Virus record (IMG/VR): IMGVR_UViG_3300042568_001301
Span: 1 to 62,072 of that record
Strand: one strand, 5' to 3'
Origin: a virus
DNA: 62,072 nt
Numbering within the stretch: the first letter of the stretch is position 1; the number at the start of each line of letters is the position of its first letter. The position numbers and the translations under genes are program-made. Below are positions 1 to 62,072 of the stretch, piece by piece. The notes beneath the pieces are model-generated. The model worked only from the letters and a program-made list of their open reading frames with translations, had not been told where the DNA came from and did no database searches.

Positions 1-96
1 TTCCCTTTCAATTAACAAGGGGATTCGCCGTGACATATTCGCGACTCATTCCCTTTCAATTAACAAGGGGATTCGCCGTGACATATTCGCGACTCA
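1..96. repeat. 48-bp tandem direct repeat, two copies, at window edge
   Basis: Positions 1-48 and 49-96 are identical 48-bp units, each starting TTCCCTTTCAATTAACAAGG and ending CGCGACTCA. More copies may lie left of the window. The repeat sits next to an AT-rich palindrome and ahead of the first gene, so it could be iteron-like or a regulatory repeat. No protein-coding signal is convincing here. Confidence 0.9.
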
Positions 97-136
97 TTCA
101 GGCGAGATCAGGAGCAACTATTTTCCCGAGATATAC

Positions 137-154
137 ATACTTATACATAAGTAT
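137..154. promoter_or_regulatory. AT-rich palindrome, candidate operator or origin element
   Basis: ATACTTAT-AC-ATAAGTAT is a perfect 8-bp inverted repeat with a 2-nt centre inside a roughly 30-bp A/T-only-like stretch (about 131-160). It lies between the 48-bp tandem repeats and the first gene. The shape suits a dimeric repressor site or an unwinding element; which of these is not decidable from sequence. Confidence 0.5.
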
Positions 155-182
155 ATATATCCGTCGATTTCAAATGTGTGAG

Positions 183-219
183 GGGGCCGTCCATCTGGAA
201 TTGGTGAAAGGGGCCGTCC
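183..219. repeat. Short direct repeat GGGGCCGTCC, two copies
   Basis: GGGGCCGTCC occurs at 183-192 and 210-219, 27 bp apart, just upstream of the first gene's GTTGAC signal. It may be part of a regulatory region; function unknown. Confidence 0.4.
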
Positions 220-237
220 GTCTCTTGTCGGTGAATG

Positions 238-243
238 GTTGAC
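238..243 (+). promoter_or_regulatory. GTTGAC start-associated signal (ATG 260)
   Basis: Hexamer GTTGAC ending 16 nt before the ATG at 260. It is the first of 20 places in the window where this hexamer precedes an ATG by 15-18 nt. No Shine-Dalgarno is visible in the 16-nt gap. It favours MSNDW as the start over an upstream in-frame codon. The nature of the signal (RNA-level or promoter) is unknown. Confidence 0.6.
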
Positions 244-259
244 CATTTCGCGGAATGGC

Positions 260-502
260 ATGAGCAATGATTGGATCGAGATTTACCGCGACTACACGCC
301 TGTGGAGTTGGATGCGGAGATCACGAAATTGAAGCAGGAAGCCACGCTCTACACCGCCCAAAACATTGGGGACAAGGGATACCAGAAGTCTTTGGAAATG
401 GTGCAGAACCGGCTCCATGCCGCCATCCGTGTGCGGAGCGAGCGGCGGGTGGTCGGCGGGCAAAACCCTTCTTGGGGTGTCCCCGACTTTTCGGGGATGT
501 AG
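260..502 (+). CDS. Small helical phage protein, possible head-joining protein
   Basis: 80-residue protein, predicted largely helical, with an acidic first half (ELDAEITKLKQ) and an Arg-rich end (AAIRVRSERR). I do not recognise it with certainty. Its size, helical composition and place upstream of the portal recall lambda gpW-type head-joining proteins, but no diagnostic residues are visible. The start is chosen at 260 because it is preceded by the GTTGAC signal. The 3' end lies in a 7-bp hairpin (480-497, TCCCCGA/TCGGGGA) without a T-tract. The next gene starts 16 bp later. Confidence 0.6.
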   Translation: MSNDWIEIYRDYTPVELDAEITKLKQEATLYTAQNIGDKGYQKSLEMVQNRLHAAIRVRSERRVVGGQNPSWGVPDFSGM

Positions 503-518
503 GTTGGGGAGGCGTGGC

Positions 519-710
519 ATGAGGTGGTCGGAAAAACATCGCGCGACAGGGCGGGAAGTTTTCTTTCAAGAGCTTCGTAAGAAATTCAAGCGTCCCGCGC
601 CGCCTGCCATCGAAGAGCGCGTGGAGTCGAAGCCAGAGCCAAAAGTCCGACAGATGGGGCTGGCGGAATATATCCAGGCAAACAAGGCGCCGTCCGTGGC
701 GCATTTATAG
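519..710 (+). CDS. Small basic hypothetical protein
   Basis: 63 residues, Lys/Arg-rich in the first half (MRWSEKHRATGREVF...), a Pro/Glu-rich middle and a short C-terminal helix (MGLAEYIQANKA). Not recognised. The ATG at 519 follows GGGGAGGCGTGGC, a plausible Shine-Dalgarno. It ends just before a repeat-rich non-coding segment (711-785), so it probably closes a two-gene unit with the gene at 260. Confidence 0.55.
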   Translation: MRWSEKHRATGREVFFQELRKKFKRPAPPAIEERVESKPEPKVRQMGLAEYIQANKAPSVAHL

Positions 711-711
711 T

Positions 712-749
712 AAGTTTAGCAAGTTTAGCTAAACCGCGATAAACTTGCT
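712..749. promoter_or_regulatory. Direct plus inverted repeat, candidate operator
   Basis: AAGTTTAGC is repeated in tandem (712-720, 721-729). Overlapping it is a perfect 10-bp inverted repeat AGCAAGTTTA (718-727) / TAAACTTGCT (740-749) with a 12-nt loop. No T-tract follows, so a repressor operator fits better than a terminator. It sits in the gap before the exonuclease-ligase operon, 14 bp ahead of a GTTGAC signal. Confidence 0.6.
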
Positions 750-762
750 ATAAGGTCGGCCC

Positions 763-768
763 GTTGAC
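763..768 (+). promoter_or_regulatory. GTTGAC start-associated signal (ATG 786)
   Basis: GTTGAC with a 17-nt gap to ATG 786. Not tied to an upstream stop codon here. The gap contains AAAGGGG, a weak Shine-Dalgarno. Confidence 0.6.
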
Positions 769-785
769 CCGTCCGTAAAGGGGCG

Positions 786-1346
786 ATGAAGACTCGAATG
801 GTCGTGGTGGATACGGAGACGGGGGGCTTGCGGGCGGATCGCCATGCGTTGCTCTCGATTGCGGCGGTGGATTCCTTGGGGGGTGATGCCTTTCATTCCT
901 TGATCCGCCCCTCGGCGGATTGGCTGGTGGATGAGGAGGCTCTTAAGGTGAATGGGTTGTCGTTGGATTTTTTGCGGGATGCGGGTCGGGCGGAGTCGGT
1001 GGTGATGCAGGAATTTGTGATCTGGATGCAGGCGCGCAAGGGGGCGCTTTTTGCAGGGGCGAATCCGGCGTTTGATGCGGCATTTTTGGAAGCGGCGGGG
1101 AAGCGGTGCGGGGTCGCATGGCACGCGGGCCGTTCGCTCGACCTCCGCGCGGCGGCGTGGCTGGCCTACGAGACGCAGGGGCTGGAGCTTCAAGTGGACA
1201 AGGAGGGGAATCCCAAGCTGTCGCTGGATAGCATCGCGGGGGCGTTGGGTTTGAGCCGTTCGGGGGATAAGCATGATGCGCTGGAGGATGCCTTGCTGAC
1301 GATGGCGTGCTTTAAGATGCTGTGCATGGACGGGGTGAAGGCATGA
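786..1346 (+). CDS. DnaQ-like (DEDDh) 3'-5' exonuclease
   Basis: 186-residue single-domain exonuclease of the DEDDh superfamily (DNA polymerase III epsilon/RNase T). All signature motifs are visible: Exo I VVDTETGG with D9 and E11, Exo II NPAFDAAF with D97, and Exo III HDALEDA with H163 and D168. Such enzymes remove nucleotides from 3' ends of DNA or RNA using two metal ions; the substrate cannot be read from sequence. It heads an operon: its TGA overlaps the ATG of the RNA ligase (ATGA at 1343). Pairing with a ligase suggests a role in RNA end processing or repair. Start chosen by the GTTGAC signal. Confidence 0.9.
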   Translation: MKTRMVVVDTETGGLRADRHALLSIAAVDSLGGDAFHSLIRPSADWLVDEEALKVNGLSLDFLRDAGRAESVVMQEFVIWMQARKGALFAGANPAFDAAFLEAAGKRCGVAWHAGRSLDLRAAAWLAYETQGLELQVDKEGNPKLSLDSIAGALGLSRSGDKHDALEDALLTMACFKMLCMDGVKA

Positions 1347-1984
1347 GCGAGTTCCAAGAATTCCCCAAAATGGCTCGCCTTTCGCGCGAGATGATCGTGA
1401 CGGAGAAGATCGATGGCACGAATGCCCAGGTGTTTATCGCTGGTCTTGGCACGAGTTTCCCACCCGCCTTTGTGATTGCCGAGGGAGCTTGCGACGGGAA
1501 TCCAGCGGTGATGCTGGCGGGGTCGCGCTCGCGGTATCTCACGCCGGAGAATGACAATTTCGGTTTCGCGGCGTGGGTGAGGGATCACGCGCAGGAGCTT
1601 TTCGGGCTGGGGGTTGGCAGGCATTTCGGGGAATGGTGGGGGAGCGGCATTCAGCGGAATTACGGCCAGAAGCGGAAGCGGTGGAGCCTTTTCAATGTCT
1701 CGCGCTGGTGCTTGCGCGGGCAGGAACCGCAGCGCATTCCTTCCGCAGATCCCCGCGTCGAGAAATACCAAGAGGTATTGCCCGAGTGTTGCGATCTGGT
1801 GCCGGTGCTGCATCGGGGGGTGTTTTCGACTCTGCAATGCGAATTGGCGCTGGACGAGTTGCGGATGGGGGGCAGTAAGGCCGCGCCAGGGTTTATGAAT
1901 CCCGAAGGCATCGTCGTTTTTCATGTGGCGGGGAATGTGGGATTCAAAAAAACCCTCGGCAATGACGGGGCTAAATCGGTATGA
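1343..1984 (+). CDS. RNA ligase-family nucleotidyltransferase
   Basis: 213 residues. Nucleotidyltransferase motifs of the RNA_ligase family are clear: motif I EKIDGTN with adenylated lysine K22, a motif III-like segment GEWWGSGIQ then WSLFNVSRW, motif IV NPEGIVVF, and a motif V-like FKKT near the C-terminus. The enzyme is expected to use ATP to seal RNA ends. The gene overlaps both neighbours by ATGA junctions. Phage RNA ligases often repair tRNAs cut by host anticodon nucleases; the tRNA gene at 17926 makes that plausible, though it remains inference. Confidence 0.88.
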   Translation: MSEFQEFPKMARLSREMIVTEKIDGTNAQVFIAGLGTSFPPAFVIAEGACDGNPAVMLAGSRSRYLTPENDNFGFAAWVRDHAQELFGLGVGRHFGEWWGSGIQRNYGQKRKRWSLFNVSRWCLRGQEPQRIPSADPRVEKYQEVLPECCDLVPVLHRGVFSTLQCELALDELRMGGSKAAPGFMNPEGIVVFHVAGNVGFKKTLGNDGAKSV

Positions 1985-2160
1985 AAGAGGCTAAGCCCGA
2001 GTATCCTAACTGGGTCTGTATGGAGTGCGGCCTCAAGCATGGGCGGCGCGCTCCAGGGGTGGCTACTTGGCATGAGGAGGAATGTGATGTGTGCGGGCGG
2101 AAAGCCTCGGTGACTGAGCCGAGGGATTTCGGACATTTCCCGCGCTGGGGGGATGAGTGA
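1981..2160 (+). CDS. Zinc-ribbon small protein
   Basis: 59-residue protein starting ATGA-coupled to the RNA ligase. Two CxxC knuckles (C13/C16 and C35/C38) separated by about 20 residues define a small zinc ribbon (CMEC...CDVC), with a Trp/Pro/Gly-rich tail. Function unknown; zinc ribbons of this size in phage operons commonly bind nucleic acid or a protein partner. The ligase-gene overlap and conserved cysteine spacing make it a real gene despite its length. Confidence 0.75.
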   Translation: MKEAKPEYPNWVCMECGLKHGRRAPGVATWHEEECDVCGRKASVTEPRDFGHFPRWGDE

Positions 2161-2161
2161 G

Positions 2162-2167
2162 GTTGAC
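2162..2167 (+). promoter_or_regulatory. GTTGAC start-associated signal (ATG 2184)
   Basis: GTTGAC begins directly after the TGA of the zinc-ribbon gene (2158-2160 plus one base). The gap to ATG 2184 is 16 nt and contains AAGGA close to the start. Confidence 0.6.
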
Positions 2168-2183
2168 CCTTCCCTTTAAGGAT

Positions 2184-2339
2184 ATGAAGATCAATAAATC
2201 TCAAATCAGACAGATGTATTGGGAGTGGGTGCAAGAGAATGTCGAGGATTATCGTTGGACTACCTATATGAACCCGCCCGATATTGTGGATATTATTTGC
2301 GACCTCGTTGAGAAGGCAACCTCCGAAACAGCGGAGTGA
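2184..2339 (+). CDS. Small acidic hypothetical protein
   Basis: 51 residues, helical and aromatic-rich (QMYWEWVQENVEDYRW), with an acidic C-terminal helix (DIICDLVEKA). Not recognised. The start at 2184 is set by the GTTGAC signal and AAGGA. The stop TGA overlaps a GTG start of the next gene (GTGA at 2336), so the two are translationally coupled. Confidence 0.65.
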   Translation: MKINKSQIRQMYWEWVQENVEDYRWTTYMNPPDIVDIICDLVEKATSETAE

Positions 2340-2533
2340 TTCACGAATTTCGTAATCCCCTGCCGGTTGTGACTCCTGTGGGGGGTGGGTATGCGATTTA
2401 TGTGCGGGATGGGGGCACTTGGGAAAATGATGTGTGGGCCGTGGCTATGGAAGAAGGCGGGCAGGTGCGACATTTTCGGAGCGATCAGATCCGAGTCCAC
2501 GCAAATGCCACCTTCGATATTTCCAAGGAATGA
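2336..2533 (+). CDS. Small hypothetical protein, GTG start
   Basis: 65 residues, beta-rich, with a pattern of alternating aromatics (GGGYAIYVRDGGTWENDVWAV) and a short basic segment. It starts with GTG inside the preceding stop (GTGA) and ends in an overlap with the next ATG (AATGA at 2530). No family recognised. The unbroken chain of overlaps from 786 to 2533, interrupted only at 2161-2183, argues it is translated. Confidence 0.6.
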   Translation: MIHEFRNPLPVVTPVGGGYAIYVRDGGTWENDVWAVAMEEGGQVRHFRSDQIRVHANATFDISKE

Positions 2534-2847
2534 ATTGCCCTGTCTGTGGCAAGGCGACAAGGGTGGTGGATAGTCGATCCCTTGAGGGCGAAGTCAAGCG
2601 CCGTCGAAAATGTCCTAAAGGCCATCTCTCCTACACGATGCAGGCTCCCGAGTATTTCGTGGCGGGCCGTGCGGCGGGCAGGCCCAAAGCGGCAGAAAAA
2701 AAACTCCCCAAGCCCAGGAAGAAGATCAAACCGAAGAAGGCCGCTCCCCTCCCCTACCCGCCTGCGATGAAAGAATGGGGGCTTGCCGTCACCAAGGACT
2801 CCCCGCTGTGGCTCAAGAGCATCGCCATGAAGCTGGACGAGCGTTGA
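2530..2847 (+). CDS. NrdR-like zinc-finger protein with basic tail
   Basis: 105 residues. The N-terminus MNCPVCGKATRVVDSR resembles the zinc ribbon of NrdR-type regulators (CPxC, a DSR segment, an Arg run, then a second metal-binding pair), here C3/C6 with C28 and H32 rather than a second CxxC. There is no ATP-cone domain, so it is not NrdR itself. The middle is very Lys/Pro-rich (KKLPKPRKKIKPKK), typical of nucleic-acid contact. Its TGA lies inside the GTTGAC that precedes the portal. Confidence 0.7.
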   Translation: MNCPVCGKATRVVDSRSLEGEVKRRRKCPKGHLSYTMQAPEYFVAGRAAGRPKAAEKKLPKPRKKIKPKKAAPLPYPPAMKEWGLAVTKDSPLWLKSIAMKLDER

Positions 2848-2848
2848 C
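2843..2848 (+). promoter_or_regulatory. GTTGAC start-associated signal for the portal gene (ATG 2866)
   Basis: 17-nt gap to ATG 2866, with no Shine-Dalgarno in it. The TGA inside the hexamer (2845-2847) is the stop codon of the upstream zinc-finger gene. Confidence 0.65.
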
Positions 2849-2865
2849 CGCCCCGCAATGAGCGT

Positions 2866-4590
2866 ATGAACTTTCTGGATCGCGCGGTTTCGTTTCTCAA
2901 TCCCCAAGCAGGCGTTCAGCGGGCGTTTGCGCGGGAGAAGCTCAAGGCGTTTGGCTATGATGCGGCGCATCCTGGCACGGCGCGTGGCGGAAGTGGGGGT
3001 AGAAACAAAAATGCCTCGTCCGAGACTTGGCGGATGCAGCGGGATCGGGTGATCTTGATGTGGGATGCGCGGGATGTGGTGCGGAACTTTGCTCTCCTGC
3101 GTGGCATCGTGGCTCGCATCGTGCAGTATGTGGCGGATACCGTGCAGTATGTGTCGCAGACGGGGGATGAGGAAATCGACTCCCTTTACCAAGACTTCTT
3201 CCATCAATGGTGCGAGCGGGCCGACATCACGGGGCGTCACCGGCTCGGCGATCTGGTGAATATGATGGTGTGGGCGATGATCGTGGATGGCGATCACGGC
3301 TGGCATATTGTCTCGGTGGATGAGGATGGCAAGCAAGTGCCTAAAATTCAACCGATCGAAGCGGATCGAATCGGCGACCCGAACAACCCGATTGCCCCCG
3401 GCGAGGAGAGCAATATCGGCGGGATTTTAGTCGATCCTGTGGGCCGCCCGTTGAGCTACAAAATCTTCAAGCGCGACCGCCGCACGGCGATGTATTCGTT
3501 TGACCGCGAGATTCCTGCCGATCAGTTCATTCATATCTTTGACCCTCAAAGAGTGGATCAGTATCGCGGCGTCACAGCCTTGGCTACGGCGATTGCGCCC
3601 GCCCGCGACCTCTACGAGATTTACCAATTTGAAAAAACCGCCGCGAAGTGGCAAGCGGGCTATGCGGGATTCCTCAAGACGCCCGATCCGACTCGGGGCG
3701 ATGGCGGCGTGAGTGCGTGGAATGGCACGACCATGGGAAGCAAGTCACAGACGAACATGGGCTTAATGGAAGTGGCCCCAGGGAAAATCCAAAAGCTCGC
3801 GGCAGGCGAAGACATCACTTTTGCGCCCGGCACGAATCGTCCAGGCGGGGCGTTCATGGCGCTGGTGCAGGTGTTGGTTCGCGAAATTTCGAGCGGGCTG
3901 AATATGCCCTACGGCTTCCTTTACGACATGACGGCTTTCAGCGGTCACACAGGGCGCATCGAGATCGCTCAGGCCATGCGCGGCATCCGCCGCCTGCAAA
4001 AGCTCGTCGGCGAGCGGGCGTTGAATCCCGTCCGTGATGCGGTGCTGGGCTATGGGATCGGAATTGGCGAGTTGCCGCCGCACCCTCAATGGCGCAATGG
4101 GCGGTGGGGCTTTGGGCGTTCGCTCACAGGGGACTACGGCCACGATACCACGGCAAATTTGCAGATGCTCCAAAGCGGGCTCGTCACCGCCTCGGATTTG
4201 ATTTCCGAGACAGGACAGAGCTTCGAGGAGATAGTGCGCCGCAGCGCCAGCGAGGTGGCCTATATGCAGCGAGTCGCCACCGAGACAGGTGTGCCGATCG
4301 AACTCTTTAATCAACGCATCCCGAATCCGACCCAAGCCCTTGCCGCTATGGCCGAGCCGCCACAGCCGCCGCCGCCTGGCCTCGTTCCGCAGGGGCTGGA
4401 TGTGAAGCCGCTCTTGGAGCTTCTGAAAAATGTGGGCGAAGGAATATTGGATCGCGAAAGCGCGATTATCAATCTGATGAACCTGTATGGCGTGGAGCGC
4501 AATGCGGCGGAGAAGATGATCCCCGATGGGCCGGTGCAGAAGAAGGGATTGACCACGGAGGACACGGAGAACACGGAGGGGAAAAAATGA
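2866..4590 (+). CDS. Portal protein, lambda gpB-like
   Basis: 574-residue portal of the lambda portal family, which forms the dodecameric DNA gate at the head vertex. Recognisable features are the basic N-terminus, the segment ARDVVRNFALLRGIVARIV, the wing region GDHGWHIVSVDEDG with IQPIEADRIGDPNN, and IHIFDPQRVDQYRGVTALATAIA. The helical clip/crown follows (FSGHTGRIEIAQAMRGIRR). Length fits the family. The last residues (GLTTEDTENTE) come from a 9-bp CACGGAG-type repeat at 4551-4579, an apparent insertion of a dispersed repeat at the 3' end. The stop overlaps the next gene (ATGA at 4587). Confidence 0.92.
   Translation: MNFLDRAVSFLNPQAGVQRAFAREKLKAFGYDAAHPGTARGGSGGRNKNASSETWRMQRDRVILMWDARDVVRNFALLRGIVARIVQYVADTVQYVSQTGDEEIDSLYQDFFHQWCERADITGRHRLGDLVNMMVWAMIVDGDHGWHIVSVDEDGKQVPKIQPIEADRIGDPNNPIAPGEESNIGGILVDPVGRPLSYKIFKRDRRTAMYSFDREIPADQFIHIFDPQRVDQYRGVTALATAIAPARDLYEIYQFEKTAAKWQAGYAGFLKTPDPTRGDGGVSAWNGTTMGSKSQTNMGLMEVAPGKIQKLAAGEDITFAPGTNRPGGAFMALVQVLVREISSGLNMPYGFLYDMTAFSGHTGRIEIAQAMRGIRRLQKLVGERALNPVRDAVLGYGIGIGELPPHPQWRNGRWGFGRSLTGDYGHDTTANLQMLQSGLVTASDLISETGQSFEEIVRRSASEVAYMQRVATETGVPIELFNQRIPNPTQALAAMAEPPQPPPPGLVPQGLDVKPLLELLKNVGEGILDRESAIINLMNLYGVERNAAEKMIPDGPVQKKGLTTEDTENTEGKK
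4551..4579. repeat. CACGGAG 9-bp dispersed-type repeat at portal 3' end
   Basis: Three tandem 9-mers (CCACGGAGG, ACACGGAGA, ACACGGAGG) encode TTEDTENTE at the portal C-terminus. Repeats of this kind are known to be scattered in the genomes of several environmental bacteria; I recall them from Verrucomicrobia and Planctomycetes among others. Its presence suggests acquisition from a host chromosome. Confidence 0.7.
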
Positions 4591-5444
4591 AGGAGTTGGC
4601 GCGGGGAGATTTTGCGATTCCGGCGCTTGGGAAGTTGCTGAAGGATCGTTCGTTTCTGGAGCAGTTTGCGACCGGCAAGCGCGGGCCGAAGTTGGGGGAT
4701 TTGAGGGCTTTTCGCTGGGGGCGGGTGGGGAAAAACCCAGTTTTTGCGCCGCAGGTAAGTTGGATTGGAACCGAATCTGTTATTCCCGCGATGAAGCAAA
4801 GCGGATTCGATATTCGCGCTGGCGGGAATCGCCAAGAAGCCCGCAATCACATCGCCAAAATGCTCCGCACGGGGCGTGCGGGCGGGGATGTGTATGAGCA
4901 TATAGGCCGTTTTTTCTCCGTCAAGCTGCGCTTGCGCGAATTGGCGCGTGGTGACTATGCGATACCGGCGTTGGGGAAGATGCTCAAGGATCGTTCGTTT
5001 TTGGAGCAGTTTCTGACAGGCAAGCGCGGGCCGAAGATGGGGGATTTGTCTGTTGGGAAGATCTACCCAGGGGGTATGATTTCTGCGAGAAGACCTCCTA
5101 AAAAATCAGATTTCCAAATTGCAGGATGGACTAAGGGGCAGATGCTGGGCACTGAGCCGGTGGGGCCGCAGAATGCCCGATGGAGAGATGCCCTTATCGA
5201 AGAAAGAATTCGCGGGAGAAAAGAAAACTTCAAAAAAAATAGGAGTTCCCTATCTGATGTTGCCAGGAATGTGCCGTTTCCTCTGGGTCTCACTGCCGAG
5301 GAGGCCGCTTGGGCTCAATCTGCTCGAACTGCTGCTCGAAATAATGCTGCCAAGATGTTGCGCAAGGGGCGGGCTGGCGGCGATGTGTATGAGGACATAG
5401 ACCGCAAGTTTTTCGCTGTTGACCGCACGCCCTTCGGGGAATGA
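4587..5444 (+). CDS. LREL-motif protein with internal duplication
   Basis: 285 residues, not a known family. It is built from two copies of one unit. Copy 1 (1-110) starts MKELARGDFAIPALGK, continues DRSFLEQF and KRGPK, and ends with AKMLRTGRAGGDVYE. Copy 2 (113-285) starts KLRLRELARGDYAIPALGK, repeats the same blocks and ends AKMLRKGRAGGDVYE. Copy 2 has an extra 60-70 residues in the middle. The ELARGDY block recurs in the protein at 19385. The motif places it in the LREL family that runs from here to 19960. The start overlaps the portal stop (ATGA), so it is probably made in step with the portal. Confidence 0.75.
   Translation: MKELARGDFAIPALGKLLKDRSFLEQFATGKRGPKLGDLRAFRWGRVGKNPVFAPQVSWIGTESVIPAMKQSGFDIRAGGNRQEARNHIAKMLRTGRAGGDVYEHIGRFFSVKLRLRELARGDYAIPALGKMLKDRSFLEQFLTGKRGPKMGDLSVGKIYPGGMISARRPPKKSDFQIAGWTKGQMLGTEPVGPQNARWRDALIEERIRGRKENFKKNRSSLSDVARNVPFPLGLTAEEAAWAQSARTAARNNAAKMLRKGRAGGDVYEDIDRKFFAVDRTPFGE
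5418..5423 (+). promoter_or_regulatory. GTTGAC start-associated signal (ATG 5441)
   Basis: Lies inside the 3' coding part of the preceding gene; 17-nt gap to ATG 5441. It is not a stop codon in this frame (it reads as part of AVDRT), so the hexamer is kept independently of termination. Confidence 0.6.
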
Positions 5445-5704
5445 AGAAAAAGCGTTCTCGCCCCAGTCTGGCAGGTAAAACTTCTTTGAGAGGCACGGGC
5501 TGCCTCTCGGCTAATCAAGCCAAGCAATTCAAGGTGCATCAATCTTCGGAATGGAGGGAGATGAAGTGGGGGGAGCGTCTCAAGCTCGAAATGGAGCGCG
5601 CGGAGGCTTATTTCTGGCGGCAAACAGCAGATCGCCGACAGATTCAAAAAAATTATCTCGCGGCAAAAATTTGGAAAAGTGGATTTAATTATGGAAAAGC
5701 ATAA
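5441..5704 (+). CDS. Small basic hypothetical protein
   Basis: 87 residues, strongly basic with long helices (EWREMKWGERLKLEMERAEAYF, RRQIQKNYLAAKIW). Not recognised. It starts in the stop of the previous gene (ATGA at 5441), carries the GTTGAC signal upstream, and overlaps the next gene by 14 nt. It lies among LREL-motif proteins but lacks the motif, so it may be a chaperone or partner of theirs; this is a guess from position. Confidence 0.6.
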   Translation: MKKKRSRPSLAGKTSLRGTGCLSANQAKQFKVHQSSEWREMKWGERLKLEMERAEAYFWRQTADRRQIQKNYLAAKIWKSGFNYGKA

Positions 5705-6029
5705 ACAAACCCTGCGCGAGCTGGCGGCTCGCAGTGAACGACTCGTAGAATTTAAAGATCCGCGCCTTGAACGCGCGGGCGTTTCGGGATTTAATCAACC
5801 CAAGCGCACTCCGAACCATCCTACAAAATCTCATGTAGTCGTGGCGAAGTCCGGCGATCAAGTGAAGACGATCCGGTTCGGACAGCAAGGAGTCTCGGGC
5901 AGTCCGCGCAAAAAAGGCGAGTCCGATTCCTATCGCAAGCGGCGGGAGTCCTTCAAGGCGCGCCATGCGAAGAACATCGCCAAGGGTAAGATGAGCGCGG
6001 CGTATTGGGCAGACAATGTGAAATGGTGA
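5691..6029 (+). CDS. LRELAARSER-motif protein, short form
   Basis: 112 residues. The N-terminus MEKHKQTLRELAARSERLVEF carries the complete motif (residues 7-21), followed by a basic, Gly/Ser/Lys-rich and probably disordered body (RKKGESDSYRKRRESFKAR). There is no hydrophobic segment, unlike the longer family members. The start at 5691 is preferred because it puts the motif at the extreme N-terminus, as in other short members; a GTG 12 nt upstream is possible. It is a simple example of an N-terminal tag on a basic cargo, the architecture of DNA-binding internal head proteins. Function inferred, not shown. Confidence 0.7.
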   Translation: MEKHKQTLRELAARSERLVEFKDPRLERAGVSGFNQPKRTPNHPTKSHVVVAKSGDQVKTIRFGQQGVSGSPRKKGESDSYRKRRESFKARHAKNIAKGKMSAAYWADNVKW

Positions 6030-6033
6030 TCCT

Positions 6034-9000
6034 ATGAGCGAGTTCATCCGCAAGGCCATCCAGAAGAGTCTCCTTTTAAAAAAGAAACCGCACTTGGCTC
6101 CCAAGGCCACGCCGGTTACTGATCCTGCGAATTGGGAGGATGCGAAGTCCAAATTGCGGGAAATCCTTCGCGCTAATGGCGGTAAGCCAGGGCCGTGGCT
6201 AGATGACAATGGGCAGATGCGGTTGTTGACGCGGCGGTGGGTGGGGATGAAGCGTTTGAAAGAATTTCGATATGATGCGCCTACTCCTCAAGAGGAGCGC
6301 CGAGGGTTGTTGCGGACGGGGCTTCTGGCTGGGGGCATTGCTGCTGCTGGAGGGCTGGCGGGCTTGGGGTTGTATAAGTCTGGGTTGTCTTCTTATGCTC
6401 GGCGCGCCGATCGTTTGGAAAAGCTTGTAAAGAAAATCCATGGGCAAAGGACGAATCTTGGCCAGAAAGCCAGGGATGCAGCGGCATCCCGCGGAGCGGC
6501 CAAGCAATCGGCTCAAGACGCTTCTATTTTCTCTCAAGGGCTTCGCGAGAAGCGTCAAGCAGCGGCAGCGGCTGTTGCGGCCAAGGCCGCGCAGGCGAGC
6601 GAGGCCGCCAATGTCGCGGCAGCAAAGAAATTTAATAAAACAGCGACTGCTTACTACGATCCCGCAAGTGCCGCGAATAAGCGGGTGGCTCGTGAGGCGT
6701 CTGTCGCCGCAAAGAAAAAGGCGCCAGTTTCCGCGCCCTCAGTTCCTAAAACAGAAATTCCCGAGGAAGTTTTTTCGGCGGTTCCAGAGGCTCCGATCAA
6801 GAAAGCTGCTGCGGCTCCGACTGAAAAATTTTCCAGTTGGGCTCAAGCTAAGGGAGCATTTAATAAAGGGAAAATCACTAAGGAGCAACTTGACAGCATG
6901 AAGTTTTCCTCGGCAGAAGTTCCTAAAGAATTTGATTTTCAGAATGACGAGGGGGGCATTCCCCTCACGGGGCGCGTGGCTCGAGATCGGTTCGTGAAGA
7001 AAATCCGTGATGAGGACTTGGATCGCCGCGATGCGAATATCCTGCGCGCTGGCGGCGCAGGGGCGTTGGCGGGGTTGATGTTCCGTGGCGGCCTTTCCCG
7101 AGGCAAGCGTGCATTGATCGGTGCTGGAGCGGGAGGATTGGGGGTAATTGGCATCCGCGCCCTTACGAATAACGATCGAGACATTTACGGCGAGCGCAAT
7201 CGCGGGAGCAAGCGCGCCGAGTTGATTCCTGCCGTAGGCGGACTCGGTGCGGCGGCATGGCTTGGGATGCGGCGCTTTAAAGGATTATCATCAAAGCTGC
7301 GCGGAACAAAATTTTTCGAGAAGCGGGAGCGCCGTGAGAAACGGGAGTTGAATCCCTATGTGGGGGCGGCTCTCTCGGGTGGCGTAAGCGGGGCGAGCCT
7401 CGGCGCGCTGTCATGGCTCAAGCGTGGCACCTCCGTGGCTTCGGCTGGAGCGACTGCTGCGAAGTTGGGTGCACTCAGCGCCGGTATCGTCGGCGGCGGG
7501 GCCTTGATCGGTAGCCGCATCGTGGGTGATCCTCGCAAGGAAGAGGGAGCGCCGTTTACGAAGCGCGCGGCCTTGGGCGGGGCTATAAGCGGAGCCTTGG
7601 TAGGTGGCGCGGGTGGGCTTTTGCTTCGCAATACGAAGTTTATGAAGGATGCCGCCAAAACTTGGCGTCCGGCAAAGTGGATGACAGATGCTCCGGCTCT
7701 CGGGGCTGGCGCTCTTGGGGCTCTGGGCGGCGCGGTGATCGGTGGGGCGCAGGGGGCCGACGAGGGGCAGCAGGTTGATTCGATCCGCAACATCCGAAAG
7801 GACATAAAGCAAAAGAATTTTTCTCTTCGTGAGTTTCGCGCGTTGCCAGCGGTTGCCGTGAAGCAAGTTTGGAAGACTGATCCTGCGCTGCGGGCGGATT
7901 TTGCAAAACGGGTTGTCGCTAAAGTGCGGGCGGCTGTGGCTGCGAATAACAAGCAATACGGGGTAAAGGAGTTCCAAGTCTCTCCGCTCAATGTGGAGTC
8001 GATGGCCAAGACGAAAGAGCGTCGCGCCAGCGAGCGGGCTAATTTTTTGAAAGGCATTGGCGTAGCGGCAGCTGTGGGACTTGCAGGAGTTGGCGGGTAT
8101 AGGGTGGGCCGTGTGATCAGTAAGGTGGATATCAATGCTGCCAAACGGGCGGCAGAAGCTGCTTCTGAGGAAGCGGGATGGCAAAAGCGTAGTGCTGAAA
8201 GATGGCGTAAAAGTTGGCAAGATGAGGCGTCGAGTGCTTCTCGTGCGCGGCAGGAGGCGTCGAGTGCTTCTCGTGCGCGGCAGGAGGCCCGTGCGAGTTC
8301 GTGGAGAGAAGAGAATCGCAAATGGGAAGAAGATTTTCGGAATAAGTGGGGTAATCCCCAAGGTTCCAGTGGTGCGAGTTCATCTGGACATGACAGTGAT
8401 TACGCCAAGCGAAGCGCGGACGCTGCCAAGAAGTGGCGTCAAGAGCAGTCCAGATCCTCGGCTTCCTCCTCCAGCTATCGTGCTGAAAGCGGAACAGGAT
8501 CGAAGGATTACACCCCCCCGCCTAGATCCAGGGCGAAGGGAACCGGCGAAGATCGCAACCCTCATGTAGGCACTGCTAAGGAGGATGCTTGGGAGAAATG
8601 GCGCGCGATGGATCGCATGGCTAAGGAATCTAAAAATGAAGGCGAGCGCGAGACTGCTGCTCGCATGAGAGATATGTGGAAAAAGAAACATAATTTGGCA
8701 AGAAAGCTGCGGGGGTTGAAGTTGTTTGGACGCGATGATCAGCCTCGTTATCGAGAAAGCAAGGTGTGGGCTGATCCGGTCATGGGTTGGATCCGAGGGG
8801 ATGACTTGGTGGATAAGGATGGCAATAAATGGAGTCCTACCTCGCCGCAGCTTGTGAATGCGATGCACAATAAAGCGCGCGGCATTCGCGTGAATGTGCA
8901 GCGCGGGGCGGGGTTGGCGGGCGATACTTCGGCTGTATTGCAGGGTAAGGAGCGCGAGCGCGATGCCAGTGGCCGTGTTAAAAAACGCGAGTGGGAGAAG

Positions 9001-9705
9001 GCATGGTTTCGCAACGCGCTGACGACGGCTGGGCTGACTGCGACAGGGCTGGCTGGCGCGGCAGCGTGGCGCTATGGCCGCATGAATCCTGGCACGGGCT
9101 TTGGAAAATTTGTGGCAAATACGGAGCGAGGTGTCCGCAAGACCAAGGATGATATCAAGTCGGGCTTGGGTCGCATTATGGGTGCCGCTGATGAGGTTAC
9201 TGGGCCTGCTAAATTTATAAGAAAATTGTTGTCTGCCAAGTTGAAGTTGCGCGAATTTGATCTCTTTGCCAGCGCGGCAGGGTGGGATACACGCGACCCA
9301 CGCGGGAGGTCGGTTCGCGTGTATGCTCCAGGCAGTCGCCCGCGTAATAGGCGTGAGAAATACTGGCATGAAAAGACTGAGAACCAACGCAAGCTTATGA
9401 TCGCAGCTGGCGTCGGAGCTGCGGCTATCGGCGGGCTTGGCGGCGTGGCGGCTTATCGGCTCGCCAAGGGGAAATCGCTTGTGCCGAGTTTTATGCTCAA
9501 GAAGCCGCAGCCACAGGTTCAGGCTCCTCTGCCTGCTGCGGCTCGTTGGGAAAAAAATTCCAAAGGCAAATTCGTTCCAAAACCGAGAGGGGTAGAGGGG
9601 AAGGTTAATCCTCATTTCAAGGGAGATGCTCCATTGACTCCAGAAGAAATCGCTCGTCAGCAAAGAAAATGGAGAGACATGGCAAATCCTAATAACGCCG
9701 CCTAA
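6034..9705 (+). CDS. Large LREL-motif protein with Gly-rich hydrophobic segments (putative ejected internal head protein)
   Basis: 1223 residues, no family recognised. Three LREL-type motifs are visible: MKRLKEFRYDA at 72-82, FSLREFR at 596-602 and SAKLKLREF at 1067-1075. Several Gly/Ala-rich hydrophobic stretches of 20-30 residues follow (about 91-115, 335-380, 440-490, 510-580, 670-690, 1119-1145), resembling glycine-zipper membrane segments. Between them are Ala-rich coiled-coil regions (about 165-200) and a Ser/Arg/Glu-rich low-complexity zone (about 725-840) with a perfect 10-residue duplication. Size, position after the portal and hydrophobic repeats fit a capsid-internal protein that is ejected and crosses membranes. 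An in-frame second start at 6247 (M72) has its own GTTGAC signal. Confidence 0.75.
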   Translation: MSEFIRKAIQKSLLLKKKPHLAPKATPVTDPANWEDAKSKLREILRANGGKPGPWLDDNGQMRLLTRRWVGMKRLKEFRYDAPTPQEERRGLLRTGLLAGGIAAAGGLAGLGLYKSGLSSYARRADRLEKLVKKIHGQRTNLGQKARDAAASRGAAKQSAQDASIFSQGLREKRQAAAAAVAAKAAQASEAANVAAAKKFNKTATAYYDPASAANKRVAREASVAAKKKAPVSAPSVPKTEIPEEVFSAVPEAPIKKAAAAPTEKFSSWAQAKGAFNKGKITKEQLDSMKFSSAEVPKEFDFQNDEGGIPLTGRVARDRFVKKIRDEDLDRRDANILRAGGAGALAGLMFRGGLSRGKRALIGAGAGGLGVIGIRALTNNDRDIYGERNRGSKRAELIPAVGGLGAAAWLGMRRFKGLSSKLRGTKFFEKRERREKRELNPYVGAALSGGVSGASLGALSWLKRGTSVASAGATAAKLGALSAGIVGGGALIGSRIVGDPRKEEGAPFTKRAALGGAISGALVGGAGGLLLRNTKFMKDAAKTWRPAKWMTDAPALGAGALGALGGAVIGGAQGADEGQQVDSIRNIRKDIKQKNFSLREFRALPAVAVKQVWKTDPALRADFAKRVVAKVRAAVAANNKQYGVKEFQVSPLNVESMAKTKERRASERANFLKGIGVAAAVGLAGVGGYRVGRVISKVDINAAKRAAEAASEEAGWQKRSAERWRKSWQDEASSASRARQEASSASRARQEARASSWREENRKWEEDFRNKWGNPQGSSGASSSGHDSDYAKRSADAAKKWRQEQSRSSASSSSYRAESGTGSKDYTPPPRSRAKGTGEDRNPHVGTAKEDAWEKWRAMDRMAKESKNEGERETAARMRDMWKKKHNLARKLRGLKLFGRDDQPRYRESKVWADPVMGWIRGDDLVDKDGNKWSPTSPQLVNAMHNKARGIRVNVQRGAGLAGDTSAVLQGKERERDASGRVKKREWEKAWFRNALTTAGLTATGLAGAAAWRYGRMNPGTGFGKFVANTERGVRKTKDDIKSGLGRIMGAADEVTGPAKFIRKLLSAKLKLREFDLFASAAGWDTRDPRGRSVRVYAPGSRPRNRREKYWHEKTENQRKLMIAAGVGAAAIGGLGGVAAYRLAKGKSLVPSFMLKKPQPQVQAPLPAAARWEKNSKGKFVPKPRGVEGKVNPHFKGDAPLTPEEIARQQRKWRDMANPNNAA
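6225..6249 (+). promoter_or_regulatory. GTTGAC signal with nested in-frame start at 6247
   Basis: GTTGAC at 6225-6230, a 16-nt G-rich gap (ends GGGTGGGG), then ATG 6247, in frame with the gene starting at 6034. The resulting shorter protein would begin MKRLKEFRYDA, putting the LREL-type motif at its N-terminus as in the short family members. This may be the true start or an alternative one. Confidence 0.6.
8224..8283. repeat. 30-bp perfect tandem repeat in coding sequence
   Basis: Two identical 30-bp units (8224-8253, 8254-8283) encode EASSASRARQ twice in the low-complexity zone of the large LREL-motif protein. In-frame, so it changes length without breaking the gene. Confidence 0.9.
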
Positions 9706-9711
9706 AAATTT

Positions 9712-12294
9712 ATGAACGATCCAAGACCTCGTAATAACCAAGGCCAATTTGCCTCTCAAAGCATCGATGGCATTGATGCCAATACGACTTCCACGGCTTA
9801 TAATCCCCAAGTCATCGAGCAACGCAAACTCTCGCTGATCGAAAAAATCCGACGGATGCGCGGCGTTCGCAATGGCGTGGAGGAGGCGGGGCCTCGACAG
9901 CAGCAACTTTCCGCGAAGCTTCGGCTACGCGAGTTGGCGCAGCGGCAGTCTCAAGAAGATCCCGCTTTAGGCCGCGCCGGAAGTCTGCTTCTTGCGGGTG
10001 GGGTTGGAGCCGTGGGGAATCTGGCTGCGGTGACGGTAGCGAAGGAAGTAATGGACGCAAAAAAGCAGCAGGGGTTGGATTTTTTTGGGCAGCCTCGCGG
10101 CTCGGAGATGAAGCCGATGATGGCATGGGGCAGGACGAAAGAAGAAGCCAATGAGAAACTTCGCAAGGCTACAGAAGAGGTGAATGGGCGTAACCGCAAG
10201 GTGCAGCGCGAGTATCTGCGCTCCAATCCTGATGCCCGCCGTAGTGAGGTGCTTGATAGATTTGCTCGCAGGAAAGGATATGATATCGCTGTTGGTGATC
10301 CCGGCATCGCTCCGAAGGGGGCTATTCCTGGTAAGTCGAGAGGTATATTCCAAAGAGGGCATGCTGACCCTGATTTTATAAGGGCGCATGAGGCGGGGCA
10401 TGTGGCTCAAAATCTCGGCGGCAAAAATCTTCCCTTTAACAAAAGTATCCGGCAGGCCTTTATGTTTGCGCCTTTGGGGGCGACTTCCGCTCTTGTGAAC
10501 AAGGACAAGTCGAATGACAAGGTTGCGACGGGAATCGCTGCTGCGGGAACTCTGGCTGCGTTGCCGACATTGCATAACGAGGTGGATGCTTCTGTGCGTG
10601 GCTACAAGATCATGCGCAAGCTCGGCTCAACGCGCCTGCGTGCAGCGGGTGCATTTGTAGGGTTGCCCACCTATGCCGCTATCGCCGCCATGCCAGCATT
10701 GGGCTGGGGTGCGCGAAAGCTCCGGCAGGCTCGCTCGGAGGAAAAAGATGGCAAGCAGCTCTCTGCGAAGCTTCGCCTGCGGGAGTTGGCGCGCGTGGCG
10801 GCTCAACCCTATCCCGAAGAGGAGCGAAAGGGTGGCATCGGCAAGATCGGTGCATTGGGGCTGGGCCTTGGGCTGGGTATCGGTGGCGCGATAGGTGGCG
10901 CACGGTATCTGCGGCCTATTCTCAAGCGTGGGGTCGGTCGTGCATCGGATAGCTTGGCAAGCGTTGCTGCATCGGCAGGGAATGCGATCCCCAAGATGAC
11001 CAGCGAGGTCGAAAAAACGGCAAGGTCGGCTCAGGCTACAGCCAAGGCAGCACAGACTGCTGTGATTCAAGCTTCACGAAACATTGACGACGCCACGCTG
11101 GTTCCCCGGACGATGGGAAAAATTGCCAGATCGGAGGTTTTCCCGAGGGCTTGGAATATCATGAACCCGCGTGCGCGTTGGAAGGAAATCAAGAGCGGAT
11201 TTGATGCTGGGGTGGAAGAGTCTCGCTTGCGTGGTAAATACATAGATCGCGTGCGGCGGCGTGCTGCGGAGCGAGGGGTGTCGGGATTAGATCAAAAAAT
11301 GCTAAGGCAGGCGGCAATAGAAAATGTGCCTACTGGCACAGTGCCGATCTTCCAAGCCTGGCGGCCCAGTTGGGCGCGCGTCACGCCAGAGCGCGTGAAG
11401 TTGGCTGGGCCAAAGGCTGGGGCGAAACTTTACTCTGCCAAGCTGCGATTGCGTGAACTCTCTTTTGCGAGTGATGCGCTGAGGGAATTCGCCGAAGAGA
11501 AACGCCCGCTGACCACTAAACAAAAGCTGGGGATAGCGGCTGGGCTGGGCACGGCTGCTGTGGGGGCGACGCTCATGCCAGCGGCGGGCAAGATGTTTCG
11601 TATCGCCACGCGCGATATGGCGCACGATACGCTGACGGGCTGGGCGAAGAAGCGCGGCTTGCGTTCATTTATCAAGCCGCCCAAAAGCGATCCGAATCGG
11701 GATGGGCGGTTTGTTGCCGATTACATCGACGGCGCGCAATCAATCTTGAACAAGGGAGTGCAGGGTAAGATCGCGGGTAAGATTCTCCAGCACGCCAAGG
11801 CGAACCCGAAGGGTAAGGTGGCTAAAGTAGTGGGTGGCGAATTGGGTGATTATGGAGTGAGCCACTATGCGAGATTCCGCTCAGGGCCTCGGGAAGCCAT
11901 GAAGCATTGGGACAGTGAAGTGGGTGATCTCAAAAACCACATCGGCAAGCAACAAGGTATTTTGGATGCAAATAACAATTTTGTGCCAGGAGCAAACCCG
12001 GCAAAAGTTAAAAAAACCCAAGCGCGGCGTGATGAGATGGCCGCTGGGCGCAAAGCTGTGGATGACGAGATCAATGAACAGCTTTGGCATCATGGCAAAA
12101 GCGAGTCCGAGGCGTTGCGGCATGTGGCGGAAAACACAAAAAATCCTGCTGCCTTGCAATATTTTAAGAACTTAGCGCACCATAACAGGGGGGCTGCTGC
12201 GAAGTATGCCAAGATCTCTTTGGTGGCACCTGGGATGGTGGTTGGTGGTGGAGCCACTGCGGGGCTTTCAATGCGGAGAAAGGAAAATCAATGA
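9712..12294 (+). CDS. LREL-motif polyprotein-like protein with embedded HEAGH metallopeptidase domain
   Basis: 860 residues. Three near-identical internal motifs SAKLRLREL start at 67, 351 and 575 and divide the protein into a leader and three segments of about 220-285 residues. Each is followed by a Gly/Ala hydrophobic stretch (LLLAGGVGAVGNLAAV; GLGLGLGIGGAIGG; LGIAAGLGTAAVGATL). Segment 1 contains a zinc-peptidase signature: HEAGH at 226-230 and a third-ligand region E290 in NEVDASVRGY, the pattern of YugP-type neutral zinc metallopeptidases. The repeated motif at segment starts suggests a polyprotein with processing sites or fused cassettes. The stop overlaps the next start (ATGA at 12291). 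Peptidase activity is inferred from motifs only. Confidence 0.78.
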   Translation: MNDPRPRNNQGQFASQSIDGIDANTTSTAYNPQVIEQRKLSLIEKIRRMRGVRNGVEEAGPRQQQLSAKLRLRELAQRQSQEDPALGRAGSLLLAGGVGAVGNLAAVTVAKEVMDAKKQQGLDFFGQPRGSEMKPMMAWGRTKEEANEKLRKATEEVNGRNRKVQREYLRSNPDARRSEVLDRFARRKGYDIAVGDPGIAPKGAIPGKSRGIFQRGHADPDFIRAHEAGHVAQNLGGKNLPFNKSIRQAFMFAPLGATSALVNKDKSNDKVATGIAAAGTLAALPTLHNEVDASVRGYKIMRKLGSTRLRAAGAFVGLPTYAAIAAMPALGWGARKLRQARSEEKDGKQLSAKLRLRELARVAAQPYPEEERKGGIGKIGALGLGLGLGIGGAIGGARYLRPILKRGVGRASDSLASVAASAGNAIPKMTSEVEKTARSAQATAKAAQTAVIQASRNIDDATLVPRTMGKIARSEVFPRAWNIMNPRARWKEIKSGFDAGVEESRLRGKYIDRVRRRAAERGVSGLDQKMLRQAAIENVPTGTVPIFQAWRPSWARVTPERVKLAGPKAGAKLYSAKLRLRELSFASDALREFAEEKRPLTTKQKLGIAAGLGTAAVGATLMPAAGKMFRIATRDMAHDTLTGWAKKRGLRSFIKPPKSDPNRDGRFVADYIDGAQSILNKGVQGKIAGKILQHAKANPKGKVAKVVGGELGDYGVSHYARFRSGPREAMKHWDSEVGDLKNHIGKQQGILDANNNFVPGANPAKVKKTQARRDEMAAGRKAVDDEINEQLWHHGKSESEALRHVAENTKNPAALQYFKNLAHHNRGAAAKYAKISLVAPGMVVGGGATAGLSMRRKENQ

Positions 12295-13427
12295 ACTACT
12301 TAATGAGGCTTCATGAATTGGCTTCGCGGAGCCAACGCCAAGTAGATCGGCAAGAAGTGCTGAGTAATGCCAGCGGAGTCGCTGGAGCGGGATTGGTCGG
12401 CGCTGGTGGTGTGGCGGCGTATCGGGCGATCAATCCGACAGTAGGCATCACCTACGGCAAGACAAATGCCTATCGCGGGCACCTCAGTCATGCCGAGGAT
12501 GTGAAGAAAATTTTGGATGGAGCGGGTGTTAAGTCGTCCATGCATAATGCAAATACTCGTGGTTTTTTTGGTTCTCAGCGGCACGCTGTAATGGTGAATA
12601 CCGGCTTCGGGCCAAATGTTGTGGGGGCATCACGGGTTAAATTCAAGCCGGATTACACGGCTGTGACGGATTCGGTATTGCCTGTTATGCCCGACGCCAT
12701 GAGCAAGCCGATCAAATCCCGCAAGAGGACTGCTGGCGTTTATGGCGGCGGCGGTGGGGTGGATGTAGGTGCCAAGGTTCCGCACCTCGCCAAGGCGCAT
12801 GAAGATTTTGACGCGATCCATCTCTACGCAGGGCCGAAATCCAAGAACATTAAGCCGGGGTATGCAGGCGGTGGCTATGAGGAGGCGCAGGCGGCGGTGG
12901 CAGAGTTGGCAAAAACGAACCCTGCGGCGGCTGCGAAATTTAAAGTTCATAGTTCGATGAGTCGCAAAGCGATCAAAAATGCGGTCCGCGCTCATTCGGT
13001 AAATATCGGAAACGCGGGGGCGGGCACGATGCACGAAGTCGCGGCAAGTCCTAAGCCCGGTGTAATCTGGCAGGCGAGTCCTTACGCATCGAATCATTTC
13101 AAGGTGAATGAGGCGTTGGCGCACCGGTATGGGATGCGTGTGGCGCGAGGGGCAAATGATATTGCCCGGAACGAGGATGCGGTGGCTCACTTGAGGCATA
13201 TCGCTCGTGACAGCACGCGCGCGGTAGAGCGTCAGAAGGAATCAGCGGAGCAGATGATTCGAGATGGGGCTAAGAGCCGATCTGCCTTTGTCGATGATGT
13301 GAAGTCGGCTCTCAATAAGAGTCGTCGGCGGAATGTGATGGCGGCGGCAGGACTTGGGGGCGTCGGCCTTCTTCTTGGGGCGAACGCTATACGCTCTCGA
13401 AATTCCAAAACAAAAAATAAACCATGA
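12291..13427 (+). CDS. LHELASRSQR-motif protein with N- and C-terminal hydrophobic segments
   Basis: 378 residues. The N-terminus MNYLMRLHELASRSQR is a variant of the family motif (residues 5-16), followed by a Gly/Ala hydrophobic segment (about 26-45). The centre (50-330) is a folded-looking alpha/beta domain with YGGGGGVDVGAK, HLYAGPKSKN and APGVIWQASPY-like loops; I do not recognise it, and a glycosyltransferase-like fold is only a weak impression. A second hydrophobic segment (about 345-365, AAAGLGGVGLLLGANAI) ends the protein with a basic tail. Overlapping starts and stops tie it to the metallopeptidase-containing gene and to the phosphoesterase (ATGA at 13424). Confidence 0.7.
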   Translation: MNYLMRLHELASRSQRQVDRQEVLSNASGVAGAGLVGAGGVAAYRAINPTVGITYGKTNAYRGHLSHAEDVKKILDGAGVKSSMHNANTRGFFGSQRHAVMVNTGFGPNVVGASRVKFKPDYTAVTDSVLPVMPDAMSKPIKSRKRTAGVYGGGGGVDVGAKVPHLAKAHEDFDAIHLYAGPKSKNIKPGYAGGGYEEAQAAVAELAKTNPAAAAKFKVHSSMSRKAIKNAVRAHSVNIGNAGAGTMHEVAASPKPGVIWQASPYASNHFKVNEALAHRYGMRVARGANDIARNEDAVAHLRHIARDSTRAVERQKESAEQMIRDGAKSRSAFVDDVKSALNKSRRRNVMAAAGLGGVGLLLGANAIRSRNSKTKNKP

Positions 13428-14422
13428 AAAAAACAACCCAATGGGGAGCTGTAGCGCAAGCCGCGCAGGCGGCGGATCATAAATCGAAGCTCGACCAAGC
13501 TCTGGCCGATCTCGATGCCGAGCGCAAGGCGCACGCGGAGACGGTGCGGGCGCTCGAGCGGGCGCGCACGGGCACTCGCCCGATCGTGAAGGCGAAGCCG
13601 ACTTCGCCCAAGTCGGGAGCGGGCGACATTGTGGAAGTGATTTTTTCGGATGTGCACGGGAATAAGCATGACCCAGCGGCTTTTTCGGCTTTTCTCGGGG
13701 ATCTTAAGACTTTGCAGCCCGATCGCATTGTGATCGGCGGGGATTTTATTGATTGCGGCGGGTTTTTGGCGGAGCACCACACGCTCGGCTATGTGGCTGA
13801 GACGGAGGATAGCTACGAGGACGATGTTCGTGTGGCGAATGATTTGCTGGATGCCGTGGCGCACTACTCGAACTGCGGCGACATTCATTACATCGAAGGC
13901 AATCATGAGTGGCGCGTGGAACGCTGGGCGCTCACCCAACGCCTTGCGCATCACAAGGACATCGACTTGCTGCGCCGAACTTTTTGCGCCGAGCATGTTC
14001 TGAAGCTCGCCGAGCGGGGTATCAAATACTACCACCAGGGCAAGGCGCATGGCGACTGCGATGTGCCGGGCTGGGTGAAGATGGATAAAATGTATTTTGT
14101 CCACAAAATCTCAAACGCCCGCGATGCGGCGGAGGTGGCGATGGCGAAAGCGGGGGGCAATATCTGTTACTTCGACACGCACCGCGCGAGCTTTAAGCCG
14201 AAAAACATCCCAGGGCTGGGCCTCATTTCGGCGTGGAATCCCGGCTGTCTCTGCAAGCGGCAGCCACTCTATGCGAATACGCGCCCGACCGAGTGGACGC
14301 ATGGATATCTCATCCGCTTCATTTCGCGAAAGACGGGCGCGTTTCAGATGATCAATGTCACGATCAATGATGGCGTGAGCTATGCGGGAATGCTGCTCAA
14401 GGGCACGGAAAAAAAACCTTAA
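13424..14422 (+). CDS. Calcineurin-like metallophosphoesterase
   Basis: 332 residues. After a coiled-coil N-terminus (about 1-65), the metallophosphoesterase motifs appear: DVH (D76, H78), GGDFID (D107), and GNHEWR (N160, H161, E162). The usual terminal GHTHR is FDTHR here, keeping the second His but replacing GH with FD, followed by a conserved GCLC...PLY...W segment seen in phage relatives. The fold hydrolyses phosphoesters, often nucleic-acid or nucleotide substrates. It is ATGA-coupled to the LREL-motif genes, so it may be part of the same internal or ejected set, although it has no motif itself. Confidence 0.85.
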   Translation: MKKTTQWGAVAQAAQAADHKSKLDQALADLDAERKAHAETVRALERARTGTRPIVKAKPTSPKSGAGDIVEVIFSDVHGNKHDPAAFSAFLGDLKTLQPDRIVIGGDFIDCGGFLAEHHTLGYVAETEDSYEDDVRVANDLLDAVAHYSNCGDIHYIEGNHEWRVERWALTQRLAHHKDIDLLRRTFCAEHVLKLAERGIKYYHQGKAHGDCDVPGWVKMDKMYFVHKISNARDAAEVAMAKAGGNICYFDTHRASFKPKNIPGLGLISAWNPGCLCKRQPLYANTRPTEWTHGYLIRFISRKTGAFQMINVTINDGVSYAGMLLKGTEKKP

Positions 14423-14426
14423 AAAT

Positions 14427-14906
14427 ATGGCAAATCTTTGGAAGCGCATCGTCAAGCAACAAATGGTCGAGGAGCATGAGAGTGATCCGAAATACATGTG
14501 GGAGACTTATGCCAAGCAGGGGTGGCAAAAGCGCGAGCATGTGGCCGAGGCCTTGGAGTGCCATGAAGATAAAGTGCAGTCTCTTTTGAAAAGTGCGATC
14601 ACTTCCAAGAAGATCGAGCGGCGAGACGTGGTGATCTGGAGCAAGCTCAACAAGGAGCTAATCAAGATCGTGGCGTATCGCGAGAAAGGAAAGCATCCCG
14701 AAGAAAAAGCTCCAAAGCCTGCCAAGAAAGCCAAGCGCAAGGCGCTCAAGCCTGCGGTGGGCATGGCGGTGAGGTCGCGCCGAGGAAATTCCGGCAAGAT
14801 CGTTCATGCTGGCAAATCGGTTTTCACGGTGGAGTGGGAGAATGGCTCTGTGACGAATCCCTCCCTCGCCTCGTTCAAGAAAAGAGACATCATTTTGGAG
14901 GGTTAA
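14427..14906 (+). CDS. Basic protein with SH3/KOW-like C-terminus
   Basis: 159 residues. The N-terminal half is helical (KRIVKQQMVEEHESDPKYMW, with HTH-like spacing around HVAEALECHEDKVQSLLK). A Lys-rich linker follows (KAPKPAKKAKRKALK), then a small beta domain (VRSRRGNSGKIVHAGKSVFTVEWENG) that looks like an SH3/KOW barrel. A nucleic-acid-binding role is likely from composition but no family is certain. Start at 14427 follows an A-rich leader (AAAAATATGG); the alternative upstream start would overlap the phosphoesterase. Confidence 0.65.
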   Translation: MANLWKRIVKQQMVEEHESDPKYMWETYAKQGWQKREHVAEALECHEDKVQSLLKSAITSKKIERRDVVIWSKLNKELIKIVAYREKGKHPEEKAPKPAKKAKRKALKPAVGMAVRSRRGNSGKIVHAGKSVFTVEWENGSVTNPSLASFKKRDIILEG

Positions 14907-14908
14907 AT

Positions 14909-15148
14909 ATGTCGCGGCGCGGCAAGCCTTCCGATCGTAGTGAGGTTGTCGTGCGGTTGCAGGACAAGTTTGCAGAGCATTTTGATGCTGGTGTCGGCAT
15001 TTTCTCGTGGGAAGAGGGCGGCGAGACGCATTTCGTGACGCTTAAATTTGGCAATTCTTTCACGGTAGATGCCATGATCGATCAGTTGCGGGGCTGTATC
15101 GAGGGCGGCGGCGAAGAGGAAAACGACGAGGAAGACGAGGAAGAGTAG
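14909..15148 (+). CDS. Small protein with acidic tail
   Basis: 79 residues. A basic N-terminus (MSRRGKPSDRSE) and a beta-hairpin core (GIFSWEEGGETHFVTLKFGNSF) are followed by a purely acidic tail (EEENDEEDEEE). Not recognised. It starts 2 nt after the preceding stop, so it is co-translated. Acidic-tailed small proteins directly upstream of the protease/scaffold can be assembly chaperones, but there is no direct evidence here. Confidence 0.6.
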   Translation: MSRRGKPSDRSEVVVRLQDKFAEHFDAGVGIFSWEEGGETHFVTLKFGNSFTVDAMIDQLRGCIEGGGEEENDEEDEEE

Positions 15149-15155
15149 TCTTTTC

Positions 15156-15161
15156 GTTGAC
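15156..15161 (+). promoter_or_regulatory. GTTGAC start-associated signal for the prohead protease (ATG 15179)
   Basis: 17-nt gap to ATG 15179. The gap holds a small inverted repeat GCCCC/GGGGC that includes an AAAGGGG Shine-Dalgarno-like run, so ribosome access may be structured. Confidence 0.65.
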
Positions 15162-15178
15162 GCGCCCCGGAAAGGGGC

Positions 15179-16489
15179 ATGGCAGACCTCAAAGAATTTT
15201 TCGCTCCCTTCGTTACCCAGAAGGTCGATCCAGCCAATGGGATTATCTACGGCGTCTCGGTGATCACCTCGGGCATCAAAGCCCGCGGGCATGATCTCGA
15301 AGTCGATAGCACCACCCTATCTCAAATTAAAGAATGTGCCGAAAAGCTCGGCACGGTTCCCGTGAAGTGGAATCACCGCACCGGCGCGGATGCCGTGGCG
15401 GGGTATCTGGAAAATTTCCGCATCGAGGGCGGCAAACTCCTCGGCGATTGGCACCTTCTCAAAAGCCACTCGCAATTCGGCCAAGCGATCGAAATGGCCG
15501 AGCGCATGCCCCGCAATGTGGGCCTTTCCGCCGCCTTCATGGGCGAGGACGAAATGAGCGGCGGCGTCAAAAAGGCGCGCTGCTCAGAACTCATTTCCGT
15601 GGATCTCGTGGCGCAACCCGCCGCGAATCCTAACGGCCTCTTCGAGGCGAAGATGCCAGAGCAGTCCACGGAACTCGCCTCGCAAGTTGACACAATAACC
15701 ACAAACCGTATGGATCAAAATACCAACACAAACACCAACGCAGTGGCGGATGAGCCCTCCTTGAAGGATGTTCTCGCGGCCCTGAATCAACTCTCTGAGC
15801 AGGTCACTGCCCAGCAAGAGACTATCGCCGCCCTGCAAGGTGCGGAAAACAATGAGGCCGAGGATATCTCGATCGAGGAGATCATGGATCTCACCGACGA
15901 AGACATCTTTGCGCTTCTCCAAGCCGGTGAAATTTCCGAAGAGGACGCCGCTGGGATCAAAGCCTACCAAGCCGAAGTCGTTGCCGCCAACGAGGCCGAG
16001 CAATCTGAAGGCCAAGGCGAAGACGAGCCAGCCGAAGGCGAACTCGCTGGCATTGGCGCCGGTTCGGATAGCTCCTCCACAGGATCTTCCGCCGAACTCT
16101 CCGCGCTTCAAAAACAAGTCAAGGAACTCAGCGCCCGTTTCGAGCGCGAAGACGCCGCGACTGAAAATGCCGAGATCGAACACTATTTCGCAACCATCGA
16201 GGGCAACCTCACCACCCTCGCCCAGGAGAAAGCTGCGCTCACCGAGTTCAGCGAGAAACTCCAAGCCGAGAACGAGGCTCTCCGTCACGCCGTGAAAACT
16301 GGCACCCGCCCGCTGGCATTCAGCGCCGAGGGCCGCGCCACCACTGGCAGCCATGGCGAACTCCATGAGTTCGATAGCCGCGTGAAGAACCACACCGAAT
16401 CGGGCAAGACCCGCGCACAAGCCGTGATGCTCGCCCACAAAGAAAATCCGGAAGCCCACCAAGATTGGATCCGGCAGCAAAGCAAATAA
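15179..16489 (+). CDS. Prohead serine protease fused to scaffold domain
   Basis: 436 residues. The N-terminal part (1-160) is a phage maturation protease: H66 in KWNHRTG, S117 in VGLSAAF, then ELISVDLVAQPAANPNGLF, a segment typical of this protease class. From about 180 on it is a highly acidic, coiled-coil scaffold (LKDVLAALNQLSEQV; SALQKQVKELSARFERE; EKLQAENEALRHAV) ending in a basic tail (HEFDSRVK...IRQQSK) that could bind the capsid protein. The protease begins MADLKEFF, itself an LREF-like motif. A nested in-frame start at 15710 would make the scaffold alone, as in lambda C/Nu3. The processed substrates may include the LREL-motif proteins; this is inference. Confidence 0.88.
   Translation: MADLKEFFAPFVTQKVDPANGIIYGVSVITSGIKARGHDLEVDSTTLSQIKECAEKLGTVPVKWNHRTGADAVAGYLENFRIEGGKLLGDWHLLKSHSQFGQAIEMAERMPRNVGLSAAFMGEDEMSGGVKKARCSELISVDLVAQPAANPNGLFEAKMPEQSTELASQVDTITTNRMDQNTNTNTNAVADEPSLKDVLAALNQLSEQVTAQQETIAALQGAENNEAEDISIEEIMDLTDEDIFALLQAGEISEEDAAGIKAYQAEVVAANEAEQSEGQGEDEPAEGELAGIGAGSDSSSTGSSAELSALQKQVKELSARFEREDAATENAEIEHYFATIEGNLTTLAQEKAALTEFSEKLQAENEALRHAVKTGTRPLAFSAEGRATTGSHGELHEFDSRVKNHTESGKTRAQAVMLAHKENPEAHQDWIRQQSK
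15686..15691 (+). promoter_or_regulatory. GTTGAC signal for nested scaffold start (ATG 15710)
   Basis: Inside the protease/scaffold gene, 18 nt before in-frame ATG 15710 (M178). The gap is A/C-rich and unstructured (ACAATAACCACAAACCGT). It marks the point where the protease domain ends and the scaffold begins. Confidence 0.7.
15710..16489 (+). CDS. Nested scaffold protein (in-frame internal start)
   Basis: Predicted 259-residue product from M178 of the protease gene, starting MDQNTNTNTNAVADEP. It comprises only the acidic coiled-coil scaffold and the basic C-terminus. Separate production of scaffold from an internal start inside the protease gene is established for lambda (C and Nu3). The evidence here is the domain boundary, an in-frame ATG in an unstructured A-rich leader, and the GTTGAC signal at the correct spacing. 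Expression has not been shown, and a fusion-only scaffold remains possible. Confidence 0.65.
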   Translation: MDQNTNTNTNAVADEPSLKDVLAALNQLSEQVTAQQETIAALQGAENNEAEDISIEEIMDLTDEDIFALLQAGEISEEDAAGIKAYQAEVVAANEAEQSEGQGEDEPAEGELAGIGAGSDSSSTGSSAELSALQKQVKELSARFEREDAATENAEIEHYFATIEGNLTTLAQEKAALTEFSEKLQAENEALRHAVKTGTRPLAFSAEGRATTGSHGELHEFDSRVKNHTESGKTRAQAVMLAHKENPEAHQDWIRQQSK

Positions 16490-16508
16490 TTACCAAGGAT
16501 AATAATAT

Positions 16509-16877
16509 ATGAACTTCAATACTGTTGTTTCACTTCCAGCGGCTGCGGATTTTAGCGCCGTCGAAAACGCCTCCGTCAAATTCACATCTGCGGGCGTCGA
16601 GCTTGCGGGAGCTTCTGATCGAGTTATCGGAACCGTCATTCGCGCCGCCGCCCAGCCTTTTGTGGTTGGCAAGGCCTGCGACGTCTTCCTTCGCGGCAAT
16701 GGTTTCCATTATGTCCGCGTTGGCAATGCCACAGCGATCGCGATCGGCGACGAGCTGGAGCAAGCCGCCGGCGGCTTGTATGTCAAGAAAACCACCGGCG
16801 CCGCTGCTGCCCTCGCCATCGAGGCGGCTCCCGCCAACAGCAATGGAGGCGGCCAAATCCGCGCCATCCTGCTCTAA
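16509..16877 (+). CDS. Capsid decoration (cement) protein
   Basis: 122 residues, small, Ala/Gly-rich and beta-structured (SVKFTSAGVELAGASDRVIGTV; DVFLRGNGFHYVRVGNATAI). Position between protease/scaffold and major capsid protein and the size match head-stabilising proteins of the lambda gpD type or the DUF2190-like group; the exact family is uncertain. The leader AAGGATAATAATAT before ATG 16509 gives a weak Shine-Dalgarno and an A/T-rich unstructured start, as for the capsid gene, suiting strong expression. Confidence 0.8.
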   Translation: MNFNTVVSLPAAADFSAVENASVKFTSAGVELAGASDRVIGTVIRAAAQPFVVGKACDVFLRGNGFHYVRVGNATAIAIGDELEQAAGGLYVKKTTGAAAALAIEAAPANSNGGGQIRAILL

Positions 16878-16907
16878 AACAAATCACAATTAAATAGATA
16901 AACCAAT

Positions 16908-17867
16908 ATGGCTTACAATACCACAGATTCCGTTCCACGGCAGGACATCAGCACTCTCCTGATGGAGGCCGTGCACCAAGAAAAACACTACATCGCTCCG
17001 ATGCTTCTGCCGATCTACGGCAGCGAGCGCGAAGTGGGTCGCTATCCGAAATTCACCATCGGCAAGGGCGAACTCCTCAAGCGCGAGAGCCAAAAGCGCG
17101 GCGCTACCGGCACCTACAACGAGTCCGATGAGGTCTTCGAGTGGGACAACTATCAGACCGTCGAATACGGCCACGAGAAGCGCATCGATGATGTCGTCCG
17201 CAAGCAAATGCGCGACTTCTTCGACGCCGAAATGGTGACAGCGAAATTCTGCTCAAACAAATTGATGCTGGATTACGAGATCGAGGCCGCTAACGCGCTC
17301 TTGAATCCGACCACCTTCACAGCTTCGGCTGCGAGCACCGCCTACACCGAGGCAAACCTCGACACGATGGATGTGCCTGCGGACATCAACGCCACCATCG
17401 AGCAACTCACCCTCTTGGGCGAGGAGCCCAACACGATGGTTTTGAGCCTTCCTCTCTTCAACCGCCTCAAGCGCTCGAAGAAACTCCAGACCTACCTGTA
17501 TGGTCACTTGAACACCACCCAAGGCGGCTCCAATATCACCTCGGAGATTATTGCGGCTTCCTTCGGTATCGCCAATGTGATCGTGGCTAAGAAGAGCTAC
17601 GACAGCGGCATCAAAGGCAAGACCAGCGTTGGCCCCGTATGGAGCAACAACTACATCTGGATCGGCGATGTCCAAGGCGGCGACTTCATGAACGGCGGCG
17701 CAGGCCGCACGATCATCTGGGATGCCGACTCCGAAGGCGGTCTCTTCACCTCGGATCAATACCGCGACGAAGCTCGCCGCGGCGACAAGATCCGTGTTCG
17801 CTCGAACCGCACCATCAAGGTCATCAACCAAAATTCGGCCCGTCTCATCACGACGAACTGGGCCTAA
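16908..17867 (+). CDS. Major capsid protein
   Basis: 319 residues; forms the icosahedral shell. Assignment rests on position directly after protease, scaffold and decoration genes, a length of about 320 residues, and an HK97-fold-like composition: an N-terminal helix (DISTLLMEAVHQEKHYIAPMLLP), an E-loop-like region (GRYPKFTIGKGELLKRESQ), a long spine helix (VVRKQMRDFFDAEMVTAKFCSNKLMLDYE) and the C-terminal beta-rich A domain. The A/T-rich leader (AATTAAATAGATAAACCAAT) and a strong terminator immediately downstream suit a high-expression gene. Which capsid subfamily it belongs to cannot be told from sequence alone. Confidence 0.88.
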   Translation: MAYNTTDSVPRQDISTLLMEAVHQEKHYIAPMLLPIYGSEREVGRYPKFTIGKGELLKRESQKRGATGTYNESDEVFEWDNYQTVEYGHEKRIDDVVRKQMRDFFDAEMVTAKFCSNKLMLDYEIEAANALLNPTTFTASAASTAYTEANLDTMDVPADINATIEQLTLLGEEPNTMVLSLPLFNRLKRSKKLQTYLYGHLNTTQGGSNITSEIIAASFGIANVIVAKKSYDSGIKGKTSVGPVWSNNYIWIGDVQGGDFMNGGAGRTIIWDADSEGGLFTSDQYRDEARRGDKIRVRSNRTIKVINQNSARLITTNWA

Positions 17868-17869
17868 TC

Positions 17870-17922
17870 GGGAGAGGGGGGCCGTTTAGCCGGGCTGCGG
17901 CGGCTCCCCTCCCAACCTTTTT
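17870..17922 (+). terminator. Intrinsic terminator after the major capsid gene
   Basis: Near-complementary arms GGGAGAGGGGGGCCG (17870-17884) and CGGCTCCCCTCCC (17901-17913), then AACC and TTTTT (17918-17922). Three nucleotides after the capsid stop, before the tRNA gene. Confidence 0.7.
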
Positions 17923-17925
17923 GAA

Positions 17926-17999
17926 TGCAGGATAGAGAAACGGTATCTCACGAGGCCCATAACCTTGGGTTCCGGGTTCAACTCCCGGTCCTGCTACCA
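17926..17999 (+). tRNA. tRNA with CAT anticodon (Met, or Ile2)
   Basis: A 74-nt cloverleaf with encoded CCA. Acceptor 17926-17932 pairs with 17989-17995 except a T-T first pair. The D arm is GAGA/TCTC, the anticodon stem CGAGG/CCTTG, and the loop CCCATAA with CAT at 17958-17960. The variable loop is 4 nt and the T arm CCGGG-TTCAACT-CCCGG. Position 33 is C instead of the near-universal T. The mismatched first pair recalls initiator tRNAs, but three consecutive G-C pairs in the anticodon stem are absent. A lysidine-modified Ile2 tRNA is also possible. It sits between the capsid terminator and an LREL-motif gene. Confidence 0.85.
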
Positions 18000-18054
18000 T
18001 TTACCACCACCACGAACCGCTGGCAGACCGGTCCCAAAGTCTGCCAATTTTTTT

Positions 18055-18843
18055 ATGACTGTTAAACAATCTGACGCAGATCAGCTGCAGAAGCAAAAAA
18101 ATGCAAAAATGGCTATGCTTCGTTACCAAGCCAGCAAGTCGATCGATGCCCAAGGAGACAAGATGACGATGCCTGGTCTGGCTTTGGGGGCTCTGACTGG
18201 TGCGGCGATCGGATCTAGAAAGGGTGGAGTGTTGCCGGTGGCTGCTGTGGGTGGCGCGTTGGGAATGCTTGGGCTCCGCATGGCTGGTAAGGCAGATGAA
18301 AGAAATCGACTGAACAACTTGGCTAAAGATATGAAAAAAACAAACCTACAAGCACTTAAACCTGCGCTTCGCGAACTCGCGGCTCGCTCGGAACAACTCA
18401 AGGAATTCGCCATGGTGCGCGACGCCAGTGGCCGTTATGTCGAAGTCGAAGAAGATGGATTTCCCGTCGGCGCGGCTGTAAAGGCAGGTGCGGGCGCGGC
18501 TGCTCTCGGCGGCGCAGGCTACGGAGCTTACAGAGGGCATCAAGCAATCATGGGGAAATTCGGCACTTTCGGTCCTATGGAGGCGGGTAAAAACCGCTAT
18601 GTCGAGGCTTACAAAGGTGCTGGAGCCGCTGGGTTCGGGGCCGTTAAAGCTGGTGGCCAAGCTGGCTGGGACTCTTTAAAAAATGCTGGACAAGGAGCGA
18701 TGAACTCCTCTCAGACTGCCGTTCAGAGCGGAGTGAACTCCGCTAAGACGGCTGCTCAATCGGGATTGAATACCGCTAAAAAATCCGGATTTGGAAGAAG
18801 GCTGCGCGCCGGATTGCTCGGGGCTGCTCGCTGGATGAAATAA
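18055..18843 (+). CDS. LRELAARSEQ-motif protein with hydrophobic Gly segments and helical repeats
   Basis: 262 residues. Order of parts: a basic N-terminus; a Gly/Ala hydrophobic segment (about 41-76, LALGALTGAAIG, AVGGALGMLG); the motif LKPALRELAARSEQLKEFA (101-119); a second hydrophobic Gly/Ala segment (about 138-160, AGAGAAALGGAGYGAY); then 11-residue amphipathic repeats (AVQSGVNSAKTAAQSGLNTAKK, about 222-243) and a basic end. Start ATG 18055 is chosen because longer forms would run into the tRNA gene. No known family. The hydrophobic pair around the motif is the same design as in the proteins at 6034 and 9712. Confidence 0.72.
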   Translation: MTVKQSDADQLQKQKNAKMAMLRYQASKSIDAQGDKMTMPGLALGALTGAAIGSRKGGVLPVAAVGGALGMLGLRMAGKADERNRLNNLAKDMKKTNLQALKPALRELAARSEQLKEFAMVRDASGRYVEVEEDGFPVGAAVKAGAGAAALGGAGYGAYRGHQAIMGKFGTFGPMEAGKNRYVEAYKGAGAAGFGAVKAGGQAGWDSLKNAGQGAMNSSQTAVQSGVNSAKTAAQSGLNTAKKSGFGRRLRAGLLGAARWMK

Positions 18844-18860
18844 TAAGTCTGCCTCTCTTT

Positions 18861-19388
18861 ATGATTAACCACAAGCTCGCTTTGGGAATGGGGCGCCTCG
18901 GTGACGGCGGCCCTATGGATAAGCTCATGAAGGCGTGGGCTAATTCAAAAATTCGTCCTTCTGCCTCTACATTGAAAGCTGCCCAAAAGCTGCCTAATAG
19001 TTATCCTCAAAAGAAAGCGGCTTTGAGAGGAGTTATCTCGCGCGACGAGATTGCAGATCTTTTGCGGAACGCGAGGTCTGAGAAGGATTTCTCAGCCAAC
19101 CTCAAACTCCAACTCCGTGAACTCGCCGCCCGCTCCGAGCGGGTGGTGGAATTTGCGGGCGGGTATGTGAATACAAGCCAGGGTGTGTTGAACGAATCCG
19201 GCGCGGGAGGGCATTTCAATCGAAATGCCGGAGCTTACTACGGCACCCTTTTGTTTCCCGGTGTTGGCACAGCGATCGGGGCGCTCATCGATCTGAACCG
19301 CCGGAAAAAGAATCGCATCTACACCGAAGAGGAAAACCCGATTTCCGATAGAACAGCAGCAAGCTTGGCGCGGGGATTTTCAAAATGA
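18861..19388 (+). CDS. LRELAARSER-motif protein, medium form
   Basis: 175 residues. A basic helical N-terminus leads into the motif LKLQLRELAARSERVVEFAG (81-100). A Gly/Asn-rich linker and one hydrophobic segment (about 126-146, YYGTLLFPGVGTAIGALIDL) follow, then a basic tail. The motif has the longest match to the family consensus. The stop overlaps the next start (ATGA at 19385), so it forms a two-gene unit with that gene. Confidence 0.72.
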   Translation: MINHKLALGMGRLGDGGPMDKLMKAWANSKIRPSASTLKAAQKLPNSYPQKKAALRGVISRDEIADLLRNARSEKDFSANLKLQLRELAARSERVVEFAGGYVNTSQGVLNESGAGGHFNRNAGAYYGTLLFPGVGTAIGALIDLNRRKKNRIYTEEENPISDRTAASLARGFSK

Positions 19389-19960
19389 GTTCTTTGCGTG
19401 AATTTTCCTCGGCAATCATGCAGAAGCATCTCCTTCGGGCCAAGCTTCGCCAATTGGTGAATAAGGCGCGGGTCTATGGACGCACTCCGGAGAATGTGGG
19501 AGAGATTAAAAAGGGCTGGGGCGCATACGATGCCATGAAAGCGCGAGCTTTCGCCGCTCAAGTCGCCGCTCTTCGTGAACTCGCCGCCCGCTCCGCGCGG
19601 GTGGTGGAGCTGGCTCGCGGGGATTATGTAATCAAGCACATGAAGTTGAATCCAGGCGCGTGGCGTGGAGCGACCGACACAAAAAGAGCGGCTCAAGGGA
19701 AATTTAGCCAGCGGATGACAGAAGCTATTCAAGACGTTTTAGACGACAAGAGAAAGTTACCATTCTCCGTAAGTAACAATCGGGGCTCGGTTGCTGCTGA
19801 TTATGCTAAACAGGCCAGAGATGAGATGGCTATGTCAAGAAAGGAGATTGCTTGGTGGCTAAGAAGTCAAAGAGAGGCCGCTCAAGGTCGATCTTTCCGG
19901 CCATTCAGCGATCATCTTTATCACGCGCGAGAGCGCGGCTCGAGGTCGCAAATGTTTTAA
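19385..19960 (+). CDS. LREF/LRELAARSAR-motif protein
   Basis: 191 residues with two motif copies: MSSLREFSS at the N-terminus and AALRELAARSARVVELARGDY at 61-81. The second copy joins the LRELAARS form to the ELARGDY block of the protein at 4587, which shows the two variants are one family. The rest is basic and helical, with an Arg/Ser-rich end (RERGSRSQMF). No hydrophobic segment. This is the last family member before the SSB gene. Confidence 0.72.
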   Translation: MSSLREFSSAIMQKHLLRAKLRQLVNKARVYGRTPENVGEIKKGWGAYDAMKARAFAAQVAALRELAARSARVVELARGDYVIKHMKLNPGAWRGATDTKRAAQGKFSQRMTEAIQDVLDDKRKLPFSVSNNRGSVAADYAKQARDEMAMSRKEIAWWLRSQREAAQGRSFRPFSDHLYHARERGSRSQMF

Positions 19961-20098
19961 CAAAATTTTAGTAGGCATGGGCATGGCAGGCAAGCCGTGA
20001 GTGCCATGGAGGAGGTTTTTTCAAGGATGCGTCCTTGAAATTCATCCTAAGCGCCGCAAACCGCAGCGGCTCCTCCGAACCACGGGGCGGAATGAAAG
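19961..20098. other. Non-coding gap with hairpin between LREL cluster and SSB
   Basis: No convincing gene. It contains a perfect hairpin TTTCAAGGA-TGCG-TCCTTGAAA at 20019-20040. The T-run lies 5' of the hairpin on the plus strand, so it is not a plus-strand terminator; an RNA-structure or protein-binding role is open. Confidence 0.5.
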
Positions 20099-20124
20099 CG
20101 CCATCTCTCAAGGATGGCGTTTTT
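20099..20124 (+). terminator. Intrinsic terminator upstream of SSB
   Basis: CGCCATC (20099-20105), 7-nt loop, GATGGCG (20113-20119), then TTTTT (20120-20124). The next base starts GTTGAC, leaving only 21 nt between the T-tract and the SSB start codon. Confidence 0.75.
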
Positions 20125-20130
20125 GTTGAC
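20125..20130 (+). promoter_or_regulatory. GTTGAC start-associated signal for SSB (ATG 20146)
   Basis: 15-nt gap to ATG 20146, immediately after a terminator T-tract. If the terminator works, the SSB message must come from readthrough or from initiation within about 20 nt of the start codon. Confidence 0.65.
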
Positions 20131-20145
20131 CATGCGATTGGGGGC

Positions 20146-20550
20146 ATGGCGAATGTAAACAAGGTGATTCTCATCGGGAATCTCACGCGGAATGTGGAGG
20201 TGAAGTTCACCTCCAAGGGAACGGCGGTGGCCTCGGCCTCTCTGGCGATCAACCGCAGCTACAAGACCGACCAGGGCGAGAAGCGGGAGGAAACGACTTT
20301 TGTGGATGTGGACTTCTGGGGGCGCGTGGCCGAGATCGTGGCGGAATACGCGAAGAAGGGCGATCCGCTCTATGTCGAGGGGCGGCTCAAGCAGGAAAGC
20401 TGGGAGGAAAAAGAAACCGGCAAAAAGCGCACACGCTTGAAGATTGTGGGCGAAAACATTCAACTCTTAGGCTCTCGCTCGAAAGCCCCCTCCCCTGCCC
20501 CACAGGCAGGGGCGGAAGCAGGGCCATCCGAAGAGACGGAGCCATTTTAA
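20146..20550 (+). CDS. ssb: Single-stranded DNA-binding protein
   Basis: 134 residues. N-terminal OB fold with the classic bacterial SSB opening (NKVILIGNLTRNVEVKFT), then ASLAINRSYK, FVDVDFWGRVAEIVAEYAKKGD and LYVEGRLKQESWE. A short Pro/Ala linker ends in an acidic tip EETEPF, the kind of C-terminus that recruits repair and replication proteins. Binds ssDNA as a tetramer in known relatives. The start is set by the conserved N-terminus and the GTTGAC signal; a longer upstream reading frame would run through the terminator. Its position among structural genes, far from any visible replication gene, is unusual. Confidence 0.95.
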   Translation: MANVNKVILIGNLTRNVEVKFTSKGTAVASASLAINRSYKTDQGEKREETTFVDVDFWGRVAEIVAEYAKKGDPLYVEGRLKQESWEEKETGKKRTRLKIVGENIQLLGSRSKAPSPAPQAGAEAGPSEETEPF

Positions 20551-20551
20551 T

Positions 20552-20806
20552 ATGCCAAGGATCATTTACACGATTTATAACACGAAAGACCTGACTCAAA
20601 AGAAGGTCTTGAATGCCATGGGGTATGAGCAGGCGTTGGAGGAGGCTTTACTGGGGTTGGGATTCACTCACTCCGACATCACGAGGCTTGGAACTGGCGT
20701 GGGCGATCTGGAGCTGGCGTTGAGCGATCTGGGCTGGGTGGTCGGCAAGGATGTGGATGCGCCGTATCAAGACGAGCACATGATGTCGATGCAGTCGCGG
20801 GGTTGA
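20552..20806 (+). CDS. Small hypothetical protein in head-tail region
   Basis: 84 residues, alpha/beta (MPRIIYTIYNTKDLTQKKVLNAMGYEQ), acidic towards the end. Not recognised. It starts 1 nt after the SSB stop and its TGA is embedded in the GTTGAC of the following gene. Its position between capsid and tail genes suggests a connector or assembly role, without direct support. Confidence 0.6.
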   Translation: MPRIIYTIYNTKDLTQKKVLNAMGYEQALEEALLGLGFTHSDITRLGTGVGDLELALSDLGWVVGKDVDAPYQDEHMMSMQSRG

Positions 20807-20807
20807 C
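20802..20807 (+). promoter_or_regulatory. GTTGAC start-associated signal (ATG 20824)
   Basis: 16-nt gap to ATG 20824; its TGA is the upstream gene's stop. It selects MGFEDS as the start rather than an earlier TTG codon. Confidence 0.6.
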
Positions 20808-20823
20808 CATCGCGCCGGTGGCG

Positions 20824-21150
20824 ATGGGATTCGAGGATTCAATGGCATTGGCAGATGGCGCCCTTTTCGAGGAAATGGGCGCCTTGATCACGATCGGCGG
20901 GCAGACGATCTCGGCAATCCGGCAGCCCAGCGAGGCGACGAGCATGGCGGCGGACGGGGGGTTTGCAAAGGATCAGACGGCGAGGTTTGAGATTTCGATG
21001 GAGGACTTCGTGGCGAAGGCGGTGAAACTCGGGCAGAAGGTCGCCCAGGGCGCGGAGCAATGGCGAATCGCCTCCCTGCGTCACAAGGGCGGCACGATGG
21101 AACTGGTCTGCATGGCGACAAGCGGCCAGGGCGGGAGGGCGGAATTTTAA
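20824..21150 (+). CDS. Probable head-tail joining protein
   Basis: 108 residues: a short acidic helix, then a small beta-rich core (ALITIGGQTISAIRQ; TARFEISMEDF; WRIASLRHKGGTMELVCMA). The size, fold type and place between capsid genes and a tail-terminator-like gene match lambda gpFII-type joining proteins in siphophages. No diagnostic motif, so the call rests mainly on gene order. It ends 3 nt before the next ATG. Confidence 0.6.
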   Translation: MGFEDSMALADGALFEEMGALITIGGQTISAIRQPSEATSMAADGGFAKDQTARFEISMEDFVAKAVKLGQKVAQGAEQWRIASLRHKGGTMELVCMATSGQGGRAEF

Positions 21151-21153
21151 TTT

Positions 21154-21570
21154 ATGGATGAGGTCACTGGGCTTTTGGAGTCGGAGTTGGCGGCGTTGTT
21201 CACGCAGGATGCCGTGGTGGATTGCGATGTCTTGCCAGGGGCGGCGGTCGGCGAGCGGCCCGATGAGTATGTGAGCATCGTGGCGGTGGAGAGCGAGTAT
21301 CGGGCGATGCGATCCTATATTGTGGAGGTGGAATTTCGGTGCGTTGTGCCGCTGGATGATGCGGGGGCGCTTGGTAGGGCGAAGCAGAGGCTTCGCCAAG
21401 TTACGGATTTTCTTGCGGGAAATGCCTTGCGGCAATCTGGGCAGACTGGCCCGGGGCCGGTGACGCTGGCGTTGGCTGGATTTGTGATGCGATCCCTTTC
21501 GAGTCAAACCGGAGAGCGCAGTCGTGCGGAGATTGCGAGAGTGCGGTTCGGCGTTTCTGTGGTGAGTTGA
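21154..21570 (+). CDS. Probable tail terminator / minor tail protein
   Basis: 138 residues with an alpha/beta layout: an N-terminal helix (VTGLLESELAALFT), strands YVSIVAVESEYRAMRSYIVEVEFRCVV, then a long helix (ALGRAKQRLRQVTDFLAG) and a final strand pair. The layout and position, between the joining protein and the tail-tube genes, fit gpU-like terminators that cap the tail tube. Gene-order assignment; sequence identity not established. Its stop is inside a GTTGAC (21566-21571). Confidence 0.6.
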   Translation: MDEVTGLLESELAALFTQDAVVDCDVLPGAAVGERPDEYVSIVAVESEYRAMRSYIVEVEFRCVVPLDDAGALGRAKQRLRQVTDFLAGNALRQSGQTGPGPVTLALAGFVMRSLSSQTGERSRAEIARVRFGVSVVS

Positions 21571-21571
21571 C
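21566..21571 (+). promoter_or_regulatory. GTTGAC signal leading to a 3-codon mini-ORF
   Basis: 17 nt downstream is ATG 21589, which opens only ATG-CAG-TTT-TAA. The real gene start is ATG 21615, 14 nt after that stop, with AGGAGA at 21605-21610. The spacing rule is kept though the ATG is not a gene start; this could be a leader ORF or the remains of a former start. Confidence 0.45.
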
Positions 21572-21614
21572 AGCGCAGAGATTGGGAAATGCAGTTTTAA
21601 AAATAGGAGAAATT

Positions 21615-21953
21615 ATGGCACTAAAAGCAGTTCACAATCCAGAGTCCTTTGTGTGGGGGCCAACAGCAACTTCTGCGGCTGGTCAGGCCGGCGTCACTGG
21701 TATCATTTCGACTTCTACTCGAAAGTCTTTCAATAGCGAAGTCGAGCTTGTTGGTGGAGACGGAGAGTTGATCGATGTGCTATATTCAGGAGCGGAAAAT
21801 ACGATCACAGAAACTAAGTATGGCGACACTTTTGTTCATGCGATAGGCGGCGGCACTTATGATACTGGAATTACTGTAAAGCAATCAATTCAGTATTCCA
21901 ATGAAGACGCGACAAGAGTGACTGTAGAAAAACTTCAAAAAAACACTGATTAA
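21615..21953 (+). CDS. Tail-tube-like protein 1
   Basis: 112 residues, beta-rich with many Thr/Ser/Gly (GVTGIISTSTRKSF; TITETKYGDTFVHAIGGGTYDTGITVKQ). Position before the tape measure, next to a second small beta protein, suits a tail-tube subunit or a tube-initiation partner. AT-richer than its upstream neighbours. It starts at 21615 with a clear Shine-Dalgarno, unlike most genes here. The next gene begins 2 nt after its stop. Confidence 0.55.
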   Translation: MALKAVHNPESFVWGPTATSAAGQAGVTGIISTSTRKSFNSEVELVGGDGELIDVLYSGAENTITETKYGDTFVHAIGGGTYDTGITVKQSIQYSNEDATRVTVEKLQKNTD

Positions 21954-21955
21954 TT

Positions 21956-22309
21956 ATGGCATTTAAATATATAACCACTGATGGACAGAACAAAATAGGC
22001 GTCCCGGACGCGGATGTCACACAAGCAGGAATTACTGCAATTACGCAAGCTTCCGCAGAAGCTTCTGCAGGGACCATTGTTCGTGCGAAAAATGGCGCAG
22101 GAGAAATTGTGGGTGTCTTGCTTGGCAAGAAGACGATTAGCATGTCCGTGAGCGGCTACTCGTCTGTTAAGGAAGGCGCAAAATTAGGAGAGGTCTTAAG
22201 GGTCGGAGCGGTTGATGGAATTGTTACTTCGTCATCAATTGAGGCTACCTCAGAAGATTTTACTAAATTCAGCGCCGAGGGTCGGGCTATTAACGGCGGG
22301 GTTGCGTAA
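21956..22309 (+). CDS. Tail-tube-like protein 2
   Basis: 117 residues, beta-rich, Ala/Gly/Thr composition (GIPDAD-like turns, SAGTIVRAKNGAGEIVGVLLGKKTISMSVSGYSS). Probable major or minor tail-tube subunit by position and type; which of the two adjacent genes encodes the main tube cannot be decided. A strong terminator follows directly, as expected for a highly expressed structural gene that needs more copies than the genes after it. Confidence 0.55.
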   Translation: MAFKYITTDGQNKIGVPDADVTQAGITAITQASAEASAGTIVRAKNGAGEIVGVLLGKKTISMSVSGYSSVKEGAKLGEVLRVGAVDGIVTSSSIEATSEDFTKFSAEGRAINGGVA

Positions 22310-22328
22310 AGCCGATAGTCTTTAAGAG

Positions 22329-22354
22329 GGCCGCCTTCGGGCGGCCTTTTTTTT
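22329..22354 (+). terminator. Strong intrinsic terminator after tail-tube genes
   Basis: GGCCGCC (22329-22335), TTCG tetraloop, GGCGGCC (22340-22346), then eight T residues (22347-22354). GTTGAC follows without a gap. Confidence 0.92.
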
Positions 22355-22360
22355 GTTGAC
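22355..22360 (+). promoter_or_regulatory. GTTGAC start-associated signal (ATG 22377)
   Basis: 16-nt gap to ATG 22377, abutting the T-tract of the terminator. It decides MEKTYRF as the start over TTG/ATG codons closer to the terminator. Confidence 0.65.
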
Positions 22361-22376
22361 GCGCGGAGTTTTGGAA

Positions 22377-22664
22377 ATGGAGAAAACCTACCGCTTTGCC
22401 CATGCGGAAACAGCCATTGAGTTGCTGCGGCCGCTTGCCGTGGATTATGTAGCGCAAGGGCAATATACGATGCAGGGCTTCGCGATCTTGGAGTGGAATG
22501 ATCCGAGGCCGCAGCCGGAACTCGAAGAAATCCAGATCCTCGTGGTGGCGCTGAGGGCGGCAGAAGATTTGGCGGTGCCGGTGTATACGGAGGAGCAGCT
22601 TGCTGTGATCGGCCCGAGCGAGGAGGTTCAGGAGCCTCTTGATGAGGGCTTGGGTGGCGTATGA
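22377..22664 (+). CDS. Probable tail assembly chaperone
   Basis: 95 residues, acidic, with a beta strand and helical N-terminus (MEKTYRFAHAETAIELLRPLAVDY) and an acidic Pro/Glu-rich end. Its position between tail-tube genes and the tape measure is that of the tail assembly chaperones that bind the tape-measure protein. The next gene overlaps by ATGA rather than through a visible slippery site, so no programmed frameshift is claimed. Confidence 0.6.
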   Translation: MEKTYRFAHAETAIELLRPLAVDYVAQGQYTMQGFAILEWNDPRPQPELEEIQILVVALRAAEDLAVPVYTEEQLAVIGPSEEVQEPLDEGLGGV

Positions 22665-23473
22665 GATTTGTTTTCGATGAGCGGTTTGCCGCTGGTTTTT
22701 TTCATGATCCCTGCAAAAGGTTGTGGGGCAAGAGGCTCCAGCCGTTTTCTTACTGGCATAAGGCTCAGCTTGAGTATGTGCAGAGTCGATTTTTGACAGG
22801 CGAAGTGCCTAAGCTTTGGGATGTTTGGGTGGCAAGAAAGATCTTAGCGACGAGGTATCCCGAGGTGGCTCGGCTTCGTCCGCGGTATCCGGATTGGTGG
22901 TATTTGGGGTGGAAGGCTCTGTATGGCTGGAGAAATCTGTCTCGCGGCGTAAGAGGGATCGTCAAGCATATCAATAACTTCTCTTCGGGGCCAAAATTTT
23001 GGCCGAAGGGCGGGTCTTATCGCCGGTTGGCGGATGCTTACCGGTTGCTGGCGAAAGAAATGGCTGATCCATTATTGCTTCAAAAGGCTTACCAGGCCGA
23101 TTGCGCGGCGGATACGGAAGAGACGGGCAAGCGGGATATGGATGACTCCGTGGAGCAAGTTTCGATTTATATGAAATATGCGGGGCGCTCAGCGGTGGAA
23201 GCGTGGAATATGCCGATCGGAGAGCTTCTTTGGCATAACGCGTGTTTTCTCAAGATGGAAGGGGCCGATGTGCCGATCTGGTCGCCTACGGACGAAATGT
23301 TCTTCAAGCAGCACAAGGCTCAGCGGCACCAGAAGCTGCTGAAGTTGGGAGAAGAAAAGCAAAGCGAGAACCCAACATTGACGAGATCTTTGGCTTTTGC
23401 TCTGGCGAGCGTGGAGTATTGGGAGGAGATCGTTAGCCAAAAGAAAGGCTCTGTGGGAGGGCGCGGGCGTTGA
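22661..23473 (+). CDS. Second pre-tape-measure protein, possible tail chaperone partner
   Basis: 270 residues, basic and rich in Trp/Tyr (RLWGKRLQPFSYWHKAQLEYVQ; PDWWYLGWKALYGWRNLS), followed by helical regions. The start of this protein (a compact domain handling a substrate size of about 100 residues) and its position recall the second tail-chaperone gene of other siphophages, but it is longer than usual and not recognised. Coupled to the preceding gene by ATGA at 22661. Its stop is embedded in the tape-measure gene's GTTGAC. Confidence 0.55.
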   Translation: MRFVFDERFAAGFFHDPCKRLWGKRLQPFSYWHKAQLEYVQSRFLTGEVPKLWDVWVARKILATRYPEVARLRPRYPDWWYLGWKALYGWRNLSRGVRGIVKHINNFSSGPKFWPKGGSYRRLADAYRLLAKEMADPLLLQKAYQADCAADTEETGKRDMDDSVEQVSIYMKYAGRSAVEAWNMPIGELLWHNACFLKMEGADVPIWSPTDEMFFKQHKAQRHQKLLKLGEEKQSENPTLTRSLAFALASVEYWEEIVSQKKGSVGGRGR

Positions 23474-23474
23474 C
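23469..23474 (+). promoter_or_regulatory. GTTGAC start-associated signal for the tape measure (ATG 23490)
   Basis: 15-nt gap containing TGGAGG; ATG 23490. The longer reading frame that begins inside the previous gene is rejected on this basis. Confidence 0.65.
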
Positions 23475-23489
23475 TGGAGGCTTTCGGGT

Positions 23490-26400
23490 ATGGCATTACC
23501 GGGAAATATTACCCCACCAACAGGAGCGTGGAAGTTAGTTAAGGATTTGGTTGCAGACACTGTGGGGCCGATGGCGGTTTTGGCGGCTGGAGCCGGGGCG
23601 TTTGTGAAGGCCTCCGCTGGCGCGGCTCTCAACGCTCAACAGATGCAACAAGCTCTCGCGGCAAGTGATGGCGCTGATCGACTAAAAAAGCAATTTGAGA
23701 CGCTTTTAGGAAGCGCCTCGGCAGCGAAGAGGCAGGTCGAGATGCTGGCGAAGGCGGCTTCGAGCGGAGCATTTACTTTTGATTCTCTTGCTCAAGCGAG
23801 CAAGAATTTGCAAGTCATGACCAACGGGGCGCTCAACACGGAGCAAGCCCTAAATAAAATCCAAGATGCGGCGGCGGCGACGGGTGCACCCGTGGATACG
23901 ATGGCGGCCTCGGTCGCGGATCTTTACTCGACTCTCAAGCAGGGCCAGGGAGTTGAGGGCGCGGCGGATCAGCTTAAGCAGTTGGGGGCTATTTCTGACG
24001 GGACGGCTGAAAAGATAAAAAGTTTGAGCCAGGCTGGGGTCGGCCTTTCTACGACTTGGCAGATCGTCGAGGCTGATCTCAAAAGGGCCAGCGGAGCGGC
24101 CAGTGAACTTGGGGGAACGATTTCCGGGCTTCAACAGCAACTTGCTAATATCCAGCAATCCAGCGACACGAAGATTGGCGAGATGTTTGCCGAGGGTGAA
24201 AAGGCGGGCTTACGGGCGGCGATTGGGTTTCAGAAATTCTCGGCAGCGGTAGCAGAGGCGAATGCTGGCCCTTGGGCTGCATTCAATGAGGCTATCAATA
24301 CTGTTAAGGAATCGATCGGAGGGTTCCTTGGCAAGGTGGCTGAGACAGGTGCAGTCAAGGGAGCTTTTCAAGCTTTGGGCGTGGTGGCGATCGCTGTCCT
24401 GGTTGGGATCAATGCGGCCATCTTTGGAGTCCTTGCAAGCATTGGGAAATTTATTGTTGCCACGGGAGCCTTGAGGGTTGCAATGACTGCTTTGGGAAGT
24501 GTTATGGCGGGGTTTGCGGGATTTGTTTCTGTTGCTACGCTTGGCGCTTCGGCGGCGGCGGCGGCTATTATCGGGATTGGGGTCGCAGCCCTCAATGCAG
24601 AAAACAACTTGCGTGGGTTGATTGAGAAGCTGAAGGTCTTTACCTCGGAGTCCGACAAGTCTGCCTCGGCGAGCGCGGGAGCTTCAACGAATATACGAAG
24701 CCCCGAGGAGCAAAAGAAGCAAATAGACATTATCGACCAGCAATTAAAGATGCTGGAGGAGAATAAAAAAGAAGGCCAGAAAACCATCGAGCAAGGCAGA
24801 GAGAATTCGAGTGCCAATCCTGTCTTTAGTCCGATTAAAAGATTTGCTACCGGCCCGGCGCAGGTTGCCGCTGGAGAGTTCTTAGTGAAAGATGCGGATC
24901 GGAGAAAGAAAGAGCTGCTGGATCTAAGAGCTAAGGTCAGCCAGTCCTCTGTCGGCCCCGATAATGCGCGATTTGAAAAGGAAGAAGCTCAGAGAAAACA
25001 GGAAAAGGAGATTTCAGAAAGAGCCCGCGAGCGAATCCAAGCCAGCGCCTCGCCGAAAGTGGCTAAAGAAATGGCGCAGCAGCAGAAAGAAAAAGCTGAC
25101 AGGGAATTAAATGAGGCTCAAGTTTCTCAAAAGAATGCGTTTAAGGATGAGGGCCGATTAAACAAGGCTTCATCAGATTTCTCTACGGGAAGGGATAATA
25201 TCGCGACCGCCCGCTCGGATTTTTTTACTGCGAAGCAGTCGAATGATGAGGCTATTGAAAAAGAAGTAGATCGCCTCGCTGGAGGCAAAGGTCTTCGGAA
25301 GCGGCAAACGCCTGAGCAGATTAAGCAGTTGCGCGAAATGGCGACGAGCAACTTGATGTCAGACAAAACTTTTGCCAATAATCAAGCAACCGTCGATGCC
25401 GGTCTTCCCACGGAAGTTCTCTCGGTGGAAGGTTTCGATCAGGCGGCCCAAGAGGCGAAGTCTAAAAGCGGAAAATTACAGGCCGAGCGGGCGAAACGGC
25501 AGGCTTTGCTGGAGGAGCGGGAGTCGGCGACTGCGGCGGCAGACCTTGCCAAGCGGCAGGGGGATAGCGTCGGCGGCGCGGATGCCTTGCGGCGACTGGC
25601 TGATGTGGACTTGCAGGCTAGAAATCTCTCTGATCCAGAAACGGGCCAGCAACTTGGGGCGTCCGCTTTAGACCCAGAGCAAATGCGCAGTCTGGATTCC
25701 CAGATCAGCCAAGCCAAGGACTCGGAGGATGTCGGCAAAAAGCGAGCCGCGAAAGAGGTGGCTGACATTCAAGTTCAGATGACCTCTGAGGCGGAGGCTG
25801 CCGACTCTGCTGCGAATCAAGCGGCAGAGAGAAAACTTAATGCTGAGCGGCAGGTTGCTGCGCTTGGGTCGTCCGATAGGGCTGCGAAAGCAGAATTGGA
25901 ACCAGAAATCAAGCAGCTTGAAGAAAAGTTGAGGGCCGTAAAAGCCTTGGAGGCGGCGGAAAGGGCTTATCAGGCAGCTCAGATGGGTGGGGATTCAAAA
26001 GAAATCGCGAAGGCCTCGGCTAATCTCAATGAAAGAAAAATTGAGGCGGCGGGAGCGGGCGTGCAGCAAGGCGATACTTCGGATTCTGTTACTCAAGAAA
26101 AATCGGGAGTGGAGCAGATTTTGAAAATTCGCCAACAACAGTATGCCATCGAGCAGGCGGCGGCGCAGGCTCGCCGCAACGAAATCATGCAGGAGCTTCG
26201 CCTGATGCAGCAGCTCGCGCAGTTGAATCTTTCTAATGCGACAGGAACGACAGGGGGGGGCGAAGGGGTTGGCGGAGATATAAAAGAGCAAGAAGGGAAG
26301 GTGGCGGCTGCTCAGGCTGAGGTGGAGGCGGCCAATAAAAGCGGAGATCAGCAGAAGATCGGCGAAGCGCAAGCTAAGCTTGAAGCAGAGCAAGCGAAGC

Positions 26401-27728
26401 TTGGCCAGATGCGGGCCGATGGCGGAGATATAAAAGAGCAAGAAGGGAAGGTGGCGGCTGCTCGGGCTAAGGCGGCGGCGCTGGGCGAGGCGTCGAGCGC
26501 CGCGCTCGATGCCGAGTTCGGTCCGCGCCATGTGGGACATGTGAAAGAGCGCGATGCGTTGAGCAACCAAATAAATGCATCCAAGGAGGTTGCCGAGGCG
26601 GAGTCCGCTTTGGAGGCGGCCAATAAAAGCGGAGATCAGCAGAAGATCGGCGAAGCGCAAGCTAATCTTAACGCCAAAAAAAATCAGGCCAAAAAAGCCA
26701 ACGATGTCGCTAGTCAATATAATGTCGATGATCCAGCGGCTCGCGTGAAAGAGCTAGAGGGGTTCATCTTTACGAAACAAGGAGCGAACGGCGCTGAGCG
26801 CGGGATGACACTTAAGGAGGCCGAGGCCGAGGCTGCGAAGAGCGCTGAGGCAAGTGCGAGTGCTAACGCAAAGGTTGAAGAGTTGATGCCTGGGCAGATA
26901 CCTGAAAAGGATTGGAGTTCGCTCAACAATGCGAGGAAGGCCGCCGAAAACGAAGCCAAAGCAGAGCAAGCGAAGCTTGACAAGATGCAAGAGGGGTCGA
27001 GCGAAGTAGGCGCTCGCATCCAGGCCGTGCAGGAGAAAAAAAATCTTTTGACGGGTGGGGACTCGGCGCTATGGAGCGACTCGGCAGTGCGGCTGTCTGA
27101 GGAACGTGATGTCTTAGCCAAAAAAATGGAAGGCGGCGGCGGCACGGAGGATGATGCAAAGCGGATGGGAGAGCTGAATGAGCAGCTTTCGGCAAAGGGC
27201 ATTGGCGAAAAAGAGACGGCTCAAGATGTAAAAAATAAGGTAACGGACTTAACTAACGAGGAGCTTGATCTAAGGACTCAGCAGGTTGGGGCCAATCGGG
27301 ACATCGTTCGCAATGCAGAAATTAAAAGCCTTTCCATGCAAGAAAAATACGCTCCGAATCGCGAAGCGGGTGAAGCGGCCAAGGCTCGGCGCGAGGAATT
27401 GGAGGACGAGGCCAAAGTGGAGAGTAAAACGGCGCAATATTCCGAGACTATGGAGTCAGGCAAGGCTAGGGAGTTGGCTGAAAAAGAGACGGAGCTGGAG
27501 AGGGTCGGGATTCGCGCGGAAGAGACTGGGCAGGCCCGGGTGGATAGCTTGACGGCGGTTGGCGGCGGCGCGACGGGGTTTATTGGGGCAGACCAAGATC
27601 CTGCGAAAAAGACAGCAGACCTTACTGCGCAAATCAAGAGCATTTTAGATTCAGTTACAACAAAATTAGATAACCAAACCAGCGAAGCGCAGCGCCTTGC
27701 TCAAGAAATGAGAGAAGCTGCTAAATAA
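23490..27728 (+). CDS. Tail tape-measure protein
   Basis: 1412 residues; sets tail length and is released through the tube at infection. The N-terminal tape-measure domain is recognisable (residues about 30-230: FVKASAGAALNAQQMQQALAAS, FETLLGSASAAKRQVEMLAKAA, FTFDSLAQASKNLQVMT). A hydrophobic region lies at about 280-370 (VVAIAVLVGINAAIFGVLASIG). The rest (about 390-1412) is long charged coiled coil (AEAEAAKSAEASASANAKVEEL). At about 0.15 nm per helical residue this predicts a tail near 200 nm. Direct DNA repeats at 26271-26665 duplicate blocks of the coiled coil. Confidence 0.93.
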   Translation: MALPGNITPPTGAWKLVKDLVADTVGPMAVLAAGAGAFVKASAGAALNAQQMQQALAASDGADRLKKQFETLLGSASAAKRQVEMLAKAASSGAFTFDSLAQASKNLQVMTNGALNTEQALNKIQDAAAATGAPVDTMAASVADLYSTLKQGQGVEGAADQLKQLGAISDGTAEKIKSLSQAGVGLSTTWQIVEADLKRASGAASELGGTISGLQQQLANIQQSSDTKIGEMFAEGEKAGLRAAIGFQKFSAAVAEANAGPWAAFNEAINTVKESIGGFLGKVAETGAVKGAFQALGVVAIAVLVGINAAIFGVLASIGKFIVATGALRVAMTALGSVMAGFAGFVSVATLGASAAAAAIIGIGVAALNAENNLRGLIEKLKVFTSESDKSASASAGASTNIRSPEEQKKQIDIIDQQLKMLEENKKEGQKTIEQGRENSSANPVFSPIKRFATGPAQVAAGEFLVKDADRRKKELLDLRAKVSQSSVGPDNARFEKEEAQRKQEKEISERARERIQASASPKVAKEMAQQQKEKADRELNEAQVSQKNAFKDEGRLNKASSDFSTGRDNIATARSDFFTAKQSNDEAIEKEVDRLAGGKGLRKRQTPEQIKQLREMATSNLMSDKTFANNQATVDAGLPTEVLSVEGFDQAAQEAKSKSGKLQAERAKRQALLEERESATAAADLAKRQGDSVGGADALRRLADVDLQARNLSDPETGQQLGASALDPEQMRSLDSQISQAKDSEDVGKKRAAKEVADIQVQMTSEAEAADSAANQAAERKLNAERQVAALGSSDRAAKAELEPEIKQLEEKLRAVKALEAAERAYQAAQMGGDSKEIAKASANLNERKIEAAGAGVQQGDTSDSVTQEKSGVEQILKIRQQQYAIEQAAAQARRNEIMQELRLMQQLAQLNLSNATGTTGGGEGVGGDIKEQEGKVAAAQAEVEAANKSGDQQKIGEAQAKLEAEQAKLGQMRADGGDIKEQEGKVAAARAKAAALGEASSAALDAEFGPRHVGHVKERDALSNQINASKEVAEAESALEAANKSGDQQKIGEAQANLNAKKNQAKKANDVASQYNVDDPAARVKELEGFIFTKQGANGAERGMTLKEAEAEAAKSAEASASANAKVEELMPGQIPEKDWSSLNNARKAAENEAKAEQAKLDKMQEGSSEVGARIQAVQEKKNLLTGGDSALWSDSAVRLSEERDVLAKKMEGGGGTEDDAKRMGELNEQLSAKGIGEKETAQDVKNKVTDLTNEELDLRTQQVGANRDIVRNAEIKSLSMQEKYAPNREAGEAAKARREELEDEAKVESKTAQYSETMESGKARELAEKETELERVGIRAEETGQARVDSLTAVGGGATGFIGADQDPAKKTADLTAQIKSILDSVTTKLDNQTSEAQRLAQEMREAAK
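26271..26665. repeat. Direct repeats inside the tape-measure gene
   Basis: A 43-bp block (26271-26313 and 26421-26463) and a 55-bp block (26323-26377 and 26611-26665) are repeated exactly or nearly so in frame. They encode repeats such as DIKEQEGKVAAA and EAANKSGDQQKIGEAQ. Recombination between them would change tail length in fixed steps. Confidence 0.88.
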
Positions 27729-27730
27729 TT

Positions 27731-28471
27731 ATGCCAGTCAAAAAAATAACAGGCGCAGCTCATATCCCCTATGTGGTGAAGGATGTAAGCAATCTTTATG
27801 ATGGCCGCACAATCGTGATGAAGCAATTGGTTCCCACGGACGGGAGTGGGGCGATTGGGCTGAGTCAGCTTGCTCCTCCTGATCCTGGTGTTCCTTGTGG
27901 GATAGATAGCATTAATGTTTCTGTTGAGGATGGGGTTGCGGCGATTGAGTGGACTTTTCGGACTCAGTTTGATGATCCGAGCGGCGGGGGCGGAGGTGGC
28001 GCAGGTGGCGGAACCTCTCCTGTTTATGAATTAGAGGGTTCTACATCCCAAGAGCCGATCACAAGTCATCCGAATTACGCAGATTTGTTTAATAAATATA
28101 ACGGGAAAGAACAAGATGGGTCGGTGGTCTGGGCGATGAAAGATCCAGATGGCGGGGCTGGCGCGACAGGGCTTGCTTCGGGTGGGGGCGAGGCCTTGAG
28201 TCCTATGTATGGCGTTACAGATTATATGGCGGCAAATGCCGTTTACAAAGTTACGGAATACTATAGAACCATTGGCGCTATCCCTGGGGACTTGGTTTCC
28301 ATGTGCGGAAAGATTAATGACGCGGAGGGTCTTGATGCGAGTGGAGTAGCGGGAAGGTGGCTTCGAAGTGGGGCTTCTGTGCGGCAGATGGGCGATTCGT
28401 TTCAGGTTACTAAAATGTGGATGGCGAGCCAAAGCGAAAAAAATCTTTGGAAAAGCGAGATTTATGGCTAA
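27731..28471 (+). CDS. Tail-tip beta protein A1 (paralogue of 28464 and 29991)
   Basis: 246 residues. The N-terminal beta domain ends in a Gly-rich linker (GGGGGGAGGG, about 83-92), then a second domain with QEPITSHPNYADLF and a C-terminal ...RWLRSGASVRQMGDSF. The same order of blocks (strand, Gly linker, ITSHP, closing WLxS segment) occurs in the product at 29991 and in looser form at 28464, so all three derive from one ancestor. Position after the tape measure suits a distal tail or tail-tip protein. It overlaps the next gene by 8 nt. Confidence 0.65.
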   Translation: MPVKKITGAAHIPYVVKDVSNLYDGRTIVMKQLVPTDGSGAIGLSQLAPPDPGVPCGIDSINVSVEDGVAAIEWTFRTQFDDPSGGGGGGAGGGTSPVYELEGSTSQEPITSHPNYADLFNKYNGKEQDGSVVWAMKDPDGGAGATGLASGGGEALSPMYGVTDYMAANAVYKVTEYYRTIGAIPGDLVSMCGKINDAEGLDASGVAGRWLRSGASVRQMGDSFQVTKMWMASQSEKNLWKSEIYG

Positions 28472-29222
28472 AAAAATTGGCGACGAGGCGTCCGAGGAGC
28501 TGGTTTCCGTAACATGGAAGCGTCCGGGGACTCTCGATGTCTTGGTATGCAAGGTAGGGCAGGCCACAGGGTCTGTTGATTATTCAAAAGTTTTTTTAGG
28601 ATTGATTAATCCGAAGTTAATTGAAAGCTACACGGAAAATAAATCGGGAATTCTTTACAGGTATAGCAAATATCGGATTGGTTTTCCTTTCGCTTCGCCT
28701 ACGGCGTTTAACTCAGACGATGAAAAGGAGTCGTGGTCGGCGGATGTTATTTTAAATCAAAGGAAAATTACGCTGCATCCTAAATTTAAGTCTATTTTGG
28801 AGGCCGGTTGGGGTGTCGTGGTCAATGACGAGGTGATTTGGCCTCGTATGATATACAAGAAAAAAGAGGCGAAAGGAGGGGCTGAATTTAAAGGCGGAAA
28901 GGCGAAGGGAGATGAAGAGGAAGATGAGGAAAAAGAGGAGCCTGTTCAGAATCCGTTTTTTGGTTTGAAAACTTATTTTGCTCCAGCGCTCCGAGTGACG
29001 AGGGAGAGATTCAGCGATCAAAGCGGGATTTCGGCGGAGCTTTTGGATGGGATGGCGCAATTTGACGACTCGGATGCTGCTCGTCGCATTCCATTTGCAG
29101 ATGTTCGCGCTGTAAAATCGGGTGTATCCGTGAGCAGTTCCCGAAGTGACAAGGTTGTGAAGACGACTTGGTTGTTTGATCCAAATATTCCAGAGCCTGT
29201 CTACGAGGAGAAGGTGAAATGA
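28464..29222 (+). CDS. Tail-tip beta protein A2 (paralogue of 29991)
   Basis: 252 residues. It shares with the product at 29991 the opening TWKRPGTLDVLV (there NWRRPGRIDVVI), the middle block ITLHPKFKSILEAGWGVVV (there ITSHPNLKKILAAGGG) followed by NDEVIWPRMI (there NGEVDWPQYI), and a final Ser-rich strand pair. A charged linker (EEEDEEKEE) takes the place of the Gly linker. Start 28464 is inside the previous gene's end. Followed by its own partner gene (ATGA at 29219), so the pair is a unit. Confidence 0.65.
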   Translation: MAKKIGDEASEELVSVTWKRPGTLDVLVCKVGQATGSVDYSKVFLGLINPKLIESYTENKSGILYRYSKYRIGFPFASPTAFNSDDEKESWSADVILNQRKITLHPKFKSILEAGWGVVVNDEVIWPRMIYKKKEAKGGAEFKGGKAKGDEEEDEEKEEPVQNPFFGLKTYFAPALRVTRERFSDQSGISAELLDGMAQFDDSDAARRIPFADVRAVKSGVSVSSSRSDKVVKTTWLFDPNIPEPVYEEKVK

Positions 29223-29974
29223 TATTTCTTATTCCGTTTTTAGAGAAAAGACTCAGTGTGTCTGGCGCGGATGGCGTCAAGGTAATCCAACAGGGGAAGA
29301 AATCATTTCTCGTGGGGCGGCGGAGGCCAGAGGCTATGGTGGGATCGTGGGATGTTTCGGTGGATATAGTTAATAAAAAAGTATTTATCGGAAAGGGGTA
29401 TGTGGATGAGTTGGAGCCCAAATTAGATGATGAGCCTATCAGTGGGTTTTATCACGACGGAACCGAGAGTGATGTGAGGCCCTCCTTGCCTCTGGGGTCT
29501 GGAATCCAATGTGTGGCGCTTAAGATCACTCCGAACGCCAAGGGGAGGGTTGCAGGAAAAGATTATCTGGCAGACAGCTCTTTGATTGTAGAAATGAAAA
29601 CATTAGATGACATAACGGCGTATTCCGAAGATGAATTTCTGGTGCCGCTGGCGATAGTGGACGATGGCGGTAAGGTTATGCAAATAGCTTACTTTAATTA
29701 TAGTTATAAAAAAGATATTATAAAAAAAGAGCACTACCTTTTTTCTGTTGCTGCCTTAACGCGATCGATCAATGACAGTAGCGTGGAGGGCTTAAAAAAA
29801 GAAGAGTCATTGAATAAGCGCGAAGAATTACGGAAAGAGTTTCTTAAATCCAGCATTTCTGCGGCCAAGATGGACCCGGATTTCCCGTATCCAGCGGCTG
29901 ATGGCACAGGCAGCTCAAGCCCTGCGAAATTTATGGCTGATAAATTTCTGGCAAAAATGGTTCGGGTTGGTTGA
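29219..29974 (+). CDS. Tail-tip protein B1 (paralogue of 30692)
   Basis: 251 residues. The core blocks KKVFIGKGYVDELEP, LDDEPISGFY, IQCVALKITPNAKGRV and VPLAIVDDGGKV match those of the shorter product at 30692 (FVISKGFVNGVEP, INGVPISGVPG, YVCLKMVVDDEGK, HPLAVIAQC). An extra helical, Lys/Glu-rich tail follows (about 185-251). ATGA-coupled to the A2 gene; its stop is inside the GTTGAC ahead of the next A-type gene. Function unknown; a hub-associated protein made in step with its A partner is the simplest reading. Confidence 0.65.
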   Translation: MIFLIPFLEKRLSVSGADGVKVIQQGKKSFLVGRRRPEAMVGSWDVSVDIVNKKVFIGKGYVDELEPKLDDEPISGFYHDGTESDVRPSLPLGSGIQCVALKITPNAKGRVAGKDYLADSSLIVEMKTLDDITAYSEDEFLVPLAIVDDGGKVMQIAYFNYSYKKDIIKKEHYLFSVAALTRSINDSSVEGLKKEESLNKREELRKEFLKSSISAAKMDPDFPYPAADGTGSSSPAKFMADKFLAKMVRVG

Positions 29975-29975
29975 C
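29970..29975 (+). promoter_or_regulatory. GTTGAC start-associated signal (ATG 29991)
   Basis: 15-nt gap ending in TTTTTTT, with no Shine-Dalgarno; ATG 29991. It sets the start at MPTYAL, matching the start of the paralogue. Confidence 0.65.
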
Positions 29976-29990
29976 CGTTCGCGTTTTTTT

Positions 29991-30689
29991 ATGCCGACAT
30001 ACGCTCTCAGGTCTATTAATTGGCGCCGCCCAGGACGGATTGATGTCGTTATCTCAGCGGTTGGCAAGAAAGGTGAGAGTTTCGCTGCGCCTAGCGCGAA
30101 GCAGCATGTCCCTGCGTTTGAAGGGCGATTAATACAGACTGAGCGGATAGAAAGAGGGAAGAATATTTCTGAGCGAGTCTGGACATTTCGGCAGGCTAAA
30201 GCCTTGCCTGGTGGCGGCGGCGGTGGCGGCGGTGGCGGTGGCGGTAGCGATATTTTCTGGTCTATGGATGTGTCGCTGATGCAGGCACCTATTACTTCTC
30301 ATCCGAATCTTAAGAAAATCCTTGCGGCGGGGGGTGGGACTATAAAAAACGGCGAGGTGGACTGGCCTCAGTATATAAACGGGAAAAAAAACCCGTGGTA
30401 TGGGACGAGTGATTTTTTAATTCCTTCCGTGAGAGTTACAAAGGAGTTCGTCGACGCTGGGGTTGCGGGCGGGAAGCTTTCTATGAATTCAATCGATGAG
30501 GTGGGGTATTCGGAGGCTGCCTTGGCTTCGGGTTTTACTACCGCCGCATCTTTCGGGGCGGGGCGAAAAGCGTGGTTGCTGGAGTCTCACAGTGCGCGAT
30601 CAAGTGGGGAAGGGTATCAGGCCTCTCGGGTCTGGCGATATGGGGGCGTCTTGGGTTGGCTCGATGCTGTTTATCAAAAAGATTATTAG
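29991..30689 (+). CDS. Tail-tip beta protein A3 (paralogue of 28464 and 27731)
   Basis: 232 residues: N-terminal beta domain (NWRRPGRIDVVISAVGK; WTFRQAKALP), a run of twelve glycines as linker (about 74-85), the ITSHPNLKKILAAGGG block, and a C-terminal strand-rich part ending WLLESHSARSSGEGY. Forms with the next gene a second copy of the A-B pair at 28464-29974. The poly-Gly linker is unusually long and coded by GGC/GGT repeats. Confidence 0.65.
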   Translation: MPTYALRSINWRRPGRIDVVISAVGKKGESFAAPSAKQHVPAFEGRLIQTERIERGKNISERVWTFRQAKALPGGGGGGGGGGGGSDIFWSMDVSLMQAPITSHPNLKKILAAGGGTIKNGEVDWPQYINGKKNPWYGTSDFLIPSVRVTKEFVDAGVAGGKLSMNSIDEVGYSEAALASGFTTAASFGAGRKAWLLESHSARSSGEGYQASRVWRYGGVLGWLDAVYQKDY

Positions 30690-30691
30690 CC

Positions 30692-31135
30692 ATGAGAATG
30701 CCTTTTTCCGTTAATGGAGGGATTGTTGATGGCCAGTGCGCTTTTGTGATTTCAAAGGGGTTTGTGAATGGGGTGGAGCCGACGATCAATGGAGTTCCTA
30801 TAAGCGGAGTGCCAGGGTCCCCTCCTCCGGAGGTGGTTGGCAAGGTGGAATTTGATAGATACAAGAGGTGTTATGTATGTCTTAAAATGGTGGTGGATGA
30901 TGAGGGGAAGGCGGATGGCAGTAATTATGCAAGCATTGTCATATCGAAGGGGATCAGAAAAGACCACAAGCTCGGCCCGGAGGCGTGGCTTCATCCCTTG
31001 GCGGTGATCGCGCAGTGCGAGGCGGGCTACACAATATGCCAAAATGTTTATTTTAATCTGATTCATTGGGTTGGGCCTGGCGGAGGGGATAGCCTTAGCG
31101 CGGCCTCGTATCATCACTATTTTTCTTCGATATGA
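30692..31135 (+). CDS. Tail-tip protein B2 (short paralogue of 29219)
   Basis: 147 residues, the B-type partner of the preceding gene, lacking the helical tail of B1. It retains the ISKGFVNGVEP, GVPISGVPG and VNVYF-like strand blocks. Gap to the previous stop is 2 nt, and ATGA joins it to the next gene at 31132. The pairwise duplication suggests the A and B products contact each other. Confidence 0.62.
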   Translation: MRMPFSVNGGIVDGQCAFVISKGFVNGVEPTINGVPISGVPGSPPPEVVGKVEFDRYKRCYVCLKMVVDDEGKADGSNYASIVISKGIRKDHKLGPEAWLHPLAVIAQCEAGYTICQNVYFNLIHWVGPGGGDSLSAASYHHYFSSI

Positions 31136-32223
31136 AGCTTGATTTGCAATGCAGCGGCGGGATTAGCTCAAGAAAGCTTGGAGCGAGTGTGGTAGCTTAC
31201 GATCGCGGGGGTAGGTTCGGGCAGGTCAGGGTGGGTAATAAATTAATGATTACCCCGCCCCCGCCGCTGAAGAGTTTTGCGCATCCGTGGCAGACGAGTG
31301 TGAGGTGGTATAAGGACGATGAGGGGTTGAAAAATTTAAAAGGCGAGGCAATAGAGGGGTTCGGCGCGACAATCAATCCGGGGCTTGTCGGGGGGCTTGA
31401 TCCTGTGGCGTTCGGCGCGTGGAGTGATAGTAAATTTTTAGCCGACGTGCCCGCGCAGGGGGAGTATAGTAAGGCTCCCGGCTTGATGGATAATCCTATC
31501 GTTCCGATGTTCCCTCGCGCGTTTCGTATTGTTTCTAGGACTAATCAGCCCTTTGTGAGGTTGCCGGCGGGATTGCAGGCGCTTGGGGTGGATTACGAGC
31601 AGGGAGAAATTTCCTCAGTTCAAGGCCAGTTTCAGCAGAATGCGGAAAAGGAGCAGCTCTATGCGGGGCATTGCGGGATCTATCTCAGGGTGGCTCGGCC
31701 TCGGGTGGCCGAGAAAGGTGATATTACGGGAGGGTTGTTTGAGGGAACCACTTTTAGGAACAAGTATGACATGGCTAATTTATCTAAGTGGGGGAGGAGG
31801 GCGCAGGTCATGGTTGGCACGCCGCCGCCCAATCCTCCGCTACCAACAGGACCGGGGGACAAACCTGCCGATTTGGGATTTGATTATTTCCCGATCGTGG
31901 ATGTTTTTATCGTTTCTCCAAAAGTTCCGAGGAAAGATGAACGGGGTAACATGATCCTTGATGGGGGTTGGATCCCTTTCGTGAGGCATCGGTGTTTTTG
32001 GAATTTGGACTACAGGTATGATCCGAAGCTTTTAGGGCAACCGTTTCAGCTGGGTGGAGAGGTAACTAGGTCGTTTGCCGGGATATTAGGCGTGCTCGGC
32101 GGCGGGTCGGGTTTTTTAGCGGCGGCTTCACAGGCGGCGCTCGAGGGGGAGCTTAACAGGGCTCTCGCTGATGCTGCGGCGAGGTCTGCAATCAACAGCA
32201 TGAAGGGTAATTTTTTTAGTTGA
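31132..32223 (+). CDS. Tail-tip or baseplate protein, unrecognised
   Basis: 363 residues, beta-rich with an Ala-rich helical end (GFLAAASQAALEGELNRALADAAARSA) and a Pro-rich loop (GTPPPNPPLPTG). No family recognised. ATGA-coupled to the B2 gene. Its stop is inside the GTTGAC ahead of the large fibre gene, so it closes a co-translated block that starts at 29991. It is probably a baseplate or tail-tip component by position. Confidence 0.58.
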   Translation: MKLDLQCSGGISSRKLGASVVAYDRGGRFGQVRVGNKLMITPPPPLKSFAHPWQTSVRWYKDDEGLKNLKGEAIEGFGATINPGLVGGLDPVAFGAWSDSKFLADVPAQGEYSKAPGLMDNPIVPMFPRAFRIVSRTNQPFVRLPAGLQALGVDYEQGEISSVQGQFQQNAEKEQLYAGHCGIYLRVARPRVAEKGDITGGLFEGTTFRNKYDMANLSKWGRRAQVMVGTPPPNPPLPTGPGDKPADLGFDYFPIVDVFIVSPKVPRKDERGNMILDGGWIPFVRHRCFWNLDYRYDPKLLGQPFQLGGEVTRSFAGILGVLGGGSGFLAAASQAALEGELNRALADAAARSAINSMKGNFFS

Positions 32224-32224
32224 C
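32219..32224 (+). promoter_or_regulatory. GTTGAC start-associated signal (ATG 32241)
   Basis: 16-nt gap, no Shine-Dalgarno in it; the TGA is the upstream stop. Confidence 0.65.
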
Positions 32225-32240
32225 GCTTGGCTTTTGAACG

Positions 32241-35200
32241 ATGGCGGATTTTGAGTATATTGTCGCAGATTTAACGAATTCAAGGGTATTGACGCCTGCT
32301 GGGCAGGCGGCCTCATTTAGTTGGGTCGCAGGTCAAACCGTAAAATATGCTTTAAAATTCAAGCAGACCAGCTCCGTGGGGAAGCAGGAGAATGTCGCGA
32401 TCGACGTAATCAATTTAAGGGCGGCCATCGGTCGGGAAGGGGCTTGGCCGGAAAGCGGATGGTATCAAATTAAAATTGGAGACGCGCCAATTTCTAAAGC
32501 CAATACAACTCCCCGGCTCGATTGGAATGCTGGGGCGCTAGATGTTGAGGCGGCATTAAATACAATAGGGATTAGTCCTGGAGATTTTGAGTGCGATCAA
32601 GGGAACGGGGCGATTTCGATTAGGAGGGCGACTGGTGAGGACTTCAAGATATCCATCATTTCAGATGGTTTGATCCCTGCGTCTTACGCAAGGATTGGGG
32701 GCGGGCAGAAAATCACTCCCAGAAGCGCGCGAGTCGATATTGGCGCCATCCGTTTTACAGCGAATTTGAAAGGAAGTTCTGGGAATTCCATTTCCATTGA
32801 ATACACGAAAGGGGTTGCGGCGCGGCCTCTTCTTGTTCGGGTTGATGGGTATCGGATTTTCGTGGATCTCGGGATGGAGGCGGTCTTGTCTGCAGGGGTT
32901 GTTGTCGGGCATAAAATTTCAACGACGGAAGCTGATATTTTGGCGGCCGTTAATTCATTTGCCTCTCAGCTTGTGAGGGCGGAGTCCGTTTTAGATTCCA
33001 CTTCACTTGTCGGGGCCGTAGGGGAAGTGGGGCAATCTTATCTTACGGGAGGGCTAGATGGTGGAGGGTATGAGTATTTATTTGAATTAGCTCAAGCTCC
33101 TGTTGTTTTTTCTGATTGGGCGGGGGCAGAACTGCCGCCAAAGCCTTTTATTACCAAAATACAAGCTGGTGGTCAGACGGGTGGTTATCCGCAGGTTAAA
33201 TGGCCTGACATTCAAGCCCTTCATCTTCCTCCGGATTTTGAGGGAAATTATCAGTTTTATCGCAGATCGAAATTTAAGCGCAGCGCATTACTTTCAAAGC
33301 TGGATGGCGCGGTTAAAATTCAAAAAGTTATTACTGATTTGATGGTGGATGAGGGGGCTTCCATGAAAGTAACGAATCCTTCAAATAATATCGCTCATAT
33401 TGAGTTTGGCGGGGATTTGCTTGGGTATGATATTGAGAATTTGGAAATCGTGGTCTACTCGGCCCCGCCTCCTGACATTACTTTTACGCTGGATTTCAGT
33501 AATGCCTCTGTGGCTGGAATGCTGCGAGATAGGGATTCTGTAACGCTGCCATTTGAAGTAGATGCAACGGTCTGGGTAGATTCCAGAGATAAATCAAAGG
33601 GGACTCGAACAATAAAGCTATGGAAAACGACTGCCACGATCTCCAAGAATCTTCTTTGGGATGGCATGGCGGCGCTCCCGCCAATTAATTGGGCGGCTCG
33701 CCCCTCGCCGGTGGATTATGTTCCATTTTCAAAAACGCAATATTTAACAGGGCAGCAGGCGGCGTATAGCGCTGTTGTGGGTAATGGGAGTTCGAAAGTA
33801 TTTATTGTGAGTCATAATCTCGGTGGGGAAGACGGGACTGGAATTGTTGCTGTATCGCTTCGCGAGAATATTACGCGCGGAAGACAGCTTGCTAGTGATG
33901 AGTATGTTTTGAGATTTATAGACTCCAACTCCTTAGAGATTACCTTTGAGGAGACTCCTCTCGAGTCGGGGATTGCCGTGGTGGTTGTCGGGTATGGGCC
34001 TAAAAGTGCTTTTACGATTCACACGCATCCGATTGATCAAGTAAAAACTATTACAGAGGCTGGAGCGACAAGCGAGTCCTTGCGCGTTATTCTTGATGAA
34101 TTTAACCTAAGGATCGCTCGGCTCGAGAACTTGTATAGGGGTGACCCGGTTGCTTTGCCTAGCGGTCTCAGCAAAAAGAAAACAAGCATTCCTGTAATCG
34201 GCGAAATTCTTCCGGATATACTCCTTGTGGATTCTGATGGGGAGACCACGATCGCCTCGCAGGTTGTGGCTGCTCAGAATCCAAAGGTAAATCCCGGATC
34301 GCCTCGTGCCGATTCTGCTCCGAAGCCTTTGCCTGGCACGGAAATGGCCGACAAAATGAAAGAGCTTGAGGCGCAAATTAAGCTTCTTGAGGCGACAAAG
34401 GCGGCGGAGACAAAAGCTGCCGCTGAGGCTGCTGTCGCACAAGCGAAGGAAGTGGAGGAGAGGGTAAAGCAAGAAGAAGCGGAGAAGCCTTCTGAAATTA
34501 TTACTACTATTACTATCAAGGGAATTTACGAGGCATCTCAGCAAGGCAAAGTTTCAGTGGTCTATCCTGCAATGAGGGGCGGCAAGTATCCGATGCTTTT
34601 GCCTGCCGTGCATGCGGCAACTCCTGTTAGCACGACGATTGTTCCGAGCGGGTTCACGGCGGGTCTGTTTGTGAATTCTGGAAGTTCGGCAATCGTCCTG
34701 CCTGGCGGAGGAGGGAGGAAGTCGCAGAGCGTTGCTCCTGGGGGTCTCTTCGGCGGTGACGGGCGGGCGTATTATTCGGTAAGGCGCAGCGGTAATTCGA
34801 ACACTTATCATCCTATCGAAATGGAGCGTGATTTGTTCCGTGTCATTATTCGCTCGGGAATGTTCCCTGCTGATAGCATATTAAAAATTCCTTTCTCCAT
34901 TGATTTTAATTTTGCAACAAGCTCCCTGTCTGCTGGGGCTGGTTACTTTTTGAGAATCGAGGCGCAGGAGTTGCCTGATGCGCTGAATCCTTCGCCGACC
35001 TCTGAAAATGTCGGAGGGCTTGGGGCTAATATGCTTCTTGGATCGTCGAGAATATCTCTTTCGGCGGGAGTGAAGGAGCAGAGGAAATTTTCTCTGATGA
35101 TGACCAATAACTCGGAGCGAGTCACAGAGTTTACTGATTTCGGTAAAAAATCTGTCGGGCCTCAATTCCCGCAAGGGGACTTCTTGCTTTCGGCTCGGTT

Positions 35201-35294
35201 GGCTCAATGGGATGTGGATGATAGCACCTCATTGCCGACAGGCCAAGTGGGAATACTTGTGCCTGACATGCAAATCATTATTGAGCAATTATAA
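32241..35294 (+). CDS. Large tail/fibre protein with coiled coil and C-terminal fibre domain
   Basis: 1017 residues. The N-terminus (MADFEYIVADLTNSRVLT...SFSWVAGQTVKYALKFKQ) loosely resembles the short baseplate-attachment module of the products at 47428-49862. Long beta-rich regions follow, with HTHPIDQVK about 595-603, a coiled coil at about 697-745 (EMADKMKELEAQIKLLEATKAA), and a C-terminal domain (about 795-1017) shared with the next gene: VNSGSSAIVLPGG, LFGGDGRAYYSV and a following strand block. The shared C-terminal domain in two adjacent genes suggests receptor-contacting or trimerisation parts. Confidence 0.65.
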   Translation: MADFEYIVADLTNSRVLTPAGQAASFSWVAGQTVKYALKFKQTSSVGKQENVAIDVINLRAAIGREGAWPESGWYQIKIGDAPISKANTTPRLDWNAGALDVEAALNTIGISPGDFECDQGNGAISIRRATGEDFKISIISDGLIPASYARIGGGQKITPRSARVDIGAIRFTANLKGSSGNSISIEYTKGVAARPLLVRVDGYRIFVDLGMEAVLSAGVVVGHKISTTEADILAAVNSFASQLVRAESVLDSTSLVGAVGEVGQSYLTGGLDGGGYEYLFELAQAPVVFSDWAGAELPPKPFITKIQAGGQTGGYPQVKWPDIQALHLPPDFEGNYQFYRRSKFKRSALLSKLDGAVKIQKVITDLMVDEGASMKVTNPSNNIAHIEFGGDLLGYDIENLEIVVYSAPPPDITFTLDFSNASVAGMLRDRDSVTLPFEVDATVWVDSRDKSKGTRTIKLWKTTATISKNLLWDGMAALPPINWAARPSPVDYVPFSKTQYLTGQQAAYSAVVGNGSSKVFIVSHNLGGEDGTGIVAVSLRENITRGRQLASDEYVLRFIDSNSLEITFEETPLESGIAVVVVGYGPKSAFTIHTHPIDQVKTITEAGATSESLRVILDEFNLRIARLENLYRGDPVALPSGLSKKKTSIPVIGEILPDILLVDSDGETTIASQVVAAQNPKVNPGSPRADSAPKPLPGTEMADKMKELEAQIKLLEATKAAETKAAAEAAVAQAKEVEERVKQEEAEKPSEIITTITIKGIYEASQQGKVSVVYPAMRGGKYPMLLPAVHAATPVSTTIVPSGFTAGLFVNSGSSAIVLPGGGGRKSQSVAPGGLFGGDGRAYYSVRRSGNSNTYHPIEMERDLFRVIIRSGMFPADSILKIPFSIDFNFATSSLSAGAGYFLRIEAQELPDALNPSPTSENVGGLGANMLLGSSRISLSAGVKEQRKFSLMMTNNSERVTEFTDFGKKSVGPQFPQGDFLLSARLAQWDVDDSTSLPTGQVGILVPDMQIIIEQL

Positions 35295-35295
35295 T

Positions 35296-36978
35296 ATGTT
35301 TATTCAGACTCTTGCGGCTATTGATGCGACTCCAGTTCCAGCCTTGGGGCTTCTGCCCGCCATTCATGATGTGGAAGTTGAGTTGGTTTCTCAATTCAAT
35401 AATGAAGCCTTGCTTGGAAATATTAAAAATGCAGTAACTCAAGGAGCGGCGGCTTTGGTTACTGCTGAAATAGTCAGTAAAGAGTTAATTCTTACTGCTA
35501 AAAGTGTTGGCGTTTTAAGCATTAGTGCAATTTCTGAAGGCAATGGAGTTTTGAGCGTCGTATCTACTCAGGCAGGTAAGAATGTCGAGGAGGTGACATT
35601 GAGCGTAGCAAATTCAGGGGAAGCGGCTTATGTTATTAATGGAGAAAATAATCCAACTCTTTCGTTTGTCCCTGGAAATAAATATACAATTAATGTGAAC
35701 GCGCCTGGGCATCCGTTTTGGATCCAATCGGTGCCGGGTGCTTACAGTTCTGCTGCCATTTATTCCGATGGCATTACAGGTAATGGAACGGAGAGCGGGG
35801 TTATTGTGTTTGAAGTCCCTGTTAATGCCCCTACGCTTTATTATGCGGGCCAGTATCATTCCTCGATGAGCGGAAGCATTGGCATGTCAAATCTTGGACT
35901 GGGGGCTGGAGTGGCTCAAGTTTCAAAATTAAAGCTTAGCGGAAATGTCAATGAGGAGGATGTATATAAGATTACTATTGGAGACAATATATACACTATC
36001 ACTTACGGGTCATATCAGCTCCCGGGGTTTGTGGCGGCGAAAGGGCGCGTGTTTTTGAATGACACGGGGAAATCCGTAGTTTTGCCAGAGTCTGGCAAGT
36101 GGCCGTCCAGATCCCTGCCAGACAGTCAGCTTTGCGGCGGTGATGGGCGGTTGCTGTATGAGGTGATTCACAAGCCTGGCTCGTCATCTTATTACCCGCA
36201 AGTATTTGAAAGAAATATTTATACATTTTCTTTTTCAGGCGAAACATTTCCTCGTGGAGAAATTTTCGACTTCAGCAGGTTTTTTTATTTTCGTTTGATT
36301 GGCAATAATACAACGGCTGTATGGAGTGTGATTTTTGAGGCTGGAGAAATTCTTTCGCAGACCGCTCCAAGCAAATCCATTTCCAGTGGCGCGACATTGA
36401 CCTCTGGGCAAAAAACAATTTTCGTTACTCCGGCTAAGGCTCTTGAGTTGAGCCAATGGATGGTCGTAACAGGGGATGGTGTCTTGGGGGCGGCGATAGG
36501 TGATCAGAAAACCTATATTTCTGCTATTAACACGGAGACGGGGGCGTTGACTTTGACTCAAGCAGCAACAGCCTCCGGTCAAAAGACATTGGTTTTCACG
36601 GCGCCGGTAGGTCCAAATATTGAGCGTATTAATTGGTTGCCGCCACTGATGGAAGAGAAGGTGCATTTAACGGATTTGAAGTCTGTCAGTGCGCTCGGGG
36701 TGTGGATCAAGAATCATGGGACCCGTGAAATTGTTAGGCCAGATGGGGAAATAGAAATAGACCCTAATCGTAATGAGATGGGGTTTGAGGGGTGGCGCTT
36801 GGTGTATCAAAAGAGATACCCGATTCCTCATGAATGCCTGCCGACTTCTTCGAATTTTGTTATCCGATTGAGGATTGGCCAATTTGATACCGAAAATAGC
36901 GTTTCTTCTCCCAAAGGATATGCCGCTTATTTGATTAGAGCGGACGAGGAGGATGCGGCATCGGCTGATTCCGCGTAG
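35296..36978 (+). CDS. Tail-fibre protein with cupredoxin-like domain
   Basis: 560 residues. After an N-terminal beta region there is a cupredoxin-like segment (about 105-205): NPTLSFVPGNKYTINV, APGHPFWIQSV, GVIVFEVPVNAPTLYYAGQYHSSMSG. Relatives in marine phage fibres carry YVCQFHSSM; here the Cys that would ligate copper is replaced by Gly (YYAGQYHSSM), so a metal site is unlikely. From about 240 it shares a domain with the preceding gene product (FLNDTGKSVVLPES; LCGGDGRLLYEV). Start is the ATG at 35296, after an AT-rich leader. Confidence 0.65.
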   Translation: MFIQTLAAIDATPVPALGLLPAIHDVEVELVSQFNNEALLGNIKNAVTQGAAALVTAEIVSKELILTAKSVGVLSISAISEGNGVLSVVSTQAGKNVEEVTLSVANSGEAAYVINGENNPTLSFVPGNKYTINVNAPGHPFWIQSVPGAYSSAAIYSDGITGNGTESGVIVFEVPVNAPTLYYAGQYHSSMSGSIGMSNLGLGAGVAQVSKLKLSGNVNEEDVYKITIGDNIYTITYGSYQLPGFVAAKGRVFLNDTGKSVVLPESGKWPSRSLPDSQLCGGDGRLLYEVIHKPGSSSYYPQVFERNIYTFSFSGETFPRGEIFDFSRFFYFRLIGNNTTAVWSVIFEAGEILSQTAPSKSISSGATLTSGQKTIFVTPAKALELSQWMVVTGDGVLGAAIGDQKTYISAINTETGALTLTQAATASGQKTLVFTAPVGPNIERINWLPPLMEEKVHLTDLKSVSALGVWIKNHGTREIVRPDGEIEIDPNRNEMGFEGWRLVYQKRYPIPHECLPTSSNFVIRLRIGQFDTENSVSSPKGYAAYLIRADEEDAASADSA

Positions 36979-36980
36979 GC

Positions 36981-36986
36981 GTTGAC
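36981..36986 (+). promoter_or_regulatory. GTTGAC start-associated signal (ATG 37002)
   Basis: 15-nt gap with AAGGA; ATG 37002. It lies 2 nt after the upstream TAG, so the hexamer is present although it does not supply the stop. Confidence 0.65.
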
Positions 36987-37001
36987 GGGCAAGGATTGAT
37001 T

Positions 37002-39143
37002 ATGTCCGATTGGATACGATTTGGTCAAAAAATAGTAGGCGCTACCAGCAGCCAGGGGCTCGGCCGCAGTGGGGCGATGAGTGGCAATGGGATGCGGATG
37101 GCTGTAAGTAGCGGGGGGCTTGTCAGGGTTTATTCTTACGCTGCGGGTAATTGGACGCAATTGGGCTCAGATTTCGGGGGAACGTGGAACGCGACCGCGC
37201 GCCCGATGGCGCTCAATTTTTCAGGCGACCGTATAATTTTAGGAAAGCCTTCCTACTACGCGGGTAGTAGTATTTGGCTTGGTGGCTCACTTCAGGTTTA
37301 CATATATAACGGAAATTCCTGGGAGGAGTATGGACAGGAGATTTCTTGGGGTCAGAATCAGAACTCAGGTTTCGGAAATGCTGTTGCCATTAATGCCTCT
37401 GGAAATGTTATTGCCACTGGTGTTCCTGGCGCCGTGACAGGGCAGTTCTCCGCCGGGCTTGTTAAAATTTTTAAATGGGATGGGGCAAATTGGGCTCTTG
37501 AAAAAGATATTCAAGTAGCCGGATTGGATGTTTCTCTGAATGCCGCCGGCGATCGGTTGGCCGCCTCTGCTTCCAGTTCTACCCGAGTTTTTGACAAAAA
37601 TACCAACAACTGGGGAGCGATAGGGCAAAACTTGATTTCTTCGAGTGCTCGAGTCCACTTAAGTGCGGATGGCGCGCGGTGCGCCATTGCAGACAGCGGC
37701 GATGTTCGTGTGTTTGGGTTGCTGGATGGGGCTTGGAGCCAATTAGGGTTTGTCATTCCCGTCGCGAATGCCCGGGCCAGCCTTAATTCTACGGGCGACA
37801 GGGTGATGGTGAAAGATGCGACCAAGGCTTCGGTTTACTCTTTCAATGGGGCAACTTGGAATAAGATCAGTCAAGATTTCCTATTGGATGGAGCAGGTGA
37901 TCTGGCGTTCGGCGTTGCCATAAACTCTGACGGGGATCGAATTGCTGTTGCTTCGCCGAACTCGGATGTCTCTGGAGGTGATTTTGTTGCGGTTGATGCT
38001 GGAAGTATTGAAACTTATTTTTCAAATACCCCGGTGGCTCCTCCAGTCATTACAATCCCTGCGTCCTCGCTGACCTACCCTGTAAATCAGAATTTCACTT
38101 ACCAACTCGCTGCGACGAACGCGCCTACATCTTGGAGTTTGAATTCCGGGCAAGCGCTTCCTCCAGGCTTAACGCTCAATCAAGGGACAGGGGAAATTTC
38201 GGGGGCCATTTCGCAGCTCGGCACTTGGCAAGTGGCTTTCTTGGCCAGCAACGCGGGAGGGGGTAGCTCACCTGGAGCCATTACTTTTATCGCTTATAAT
38301 CCTGGGTCTAATCCTGGGTCTGGGGTTCCTCAAGGTAATAATCCAGTGATCAGCAAGGCGCAGGGGGTGGTGGCCTACGGGGTTGGGCAGAACTTTATTT
38401 TCCAGCTAACAGCGAGCGGCAACCCGAGAGCGTGGCGATTAGGCGCGGGCCAGTCGTTGCCGCCTGGGGTGGTTTTTAATCCTATCTCTGGCACGCTTTC
38501 TGGCGCTGGGGTGGCTCCTGGGGTGTGGGGGCTTACTTTCATTGCCACGAATAATAATGGCGATAGTGCGCCGCAGACTTTTACGATCGGGATTTACGAT
38601 GTGGGTGGCTCGCGGGAATTTTCTAAAAAGGCGCTGATCAATCTCAAGACCCTTGCGGTGACATTTGAGGATCCGGCGAGTGAGATCAAGGGGGCGAATA
38701 ACGCTGTCGCCGCGGCAGCGGGCCAAGTGCGCTATGGGGATGATATTATTTTCAAGTTGGCGTTTACCGATGGAACGGGCACCGGGCAGGGGGCGAGTTT
38801 GATTTACAATGAGGTGGCGGCGCGGGTCGTGATGGCGCGCTTTTCGATGAAGGGTAATGAGACTGAGGCGGCGTTTTTTGTAACCCCTCCCCCGGCTTTT
38901 AAGAAAAGCGCGGAGTATTTGGCGGGGGTTTATTCTACAAATTATTACTTGAGTGCAAAAATTGCAGGAACTGCATTGCAATCGTATCTTGGGGATTTTG
39001 AGAGTGATTCCGGCACATTTGCAAATGCCTTGTGCGAGTTTGAGTTGGAATTTGAGCGTCCTGCTGCTGCCAGCGGGCCTTTGACGACTCGTGTGACCAC
39101 GCAACCCTTCCTGCTTCGCGTAAGCAGGGATTTGATCTCGTAG
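37002..39143 (+). CDS. Fibre protein: FG-GAP-like propeller plus two PIG-type Ig domains
   Basis: 713 residues. Residues about 1-335 form a beta-propeller of FG-GAP-like blades (SGDRIILGKPSYYAG, FGNAVAINASGNVIATG, LSADGARCAIADSGDV, FGVAINSDGDRIAVASPNS). Two putative-Ig (He_PIG-type) domains follow (about 345-430, 446-531), each with the ...LPPGLTLNQGTGEISG... signature. A C-terminal beta domain (536-713) completes it. The domain order suits a modular adhesin binding host surface polysaccharides or proteins. Start at 37002 by the GTTGAC signal. Confidence 0.75.
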   Translation: MSDWIRFGQKIVGATSSQGLGRSGAMSGNGMRMAVSSGGLVRVYSYAAGNWTQLGSDFGGTWNATARPMALNFSGDRIILGKPSYYAGSSIWLGGSLQVYIYNGNSWEEYGQEISWGQNQNSGFGNAVAINASGNVIATGVPGAVTGQFSAGLVKIFKWDGANWALEKDIQVAGLDVSLNAAGDRLAASASSSTRVFDKNTNNWGAIGQNLISSSARVHLSADGARCAIADSGDVRVFGLLDGAWSQLGFVIPVANARASLNSTGDRVMVKDATKASVYSFNGATWNKISQDFLLDGAGDLAFGVAINSDGDRIAVASPNSDVSGGDFVAVDAGSIETYFSNTPVAPPVITIPASSLTYPVNQNFTYQLAATNAPTSWSLNSGQALPPGLTLNQGTGEISGAISQLGTWQVAFLASNAGGGSSPGAITFIAYNPGSNPGSGVPQGNNPVISKAQGVVAYGVGQNFIFQLTASGNPRAWRLGAGQSLPPGVVFNPISGTLSGAGVAPGVWGLTFIATNNNGDSAPQTFTIGIYDVGGSREFSKKALINLKTLAVTFEDPASEIKGANNAVAAAAGQVRYGDDIIFKLAFTDGTGTGQGASLIYNEVAARVVMARFSMKGNETEAAFFVTPPPAFKKSAEYLAGVYSTNYYLSAKIAGTALQSYLGDFESDSGTFANALCEFELEFERPAAASGPLTTRVTTQPFLLRVSRDLIS

Positions 39144-39144
39144 C

Positions 39145-40215
39145 ATGGGAGTCGAGCCTCCGTCTCGGGATGTTTTCCTTTATATCCCATCATTTGAGAA
39201 AGCTCCGGCGGATCTCAATGATGTGTGGGTGCGGGGCGGCGACTGTGTTTTCGCTCGATGGACGGGGTTGGGCGCGATTCCTCCGGGGGTGAATTGGGCA
39301 GGAACAGAAGAGGGGTTGCATTTCTGGGGGGTGCCAAATCGTGTGGGCACTTGGGAGGCGGAATTTGAGGGGCCGTATCCAGGGAATTTTGAGAGTTTGC
39401 TGACGCGGGGCGGTTCCGATGTGTTGCCGCTTCGGCTTGATGCGGGCGGCGCTCCCGGGGCTGTGCATGTAGGTAAATTCACCTTGCGGTTTCATGTCTT
39501 GAAGCAAGAGGGGTATACTTTGGGGCAGGTGGTGCGGGAGTTGTTTTCGAGCCAAGATGCGGCGCAGACGGCGCGGCGCGCTTCTTGGCAATGCGCTCGC
39601 TGCATCGGAGCACGCCCATTGAGCGAGTTGGTTTCTGAAAGCGGCGTGTTTCCCGAGGTTGATTTGGGTGTGGCGCAGGGGTTGGATGGGGTGGCGGCAA
39701 ATTTGGCTGAGCAGATCAACGCTTCGGGCATGGCGACGGCGACAAAGAGCGGGGTGGTAGTGACTGTTACTGCGTTGGAGGTAGGGTCGCTGACGATCTC
39801 GGCGAGTTCCACGAGGCAGGGCTCGATTGCAGCGGTTAATACCACGCCGGGATCAACAACGCAGAAGGCGGTCTCTACGATTTCCCTTTCGGGAGCTTTT
39901 CAGGGTGGAGTGGTTTATGTTGTTGCGGTGGGGGGCGCTTCATTTTCTGTAACGACCTATGCGCCTCCCAAGTCATTGGCGTTGTGGAGGTATGCGACTC
40001 CTGCGGCTTACGCTGACCCGGAGGGGGTCTCTGCGAGGATTTTAGAGTGTGATGACTTGGATCGCGTGGATCTTGGGGCGAGTGATTGGGTTTTCTCTCG
40101 GCCTGCGGGGATTGATCGTTCGCTGGATGGGTGCTTACTTACGGCGGGTGTGCTAGGAAATCCGGAAATCGGAGCGCGCTCCGAGGTTGCGGTGAGTGCG
40201 GTGATCCCTTTGTGA
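39145..40215 (+). CDS. Fibre-associated beta protein
   Basis: 356 residues, 1 nt after the previous stop. The N-terminal third keeps a degenerate PIG-like pattern (WTGLGAIPPGVNWAGTEEGLHFWGVP). The centre has repeated strands rich in Ser/Thr/Val (SGVVVTVTALEVGSLTISASS; GVVYVVAVGGASFSVTTYA). Not assigned to a family. The only Cys pair is CARC (about 150). Likely a fibre or fibre-attachment protein from context. Confidence 0.58.
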   Translation: MGVEPPSRDVFLYIPSFEKAPADLNDVWVRGGDCVFARWTGLGAIPPGVNWAGTEEGLHFWGVPNRVGTWEAEFEGPYPGNFESLLTRGGSDVLPLRLDAGGAPGAVHVGKFTLRFHVLKQEGYTLGQVVRELFSSQDAAQTARRASWQCARCIGARPLSELVSESGVFPEVDLGVAQGLDGVAANLAEQINASGMATATKSGVVVTVTALEVGSLTISASSTRQGSIAAVNTTPGSTTQKAVSTISLSGAFQGGVVYVVAVGGASFSVTTYAPPKSLALWRYATPAAYADPEGVSARILECDDLDRVDLGASDWVFSRPAGIDRSLDGCLLTAGVLGNPEIGARSEVAVSAVIPL

Positions 40216-40216
40216 T

Positions 40217-40222
40217 GTTGAC
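40217..40222 (+). promoter_or_regulatory. GTTGAC start-associated signal (ATG 40241)
   Basis: 18-nt gap to ATG 40241. It lies 1 nt after the upstream TGA. Confidence 0.65.
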
Positions 40223-40240
40223 AGGTCGGGATTGGTTGAT

Positions 40241-40639
40241 ATGAGCGCATTCTCTGATTACCTTGAAAATAAAGTGTTGGATCATCTGATGAGCCGCACG
40301 ACCTATACGGCTCCGGCCTCCGTTTATTTCTCCCTGTATACTTCCGCCCCATCGGATACGGGGGGTGGTGCGGAAGTCAATGGCGGCGGGTATGCTCGGG
40401 TTGGTGTAACGAATGATGTGGCAAACTGGCCACTGGCTACTGGTGGAGTAAAGAAAAACGCCAACACCATCACTTTCCCCGAAGCCACTGCGGCTTGGGG
40501 GACGGTTGTAGCCATCGGGATTCATGACGCGGCGTCTGGTGGGAATCTTTTATTTTGGACGACGATTACTTCGCGATCCGTGGTGCAGGGCGATATTCCT
40601 CGATTCAATGCCCTGGGCGTCTCGATCAGTTTGAATTAA
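40241..40639 (+). CDS. Small tail-fibre-type protein of a widespread phage family
   Basis: 132 residues. It matches a very common phage protein type: an N-terminal amphipathic helix (MSAFSDYLENKVLDHLM), then SVYFSLYTSAPSDTGGGAEVNGGGYARVGV, ITFPEATAAWGTVVAIGIHDA and a closing strand (FNALGVSISLN). Relatives are encoded beside tail-fibre genes in many siphophages and are thought to be structural. Ends with a strong terminator. Confidence 0.8.
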   Translation: MSAFSDYLENKVLDHLMSRTTYTAPASVYFSLYTSAPSDTGGGAEVNGGGYARVGVTNDVANWPLATGGVKKNANTITFPEATAAWGTVVAIGIHDAASGGNLLFWTTITSRSVVQGDIPRFNALGVSISLN

Positions 40640-40657
40640 AAAAGCTAAAATGATCAG

Positions 40658-40695
40658 GCGCGGGGCATTCGTGAATGCTCCGCGCTTTTATTTTT
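40658..40695 (+). terminator. Intrinsic terminator within tail-fibre region
   Basis: GCGCGGGGCATTC (40658-40670), GT, GAATGCTCCGCGC (40673-40685) with one internal G-T pair, then TTTTATTTTT. It separates the 40241 gene from the large fibre gene at 40707. Confidence 0.85.
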
Positions 40696-40706
40696 AAGTA
40701 AACACC

Positions 40707-43700
40707 ATGGAACTAACTCTACCATCCGCGGCATTTGGGGCATACGGTGTTTTAAAGCTTGCGGATGAGCACTGGGAGAGGTTTATCAACTTGGGCGGCG
40801 GCGCTCCTATTACGCCAAGTTCTTCCCTTCAAATCTTTTTGCAGGGGTGTTCTGGAGAGGTGTATTTCCCTAAAAGCATCATATCCGGGAACTATATTTA
40901 TTCATTGAATGGCTCGGGGCAATTGGTTAGATATGTTTTATCAACCTTGTCGTTGGATAATTCTTTTACGCCTGTCTATGATGTCAAAGACATGCGGGCG
41001 GTTTCTGGTTCTGGTGGCGTGATGCTGCTAAGGGGGGATGGGAGTGTTGATTTTGTAGGAGGGGCGTCTGATCCATTTGCAAATTCGGCGGTAGGCAAGA
41101 TCTCTTCAGGGGCGATTGGCATAGTTTCGAATCGTTACACTTCTCAGGTCGGCGTGCTTAAGTCAGACGGGACTTTAGTTTTTCAGAACGGATATTCGGA
41201 TGTTAAAGTCTCCGGAGCCTCCTATAATTTCGTAGCGATTTCCGACGCAAAGGGGAATAATTATGACAGACGAGGTTTTTTTCATGCGATTACCCAAGGG
41301 GGGGAAGTTTACGGGGCTAGTTATCCTGACGGAACTCTTCGTGAGATATCTTTAAATACTACGCTTTCTGCGGGTGACGACATAGCGACTGCCCAGTTCT
41401 TCTCCTACGGCGATTATTCAATTGTTCTTAAAAACGGGAGAATTTATGATCCCGATTTTAACCCAGACGCTGATTTCGCGGGCTTGTATTCTCAAGTGTG
41501 TTCTGGGAGTGGGTATGTGATTGCGTTAAGGGCAGACGGCGTGGTTGTTTGTAAAGGAGATAGTCCCCCCTCGATTCCTTTTGGCTACAACCACTCTTTT
41601 ATTTCTGTGCGGGATGGATGCTTCACCCGCACTGATGGTTCGCAATTTATCTATTCGGCTGCTAAAGGGCAAAATATCCCGGAAGACTTAAAGATTCCGC
41701 TTTTTGCAAGAAAATCATCTCCTTCAATACGATATGCGGGCTCATTTTATGATTTAGCGGAGGCTGCGGAGGTTTCTTTTGGCCCGGCGGTATCGCCAGG
41801 GTTCCGCCCGCAGGCTTTTGCGGTGGCTTCTAACGTCCCTTCTTCGTCCTTGGTCGCCGGGAATTGGTATCAAATCGCTGTTTCGGGGACTACAAGTTGG
41901 ACAGGCGCTGGCGCTTCAAGTAATTCCGTTGGAACAATATTCAAGGCAACAACGGCGAGGAGCGGGACTGGCACGGCCAATTTATTAAAGTCTGAATTCT
42001 CTGATGTTGGGCAATACGAGTTATTGTCCTCAGACTACTCTTATTCGCTGGAAAATGTGGTCTTGACGATTACCCCGGGCGTGCCGGTAATCGAGAATCC
42101 GACTGCCGCTGGAAAGGTCGGCGTGGCGTTTAGCAAGTCTTTCTTGACAAACGGAACCAACCGCCCTGTGACTTCGTGGAGCGCGGCTGGGCTGCCTGCG
42201 TGGGCGAGCCTTAACTCCTCGACGGGGGTAATCTCGGGCACCCCGCAGGATGCGGGGGATTATCAATTTCAGCTCACGGCCAGCAGCTCTGTGGGTAGCG
42301 ATACCGAGCAGGTAACGATTTCTGTGGCGGTGGGTGCGGCGACCGTTTTGGCGGGTCAGAGCTTCACGGGTAAGGTCGGCGAGGCTTTCTCTGCTCAAGT
42401 GGCAATGGATGATGTGGTGGATCGGCCTGCGACAAGCTGGGCTGCTGGCAGCTTGCCGACCGGGTTGAGCATCAATTCTACTACGGGGGAGATTAGCGGC
42501 ATACCTACCTCAAAGGGGTCGAAGGTCGTCTCCATTTCGGCAAGCGGGCCAGGAGGGAGTTCGCCGCCTGCCAGTGTTTCTTTTGCGATTGCCGAGGGCG
42601 TGCCGATCATTACAGCAGGGCAGGTGCTGCGTGGGTGGGCGGAAGCGGCGTTGGTTAAATCGCCCGCACTCACGGACTCGGCAAATCGCCCCGCGACCTC
42701 TTGGAGCGCCTTGGGGCTGCCTGAGTGGGCGGCGCTGGATGCTGGCACTGGAGTTATTACTGGATCGCCGCAGGAATCGGATATTTATTCGATCGTTGTT
42801 ACCGCTGAAGGTCCTGGCGGACTCGATACCGAGACGGTTCAAATCAAGATCGATCCAGTCTTCGTCGCTAATTTCTCGGGGGAATGTTCTTTGGGGGTAG
42901 CTTGGGATAGTCGGCTGGTGGTAGTATTTTCCAGCGAGGGGACTCTGGATGCTCATTTATCGGAGGGCCCGCAGCTGGTGGTAGTATTTTCCGGCGAGGC
43001 GACTCTGGATGCTCATTTATTTGGCGCGGATTCGGTTTTTGTGGATTTTCAGAGCGCGGGATTTCTGGAGGCCGGGGAGTCTTGGTTATTATATCGGGAT
43101 TTTGAGCCGAGTTTGCAGGGAGTCTCGAGCATGGATGGCAAGTTTATTGCCAGGGATTTGCAGAGGTTTGCATGGGGCGAGTTTGATTTGGCCAAGGATT
43201 TCCGAGGGGAGATTTATTTGCATTGCTATACCACCAGCCATGGTCGCATGACTCCTGCTCCGCTGATAAAGGCGGGGGTGAAATTGTTTAATAGCCGAGT
43301 GGAGTCGGAAGCGTATCGCGAGGTCGAGGGGGCTGAGGGGAGGCCTTTTGATTTGGAATTGCAAGCGGCGGCGGGGGTGTTGAATGGAGTGGTGCCAGTG
43401 ACGCAATCGAGAGTGCGCGCGGTGTATAATATTTGGGCTATGCAAGTCCCGCCGCCCGAGTCGCAGGTTCATTTGAGCATTTACTTGAAGAGGCAGGGCT
43501 CTGACTGCGCGGCTAAGCTGGAGGAGGTTGCTGATTCCGGGTGGCCAGCAGGAAATGCTCGGGAGGTTAAATATGCGGAGTGGGATTTGTGCGGGGATTT
43601 GCCGCCTCGCTGTCAGCCTGCGGCGAGCGGGTGGTCTCCTGCAACGAATGCGGCCCCCTACCCGTTCATGTTCCTTCAAACAAACGCCTCCGCGCCGGGA

Positions 43701-44468
43701 TGCTTGCCTGCCAGCCGATTGGAGCGCGGGAATGGAATTGATTCCGAAGACATCAACTTTGCGCGGGGCGAGATTGAGCAGGAGATTGTTATTGATGAAA
43801 GCCATTGTGTGACTCCTTGGAGCCCGGATCCCGTTACGATTTGCTATGGGGCGGTCTTTACGCAATCCACCTGCGATTGTTGCTCGGAGGAAGCGGGGTG
43901 CGAGACGACGATACGCTCGGCTGTTGGCACTAAGCCGCTCGTGTGGAGCGGGTGGACCCCGAGCGCGGCCACGTATTGCCCGTCGGTATCGGTCAATCAG
44001 TCGCGATATGAATTGAATGGATGCGCGGAAGATCAGTCGCAGACTGTCCCTGGAACTCAAGCCGTTGGGGCGTGGGGGGCGTGGGGGCCGCTGGCGGCTT
44101 CGGTTTGCCAAGGGGTTTCATTCCAGCAATCCAGGGTGGACGCGAGTGGTTGCTCGGCTCCGCAAACTCAATCGGCCACGGGAACAAAGCAGCCTTCATG
44201 GGGAGCTTGGCTGCCATTGCCTTCTGATGTGTGTTCTGGAGAAACCTTCCAGCAAACGCGGCAGGACCAAAATGGTTGCTTGGCACCGCAAACTCAATCG
44301 GCCACAGGAACCAAGGCGTGCCAATGCTCGAATAGCGTCAGCGATGAAACGGTTTATTGCAAGGGGTCAAGATTTACCTGCTGCGGCAATGGGTATGTGC
44401 ATACCAAGCGCGGATGCGTCTATATCGGCCCAGCGGGGTATTGCGGAGATCCAGCTAACCAGAAGTGA
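40707..44468 (+). CDS. Large fibre: RCC1-like, three PIG-type Ig domains, TSP1-like repeats
   Basis: 1253 residues. Residues about 1-340 look like RCC1-type propeller blades (GGVMLLRGDGSVDFVGG; GVLKSDGTLVFQNG; SIVLKNGRIYD; VIALRADGVVVC). Three PIG domains follow at about 455-540, 546-635 and 633-720 (e.g. TSWSAAGLPAWASLNSSTGVI). A 20-residue duplication (DNA 42914-43020) precedes a beta region. The C-terminus (about 1065-1250) is Cys-rich with three TSP1-like repeats (WGAWGPLAASVCQGVSFQQSR; C then QTQSATGTK) and a final CCGNGY...CGDP knot. This mix is unusual in one phage protein and fits a host adhesin. Confidence 0.75.
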   Translation: MELTLPSAAFGAYGVLKLADEHWERFINLGGGAPITPSSSLQIFLQGCSGEVYFPKSIISGNYIYSLNGSGQLVRYVLSTLSLDNSFTPVYDVKDMRAVSGSGGVMLLRGDGSVDFVGGASDPFANSAVGKISSGAIGIVSNRYTSQVGVLKSDGTLVFQNGYSDVKVSGASYNFVAISDAKGNNYDRRGFFHAITQGGEVYGASYPDGTLREISLNTTLSAGDDIATAQFFSYGDYSIVLKNGRIYDPDFNPDADFAGLYSQVCSGSGYVIALRADGVVVCKGDSPPSIPFGYNHSFISVRDGCFTRTDGSQFIYSAAKGQNIPEDLKIPLFARKSSPSIRYAGSFYDLAEAAEVSFGPAVSPGFRPQAFAVASNVPSSSLVAGNWYQIAVSGTTSWTGAGASSNSVGTIFKATTARSGTGTANLLKSEFSDVGQYELLSSDYSYSLENVVLTITPGVPVIENPTAAGKVGVAFSKSFLTNGTNRPVTSWSAAGLPAWASLNSSTGVISGTPQDAGDYQFQLTASSSVGSDTEQVTISVAVGAATVLAGQSFTGKVGEAFSAQVAMDDVVDRPATSWAAGSLPTGLSINSTTGEISGIPTSKGSKVVSISASGPGGSSPPASVSFAIAEGVPIITAGQVLRGWAEAALVKSPALTDSANRPATSWSALGLPEWAALDAGTGVITGSPQESDIYSIVVTAEGPGGLDTETVQIKIDPVFVANFSGECSLGVAWDSRLVVVFSSEGTLDAHLSEGPQLVVVFSGEATLDAHLFGADSVFVDFQSAGFLEAGESWLLYRDFEPSLQGVSSMDGKFIARDLQRFAWGEFDLAKDFRGEIYLHCYTTSHGRMTPAPLIKAGVKLFNSRVESEAYREVEGAEGRPFDLELQAAAGVLNGVVPVTQSRVRAVYNIWAMQVPPPESQVHLSIYLKRQGSDCAAKLEEVADSGWPAGNAREVKYAEWDLCGDLPPRCQPAASGWSPATNAAPYPFMFLQTNASAPGCLPASRLERGNGIDSEDINFARGEIEQEIVIDESHCVTPWSPDPVTICYGAVFTQSTCDCCSEEAGCETTIRSAVGTKPLVWSGWTPSAATYCPSVSVNQSRYELNGCAEDQSQTVPGTQAVGAWGAWGPLAASVCQGVSFQQSRVDASGCSAPQTQSATGTKQPSWGAWLPLPSDVCSGETFQQTRQDQNGCLAPQTQSATGTKACQCSNSVSDETVYCKGSRFTCCGNGYVHTKRGCVYIGPAGYCGDPANQK
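42914..43020. repeat. 60-bp-period tandem duplication in fibre gene
   Basis: A 47-bp block (42914-42960) recurs at 42974-43020 with a few mismatches and an exact 60-bp offset, encoding a duplicated 20-residue strand unit (LVVVFSGEATLDAHL-type). Confidence 0.88.
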
Positions 44469-44470
44469 TT

Positions 44471-44875
44471 ATGGAATCTGAACAAATCGAGAAAATCATG
44501 TATGCGCTGACCGTGAACCGGAAGCCGTCTGCGCGGGCTTTGTGGTTGGCTCGTGGGGCGATAAATAAACTCTTTAAATTCCAGAGATTTTCTTTACTGG
44601 ATTACTGGGAAAAAAGAATCCGCGAGGAGCCCAAGACAGCTCAATGGGCACAAGAGACTTACGAAGAATATTTAGAGGGATTGAATGCGGAATCGCAAGA
44701 GGATCAGCCTCCTAGCGAGCCAGCGTATGTGGCTAAACGGGGTGATATTTGTGCTGCCTGCCAGTGGCGCGAGGAGGGCGGGGTAAATGGCGCGGGGGTC
44801 TGCGCGCAGTGCGGGTGCAATATATGGACAAAAATCCGAATCTCGAAGTCGACCTGTCCTGTGCAGAAATGGTGA
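44471..44875 (+). CDS. Zinc-knuckle protein with helical N-terminus
   Basis: 134 residues: a helical N-terminal part (EKIMYALTVNRKPSARALWLARGAINKLF), then a C-terminal Cys-rich module (CAACQW...VCAQCGCNIWTKIRIS...CPVQKW). The module matches the small Cys-rich family that recurs in phage glycosyltransferase loci and in the next-but-one gene (45619). It probably binds zinc; its function, perhaps tethering the adjacent enzyme, is unknown. Starts 2 nt after the fibre gene. Confidence 0.68.
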   Translation: MESEQIEKIMYALTVNRKPSARALWLARGAINKLFKFQRFSLLDYWEKRIREEPKTAQWAQETYEEYLEGLNAESQEDQPPSEPAYVAKRGDICAACQWREEGGVNGAGVCAQCGCNIWTKIRISKSTCPVQKW

Positions 44876-44878
44876 TTT

Positions 44879-45622
44879 ATGCTTGTTGTTATTCCAGTAT
44901 CGGCTTCGGACAATAAAATTTTGCCAGATTTTTGTGCGGCTGTAAAAAACTTTGCGCCTTATTCGCATGAGGTGTTGTATGTTGCCAGGCCTTCGGATGT
45001 CCCGAACTTGGCGGACGTCTCGGATCGCTTGAAGGGGTGCTTTCGTGAGGAGCGGGCGCATCTTTTTGATGTGGATGGGCCGCGAGGGTGGCCTGTCGGG
45101 CCGAATTTTTATTGGCAGCAGACGATTTTGCATTTGGCTAAAACCGGCAATCAGCAGCCATGGCTTTGGCTGGAGATGGATTGCACTCCGTTGAGGCAGG
45201 GGTGGCTCGATGATTTGGATCAAGAGTATCGCGAGTGCGGCAAGCCGTTCATGGGAATGTTTGGCGAGTCGAGTGTCGTGGGCAAGACGGGGAAGACTAT
45301 GTTGCTCTCAGAGCATCTCGTGGGGGTTGCGATTTATCCGCCGCAAATTTCAAATTACTTGGAAATTCATGACCATGCGGAATTTAATGTGGCTTTTGAT
45401 TATCTCTATCAATACGAGATGATTCCGCGGTCGCATGAGTCCCGACTCATGCAGCATGGATTCCGAACAAGGATGTTTTACGAGCATGAGGGTATAATTA
45501 AGTGCCATGATGCCTCGAACTTGCCAGAGGGAAAGCGGCATGACCAGCCCGTGAAGCCGGGGATCGCGCTGCATCATGGGTGCATAGATGGTTCTTTATC
45601 TAAACTTATTTGCATAAAATGA
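44879..45622 (+). CDS. Glycosyltransferase-like protein (GT-A type)
   Basis: 247 residues. The opening MLVVIPVSASDNKILPDF is the first Rossmann-like strand and helix; an acidic nucleotide-sugar-metal motif is seen as WLWLEMDCTPL (E99, D101). Aromatic and His-rich substrate loops follow (EIHDHAEFNVAFDYL; ALHHGCIDGS). The fold class is fairly clear, the family is not. Located between a zinc-knuckle gene and another zinc-knuckle gene inside the fibre region, so it may modify virion fibres or, after infection, host surface sugars. The TGA overlaps the next ATG. Confidence 0.7.
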   Translation: MLVVIPVSASDNKILPDFCAAVKNFAPYSHEVLYVARPSDVPNLADVSDRLKGCFREERAHLFDVDGPRGWPVGPNFYWQQTILHLAKTGNQQPWLWLEMDCTPLRQGWLDDLDQEYRECGKPFMGMFGESSVVGKTGKTMLLSEHLVGVAIYPPQISNYLEIHDHAEFNVAFDYLYQYEMIPRSHESRLMQHGFRTRMFYEHEGIIKCHDASNLPEGKRHDQPVKPGIALHHGCIDGSLSKLICIK

Positions 45623-45870
45623 ATACAATTAAATTAGTCGGAATGGCCAAAAGTTTCTTCGATAGTGCCGCGAAATTCGCGGCCAGCGGATTCCAGATTA
45701 CGCCGATCGAGATTTTAGAGTCGCGGTTAAAGGCTTGTGAGTCTTGCGAGGATTTGCAGCCGGAAGGCTTCGCTGGCACGGGGCAATGCGGGCTGTGCGG
45801 ATGCTCGATCAAGATGAAGACCAGGATGGCGACTATGGAATGCCCTGCTGGGAAATGGAAATCTGTGTGA
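45619..45870 (+). CDS. Zinc-knuckle protein, short paralogue
   Basis: 83 residues. The C-terminal module CESCEDLQ...CGLCGCSIKMKTRMA...CPAGKW is the same as in the product of 44471. It starts within the stop of the glycosyltransferase gene (ATGA at 45619) and its own stop overlaps the next gene's start (GTGTGA). Two zinc-knuckle/glycosyltransferase pairs in a row imply duplication of a two-gene unit. Zinc binding is predicted from cysteine spacing. Confidence 0.68.
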   Translation: MNTIKLVGMAKSFFDSAAKFAASGFQITPIEILESRLKACESCEDLQPEGFAGTGQCGLCGCSIKMKTRMATMECPAGKWKSV

Positions 45871-47408
45871 AGGTTTATACTTATTATAGTGAAATTAAGT
45901 TTTCCGCTCAATCAGACTTAATTTCCGTTTGGAAGCAAAGCTGGGAGAAGCGGGGGTTCGAGCCGGTTGTGCTGAGTGTCGCGGATGCCAAGCGACACCC
46001 TTATTATAAATGCTTCCAAGAAGTTGTTCGTAGCCAGAGTGAGCAAATGGGCTTTGCGCTGAGTGCTTACGGTGAGGCGTGTTGGATGCGTTGGCTGGCT
46101 TATGCTTCGCTGGGGGAGAGTGGGCTATTTATTGTCTGTGATTATGATGTGATGAATCGGAACTTCCCGGTTCCCGAGAAATTACCGGAGGGCTTGGTTT
46201 TTTGGGATGGGGCGTGCCCGAGCGTGGCCTCAGGGAATTCCGAAGATTTTTTGAGGTTTTGTAAATCAGTAGAATTCATGGATGTAGAGTGTTTTTTGGA
46301 AGCTAATAAAAAACCCATATCTCACTTCCACGATCAAGAGTTTTTATGTTGCCCTCAGTGCGCAGGGTTGAAACATTCACGGATGCGGCCCGCAGAAGTT
46401 GTTTCGTTATATTCCGAGAAAGTGGATGCGCCATTGGTGCATGTGTCTCACAGTTCTATTCCTGGCTTTAACGAGGCGAAGCGTTTAGCAGCTGCTTGCG
46501 AGGTGCTGCAATATGAGGGGGCGGCATGGGGTGGATGTTTGCAGGGCCTCGCGCGGACGGTGATTCGGATGGATCTCCTGGCGAGGCGTCCTGTGCCTAT
46601 TTTTTTACATATCCCGCGATGTGGTGGGACATTTGTCTTGGCGACAATGATGGCCTCTTCAGTTTTTTTAAAACAGAGTGGAGGCGGCGGGGTTATCAAG
46701 CAAATTTTAGTGAATGAGGAGGGGGTTATCTTTAGGGTTATTGCGTCTTGCGAGGATATTGGCTCTGATGCTGATGATAGGCATAAACTCACGGTGGATC
46801 TTAGTGGTTTTTTTGAGATTCTCCCGAAGTTGGAATTTGTATTTTCGGTCGTTATCGAACCAGCGGGGGTTTCTCGATTCGCTGGGGGGCTTTTTCACGA
46901 AATTTGCGATCGCATTCAAAGAAAGCCAATGTTTTTTACCTGCCTCCGCGATCCTTTTGAGCGGGAGGCCTCGAAGTTCGCTTATTTGATAACTAAATTG
47001 AGCGAAGATTCATTCTGCATTGAAGGCGAAGAAGAGCGCGTGGCTAATGCATTAACTGGCATGGAGTTTGAAGAGTATATTCAATCGGACAGGCTTTCGG
47101 ATAGTTGGCTGATCCGGACATTATTGCCGCAGGCGGCGCATATTTGCGAAAATGAAATTGATGAGGCTTGCCAGCTTCTTGCGGATTTTAGGATTTGCGG
47201 GCTCTCGGGCCTTTCGGAGCATTTGGGCAGAGTTTTAAAGGATTGCTATGGCGAGATCGCTGTGCCGCTGGGTTTTGAGATCAACAGCAACAGCTCGGGA
47301 GGGGTCGCGTTTGATAATATCTCTGAAAAAGCTAGGGCGGCGTTTCTTGAAAAAACGAGGCCGGACTACGAGTTGTATTGGCGATTGATAGCTCGGGCTG
47401 AGTGTTGA
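45867..47408 (+). CDS. Glycosyltransferase-sulfotransferase fusion
   Basis: 513 residues counted from GTG 45867 (GTGA overlap; ATG 45855 is the alternative). N-terminal half: glycosyltransferase-like, with opening VKVYTYYSEIKF, an FIVCDYDVM motif (D92, D94) and a Cys-rich loop (FLCCPQCAG). C-terminal half: sulfotransferase-like, with a PAPS-binding loop FLHIPRCGGTF (H248-T255) and a 3'-phosphate motif RDPFERE (R361-R366), the HIPKxGGT...RDPxxR pattern of the family. The fusion would let one protein transfer a sugar and sulphate, for example on fibre or host glycans. It lies between fibre genes, and its stop is in a GTTGAC. Confidence 0.78.
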   Translation: MKVYTYYSEIKFSAQSDLISVWKQSWEKRGFEPVVLSVADAKRHPYYKCFQEVVRSQSEQMGFALSAYGEACWMRWLAYASLGESGLFIVCDYDVMNRNFPVPEKLPEGLVFWDGACPSVASGNSEDFLRFCKSVEFMDVECFLEANKKPISHFHDQEFLCCPQCAGLKHSRMRPAEVVSLYSEKVDAPLVHVSHSSIPGFNEAKRLAAACEVLQYEGAAWGGCLQGLARTVIRMDLLARRPVPIFLHIPRCGGTFVLATMMASSVFLKQSGGGGVIKQILVNEEGVIFRVIASCEDIGSDADDRHKLTVDLSGFFEILPKLEFVFSVVIEPAGVSRFAGGLFHEICDRIQRKPMFFTCLRDPFEREASKFAYLITKLSEDSFCIEGEEERVANALTGMEFEEYIQSDRLSDSWLIRTLLPQAAHICENEIDEACQLLADFRICGLSGLSEHLGRVLKDCYGEIAVPLGFEINSNSSGGVAFDNISEKARAAFLEKTRPDYELYWRLIARAEC

Positions 47409-47409
47409 C
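47404..47409 (+). promoter_or_regulatory. GTTGAC start-associated signal (ATG 47428)
   Basis: 18-nt gap containing GGGAGGTG, a good Shine-Dalgarno; ATG 47428. The start MRLYVDLD aligns with the other two paralogues downstream. Confidence 0.65.
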
Positions 47410-47427
47410 GAATGATGGGAGGTGGGT

Positions 47428-48699
47428 ATGCGACTCTATGTAGATCTTGATACTCTGGTTGTTTCGGATTTCCGAAACTCTGGGGCGGCGGCTGGTTTAT
47501 CGGCAAAAAGGAGTGATCGGTTTTCTGTAGAAGTTCGGTTTGTAAGTCAAGGTGTCATTAAGGAGTTGCCATCAGGGGCTTCCGGGCGGATTACTCTTAA
47601 AAAGACTACAGAATTTTCTAGTTACCCGGTGGCATGGTCTCCGGCGTGGCGCAAGGTGGGGCATGGCTTGGGGGCTTATTATGTTTTCCGCCTTAATCTC
47701 CATACTCAACAGGTTGTGGATCAATTTTTGTCTCTGCAAGGCGAATTGGCTGCCGTGACTTTTGCCATGGAGATTCAATGGGAATACCGCGGAATGCGGA
47801 GATCGAGCCGCGCGGTCACATTTGTGGTGGAAAATGATTATGTGCGCCTTGAAGATCGGGATGAGCCGCCGATCGCTATTTTTGCTGGTCCTCCCATTGT
47901 GGCCTCGGGTCAAAGCTTTGTCGGTAAGGTCGGGGCTTCGTTTTTTGAGAGAATCGTTCTTGGGGAGACTATGGATCGGCCGGTTTCAACATGGTCCGCC
48001 TCGGGGCTTCCAGCCGGGTTGAGTCTTAATGTTGCGCAGGGCATCGTGTCGGGAGACCCTTCAGCGATGGGCAGCTTTACCGCGATGATTTCTGCAAGTG
48101 GCGATGGAGGGGCTGGTGTTGCTCAAGGGGTGGCGTTTTCTATTTTGCCGGGCGTTCCTGGCATTACAAATACAAGCTTTACGGGCAAGGTGGGCGCGGC
48201 ATTTTTAGCTGCGCCGACTGTCAATGATCCCGTTAATCGACCTGTTACTGCATGGAGCGCGACCGGCTTGCCAAGTTGGGCCGGCATTGATGCCACGAGC
48301 GGCGTCATAGCCAGTATAACCCCCGTCGGGTATCCCCTACTCACTCCAGAGCATGTCGCTACCTATGATGTTACATTAAGGGCCTCTGGGCCTGGCGGTG
48401 AGGGCGCTAAGGTTGTTACGATTATAATCGGAGTGGGGGCTCCTAGTATTGATGCAGGGCAAAGTTTTCTTGGCTATGTCGGGCAGCCGTTTACTGTGAC
48501 TCCTGCGATTTATGACGCCCTTGATCGGCCTGCGACTTCGTGGAGCGCGGTGGGATTGCCTGCGGGGCTTTCCATTAATTCTGCAACTGGGCAGATTGCT
48601 GGGACGCCGGAGGTTGCTGGGAGCGTGGACGCTGAATTAACGGCGACGGGACCAGGGGGCAGCAATACTCGTAGTGTTTCCATTTCTATCATGCCTTAA
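47428..48699 (+). CDS. Fibre protein: attachment module plus three PIG-type Ig domains
   Basis: 423 residues. The N-terminal module (1-135) is shared with the two following products: opening MRLYVDLDTLVV...RSDRFSVEVRF, then a core and an acidic end (FVVENDYVRLEDR). It is a likely fibre-attachment or baseplate-like unit. Three PIG domains follow (e.g. ASGLPAGLSLNVAQGIVSG; WSAVGLPAGLSINSATGQI). Start at 47428 from the GTTGAC rule and paralogue alignment. Confidence 0.7.
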   Translation: MRLYVDLDTLVVSDFRNSGAAAGLSAKRSDRFSVEVRFVSQGVIKELPSGASGRITLKKTTEFSSYPVAWSPAWRKVGHGLGAYYVFRLNLHTQQVVDQFLSLQGELAAVTFAMEIQWEYRGMRRSSRAVTFVVENDYVRLEDRDEPPIAIFAGPPIVASGQSFVGKVGASFFERIVLGETMDRPVSTWSASGLPAGLSLNVAQGIVSGDPSAMGSFTAMISASGDGGAGVAQGVAFSILPGVPGITNTSFTGKVGAAFLAAPTVNDPVNRPVTAWSATGLPSWAGIDATSGVIASITPVGYPLLTPEHVATYDVTLRASGPGGEGAKVVTIIIGVGAPSIDAGQSFLGYVGQPFTVTPAIYDALDRPATSWSAVGLPAGLSINSATGQIAGTPEVAGSVDAELTATGPGGSNTRSVSISIMP

Positions 48700-48700
48700 A

Positions 48701-48706
48701 GTTGAC
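48701..48706 (+). promoter_or_regulatory. GTTGAC start-associated signal (ATG 48724)
   Basis: 17-nt gap to ATG 48724; starts 1 nt after the upstream TAA. It selects MRIAINTE rather than an in-frame ATG 9 nt upstream. Confidence 0.65.
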
Positions 48707-48723
48707 GCTCGGGCTTGGGGCGT

Positions 48724-49188
48724 ATGCGGATCGCGATCAATACCGAGACGAGGCAGGTGGTGACTTGGGCGAATGAGCCATTGACTTCCATGGAGTTGAC
48801 TCGCGGCGACAAATTTCCGCTGGAGATCAAGTTTATCGCCGGGGCGGGATATGTGGAGCTTCCGGATGGCGCGGCGGTGAGGGTGGTTTTCAAGCAGATC
48901 GGGCAGTATGGCGGGCAGATTTTAGCGGGAGCAGTGGAGTGGACGAAGGCTGGCGCGGCCTCGAAGGCTGTTTACACCGTGCTGCTCGATATGAATACGA
49001 TCCAACTCAATACGGCGCTCGGCGCGGACACTCCCTCGATCGACTTGGCGGTGGAGATCGAGTGGCGGTATACGCAAGGCGCTGTCGCGGTGCGCCAGAC
49101 GGCGACTCCAGTGCCGGTGACGCTTTCCAATGATTACATTCGCGGTGCCGAGGGGAGTCCTGTCGATGCTGTGGCTTTATTGGCCTGA
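48724..49188 (+). CDS. Fibre attachment module, stand-alone copy 1
   Basis: 154 residues: MRIAINTETRQVVTWANEP, MELTRGDKFPLEIKF, VRVVFKQIG, DMNTIQLNTALG and a closing VTLSNDYIRG. The module is the same as at 47428 and 49194, without Ig domains. It is likely an adaptor or a short fibre stub. The hexamer at 48795 inside it is not followed by a start and is treated as chance. Confidence 0.66.
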   Translation: MRIAINTETRQVVTWANEPLTSMELTRGDKFPLEIKFIAGAGYVELPDGAAVRVVFKQIGQYGGQILAGAVEWTKAGAASKAVYTVLLDMNTIQLNTALGADTPSIDLAVEIEWRYTQGAVAVRQTATPVPVTLSNDYIRGAEGSPVDAVALLA

Positions 49189-49193
49189 TATCT

Positions 49194-49862
49194 ATGCGTA
49201 TCGCTATCAATACCGAGACTCGCGGGGTAGTGACATGGGCGGGAGCGGCTATTGAATCTCTCCAAATTACGCGAGGTGATTCTTTTCCGCTAGAGATCAA
49301 GTTTATCCAAGGGAATGGATATGTTGATATGCCGACGAATGCTGAGGCTAGGATAGCATTCAAGGCTGCCGGGGGATTCGCGAGCGAGATTTTGGCTGGA
49401 AGTGTTTTATGGGAAAAGGCGGGTGCGGGCGCAAAAGCCGTTTATTCCATGGCTTTGAATTTCAATACGACGCCAATCCAAGCGCTTTTTGCCTCCGAGC
49501 CGGCGAGCTTGAATCTGGTGATGGAGTTTGAGTGGTCGTATTCTATTAATTCTCAATTTATCAGGCAAACAACGATCCCCGTCCCAGTGGTTTTGGCGAA
49601 CGACTATGCCCGAGACGCGGACGGGATGCCTGTGGAGGCCTTGGACAGGAAAGCGACCCAGCAAGAAGCTGAGGCCGGGGTCGATAATGCCAAATGGATG
49701 ACTCCGCTGAGGACGAAGCAGGCGATCGATCTTGCCGCAGAATCCGAACGCCCAACGATTTCATCTGCTCCACCAGTGCCCCTTTATGAGGGGCAGCGAT
49801 GGACGGATACAACTGATCTCACCACCTACGAATTCATCGGAGGCGCGTGGGTCGAAACATAA
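49194..49862 (+). CDS. Fibre attachment module with coiled-coil extension
   Basis: 222 residues. The attachment module (1-150: MRIAINTETRGVVTWAGAA, ITRGDSFPLEIKF) is followed by a short helix with an (A/N)xxAVDN-type join and a chaperone-like end (APPVPLYEGQRWTDTTDLTTYEF...GGAWVET), a terminal motif common in phage fibres. Starts 5 nt after the previous stop. Confidence 0.66.
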   Translation: MRIAINTETRGVVTWAGAAIESLQITRGDSFPLEIKFIQGNGYVDMPTNAEARIAFKAAGGFASEILAGSVLWEKAGAGAKAVYSMALNFNTTPIQALFASEPASLNLVMEFEWSYSINSQFIRQTTIPVPVVLANDYARDADGMPVEALDRKATQQEAEAGVDNAKWMTPLRTKQAIDLAAESERPTISSAPPVPLYEGQRWTDTTDLTTYEFIGGAWVET

Positions 49863-49880
49863 ACAACAATAACATAATAT

Positions 49881-50693
49881 ATGGCAGCTATCACATTCCC
49901 GGCGTCTCCGACGCTCAATCAAACCCACACGGTCGGAGACCGTAGCTGGAAATTCAACGGCACTGCATGGAAGCTCGTTCCGCGCACCACAGATGCCATC
50001 GTCGAGGGGTCTAGCAACCTTTTCTTCACCGAAAGCCGAGTGCGGGCTACCGTGCTCACAGGCCTAACCCCTACGGATGTCGTTATCGATCAGGCGGATT
50101 CGGTTTTGGGTGCCGTCGGCAAGGCTCAAGGTCAGATCACCGCCCTCGATAGTCGCATGGATACCGCCGAAAGCGATATTACTGCCCTTGAAAGCTCCAT
50201 TACAGCCATTGGTAGTGCTTTCAATTATGTTGGCACGCTGGCAGGTGGAGCTGATGCGGCGAATGCCACGAATCTCGCGGCGCTGGCCGAGAATGATCCT
50301 GGCGACTACTACAAAGTGGCTACAGCGGGCTATTTTATCCTCGCTCCCGCTTCGGCATTCTATGCCAACGTGAATGACGGCATCGTTTTTAATAACGCGA
50401 GTGGCGTTGATAAGATCGACAGCACCGACAGCACAGTGGCTGGCACATCGAACTATGTCAGTGTCTCTGGAAGCACAGATACTGGCTACACGGTCGATCT
50501 AGATTCGACTTTTAAGACTCGTGTGGATAACGCCGAGGGCGACATTGATGCTCTTGAAACCGGCAAGCAGATCAAGGATGTGGTCTCAACCGCCGCGCCT
50601 GCGCACTCCGAGGGACTCCGCTGGATCGATTCCGCCGACATGACTGAATATCTTTCATACGGCGGGGTATGGGTCGAGATTGACAAGCAATAA
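49881..50693 (+). CDS. Tail-fibre protein with coiled coil
   Basis: 270 residues. The N-terminal tail-fibre module ITFPASPTLNQTHTVGDRSWKF (WxFNG...W) is followed by a coiled coil (SRMDTAESDITALESSITA), a beta region (YYKVATAGYFILAP), a second coil and the ending LRWIDSADMTEYLSYGG. AT-rich leader (AACAATAACATAATAT) without a GTTGAC. Confidence 0.72.
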   Translation: MAAITFPASPTLNQTHTVGDRSWKFNGTAWKLVPRTTDAIVEGSSNLFFTESRVRATVLTGLTPTDVVIDQADSVLGAVGKAQGQITALDSRMDTAESDITALESSITAIGSAFNYVGTLAGGADAANATNLAALAENDPGDYYKVATAGYFILAPASAFYANVNDGIVFNNASGVDKIDSTDSTVAGTSNYVSVSGSTDTGYTVDLDSTFKTRVDNAEGDIDALETGKQIKDVVSTAAPAHSEGLRWIDSADMTEYLSYGGVWVEIDKQ

Positions 50694-50701
50694 TAGTCAC
50701 G

Positions 50702-52123
50702 ATGCCAGCCATCGCCTTTCCGCAAAACCCGCAGACCAACGATACCTACGCTTCCAGTGGCTACACTTGGAAGTTCGACGGGGCTCGTTGGCGGCGGCTC
50801 CCCGCCGCTGTGCCGCTCTCGAGGCTCTCGGGCGCTGATGCGGAGATTGGCGATGTGCTGGCTTTTGACGGAGAACAATACTCTCCTGTTCCTCCTACGG
50901 GCGGCGGCGGCGGCGCATCTGTAACTGTCAGTAAAGTTGCGGCAGATGGCAGCTATAGCGGGGCTGTAACGAATGTAACAGGGCTTAGATTTGATCAAGA
51001 CTCGGGATTTGATGTAATGGACTTGGGGGGCGGGAATGCCAAGGTCCAAATGAACTCTACGTTTAAGTATTGGGAGGTAAATGGACAACCCGGGCTTACG
51101 GCGCAGGGGTTAGACACCGCAAATTTTATTGCCGGTTCTGGAGTAACAATTGCGGCTGATTCCGTAAACAACTCACTTACATTTACTTCCGCTGGCGGCG
51201 TTTCTGATGGCGACAAGGGGGATGTATCAGTATCCAACTCAGGAGCTACTTGGGCGATCGACAACGGGGCTGTGAACACAGCAAAATTAGCTGACGGAGC
51301 GGTAACAACAGAAAAAATTGCTGCGGGAGCCGTTGTCACTGAGGATATTGCTGCTGGAGCTGTTACATACGCCAAGATGCAGAATGTTTCGGCAGCGGAT
51401 CGGCTCTTGGGAAGATCGACAGCGGGGGCAGGGACAGTAGAAGAGATACCATGCACCTCTTTAGGTAGGTCTGTTTTAGCTTCTGCTGATGCGGCTGCCG
51501 CAAGAACATCTTTGGACGCCGCCGCGACTACGCACGGTCACGCAATTTCTCAAATCACAAATCTTCAGTCGTCGCTGAACGCGAAAGCTAACAGCACACA
51601 TTCTCATGTTATCGGGGACACGACAGGGCTACAGGCAGCTTTAGACTCTAAAACTGCTGTAGGCCACACTCATGTCATGTCGGAAATTACCGACTTAGCA
51701 TTCCCAACGGCGTCAGTTTATTACGGAGATACCCCGCCAACAAGCACTACATATAACCTATGGATTCAAACCAGCACAGCTAGGATTTTTAATAAAATTG
51801 ATGGTTTTTGGGTAGAGGCTGCTGCGGGGTTTGGGTCTTTGGTAATTGAGAACACTACAGGTGGGGGCGGAGGCGGCGGCACGGGCGGAGAGGTGGTGAG
51901 TGTGAATGGTTTAGTCGGGGCTGTCACTCTCACTCCGACAATACTAGGTGCGGCCAATGCTACGCACTACCACGCTATAGCTGATACGACAGGGTTACAG
52001 GCTTCCCTCAACTCTTTGAGCATCGGGAAGATCACAAACGGCGGCGGGGTATCAAACATAGCAAGAGTTACATCTCTTCCAGCAAATCCTGACCCTAACA
52101 CACTTTACATAGTTATACCGTAA
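50702..52123 (+). CDS. Tail-fibre protein with His-triad repeats
   Basis: 473 residues. N-terminal WKFDGARWRRLP module as in 49881. Central repeats (AVNTAKLADGAVTTEKIAAGAVVTED), typical of trimeric fibre shafts, and several HGH/THSHV/GHTHV sites that can bind metal along trimer axes. Poly-Gly hinge (GGGGGGG, about 392). C-terminal ANPDPNTLYIVIP is the same ending as in 52998. The stop TAA and next ATG overlap (TAATG). Confidence 0.72.
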   Translation: MPAIAFPQNPQTNDTYASSGYTWKFDGARWRRLPAAVPLSRLSGADAEIGDVLAFDGEQYSPVPPTGGGGGASVTVSKVAADGSYSGAVTNVTGLRFDQDSGFDVMDLGGGNAKVQMNSTFKYWEVNGQPGLTAQGLDTANFIAGSGVTIAADSVNNSLTFTSAGGVSDGDKGDVSVSNSGATWAIDNGAVNTAKLADGAVTTEKIAAGAVVTEDIAAGAVTYAKMQNVSAADRLLGRSTAGAGTVEEIPCTSLGRSVLASADAAAARTSLDAAATTHGHAISQITNLQSSLNAKANSTHSHVIGDTTGLQAALDSKTAVGHTHVMSEITDLAFPTASVYYGDTPPTSTTYNLWIQTSTARIFNKIDGFWVEAAAGFGSLVIENTTGGGGGGGTGGEVVSVNGLVGAVTLTPTILGAANATHYHAIADTTGLQASLNSLSIGKITNGGGVSNIARVTSLPANPDPNTLYIVIP

Positions 52124-52989
52124 TGCCGACTAATGCAGACATAACAGATGTTTATTTAGGCGGTGCTTATGCCCAAGAGCTGTATCTAGGTAGCACCCGT
52201 ATCTGGCCCTTAGGAACTTTAGGTCTAGCTTCGGTAAGCGGTTATATTTTAGCTTTACGCTCAAATGGGACGCCAGTTTGGGATAGACTTCCGGCGAATT
52301 ACCCTCAGTTGAACACAATACCTGAAATAACTAGAGGCAATACCACAATGGTGTCTATGGGCGAACGCCACGCTATGGCGCTTCTAAAAAATAAAACCGT
52401 TGTGTGTTGGGGCGCAAATACGCAAGGGCAGATCAATACTCCAGCAAATCTTACAAATGTTAGAGAGGTTTTTGCCGCTGGTTTAGCTTCTTATGCTATA
52501 CTTGAAAATGGAACCGTGCGGCATTGGGGGACTAATGCACAAGGTGCTGGGAATATCCCGGCAGGGCTTACCGATGTTGTAGGTTTGGGGTCCTTCGTTG
52601 GAGGCGGGAGTGGAACACATGTTGTTGCATGTAAATCTAATGGGACCGTTGTGACTTGGGGCACTAATAATACTTACGGGCAACAAAATGTTCCCGCTGG
52701 ATTGAATCGCGTTATTAAAGTGTCTGCTGTCTTTGAAGGCTCTATTGCTCTACAGGATGATGGAACAGTAGTTAAGTGGGGCTTCGAAAACACATACACT
52801 CCTATCCCATCGAGTGTCAGCCCAGTTGACTTAGTTGATATGGATTTGAAGACCCAGTATGAGCTTTATGTTTTGAGGCTCAATGGCAATCTTGAAGTTA
52901 ACAACAATGTTGTAGCTACAGGAGTCGTGGCAATGGCCCGTGGCGGAAGGGCCTATATGAAACAAGACGGAACAACGCATCTCATCTAA
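52123..52989 (+). CDS. RCC1-repeat receptor-binding candidate
   Basis: 288 residues. A short N-terminal anchor (DVYLGGAYAQELYLGSTRIWP) is followed by RCC1-type repeats, each with the form SYAILENGTVRHWGTNAQG or AILENG...WG..., building a beta-propeller. The anchor is similar to that of the 53299 product (AYLGTTPLFTGDSVWVRP), suggesting interchangeable heads on a common stem. Start overlaps the previous stop. No signal peptide. Binding role inferred. Confidence 0.75.
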   Translation: MPTNADITDVYLGGAYAQELYLGSTRIWPLGTLGLASVSGYILALRSNGTPVWDRLPANYPQLNTIPEITRGNTTMVSMGERHAMALLKNKTVVCWGANTQGQINTPANLTNVREVFAAGLASYAILENGTVRHWGTNAQGAGNIPAGLTDVVGLGSFVGGGSGTHVVACKSNGTVVTWGTNNTYGQQNVPAGLNRVIKVSAVFEGSIALQDDGTVVKWGFENTYTPIPSSVSPVDLVDMDLKTQYELYVLRLNGNLEVNNNVVATGVVAMARGGRAYMKQDGTTHLI

Positions 52990-52997
52990 TTTAGCTT

Positions 52998-53297
52998 ATG
53001 TTAAACTTTCCAGATTCACCAACAAACGGGTATATTTATCCACCAGAAACCGAAGCAGCGATTGAAGGTCGTCGCTGGAAATGGGACGCCGCTGGCGGCG
53101 TGTGGCTAAACTACTCGGCGTCGCAGCCCTACACACTGCAAATCTACAATGTAACAAACCTTCAGTCAGAGCTTGATAGCAAGATAGAGAAGCAGTCTGC
53201 CGATACAACTCCTGTAAATGCCATTCGGTGTCTTACGCAAGCAGAATACGACGGCACAACGAAAGACCCGAACACAATTTATTTCATAAAACAATAA
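52998..53297 (+). CDS. Small fibre module protein
   Basis: 99 residues: MLNFPDSPTNGYIYPP, then WKWDAAGGVW, a coiled-coil-like NLQSELDSKIEKQ, and the C-terminal AEYDGTTKDPNTIYFIKQ. This combines the N-terminal WxFxG-type module and the DPNTxYxI C-terminus of neighbours in one small protein, likely a fibre segment or adaptor for the following protein. Confidence 0.65.
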   Translation: MLNFPDSPTNGYIYPPETEAAIEGRRWKWDAAGGVWLNYSASQPYTLQIYNVTNLQSELDSKIEKQSADTTPVNAIRCLTQAEYDGTTKDPNTIYFIKQ

Positions 53298-53298
53298 C

Positions 53299-55041
53299 AT
53301 GCCTACTGTTGTAAAAGCCTATTTAGGAACAACTCCGCTTTTTACGGGAGACTCTGTATGGGTTCGTCCCTCCGATTGGCTCGCCCTGCCCTCTGCACAA
53401 GCTAATTCTGTAAAAATACTACATGCTGTTTTTGACCAAACTGAAAACTATGTAGTGATTAAAATGGTGACTTCCGACAGTTCTGCCTACATCATAAATT
53501 GGGGGGACGGGAATACCACAACAGCGTTAAGCAATACAAATATCACATACAATTACAGCTACAGTTCTTCTGGATTGGATGGCACTCTCTCTGCTCGCGG
53601 ATACAAGCAAGCCATAATTACCATAACACCGGTAGGGTCGGCAACATTTACACTTTGCGATTTATCTCAAAAGATTACCTCCCCGTCAGGTATGCAAATG
53701 TATGCTACAGGCTTGCTTGATGTTAATGTAAATCTTCCGAATCTTATAGCTGGGCAAAGGTTGCTTATCGGTTCGTCAACAGTTCGCCATTCTTACCTTG
53801 AAAGGGTTTATATCGCTTCGTGGGGGCTTATCAACAATATCACCGCTTTGTTCCAGCATTGTCCCGCGCTTCAATCTCTGAATGAGACAGAGTGGAACAT
53901 GTCGAACATAACCACCGTTTCAAGCCTGTTTTTTGAGTGCAGCGGTATAAAGGTGATCGACGGGTCTAATTGGGACACGGCAAAAATCACCACTTTTACG
54001 GACATGTTTCGTGCTTGTCAAACTATCCAAAAGGTGAGTTGTGCAAACTGGGTCACATCGACAACCACAGGCATCGGAAATATGTTTTTCGGTTGCACGG
54101 CCCTTACGGATATAGATGTCGGGAACTGGAATACTGCTAACTGCACAACTTTTGCTTATCTTTTTTCGGCATGCCGCTCCTTGACCAGTATAAATGTTCG
54201 TAATTGGAACACCGCAAAAGTCACCACGATCAACAACATGTTTGAGAACTGCAATGCCGTGCAAGAAGTGGATATTTCTCTTTGGAGCCTGCCGTTATGC
54301 ACTAATGTGCAGGCGGCTTTTATAAACTGCCATACTTTGAGAAAGTTGGGGCCGTGCAACTTTAATGCCGTAACAAATCTTACAGCAACATTCAACAACT
54401 GTCGCTCTCTCACTTCATGCACTATATCGTGGCTGAGGGCTACCACAGACTTTACGAGTTGCCGATTGCCTAAAGCTGCGCTGGATACTGTTTTTTCAAA
54501 TCTAACTGGCGGTGCAGCATCGAGAACTATAACCATTACTGGAAACTACGGCGCGGTTGCTGCGGTCAGCAAAACTACTTGCGGAACCACAGCAGGATCA
54601 AAAACTGTAACGCAGTCAAACACTTCGAGCTTGCAAGTTGGGATGCAAGTTTTGGGGACGGGGGTGACCACTGCTGTAGCGGTTACTTTTCAAGACGCGG
54701 GGGACACCGTTACACGGACAGCCCACGGACTAGACAATGGAACCATTGTTTCATTTTCAACTATAACTAGCACGACAGGGATAGCAATATACGCCCAGTA
54801 TTATGTAATCAACGCCACTGCCGACACATTTCAGTTGTCCGCAACTTCTGGCGGGGCAGCTATCGCCCTAACTACGAATGGTAGCGGGAATATGCTTTAC
54901 CCTGCCTACATTACCGCAATTACCACGAACTCATCTTTCCAGATGAGTGCTCCAGCGTCGGCTACTGGAAGTGTGACGCTCACGGCTAGAATTTTGAGCA
55001 CTTTCCCTGCGACATCAAAAGGATGGACTGTAACAGGATAA
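53299..55041 (+). CDS. BspA-type leucine-rich-repeat fibre tip
   Basis: 580 residues. N-terminal anchor (KAYLGTTPLFTGDSVWVRP), then a PKD-like strand (INWGDGNTTTALS). About eight BspA/DUF285-type LRR repeats follow (about 174-375), each like NWNTAKVTTINNMFENCNAVQEV. The C-terminal region (about 400-580) is beta-rich (SKTVTQSNTSSLQVGMQVLGTG). BspA-type LRRs in bacteria and protists mediate binding to host matrix; here a phage receptor-binding role is inferred. The anchor matches the RCC1 protein at 52123. Confidence 0.78.
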   Translation: MPTVVKAYLGTTPLFTGDSVWVRPSDWLALPSAQANSVKILHAVFDQTENYVVIKMVTSDSSAYIINWGDGNTTTALSNTNITYNYSYSSSGLDGTLSARGYKQAIITITPVGSATFTLCDLSQKITSPSGMQMYATGLLDVNVNLPNLIAGQRLLIGSSTVRHSYLERVYIASWGLINNITALFQHCPALQSLNETEWNMSNITTVSSLFFECSGIKVIDGSNWDTAKITTFTDMFRACQTIQKVSCANWVTSTTTGIGNMFFGCTALTDIDVGNWNTANCTTFAYLFSACRSLTSINVRNWNTAKVTTINNMFENCNAVQEVDISLWSLPLCTNVQAAFINCHTLRKLGPCNFNAVTNLTATFNNCRSLTSCTISWLRATTDFTSCRLPKAALDTVFSNLTGGAASRTITITGNYGAVAAVSKTTCGTTAGSKTVTQSNTSSLQVGMQVLGTGVTTAVAVTFQDAGDTVTRTAHGLDNGTIVSFSTITSTTGIAIYAQYYVINATADTFQLSATSGGAAIALTTNGSGNMLYPAYITAITTNSSFQMSAPASATGSVTLTARILSTFPATSKGWTVTG

Positions 55042-55045
55042 TTTT

Positions 55046-55246
55046 ATGGATGATACATCAGGATTTTACAAATTGGATGAGGGGCAACTTTTATACGCGC
55101 CTAACTTCGTAATCAGCGCGCTTTATGAGTTAAGCAAAGAAACAAAAAACGAATACAGCTACCCCGTAGATGGGTGGAGTTGGTTTGACGGCGAGGAAGA
55201 AGCGAGAGTCGCTCTACAGTTGCGGGCTCCATTTAGTGTGGGTTGA
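55046..55246 (+). CDS. Small tail-associated protein
   Basis: 66 residues: MDDTSGFYKLDEGQLLYAPNFV, Tyr/Pro-rich centre, GWSWFDGEEEARVALQL. This short pattern (GFY...LLYAPNFV...P.DGW.WF.eEE) is a common accessory encoded just after fibre genes in several phages; function not assigned. Starts 4 nt after the LRR gene; its stop is in the following GTTGAC. Confidence 0.7.
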   Translation: MDDTSGFYKLDEGQLLYAPNFVISALYELSKETKNEYSYPVDGWSWFDGEEEARVALQLRAPFSVG

Positions 55247-55247
55247 C
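55242..55247 (+). promoter_or_regulatory. GTTGAC signal leading to a 10-codon mini-ORF
   Basis: 17 nt after it, ATG 55265 opens a 10-codon ORF (MKYYDTTGGY) that ends in the frame of the real gene start at 55275, 27 nt away. The spacing matches the rule only for the mini-ORF, which may act as a leader. Confidence 0.45.
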
Positions 55248-55274
55248 CCGGATTATATTAAGAAATGAAATACT

Positions 55275-55592
55275 ATGACACCACAGGGGGCTATTGATAC
55301 GGTAACAACGATCGCGCAGCAGAGTGATCGTTGGATTTTTGTTGCGCTGCTGGCGATTGGGATTTTTGCATGCTGGGTATTATTTCGGCATTTTACCGCC
55401 CGCGAATGTGCGTTGGAGTCCAAGATTGATCGAATTGGCAAGCGCGGCGAGGAGCAGACTCAACAATTTATTTCCTACCTGCAATCGGCCAATAAAGAGC
55501 TGGCTGCCATTCTCACGGAGACCAACTCGACTCTCAATAAAAACGCCGCGCTCATGGAGCGTGTCGAACGAAAACTCGAAAAATTCACATGA
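55275..55592 (+). CDS. Membrane-anchored coiled-coil protein, lysis cassette
   Basis: 105 residues. One transmembrane segment (about 19-38, WIFVALLAIGIFACWVLF), then a charged coiled coil (ECALESKIDRIGKRGEEQTQQF ... RVERKLEKF). The shape suits a spanin- or holin-associated protein. Its TGA overlaps the ATG of the next gene. It opens the lysis block. Confidence 0.65.
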   Translation: MTPQGAIDTVTTIAQQSDRWIFVALLAIGIFACWVLFRHFTARECALESKIDRIGKRGEEQTQQFISYLQSANKELAAILTETNSTLNKNAALMERVERKLEKFT

Positions 55593-55879
55593 AAGCCACC
55601 CTCCTGCGAATCCTGGCCCGTCTCTTGGGTCTCAGTAAAGAATATGTCGCTTTCCTTTTGCCGATCCTGCAAGACAGCGCGGCGAGCTTGATCTCTCAGC
55701 TCGCTCCGATCGCGCTTGAGGTCGTCAAGTCACTCGCGGACTCTCCGCACAGCGGAGCGATGAAGCGCGAAGCGGCGATCCGCCAAGTGCAGTCTCTCGC
55801 CGTAGCGGAAGGGATCCGCGCCAGCTCGAATGCCGTGAATGCCGCGATCGAAATCGCGGTCTTGAATTTGAAAAAATGA
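55589..55879 (+). CDS. Small lysis-region protein, holin-accessory candidate
   Basis: 96 residues, amphipathic and hydrophobic N-terminal helix (LLRILARLLGLSKEYVAFLLPILQD), more helices (PIALEVVKSLADS; ASSNAVNAAIEIAVLNLKK). No clear membrane crossing. Similar small helical proteins precede holins in phages of this type. Coupled to both neighbours by ATGA overlaps. Confidence 0.6.
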   Translation: MKATLLRILARLLGLSKEYVAFLLPILQDSAASLISQLAPIALEVVKSLADSPHSGAMKREAAIRQVQSLAVAEGIRASSNAVNAAIEIAVLNLKK

Positions 55880-56139
55880 GTGATGCCGAGGCCAAGGCTT
55901 GGTGGCAAAGTCGCACGATCATCGGGATCGTGGTGATGCTGCTGGCTCAAGCCTTGAAGCTTCTCAAGGTGGATATCGTAAATGACGAGCTGACGCAGAT
56001 CGTCACGCTCGCCATGGATGCGCTGGGAGCCTCGCTCGCCATCTATGGGCGCATCAATGCGCGCAAGCAAATCAAGCGCACCAGGCCAGGTGGGGCATTC
56101 AACCCGAACGCAGAGGTTCGCAAGGCGAAACGGCCATGA
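55876..56139 (+). CDS. Probable holin
   Basis: 87 residues. Two hydrophobic segments (TIIGIVVMLLAQALKLL, 13-29; QIVTLAMDALGASLAIYG, 41-58) followed by a basic tail (RINARKQIKRTRPGG). The size, two-segment layout and position before the endolysin fit a small phage holin that opens the membrane for lysis. Shares the short opening W..RTIIG and a GRI.A.K end with common phage holins I know of. ATGA overlaps on both sides. Confidence 0.72.
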   Translation: MSDAEAKAWWQSRTIIGIVVMLLAQALKLLKVDIVNDELTQIVTLAMDALGASLAIYGRINARKQIKRTRPGGAFNPNAEVRKAKRP

Positions 56140-56354
56140 CTTCTCGGCACGCAGTTTTCAGTGTGGTTGCGGCGGGATATATCGCAGGGGGCTTTTTTAT
56201 CGAATCTGAACCTTCGCCGTGGGGGGCTCCTCGCCCGGAGGCGGAGTGGATCAAATTTTCAACTGAAGATCCGAGGCCTTTTTGGGCGCGCTTGCTGCTC
56301 TCTCTGCGCTGGGATTTTCAAAAAAATCAACTGACGGGAGCGGCGGAATTCTGA
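56136..56354 (+). CDS. Small lysis-region protein
   Basis: 72 residues, with a hydrophobic N-terminal stretch (VFSVVAAGYIAGGFF, 7-21) that may be a membrane segment or signal, then an acidic and aromatic tail (WARLLLSLRWDFQKNQ). Possibly an outer lysis protein. ATGA with the holin, TGATG with the next gene. Confidence 0.58.
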   Translation: MTSRHAVFSVVAAGYIAGGFFIESEPSPWGAPRPEAEWIKFSTEDPRPFWARLLLSLRWDFQKNQLTGAAEF

Positions 56355-56437
56355 TGTTGAATCCGCGCCATACGCTCGCTGTCTTTATTTTGTTGGCGGG
56401 GATTTTTCTTTGGCTGGCATTTTTCTTTAGCCGATGA
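56354..56437 (+). CDS. 27-residue membrane protein
   Basis: MLNPRHTLAVFILLAGIFLW plus LAFFFSR: a single hydrophobic helix with a basic N-terminus. It is bounded by overlapping codons on both sides (TGATG with 56136-56354, ATGA with the endolysin at 56434), so it occupies an exact gene slot. Tiny single-span proteins in this position can be antiholins or holin partners. No homology claim. Confidence 0.7.
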   Translation: MLNPRHTLAVFILLAGIFLWLAFFFSR

Positions 56438-57012
56438 ATCGCACAAGCACATCTCAAGACCGGCTCGCCATGATGTCCTTTATCGCCAACGCGGAGGCGA
56501 GGCGCGACAAGCTAGGTAGAATGCGGGTCTACAAGCTTCCTGCCGCAGACGGTGGCGGATCGTATGAAGTGGCGGGGATCAATGATCGCTACCATCCCGC
56601 CCAGGCGGCGGCGCTTAAAAAATTGATCGAGGACGGGCGATTTTCCGAGGCCGAGGATTTGGTTCGAAAATATCTGCTCGAATACACAGATGTCGTCAAA
56701 CGCTGGACAGAGGAGCCTGCGCTCGAGGCGTTCCTGCGCGACTGCGCTTTCAATCGGGGGCCGAAGGGCGCGCTTCGCATCCTTCAAATCGCACTCCAAG
56801 TCCCGGATGATGGCAAGTGGGGGGCGAAGACCAAGGCGGCGCTTGCCTCCACGCTTAAGTCTCCAGGTGTGCTCCTGCAAAAGCTCCGAGCTGCTCGGGA
56901 GACCTACGAGATTCGGATCGCTCCGCCAGTCGGGGCTCGCGCCAAATTTTGGAATGGTCTCGCGAATCGCTGGGATAAGGCGCTCTCGTTCTCCGAGACG
57001 CTGCTGACGTGA
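56434..57012 (+). CDS. Endolysin, GH108-like with peptidoglycan-binding C-terminus
   Basis: 192 residues. The N-terminal part aligns with GH108-type lysozymes: predicted catalytic E21 (IANAEAR), then DGGG and a VAGINDRYHP loop, and FLRDCAFNRGPKGALRIL. The last part (about 125-150, DGKWGAKTKAAL) looks like a peptidoglycan-binding segment. The canonical EGGY opening is degraded. Cuts peptidoglycan at lysis; there is no secretion signal, so release depends on the holin. The start ATGA-overlaps the tiny membrane gene. Convergent with the RHH gene on the opposite strand, whose stop abuts at 57013. Confidence 0.82.
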   Translation: MNRTSTSQDRLAMMSFIANAEARRDKLGRMRVYKLPAADGGGSYEVAGINDRYHPAQAAALKKLIEDGRFSEAEDLVRKYLLEYTDVVKRWTEEPALEAFLRDCAFNRGPKGALRILQIALQVPDDGKWGAKTKAALASTLKSPGVLLQKLRAARETYEIRIAPPVGARAKFWNGLANRWDKALSFSETLLT

Positions 57013-57303
57013 CTACGCGGTTGCTTTCTCTTTAAAAGAAGATGGCTTGAGGGCTCGCTTCATTTCTTCGCGGACGAGCACTTTTACGACCTCGAGCGTC
57101 AGGGCATTTTTGCGGAGTTCGTCGTTCACGATGCCGCGAACGATCTCGGCCGTCATGGGGTCATTGGAGGCTTGGCGTAAGAGTTCCTCTACGAGCTGAG
57201 AGATGCTCAGTCCGCGATTCTCTGCGATTTCGGCTGCTTTGCGCTTGAGCTTAGGGGTGAGTCGGAGCGTGATTTTCGGTTCCGAGAAGTTTATCTTTCT
57301 CAT
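57013..57303 (-). CDS. Ribbon-helix-helix regulator 1
   Basis: 96 residues on the minus strand. An N-terminal ribbon-helix-helix domain (ITLRLTPKLKRKAAEIAENRGLSISQLVEELLRQAS) is followed by a short helical extension (EVVKVLVREEMKRAL). Strong paralogue of the gene at 57393, including the opening MRKINFSEPKI. Such dimers bind direct or inverted operator repeats. Ends convergently with the endolysin. Confidence 0.85.
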   Translation of the reverse strand: MRKINFSEPKITLRLTPKLKRKAAEIAENRGLSISQLVEELLRQASNDPMTAEIVRGIVNDELRKNALTLEVVKVLVREEMKRALKPSSFKEKATA

Positions 57304-57362
57304 ATTTTAAAAACGCGCAGGTTTGTTGTTTTTGCAATAAAAAAAATATCTTGACGATTTGA

Positions 57363-57408
57363 GGCGCTCTCCGGAGCCAGATAAAACCTGGCTCAGCGCC
57401 GATTTTTT
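57363..57408 (+). terminator. Candidate bidirectional hairpin near RHH 3' end
   Basis: GGCGCT (57363-57368) and GAGCCAG (57374-57380) pair with CTGGCTC (57388-57394) and AGCGCC (57395-57400), followed by GATTTTTTAA on the plus strand. It overlaps the 3' end of the minus-strand gene at 57393. It would stop plus-strand readthrough from the lysis genes. Stem is interrupted, so moderate confidence. Confidence 0.45.
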
Positions 57409-57596
57409 AATTCATCTTGCACGATGCCGCGGACGATTTCTGCCGTAATCAAATGGCTCTCGGCATTCCGGATTAAGTCTTCGACGAGTTGGCTGACACT
57501 GAGGCCGCGGGCTTCCGCAATTTCGGCAGCGCGGCGCTTTAGAACGGGGGTGATTCTTAAAGTGATTTTTGGGTCTTCGAAATTGATCTTTCGCAT
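57393..57596 (-). CDS. Ribbon-helix-helix regulator 2
   Basis: 67 residues from MRKINFEDPKI: ribbon (ITLRITP), helix (VLKRRAAEIAEARGLS) and helix (VSQLVEDLIRNAE), then a short tail. About two-thirds identical in the RHH core to the gene at 57013, so a tandem duplication. A longer in-frame start (57641) would add a hydrophobic stretch unlike the paralogue and is not preferred. Operator-like repeats lie just upstream. Confidence 0.85.
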   Translation of the reverse strand: MRKINFEDPKITLRITPVLKRRAAEIAEARGLSVSQLVEDLIRNAESHLITAEIVRGIVQDELKNRR

Positions 57597-57710
57597 GAGT
57601 AAAAATAAACCAAAAAACAATCTGCGGATCAGTTGAGCCACTCGGAATCGCTCATGAATTCAGGCGGAGCGGGTTTCTGGCGGTCTGCAATTATTTTTTT
57701 CATGTTTTAA

Positions 57711-57835
57711 TTTTAGACGGCAAAAAGCCGCTCTGCAAGTGCCGTGTTTTATACGGCAAAAAGACGACTTTCGTAAAAAAAGATTGCCGCCGAAAAGGTC
57801 CGCGATAAAAATCCAAATCGTCATCTATACGGCAA
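57711..57835. promoter_or_regulatory. ACGGCAA operator-like repeats between RHH genes
   Basis: TTTTA-G/T-ACGGCAAAAAG occurs at 57711-57727 and 57747-57763 (36 bp apart); ACGGCAA occurs again at 57829-57835, touching the ATG at 57837; an inverted TTGCCG is at 57784-57789. The cluster lies in the divergent gap between minus-strand and plus-strand RHH genes, so it is the likely operator for one or more of them. Confidence 0.65.
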
Positions 57836-57836
57836 T

Positions 57837-58064
57837 ATGACCACTAAAAAGAATAAGGACATCACCCCGGCAAAGCGCAAGTCAGTCAAAGCGCGCGCTG
57901 CGCAGGCTAAGAAGACAGGGCGCCCCGTGCGGACGGACAATCCCCAAAAAATCACACTCCACCTCGCGCTGGAAATAAAGAGGAAGGCCTACGATATCGC
58001 CACAGAGCGCAGGTGTAGTATTAGTCGTCTGGTGGAGGATCTGCTGCAAGGCTGCAAGGCTTAA
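57837..58064 (+). CDS. Ribbon-helix-helix regulator 3
   Basis: 75 residues. Basic N-terminal arm (KKNKDITPAKRKSVKARAAQ), then ribbon-helix-helix core (NPQKITLHLALEIKRKAYDIATERRCSISRLVEDLLQ). Divergent from regulators 1 and 2. A perfect ACGGCAA lies immediately before its start codon, so self-repression is plausible. It is followed 1 nt later by the excisionase-like gene. Confidence 0.82.
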   Translation: MTTKKNKDITPAKRKSVKARAAQAKKTGRPVRTDNPQKITLHLALEIKRKAYDIATERRCSISRLVEDLLQGCKA

Positions 58065-58065
58065 T

Positions 58066-58389
58066 ATGAGTGCTGCAAAGACTGCAACAGAGAAATGGGA
58101 GGGGAACCTTCCTCTCAACCTTAAGGAGCTTGCCGCTTCGCAGTGCGTTTCTTACAAGACGGCTGTTCGGTGGGCTTCGGACGCTTCTTTCCCGCGTGTC
58201 GGGAGGCTCGTGAGGCCGAGGGACTTTTTGCGCTGGTGGAAGGATAGAGCGTCACATCCTTCCATGGCATCACATCCTCAACAGAAAGCCGGTTGTAAAC
58301 CTCGTGAACAATCTCAGAGGAGTGATTCACTAACCTCATTGCCGCCGAAAGCGGCACGCCTGCGCGATGCAATCGCGTCACATAACTGA
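58066..58389 (+). CDS. Excisionase-like HTH protein
   Basis: 107 residues. The N-terminal winged-HTH of the excisionase/AlpA type is recognisable (LPLNLKELAASQCVSYKTAVRWASDASFPRVGRLVRPRDFLRWW); such proteins bend DNA at attachment sites and direct excision. The tail is low-complexity. It overlaps the 3' 270 bp of the integrase gene on the opposite strand. The HTH pattern and coupling to RHH regulator 3 favour it being real, though antisense overlap lowers confidence. Confidence 0.68.
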   Translation: MSAAKTATEKWEGNLPLNLKELAASQCVSYKTAVRWASDASFPRVGRLVRPRDFLRWWKDRASHPSMASHPQQKAGCKPREQSQRSDSLTSLPPKAARLRDAIASHN

Positions 58390-59254
58390 CGCGCAAATGA
58401 TGAAAAGTGACCCCATGAACATGGCATCTTTTAAAAAAGCGGGAAAAGGAGCGGCTCGCGTGAGCTGGCAGCTCATGGCTGATTTTTCGCCCCGCCAGCG
58501 GCTTGAGGACAGGCACAAGCTCTCGCGGAAGAGGTCGAGTGAAGGCTCGCTTTCTTCCACCCTTGGGCTCGGGGAAGGTGATCGTGCCTCGCTCAAAGTC
58601 CACCAGCTTCATAACAAGCACGGACTCTCTCAAGCGGCATCCTGTGTGTTGAGCGATCAAAAACGAGAGGCGCATCCACTCAGGCTCGAGCGGCAAGGCT
58701 TCAAGGCATCTCGCGATTTCCTCGTCCAATATCTCGCGCTTTTCTGCGGGGGGGGTTTTAGCGATGCCGAGGTTTCTAATCGGGTTGGCTTTTGCCATGC
58801 CTCGCTGAACAGCGGCTCCCATGACTTGCCCCAGAAGCTTGGCGTCTTGAAGGGCGGTGTTGCGCCCGCAAACGCGGTGCTTGGACTTTCGGCCCTCGCG
58901 CCATTGAACGAATTCGCTGCCATGGCGGAATTCAACCATCGAGGGATTGACCAGGCCCTTGAGAGTCAGCCAATGCTCAATGTGCTTCCAGCGATTACGG
59001 TTTCGGATTGTGCTTCGACTGTTCGCCCAGCGGGTGTCAATCCATCCATCCACCCAGCCCCACCCTCCCTCAAAGGCTGTCTCCGATTTTCCGGTTTCCG
59101 CAAGGCACGCTTCCGCGCACAGAACTTTCGCCTGCGCCGTCTCGATTTCGCTCTCGCAACGCAAGCCGGTCGAATTGGCAATCCAAGTTCCGTCCGGCCC
59201 TTTCCTTTTCAAGAACCAGAACGGGCTATTAGGTCGTGTGTAAAGAGAGGCCAT
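58121..59254 (-). CDS. int: Tyrosine recombinase (integrase)
   Basis: 377 residues on the minus strand, starting MASLYTRPNSPFW (an earlier in-frame ATG exists). Catalytic residues are visible: R207 in TGCRLRES, K235 in the GGRKRAF hairpin, H285/R288 in HHLRVS, H311 in VNHSS, and nucleophile Y320 in HEVYNRL. The N-terminal SAM-like core-binding domain occupies about 60-160. About 55 residues after Y320 are Lys/Arg/Ser-rich and overlap the excisionase-like gene. The attP, with arm repeats, lies just upstream. It catalyses integration at a tRNA 3' end. Confidence 0.93.
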   Translation of the reverse strand: MASLYTRPNSPFWFLKRKGPDGTWIANSTGLRCESEIETAQAKVLCAEACLAETGKSETAFEGGWGWVDGWIDTRWANSRSTIRNRNRWKHIEHWLTLKGLVNPSMVEFRHGSEFVQWREGRKSKHRVCGRNTALQDAKLLGQVMGAAVQRGMAKANPIRNLGIAKTPPAEKREILDEEIARCLEALPLEPEWMRLSFLIAQHTGCRLRESVLVMKLVDFERGTITFPEPKGGRKRAFTRPLPRELVPVLKPLAGRKISHELPAHASRSFSRFFKRCHVHGVTFHHLRVSYVTRLHRAGVPLSAAMRLVNHSSEIVHEVYNRLSVEDVMPWKDVTLYPSTSAKSPSASRASRHAGKKRPKPTEQPSCKKRTAKRQAP

Positions 59255-59262
59255 ATCAGCCA

Positions 59263-59439
59263 GTGTAACACTGTAACAAATCGATGCAATTAACAATGTC
59301 CCTCAATAGGCAAAATCGAGCAATAATGACCCTCTGCGAGCATGTATTGCTCATTATAAAGAACCGCGGGTTCAAATCCCGCCCCTTCCGCTCCTTTAAA
59401 AGCAACGACTTACGAAGGAAGTGTAACACGAGTGTAACA
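59263..59439. other. attP: arm-type repeats flanking a tRNA 3'-end core
   Basis: TGTAACA-type repeats lie in pairs on both sides: GTGTAACA at 59263-59270 with TGTAACA at 59272-59278, and GTGTAACA at 59421-59428 and 59432-59439. Between them is a tRNA 3' end: T stem GCGGG (59366-59370), loop TTCAAAT, stem CCCGC, acceptor strand CCCTTCC and discriminator G (59383-59390). The G discriminator and AACCGCGGG context suit tRNA-Ser. Two complete arms indicate attP, not attL or attR. Confidence 0.8.
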
Positions 59440-59458
59440 ATTGGGAGGGTTTCCCAAT
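59440..59458 (+). promoter_or_regulatory. Hairpin covering RBS and start codon of the 59457 gene
   Basis: ATTGGGA (59440-59446), loop GGGTT, TCCCAAT (59452-59458): a perfect 7-bp stem whose arms hold the GGGAGG Shine-Dalgarno and the first two bases of ATG 59457. It could hide the start until melted. It directly abuts the right arm of attP. Confidence 0.6.
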
Positions 59459-60179
59459 GAGCGATCAGTCGGAATACTTCGCTCATGTCAGGCGGCAGGA
59501 GCTAGAATACTTGCTGGCTTATGAGGAGTGGGAGCGGTCGCTCTCGTCTTCGGATCGGGCTCTCGTAGGGAAAATGGCGGCTCCGGATTTGGAAGATTTC
59601 CATGCTCGTTCGAGCAAGCGGGAATCGCTGGGGGTCGTAGGGGACGCGGCTGAGAGGTCGCTGGCGAGCTACACGCCGGACTTGGCTTCGGACATTGATG
59701 ACGAGACTTCGATTCTGGCGGAGCGGGCTGGGCTCAAGGCCTGGCAGGCGCGCGAGATTTATCGCTACATCGAGGAGCGTGTGGAGCGGCGCGTCACAGA
59801 AGCGAAGTGCAATGTGATCGTGCGGGTCTGTGGGGTTTTCCTCAAGGCGGGGTCGAATGTGAAGCTGCTTGTCGCGGGGCTCGCGTATGCGGCGGATCTG
59901 GCTGTGACGAACCAACTCGGGACGATGCAAGATTGGGCGGTTCGAAATGGGTTGAGCCGCGCGGCGGTCTCGAAGGTTGCAAAATTTTGGCAGCGGGAGT
60001 TGGGGCTGCCAGCGAGTTCCCACATGCGTGGGGAAGAGAAGTGTCAAGCCTACAGCGAGGCTCAGACACAAAAACACTGGAGAAAACAAAAGGTGGGTGG
60101 GCTGTCTCGAATCTGGGACGGGCTGCTCTCCAAAAAACGAAAACAAAATCGTCGCGCTGAAGGCGAGGAACAAAAATAA
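59457..60179 (+). CDS. HTH-containing hypothetical protein
   Basis: 240 residues, helical. Acidic N-terminal half (HVRRQELEYLLAYEEWERSL) and a helix-turn-helix-like segment at about 160-185 (GTMQDWAVRNGLSRAAVSKVAKFW), then a basic tail (KKRKQNRRAEGEEQK). The pattern resembles small terminase or regulatory proteins, but no motif settles it. Ribosome-binding hairpin at its start. Confidence 0.65.
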   Translation: MSDQSEYFAHVRRQELEYLLAYEEWERSLSSSDRALVGKMAAPDLEDFHARSSKRESLGVVGDAAERSLASYTPDLASDIDDETSILAERAGLKAWQAREIYRYIEERVERRVTEAKCNVIVRVCGVFLKAGSNVKLLVAGLAYAADLAVTNQLGTMQDWAVRNGLSRAAVSKVAKFWQRELGLPASSHMRGEEKCQAYSEAQTQKHWRKQKVGGLSRIWDGLLSKKRKQNRRAEGEEQK

Positions 60180-60180
60180 A

Positions 60181-60384
60181 ATGAATACAGGAACTGGTGG
60201 ATGGAAGGCTTTCGCCGTGGTGGCGGGGGTATTGGCAGCGCTCAAGATTTTGGGCGTGATTTCGTGGAGTTGGCTGTGGGTCTTGTGCCCGCTGTGGATT
60301 CCGGTCGCATTGCTTGTGGCTTTGATGCTGGGTGCATTGGTCTATGTGCTCGCCTTGGGAGTTGGGAAGGGGGCAAAGGAATGA
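60181..60384 (+). CDS. Small two-span membrane protein
   Basis: 67 residues, with two hydrophobic helices (AFAVVAGVLAALKILGVISWS, about 10-30; LWVLCPLWIPVALLVALMLGALVYVLAL, about 32-60). Not recognised. Start at 60181, 1 nt after the previous stop; ATGA with the next gene. Confidence 0.62.
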   Translation: MNTGTGGWKAFAVVAGVLAALKILGVISWSWLWVLCPLWIPVALLVALMLGALVYVLALGVGKGAKE

Positions 60385-61070
60385 GCGCGAAGGATGCATT
60401 GGAATTGTGGGAATTCACGCTGAGCGTGGATTCGCAGGGGGACGGAGACGGCTTGGATCGCGCGAGGGCGCGGTGGACGCCGACTGGCTTGGACATTCCA
60501 GAGACGACGACTCTGGAGAATGTCAAGGAGATTTTGCGGGCCTTTAAGGCCTTTGAAACAACGGGCACTTTGGCTCTCGCGGACTTGCTGACTTTTGTGA
60601 GTTCTCGGGGATGGGAGAGCGAAGTTGAACAATACTTGGCTCAGCTCGAATTCGATTTGCACTCGGTTCGCAAGGCTCAAGTGGTCGGAGATATTCCTCG
60701 GGCTTTGCGGCATCCGAAACTGACGGCAGAGCATTATTGGGTGGTCTCGAAGCTGGATCGCGAGGGGCAGACGAAGTGGCTTGGCTTGGCGGTGAAGCAT
60801 GGGTTGTCGGGCTTCGAGTTAAAGCGTTCGATCGAGGCTGGGAAGCCGCTGCACAAGGAACAGATCGAAATGCTCTCGGGTGCTGGTTCGGGAATTCTGA
60901 CCTACCAAGGCATCTTGACGGACTGGCAGCGTTGGGAGGCGAAGATTGGCGGGGATGATGGAATCCTCGCGTGGCCTGCTCACTTGCAGGATCGCTGGCT
61001 GGAAGACACGCGCCCGATCGCGGAGCTGCGGGAGCGGGTGGTGGCGCGGCGTGAAGGAGGTGCGAAATGA
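60381..61070 (+). CDS. Hypothetical protein with helical DNA-binding-like region
   Basis: 229 residues. The N-terminal part is acidic (LELWEFTLSVDSQGDGDG). The centre reads TAEHYWVVSKLDREGQTKWLGLAVKHGLSGFELKRSI, resembling the WxHYxxVAxL...W...LR repeats of some DNA-associated proteins. ATGA-coupled with the genes on both sides. No firm family. Confidence 0.6.
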   Translation: MSAKDALELWEFTLSVDSQGDGDGLDRARARWTPTGLDIPETTTLENVKEILRAFKAFETTGTLALADLLTFVSSRGWESEVEQYLAQLEFDLHSVRKAQVVGDIPRALRHPKLTAEHYWVVSKLDREGQTKWLGLAVKHGLSGFELKRSIEAGKPLHKEQIEMLSGAGSGILTYQGILTDWQRWEAKIGGDDGILAWPAHLQDRWLEDTRPIAELRERVVARREGGAK

Positions 61071-61621
61071 TTTCCAGTTTCGCGAACGATAGCGGCTACC
61101 CGTGGCCAGGATGCTCGATTGGCTCAGAGGATTTTGATAAGCTGGATGCGGCTCTCGATTTTGAGAGCACGGGTCGCCGGGCGACGGCGCAAAAGGCTCT
61201 GCACTTGATGGTGCGGGGGTCGCATGTCTCGGGCTTCGTTTTGAGGCCCGATGATGGGCTCTCGGATGTGGCGATCGTGTGCAATGGCGCGGTGCGCTGG
61301 CTGACGCCTGCGGAGTTCCAATGGCTGATGCATGAGAGCCGCTCGCCGATCACGATGGATGGGGATGCCTTGGCTTGGAAGCGAATGGCTGAATTCGATC
61401 GAATGATGGCATCTCCAGCGAATCTTCCTCCGGATTCGTCTGAGCGGGATGCGGAGTTTGAAAAGCTGCGCGCCGAAAATGCGAAGTTGCGCGAGGCGGC
61501 TCAAGAAGTGGTCTGGAGCTGGCACGAGGCTACGGGGCACGAGGACTTGCCGCAGTGCCTGATGGTGAGTCGTGCGGCTGTCGAGGGGTCGATTGCTGGA
61601 CTCGAGGAGGCATTGACATGA
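61067..61621 (+). CDS. Hypothetical protein with coiled-coil end
   Basis: 184 residues: mixed alpha/beta N-terminus (SFANDSGYPWPGCSIGSED), a beta segment (VSGFVLRPDDGLSDVAIVCNGAVRWL), then a coiled-coil-like FEKLRAENAKLREAAQEV and an acidic end. Not recognised. Overlaps both neighbours by ATGA-type junctions. Confidence 0.58.
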   Translation: MISSFANDSGYPWPGCSIGSEDFDKLDAALDFESTGRRATAQKALHLMVRGSHVSGFVLRPDDGLSDVAIVCNGAVRWLTPAEFQWLMHESRSPITMDGDALAWKRMAEFDRMMASPANLPPDSSERDAEFEKLRAENAKLREAAQEVVWSWHEATGHEDLPQCLMVSRAAVEGSIAGLEEALT

Positions 61622-61764
61622 GTGCGACGGAGAGAACCTACCAAACTTGTCTGCCCCCGGAGGCATATCTGCGCATCGCCAAGGCCTGCGCTTCGAAGGG
61701 ACCAAGATTGAGATCTTCGGTCTACCCCCAAGCGAGTCAGAAAGTGAAGAAGCCCGCAAAATGA
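61618..61764 (+). CDS. Small basic protein
   Basis: 48 residues, basic at the C-terminus (QKVKKPAK). Not recognised. Kept because it is bounded by ATGA-type overlaps with genes on both sides. Confidence 0.5.
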   Translation: MSATERTYQTCLPPEAYLRIAKACASKGPRLRSSVYPQASQKVKKPAK

Positions 61765-62072
61765 AGAGATCAGACTTAATTAAAAATCTCCGCGCCTACA
61801 ATAAATGGAGGCGCGGAGATGAGACGGCGGCGATGCCAGAGCCTGCGGATATCGGGCGATGGATTGACCAGGCGTGTGATGAGTTGCGTTTTTTGGATGC
61901 GGTTCTTGATGGTGGCGTGGCTCGTGAAGCTGGGAGGTGCGTGCCTGCGGAGCAACTGGAGCGCGAGCGGGATGAGGCAGTTCAACGCAGAGCGGAAACT
62001 ATTTTGCAGTGCGAACTACTAGAGAAGGAACGAGGCGAGGCGCAAGCAACGCTCTCCTCGATACACCGATGG
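61761..62072 (+). CDS. Partial gene, coiled-coil protein running off the window
   Basis: 104 codons are open to the last base: MKRSDLIKNLRAYNKWRRGD, then PEPADIGRWIDQACDELRFLDAVLDGG and a charged coiled coil (AEQLERERDEAVQRRAE). It starts in the stop of the previous gene (ATGA). The 3' end is missing. No family recognised. Confidence 0.6.
   Translation, partial: MKRSDLIKNLRAYNKWRRGDETAAMPEPADIGRWIDQACDELRFLDAVLDGGVAREAGRCVPAEQLERERDEAVQRRAETILQCELLEKERGEAQATLSSIHRW

Follow-up and report, generated by a model that had tools for sequence, protein, structure and literature searches.

A GTTGAC hexamer ahead of start codons on the structural-gene strand of a tailed phage family, a probable late-promoter element

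The GTTGAC hexamer in the window

The window is the whole of the DNA analysed, IMG/VR record IMGVR_UViG_3300042568_001301, positions 1 to 62,072. Its plus strand contains 23 copies of GTTGAC, and 20 of these are followed by an ATG after a gap of 15–18 nt (gaps of 15, 16, 17 and 18 nt at four, six, seven and three sites, respectively). The single copy on the minus strand has no such ATG. A sequence-only reading had previously listed the 20 positions, and every one is exact, as is the ATG at the distance given. The three exceptions that it named also exist, with true coordinates of 36546, 48795 and 52825 (it had given about 36545, 48795 and 52820). As it had further claimed, 18 of the 20 ATGs begin a gene or nested gene, with products of 51–1412 aa. 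The remaining two, at 21589 and 55265, open tiny ORFs of 3 and 10 aa, respectively, and longer ORFs begin at 21615 and 55275. The sites are listed below, together with two adjoining hairpins; a hexamer was counted as near the start of an ortholog if it lay anywhere from −66 to +100 of the called start.

238..243, plus strand, GTTGAC, gap 16 to ATG 260, 80-aa first late gene; near start in 8/8 orthologs
763..768, plus strand, GTTGAC, gap 17 to ATG 786, DnaQ-like exonuclease, 186 aa; missing at 4/4 orthologs
2162..2167, plus strand, GTTGAC, gap 16 to ATG 2184, 51 aa
2843..2848, plus strand, GTTGAC, gap 17 to ATG 2866, portal protein, 574 aa; near start in 5/10 orthologs
5418..5423, plus strand, GTTGAC, gap 17 to ATG 5441, 87 aa; missing at 5/5 orthologs
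6225..6230, plus strand, GTTGAC, gap 16 to ATG 6247, 1152-aa product within ORF 6034–9705
15156..15161, plus strand, GTTGAC, gap 17 to ATG 15179, 436-aa gene; near start in 12/12 orthologs
15686..15691, plus strand, GTTGAC inside ORF 15179–16489, gap 18 to nested in-frame ATG 15710, 259-aa product
20098..20124, plus strand, hairpin and T-run resembling an intrinsic terminator, ending against hexamer 20125
20125..20130, plus strand, GTTGAC, gap 15 to ATG 20146, 134 aa; near start in 5/5 orthologs
20802..20807, plus strand, GTTGAC, gap 16 to ATG 20824, 108 aa; near start in 9/11 orthologs
21566..21571, plus strand, GTTGAC, gap-17 ATG of the 3-aa ORF; gene start at 21615 (gap 43) behind AGGAG
22329..22354, plus strand, hairpin and T-run resembling an intrinsic terminator, ending against hexamer 22355
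22355..22360, plus strand, GTTGAC, gap 16 to ATG 22377, 95 aa; missing at single ortholog
23469..23474, plus strand, GTTGAC, gap 15 to ATG 23490, 1412 aa; near start in 2/2 orthologs
29970..29975, plus strand, GTTGAC, gap 15 to ATG 29991, 232 aa; missing at 7/7 orthologs
32219..32224, plus strand, GTTGAC, gap 16 to ATG 32241, 1017 aa; near start in 5/5 orthologs
36981..36986, plus strand, GTTGAC, gap 15 to ATG 37002, 713 aa; near start in 5/7 orthologs
40217..40222, plus strand, GTTGAC, gap 18 to ATG 40241, 132 aa; near start in 2/2 orthologs
47404..47409, plus strand, GTTGAC, gap 18 to ATG 47428, 423 aa; missing at single ortholog
48701..48706, plus strand, GTTGAC, gap 17 to ATG 48724, 154 aa; near start in 1/2 orthologs
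55242..55247, plus strand, GTTGAC, gap-17 ATG of the 10-aa ORF; 105-aa ORF from 55275

The 436-aa gene at 15179 lies two genes upstream of the major head protein gene and, from this position, presumably encodes the protease; the nested 259-aa product from ATG 15710 would, by analogy, be the scaffold. The 1412-aa product of ATG 23490 is tape-measure-like in length and position, and the 134-aa product of ATG 20146, judged by eye, looks like a single-strand DNA-binding protein. Within the structural block the hexamer thus also precedes an exonuclease gene and an SSB-like gene.

Composition alone would give 0.93 pairs of GTTGAC and an ATG at a gap of 15–18, and 200 dinucleotide shuffles gave a mean of 0.67 and a maximum of 3; the enrichment therefore stands against the shuffled controls that the sequence-only reading had proposed. 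When all hexamers were ranked, GTTGAC came first (ln p −44, vs −8.9 and −10.1 for the runners-up on the plus and minus strands, respectively). Its one-mismatch variants had 0–3 matches each vs 0–1.6 expected.

Strand, late block and conservation in relatives

The GTTGAC element is present in 15/15 related IMG/VR contigs, a family with a host phylum that is probably Verrucomicrobiota, with portal proteins only ~25 % identical and a GC content ranging from 40 to 58 %. Genes were called with our own simple codon-usage caller, and the called starts are therefore approximate. In 13 contigs, including G001 and G011, which are near copies of the window, the hexamer was found at 107/529 genes on the plus strand vs 0/204 on the minus strand; G001 was covered only from 54 kb on. 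The hexamer thus precedes genes only on the structural strand, as expected if a late promoter is confined to structural genes. Most plus-strand genes have no hexamer of their own and must therefore be read through from upstream. The enrichment had been described as running across the genome, and this extent is too wide, as 20/21 pattern matches in the 96.7-kb G001 fall within the first 55.3 kb. Its one outlying match precedes a lone plus-strand ORF (L041:3740-4528) flanked by minus-strand ORFs.

Where a long late block adjoins a divergent minus-strand block, its first gene carries the hexamer in 7/7 contigs (near copies omitted); these are the only rows counted among 18 in which a plus-strand gene is the first after minus-strand genes. 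The other 11 have no hexamer and were taken as spurious calls, isolated genes of the minus block, or cases from the relative with a different word. This relative seems to use TTTGACA in place of GTTGAC. All five of its TTTGACA copies have a gene start 14–17 nt beyond TTGAC, though this word was chosen post hoc and plain TTTGAC gave p = 0.019.

With G001 and G011 omitted, as also from the late-block and terminator counts and the 14-contig sum, the hexamer was retained near orthologous starts in 54/80 cases vs 20/149 (p 1e-16). Because G003, G014 and G016 likewise have close relatives among the contigs, the sites are not independent. Retention at orthologs of gene 20824 extends down to 30 % identity. 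No hexamer was found near any of the four, five and seven orthologs of the genes behind sites 763, 5418 and 29970, respectively, or at the single orthologs for sites 22355 and 47404. Sites inside a gene are also shared: internal ones like 6225, which is within ORF 6034–9705, were found in relatives, and at the nested start the codon pair GTT GAC (Val-Asp) of site 15686 is present in 16/16 contigs covering the gene, yet the joint frequency of the pair is 7.1 %. The following codon varies, being Thr in 14/16.

Context of the hexamer and competing explanations

We consider it quite probable that the late-gene promoter in this tailed phage family is recognised mainly through GTTGAC and that the hexamer acts as DNA; we infer both the promoter role and the late timing. 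Transcription would begin between ~10 nt past GTTGAC and the start codon, and the 15–18 nt gap would reflect a constant spacing between hexamer and start site, with the start codon set as near to it as possible. As the start site would be close to the start codon, most late mRNAs would have a leader of only a few nt or none, and it is near-leaderless translation that we infer for these genes. Where the ATG is more distant a leader would be made, sometimes with a Shine-Dalgarno sequence.

At the orthologs of gene 21615, the hexamer is kept with the called start at gaps of 16, 19, 19, 22, 32, 32, 33 and 44 (the G005 ortholog has none at its called start), and the far start codons are preceded by GGAGG or AAGGA. 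In five relatives, a hexamer stands ahead of a conserved ~140-nt stretch with no ATG ORF, which represents one locus among close relatives. This stretch contains GTG or TTG ORFs of up to 18–53 codons, and conservation reaches far past the 18-codon ORF. Its folding is no more stable than that of shuffled sequences (z −0.74). Of the 27 sites at which the ATG is distant, several probably do not mark a gene start. Terminator-like hairpins lie directly upstream of 9/162 hexamer sites vs 6/561 other plus-strand starts (p 0.0017, near copies omitted), a small excess in which four of the nine sites resemble one orthologous position. At six of the nine, the T-run touches the hexamer.

These observations bear on the other roles suggested for the hexamer. 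It could be a signal for translation, with GUUGAC in the leader recruiting either the ribosome or some phage factor a constant number of nt ahead of the start codon. The tight 15–18 nt gap would suit this, as would the ATG of a tiny ORF present at both window sites that have no gene start at this distance and a GTG found 13–14 nt past the hexamer in the ~140-nt stretch, opening 18–51 codons. However, we regard ribosome recruitment as unlikely because the hexamer is kept at one gene where the called start moves from 16 to 44 nt away, is kept ahead of a stretch conserved without an ATG ORF and far beyond its 18-codon ORF, and is missing from all 204 minus-strand genes; terminators ending against the hexamer also count against it. 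A site for RNA processing, at which GUUGAC in a long late transcript guides an endonuclease to cut slightly downstream and leave 5′ ends near the AUG as well as that of the ~140-nt stretch, would account for set-distance 5′ ends, a moved ATG and a hexamer ahead of a non-coding RNA, and one of the phage proteins is RNA ligase-like. This requires transcripts that enter the hexamer from upstream, and we judge it distinctly improbable because some sites have terminator-like hairpins abutting the hexamer, which is also carried by the gene that opens the late block next to a divergent block in every contig counted. Among the three candidates of the sequence-only reading, it is thus the short-leader promoter, for an unusual sigma or phage factor, that is favoured.

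The sigma-70 −35 consensus has TTGAC as its core, and both this match and the TTTGACA of one relative would fit a −35 box of an ordinary host promoter. A −10 element should then follow, but with a 16–18 nt spacer only 8/124 sites match TATAAT in at least four places, within the range at other offsets (5–16/124; 32/124 at the offset of the start's own TATG). By geometry, transcription would also start inside the gene, and host-phylum chromosomes have no comparable density of the pattern, making this reading very improbable; the earlier view that this is not an ordinary promoter is upheld. Equally remote is a DNA signal outside gene expression (replication, packaging or modification) that falls at gene starts by chance. 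The hexamer is exact and strand-asymmetric, as such a signal might be, but it is tied to gene starts, including the nested one.

The density in the window is ~320 matches per Mb vs ~9–50 per Mb (both strands together) in 145 genomes of the phylum, and the check for a host signal that the sequence-only reading had proposed thus revealed none of comparable density. A Verrucomicrobiaceae MAG contains the pattern 98 times in 6.5 Mb vs 77 for the reversed control, and in 400 kb of the MAG TTGAC is at 15–18 nt in 1/27 upstream occurrences. Many genomes of the phylum have 2- to 4-fold more matches than the reversed control, and G119 nearly 10-fold (39 vs 4), but this control differs in base order and an excess over it was not taken as a signal. 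With a stricter pattern in 28 genomes, matches were about equal to controls.

The sigma-54 sequence TGGC-N8-TGC was found at 0/124 sites; a looser GG-N10-GC near the ATG occurs at 10/124, counted without a control. Shine-Dalgarno-like words precede only 15 % of 102 hexamer starts, vs 34 % of 528 other plus-strand starts, 13 % of 206 minus-strand starts and 11 % of 256 host starts. Their scarcity is not special to hexamer starts, given the 13 % on the minus strand. The A content at −11 and −10 is 7–10 % at hexamer starts vs 33–37 % at other plus-strand starts, and GG within −5 to −2 is found in 59 % vs 14 %. Where the ATG is distant, this G-run at several sites stays at +11 to +15 from the hexamer. 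It is mostly missing in the AT-rich relative G056 and so is not essential, and it was rejected as a Shine-Dalgarno sequence as it is too close to the ATG.

Many of the gaps between hexamer and ATG resemble C-rich then G-rich stems. A hairpin here was considered and rejected: folding gave a mean of −1.87 vs −1.37 kcal/mol for shuffled gaps, but −1.77 when halves were swapped between sites, and no paired structure is claimed because half-swapped gaps fold almost equally well.

Known late promoters and the recognising factor

Promoters for leaderless mRNAs in bacteria, for example mycobacteria, have a −10 box near the ATG and a tight distance to the start codon. GTTGAC likewise keeps a tight spacing to the start codon, but lies further upstream, with no −10 seen. 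The element of T4 late promoters is TATAAATA at −10. T4 late transcription, as described in PMC2988020, uses gp55, gp33 and the sliding clamp at a compact element. The phage studied here is similar in its compact late-gene element and in having one beta-clamp-like protein among 25 early proteins scanned, but no gp55- or gp33-like protein was recognised in the protein scans.

The late promoters of phiKZ, as described in PMC7598289, have T−3 A T G+1 as sole element, with TATG overlapping the start site, and are used by the nvRNAP; those of AR9 are AACA-N6-TA/G. Both resemble the proposed GTTGAC promoter in being short and late-specific, that of phiKZ near the 5′ end with no −35/−10 pair and that of AR9 upstream, with a constant spacing to the start site. 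In contrast to phiKZ, the main element here is 15–18 nt before the ATG and no RpoB-like subunit was found in the 15 contigs, while AR9 differs in sequence, distance and polymerase. In phiEco32 and 7-11, the late promoter tAATGTAtA, which PMC4331800 compares with an extended −10 element, is also a single short structural-gene element found by comparing phage intergenic regions. However, it is used by a phage sigma factor, and sigma region 2 was not recognised in the GTTGAC contigs. Among the titles retrieved, none was relevant to GTTGAC as a phage promoter, a motif that could still have been published, and nothing was found on promoter motifs of Verrucomicrobiota phages.

It is possible, if short of probable, that GTTGAC marks a new promoter class, with an invariant core, no −35/−10 pair, a phage factor for recognition, an RNA start ~10–18 nt downstream, and leaderless or near-leaderless virion mRNAs. 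The same element would then also drive a nested gene within a gene and a non-coding RNA. If start sites are as proposed, virion genes are translated almost leaderless, which is unusual for highly expressed genes. The hexamer gives access from sequence to the control of late genes in uncultured phages whose hosts are probably Verrucomicrobiota, helps to assign start codons and nested genes in their genomes, and offers a way to test for the missing polymerase or specificity factor. The candidate for this factor in a new class would be a protein that is conserved in the family:

59457..60179, plus strand, protein with a helix-turn-helix-like stretch (by eye), putative recogniser of GTTGAC

This protein matched no family, and its best PDB sequence matches (E 0.03–0.8) are unconvincing. 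Its predicted structure is of low confidence (mean pLDDT 58). RNA polymerase beta subunit (PF00562) was found in 0/15 contigs vs 14/14 controls, though the contigs could lack part of the genomes and phage subunits are divergent, and sigma region 2 (PF04542) in 0/15 vs 10/14 controls, which a very divergent sigma could escape. The single-subunit RNA polymerase profile (PF00940) matched 0/15 contigs and also 0/14 control genomes. Three contigs encode a LuxR-like protein with a resemblance to a phage 'sigma factor' family.

GTTGAC in the window

In the 62,072-base window, GTTGAC is found 23 times on the plus strand and once on the minus strand. As the sequence-only reading had reported, an ATG lies 15-18 nt past the end of 20 of the 23 plus-strand copies (4, 6, 7 and 3 copies with gaps of 15, 16, 17 and 18 nt, respectively), against 0.93 expected by chance. 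Shuffled controls, which that reading had proposed as a check, bore this out: 200 dinucleotide shuffles averaged 0.67 and never exceeded 3. The ln p for GTTGAC was -44, and that for the best other hexamer on either strand was -10. Eighteen of the 20 ATGs start genes or nested genes, again as first read, and the other two start ORFs with 3 and 10 codons. Its one-base variants gave only 0-3 matches each in the window, so GTTGAC is an exact word, which a normal -35 box is not. GTTGAC is a real, exact, strand-restricted element.

Distribution and conservation in relatives

The window is a virus record that encodes a lambda-type portal (PF05136), a major head protein (phrog_1005) and an integrase. 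In the phage collection searched, no relative of its capsid protein and no close DNA match to its first 24 kb were found. Capsid relatives are encoded by 12 IMG/VR contigs, and a profile search added three more. The single bacterial record with a capsid relative is a contig of 69 kb from a Verrucomicrobiaceae MAG (the MAG phage), so Verrucomicrobiota is the likely host phylum, an assignment that a binning error of this contig would undo. A tRNA-Met (CAT) gene is located at 17926-17999, and a tRNA match was also found in five relatives searched. A repeated peptide like SAKLRLREL, perhaps a cleavage or targeting signal, recurs within and between the predicted proteins of 4587-5444, 6034-9705 and 9712-12294.

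The pattern, GTTGAC followed 15-18 nt later by an ATG, is present in all 12 of the first relatives (4-21 copies each) and in the three further viral contigs (7-11 copies each). Summed over 14 contigs, with both near copies of the window and the MAG phage excluded, the ATG follows 156 of 225 copies on the structural strand versus 3 of 38 on the other. By our own gene calls for 13 contigs, the pattern precedes 107 of 529 plus-strand genes and 0 of 204 minus-strand genes; further matches fall at starts that are nested or misassigned, and no called gene follows three of the minus-strand matches. In the 96.7-kb near copy (G001), all matches but one are within the first 55.3 kb, and the exception lies before a single plus-strand ORF flanked by minus-strand ORFs.

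IMG/VR was also scanned for GTTGAC-N10-13-GGGTATGGC. Among the matches listed, 86 new loci were read for the motif; the full records of 16 were then examined, and four of the 16 were analysed in full. GTTGAC was the top hexamer in G056 (40% GC, capsid protein 38% identical; 10/16, p 1e-7) and in G044 (portal 25% identical; 8/16, p 1e-5), p-values that are flattering as the records were picked for having one or several such sites. The signal was weak in G045 (3/8) and G046 (4/20). In the MAG phage, an ATG lies at 15-18 nt after only 3 of the 27 GTTGAC on that strand, and for all five TTTGACA a gene start lies 14-17 nt beyond TTGAC, though TTTGACA was chosen after inspection and the p for plain TTTGAC is 0.019.

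Among reciprocal-best orthologs with <90% identity in 13 relatives, the hexamer is near the start of 54 of 80 orthologs of hexamer-bearing window genes versus 20 of 149 orthologs of others (p 1e-16). This includes the first late gene (8/8), the gene of 15179 (12/12) and the gene of 20824 (9/11, with identity down to 30%). It was found at 0 of 12 capsid gene orthologs and at none of the tested orthologs of 786 (n=4), 5441 (n=5), 29991 (n=7), 22377 (n=1) and 47428 (n=1). A site within a gene is especially informative:

15710 (start), inside 15179-16489, plus strand: nested in-frame gene; the hexamer reads as Val-Asp in the outer frame

The codons are GTT GAC in all 16 contigs covering this gene, the joint frequency of the pair being 7.1%. 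The next residue is Thr in 14 of the 16, written with three codons, and the inner ATG follows the hexamer at a gap of 18, 24 or 27. The arrangement is like that of lambda Nu3 inside C.

Promoter or RNA signal

The sequence-only reading had left the role of GTTGAC between a short-leader promoter and an RNA signal. The results favour the promoter over an RNA signal. Of 162 hexamer sites, 9 have a terminator-like hairpin ending just upstream, compared with 6 of the 561 other plus starts (p 0.0017). A T-run touches the hexamer at six of the nine, two in the window (20125 and 22355) and four that apparently represent a single orthologous position. The first late gene at the divergent junction carries the hexamer in 7/7 contigs. 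A hexamer lies upstream of the called start in the gene of 21615 and in eight of its nine relatives, with gaps of 16, 19, 19, 22, 32, 32, 33, 43 and 44, the last in G010, where the true start may be another ATG at gap 17. Words resembling AGGAG, AAGGA or GGAGG are present in the window and where the gap is 32 or 33. Nearly invariant DNA that lacks an ATG ORF follows the hexamer in five relatives:

L029, L044, L022, L055 and L058 (in G009, G004, G007, G005 and G006, respectively): conserved stretch of ~140 nt

Its exact 25-base core was found in these five IMG/VR contigs only, and three of four complete copies end near a T-run. Short GTG/TTG ORFs of 18 to 53 codons are present, one GTG lying 13-14 nt past the hexamer, and the stretch may encode a small peptide; the DNA is invariant well beyond the 18-codon stop. 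A phage small RNA is also a candidate; Rfam gave no match above gathering scores, and the stretch folds no better than shuffled sequences do. The terminators, the junction, the moved starts, this ATG-less stretch and the TTTGACA relative favour an element most likely read as DNA rather than RNA.

That GTTGAC is no ordinary promoter, as first read, held: no -10 box was found at the sigma-70 distance (124 sites). Upstream -35-like words are slightly in excess (6/124 versus a mean of 2.0 and a maximum of 5 in shuffles). Past the hexamer, near sites, those with the ATG at 15-18 nt, have a T near +11 and G from +12 to +14, and their ATG is preceded by GGG(T/C). Far sites, many of them orthologous and several perhaps not gene starts, have T in 41% of cases at +11 and 70-89% purines from +12 to +16. 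We infer that transcription would start somewhere in the interval from about +10 to the ATG. Upstream of hexamer starts, A makes up 7-10% at -11 and -10 versus 33-37% at other plus starts, as expected if this stretch lies outside the mRNA. Shine-Dalgarno-like words are found at 15% of hexamer starts, 34% of other plus starts, 13% of minus-strand genes and 11% of host genes. Most likely, GTTGAC is a late promoter specific to the phage whose transcripts would be nearly leaderless. It is alike in kind to the compact late promoters of phiKZ, AR9, phiEco32 and T4 but differs in sequence, distance and the missing polymerase.

Candidate recognition factor and neighbouring genes

Pfam scans of 61 proteins, mostly from the divergent minus-strand block and the region beyond the structural genes, matched an SNF2-type helicase, AAA, ParB, beta clamp, ThiF, integrases, a primase zinc ribbon, terminase and a LuxR-type domain, with a weak Sigma70_r4_2 match (E 0.003) and no RNA polymerase. 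Sigma region 2 and RpoB had no match in 15 contigs, with working controls; a T7-type polymerase search matched neither the contigs nor its controls. The LuxR-like protein, in three contigs only, is similar to a 'sigma factor' family of phages (phrog_3282, 1.7e-7). Another protein is only a candidate for reading GTTGAC:

59457-60179: protein with a helix-turn-helix-like stretch, in nine contigs, one a near copy

Its profile also matches G056 (6e-10) and, weakly, the MAG phage (3e-4), and no named relative was found in family, phage-family and PDB sequence searches. The family includes L046:1647-2780 and L030:16469-17569, and part is duplicated in G004 and G009.

The minus block of G001 and relatives (L041, L047) contains ThiF-like and E2-like genes of the kind known from PRTRC systems; beta clamp and ParB are also in this block in some contigs (G001 and relatives). 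A further sequence, GTTGACAAGTTAC, is common to G001 (67036), G004 (68293) and G008 (47). It precedes a plus-strand gene whose ATG is distant and which is terminase-small-like (match for G001), and it may be a different signal.
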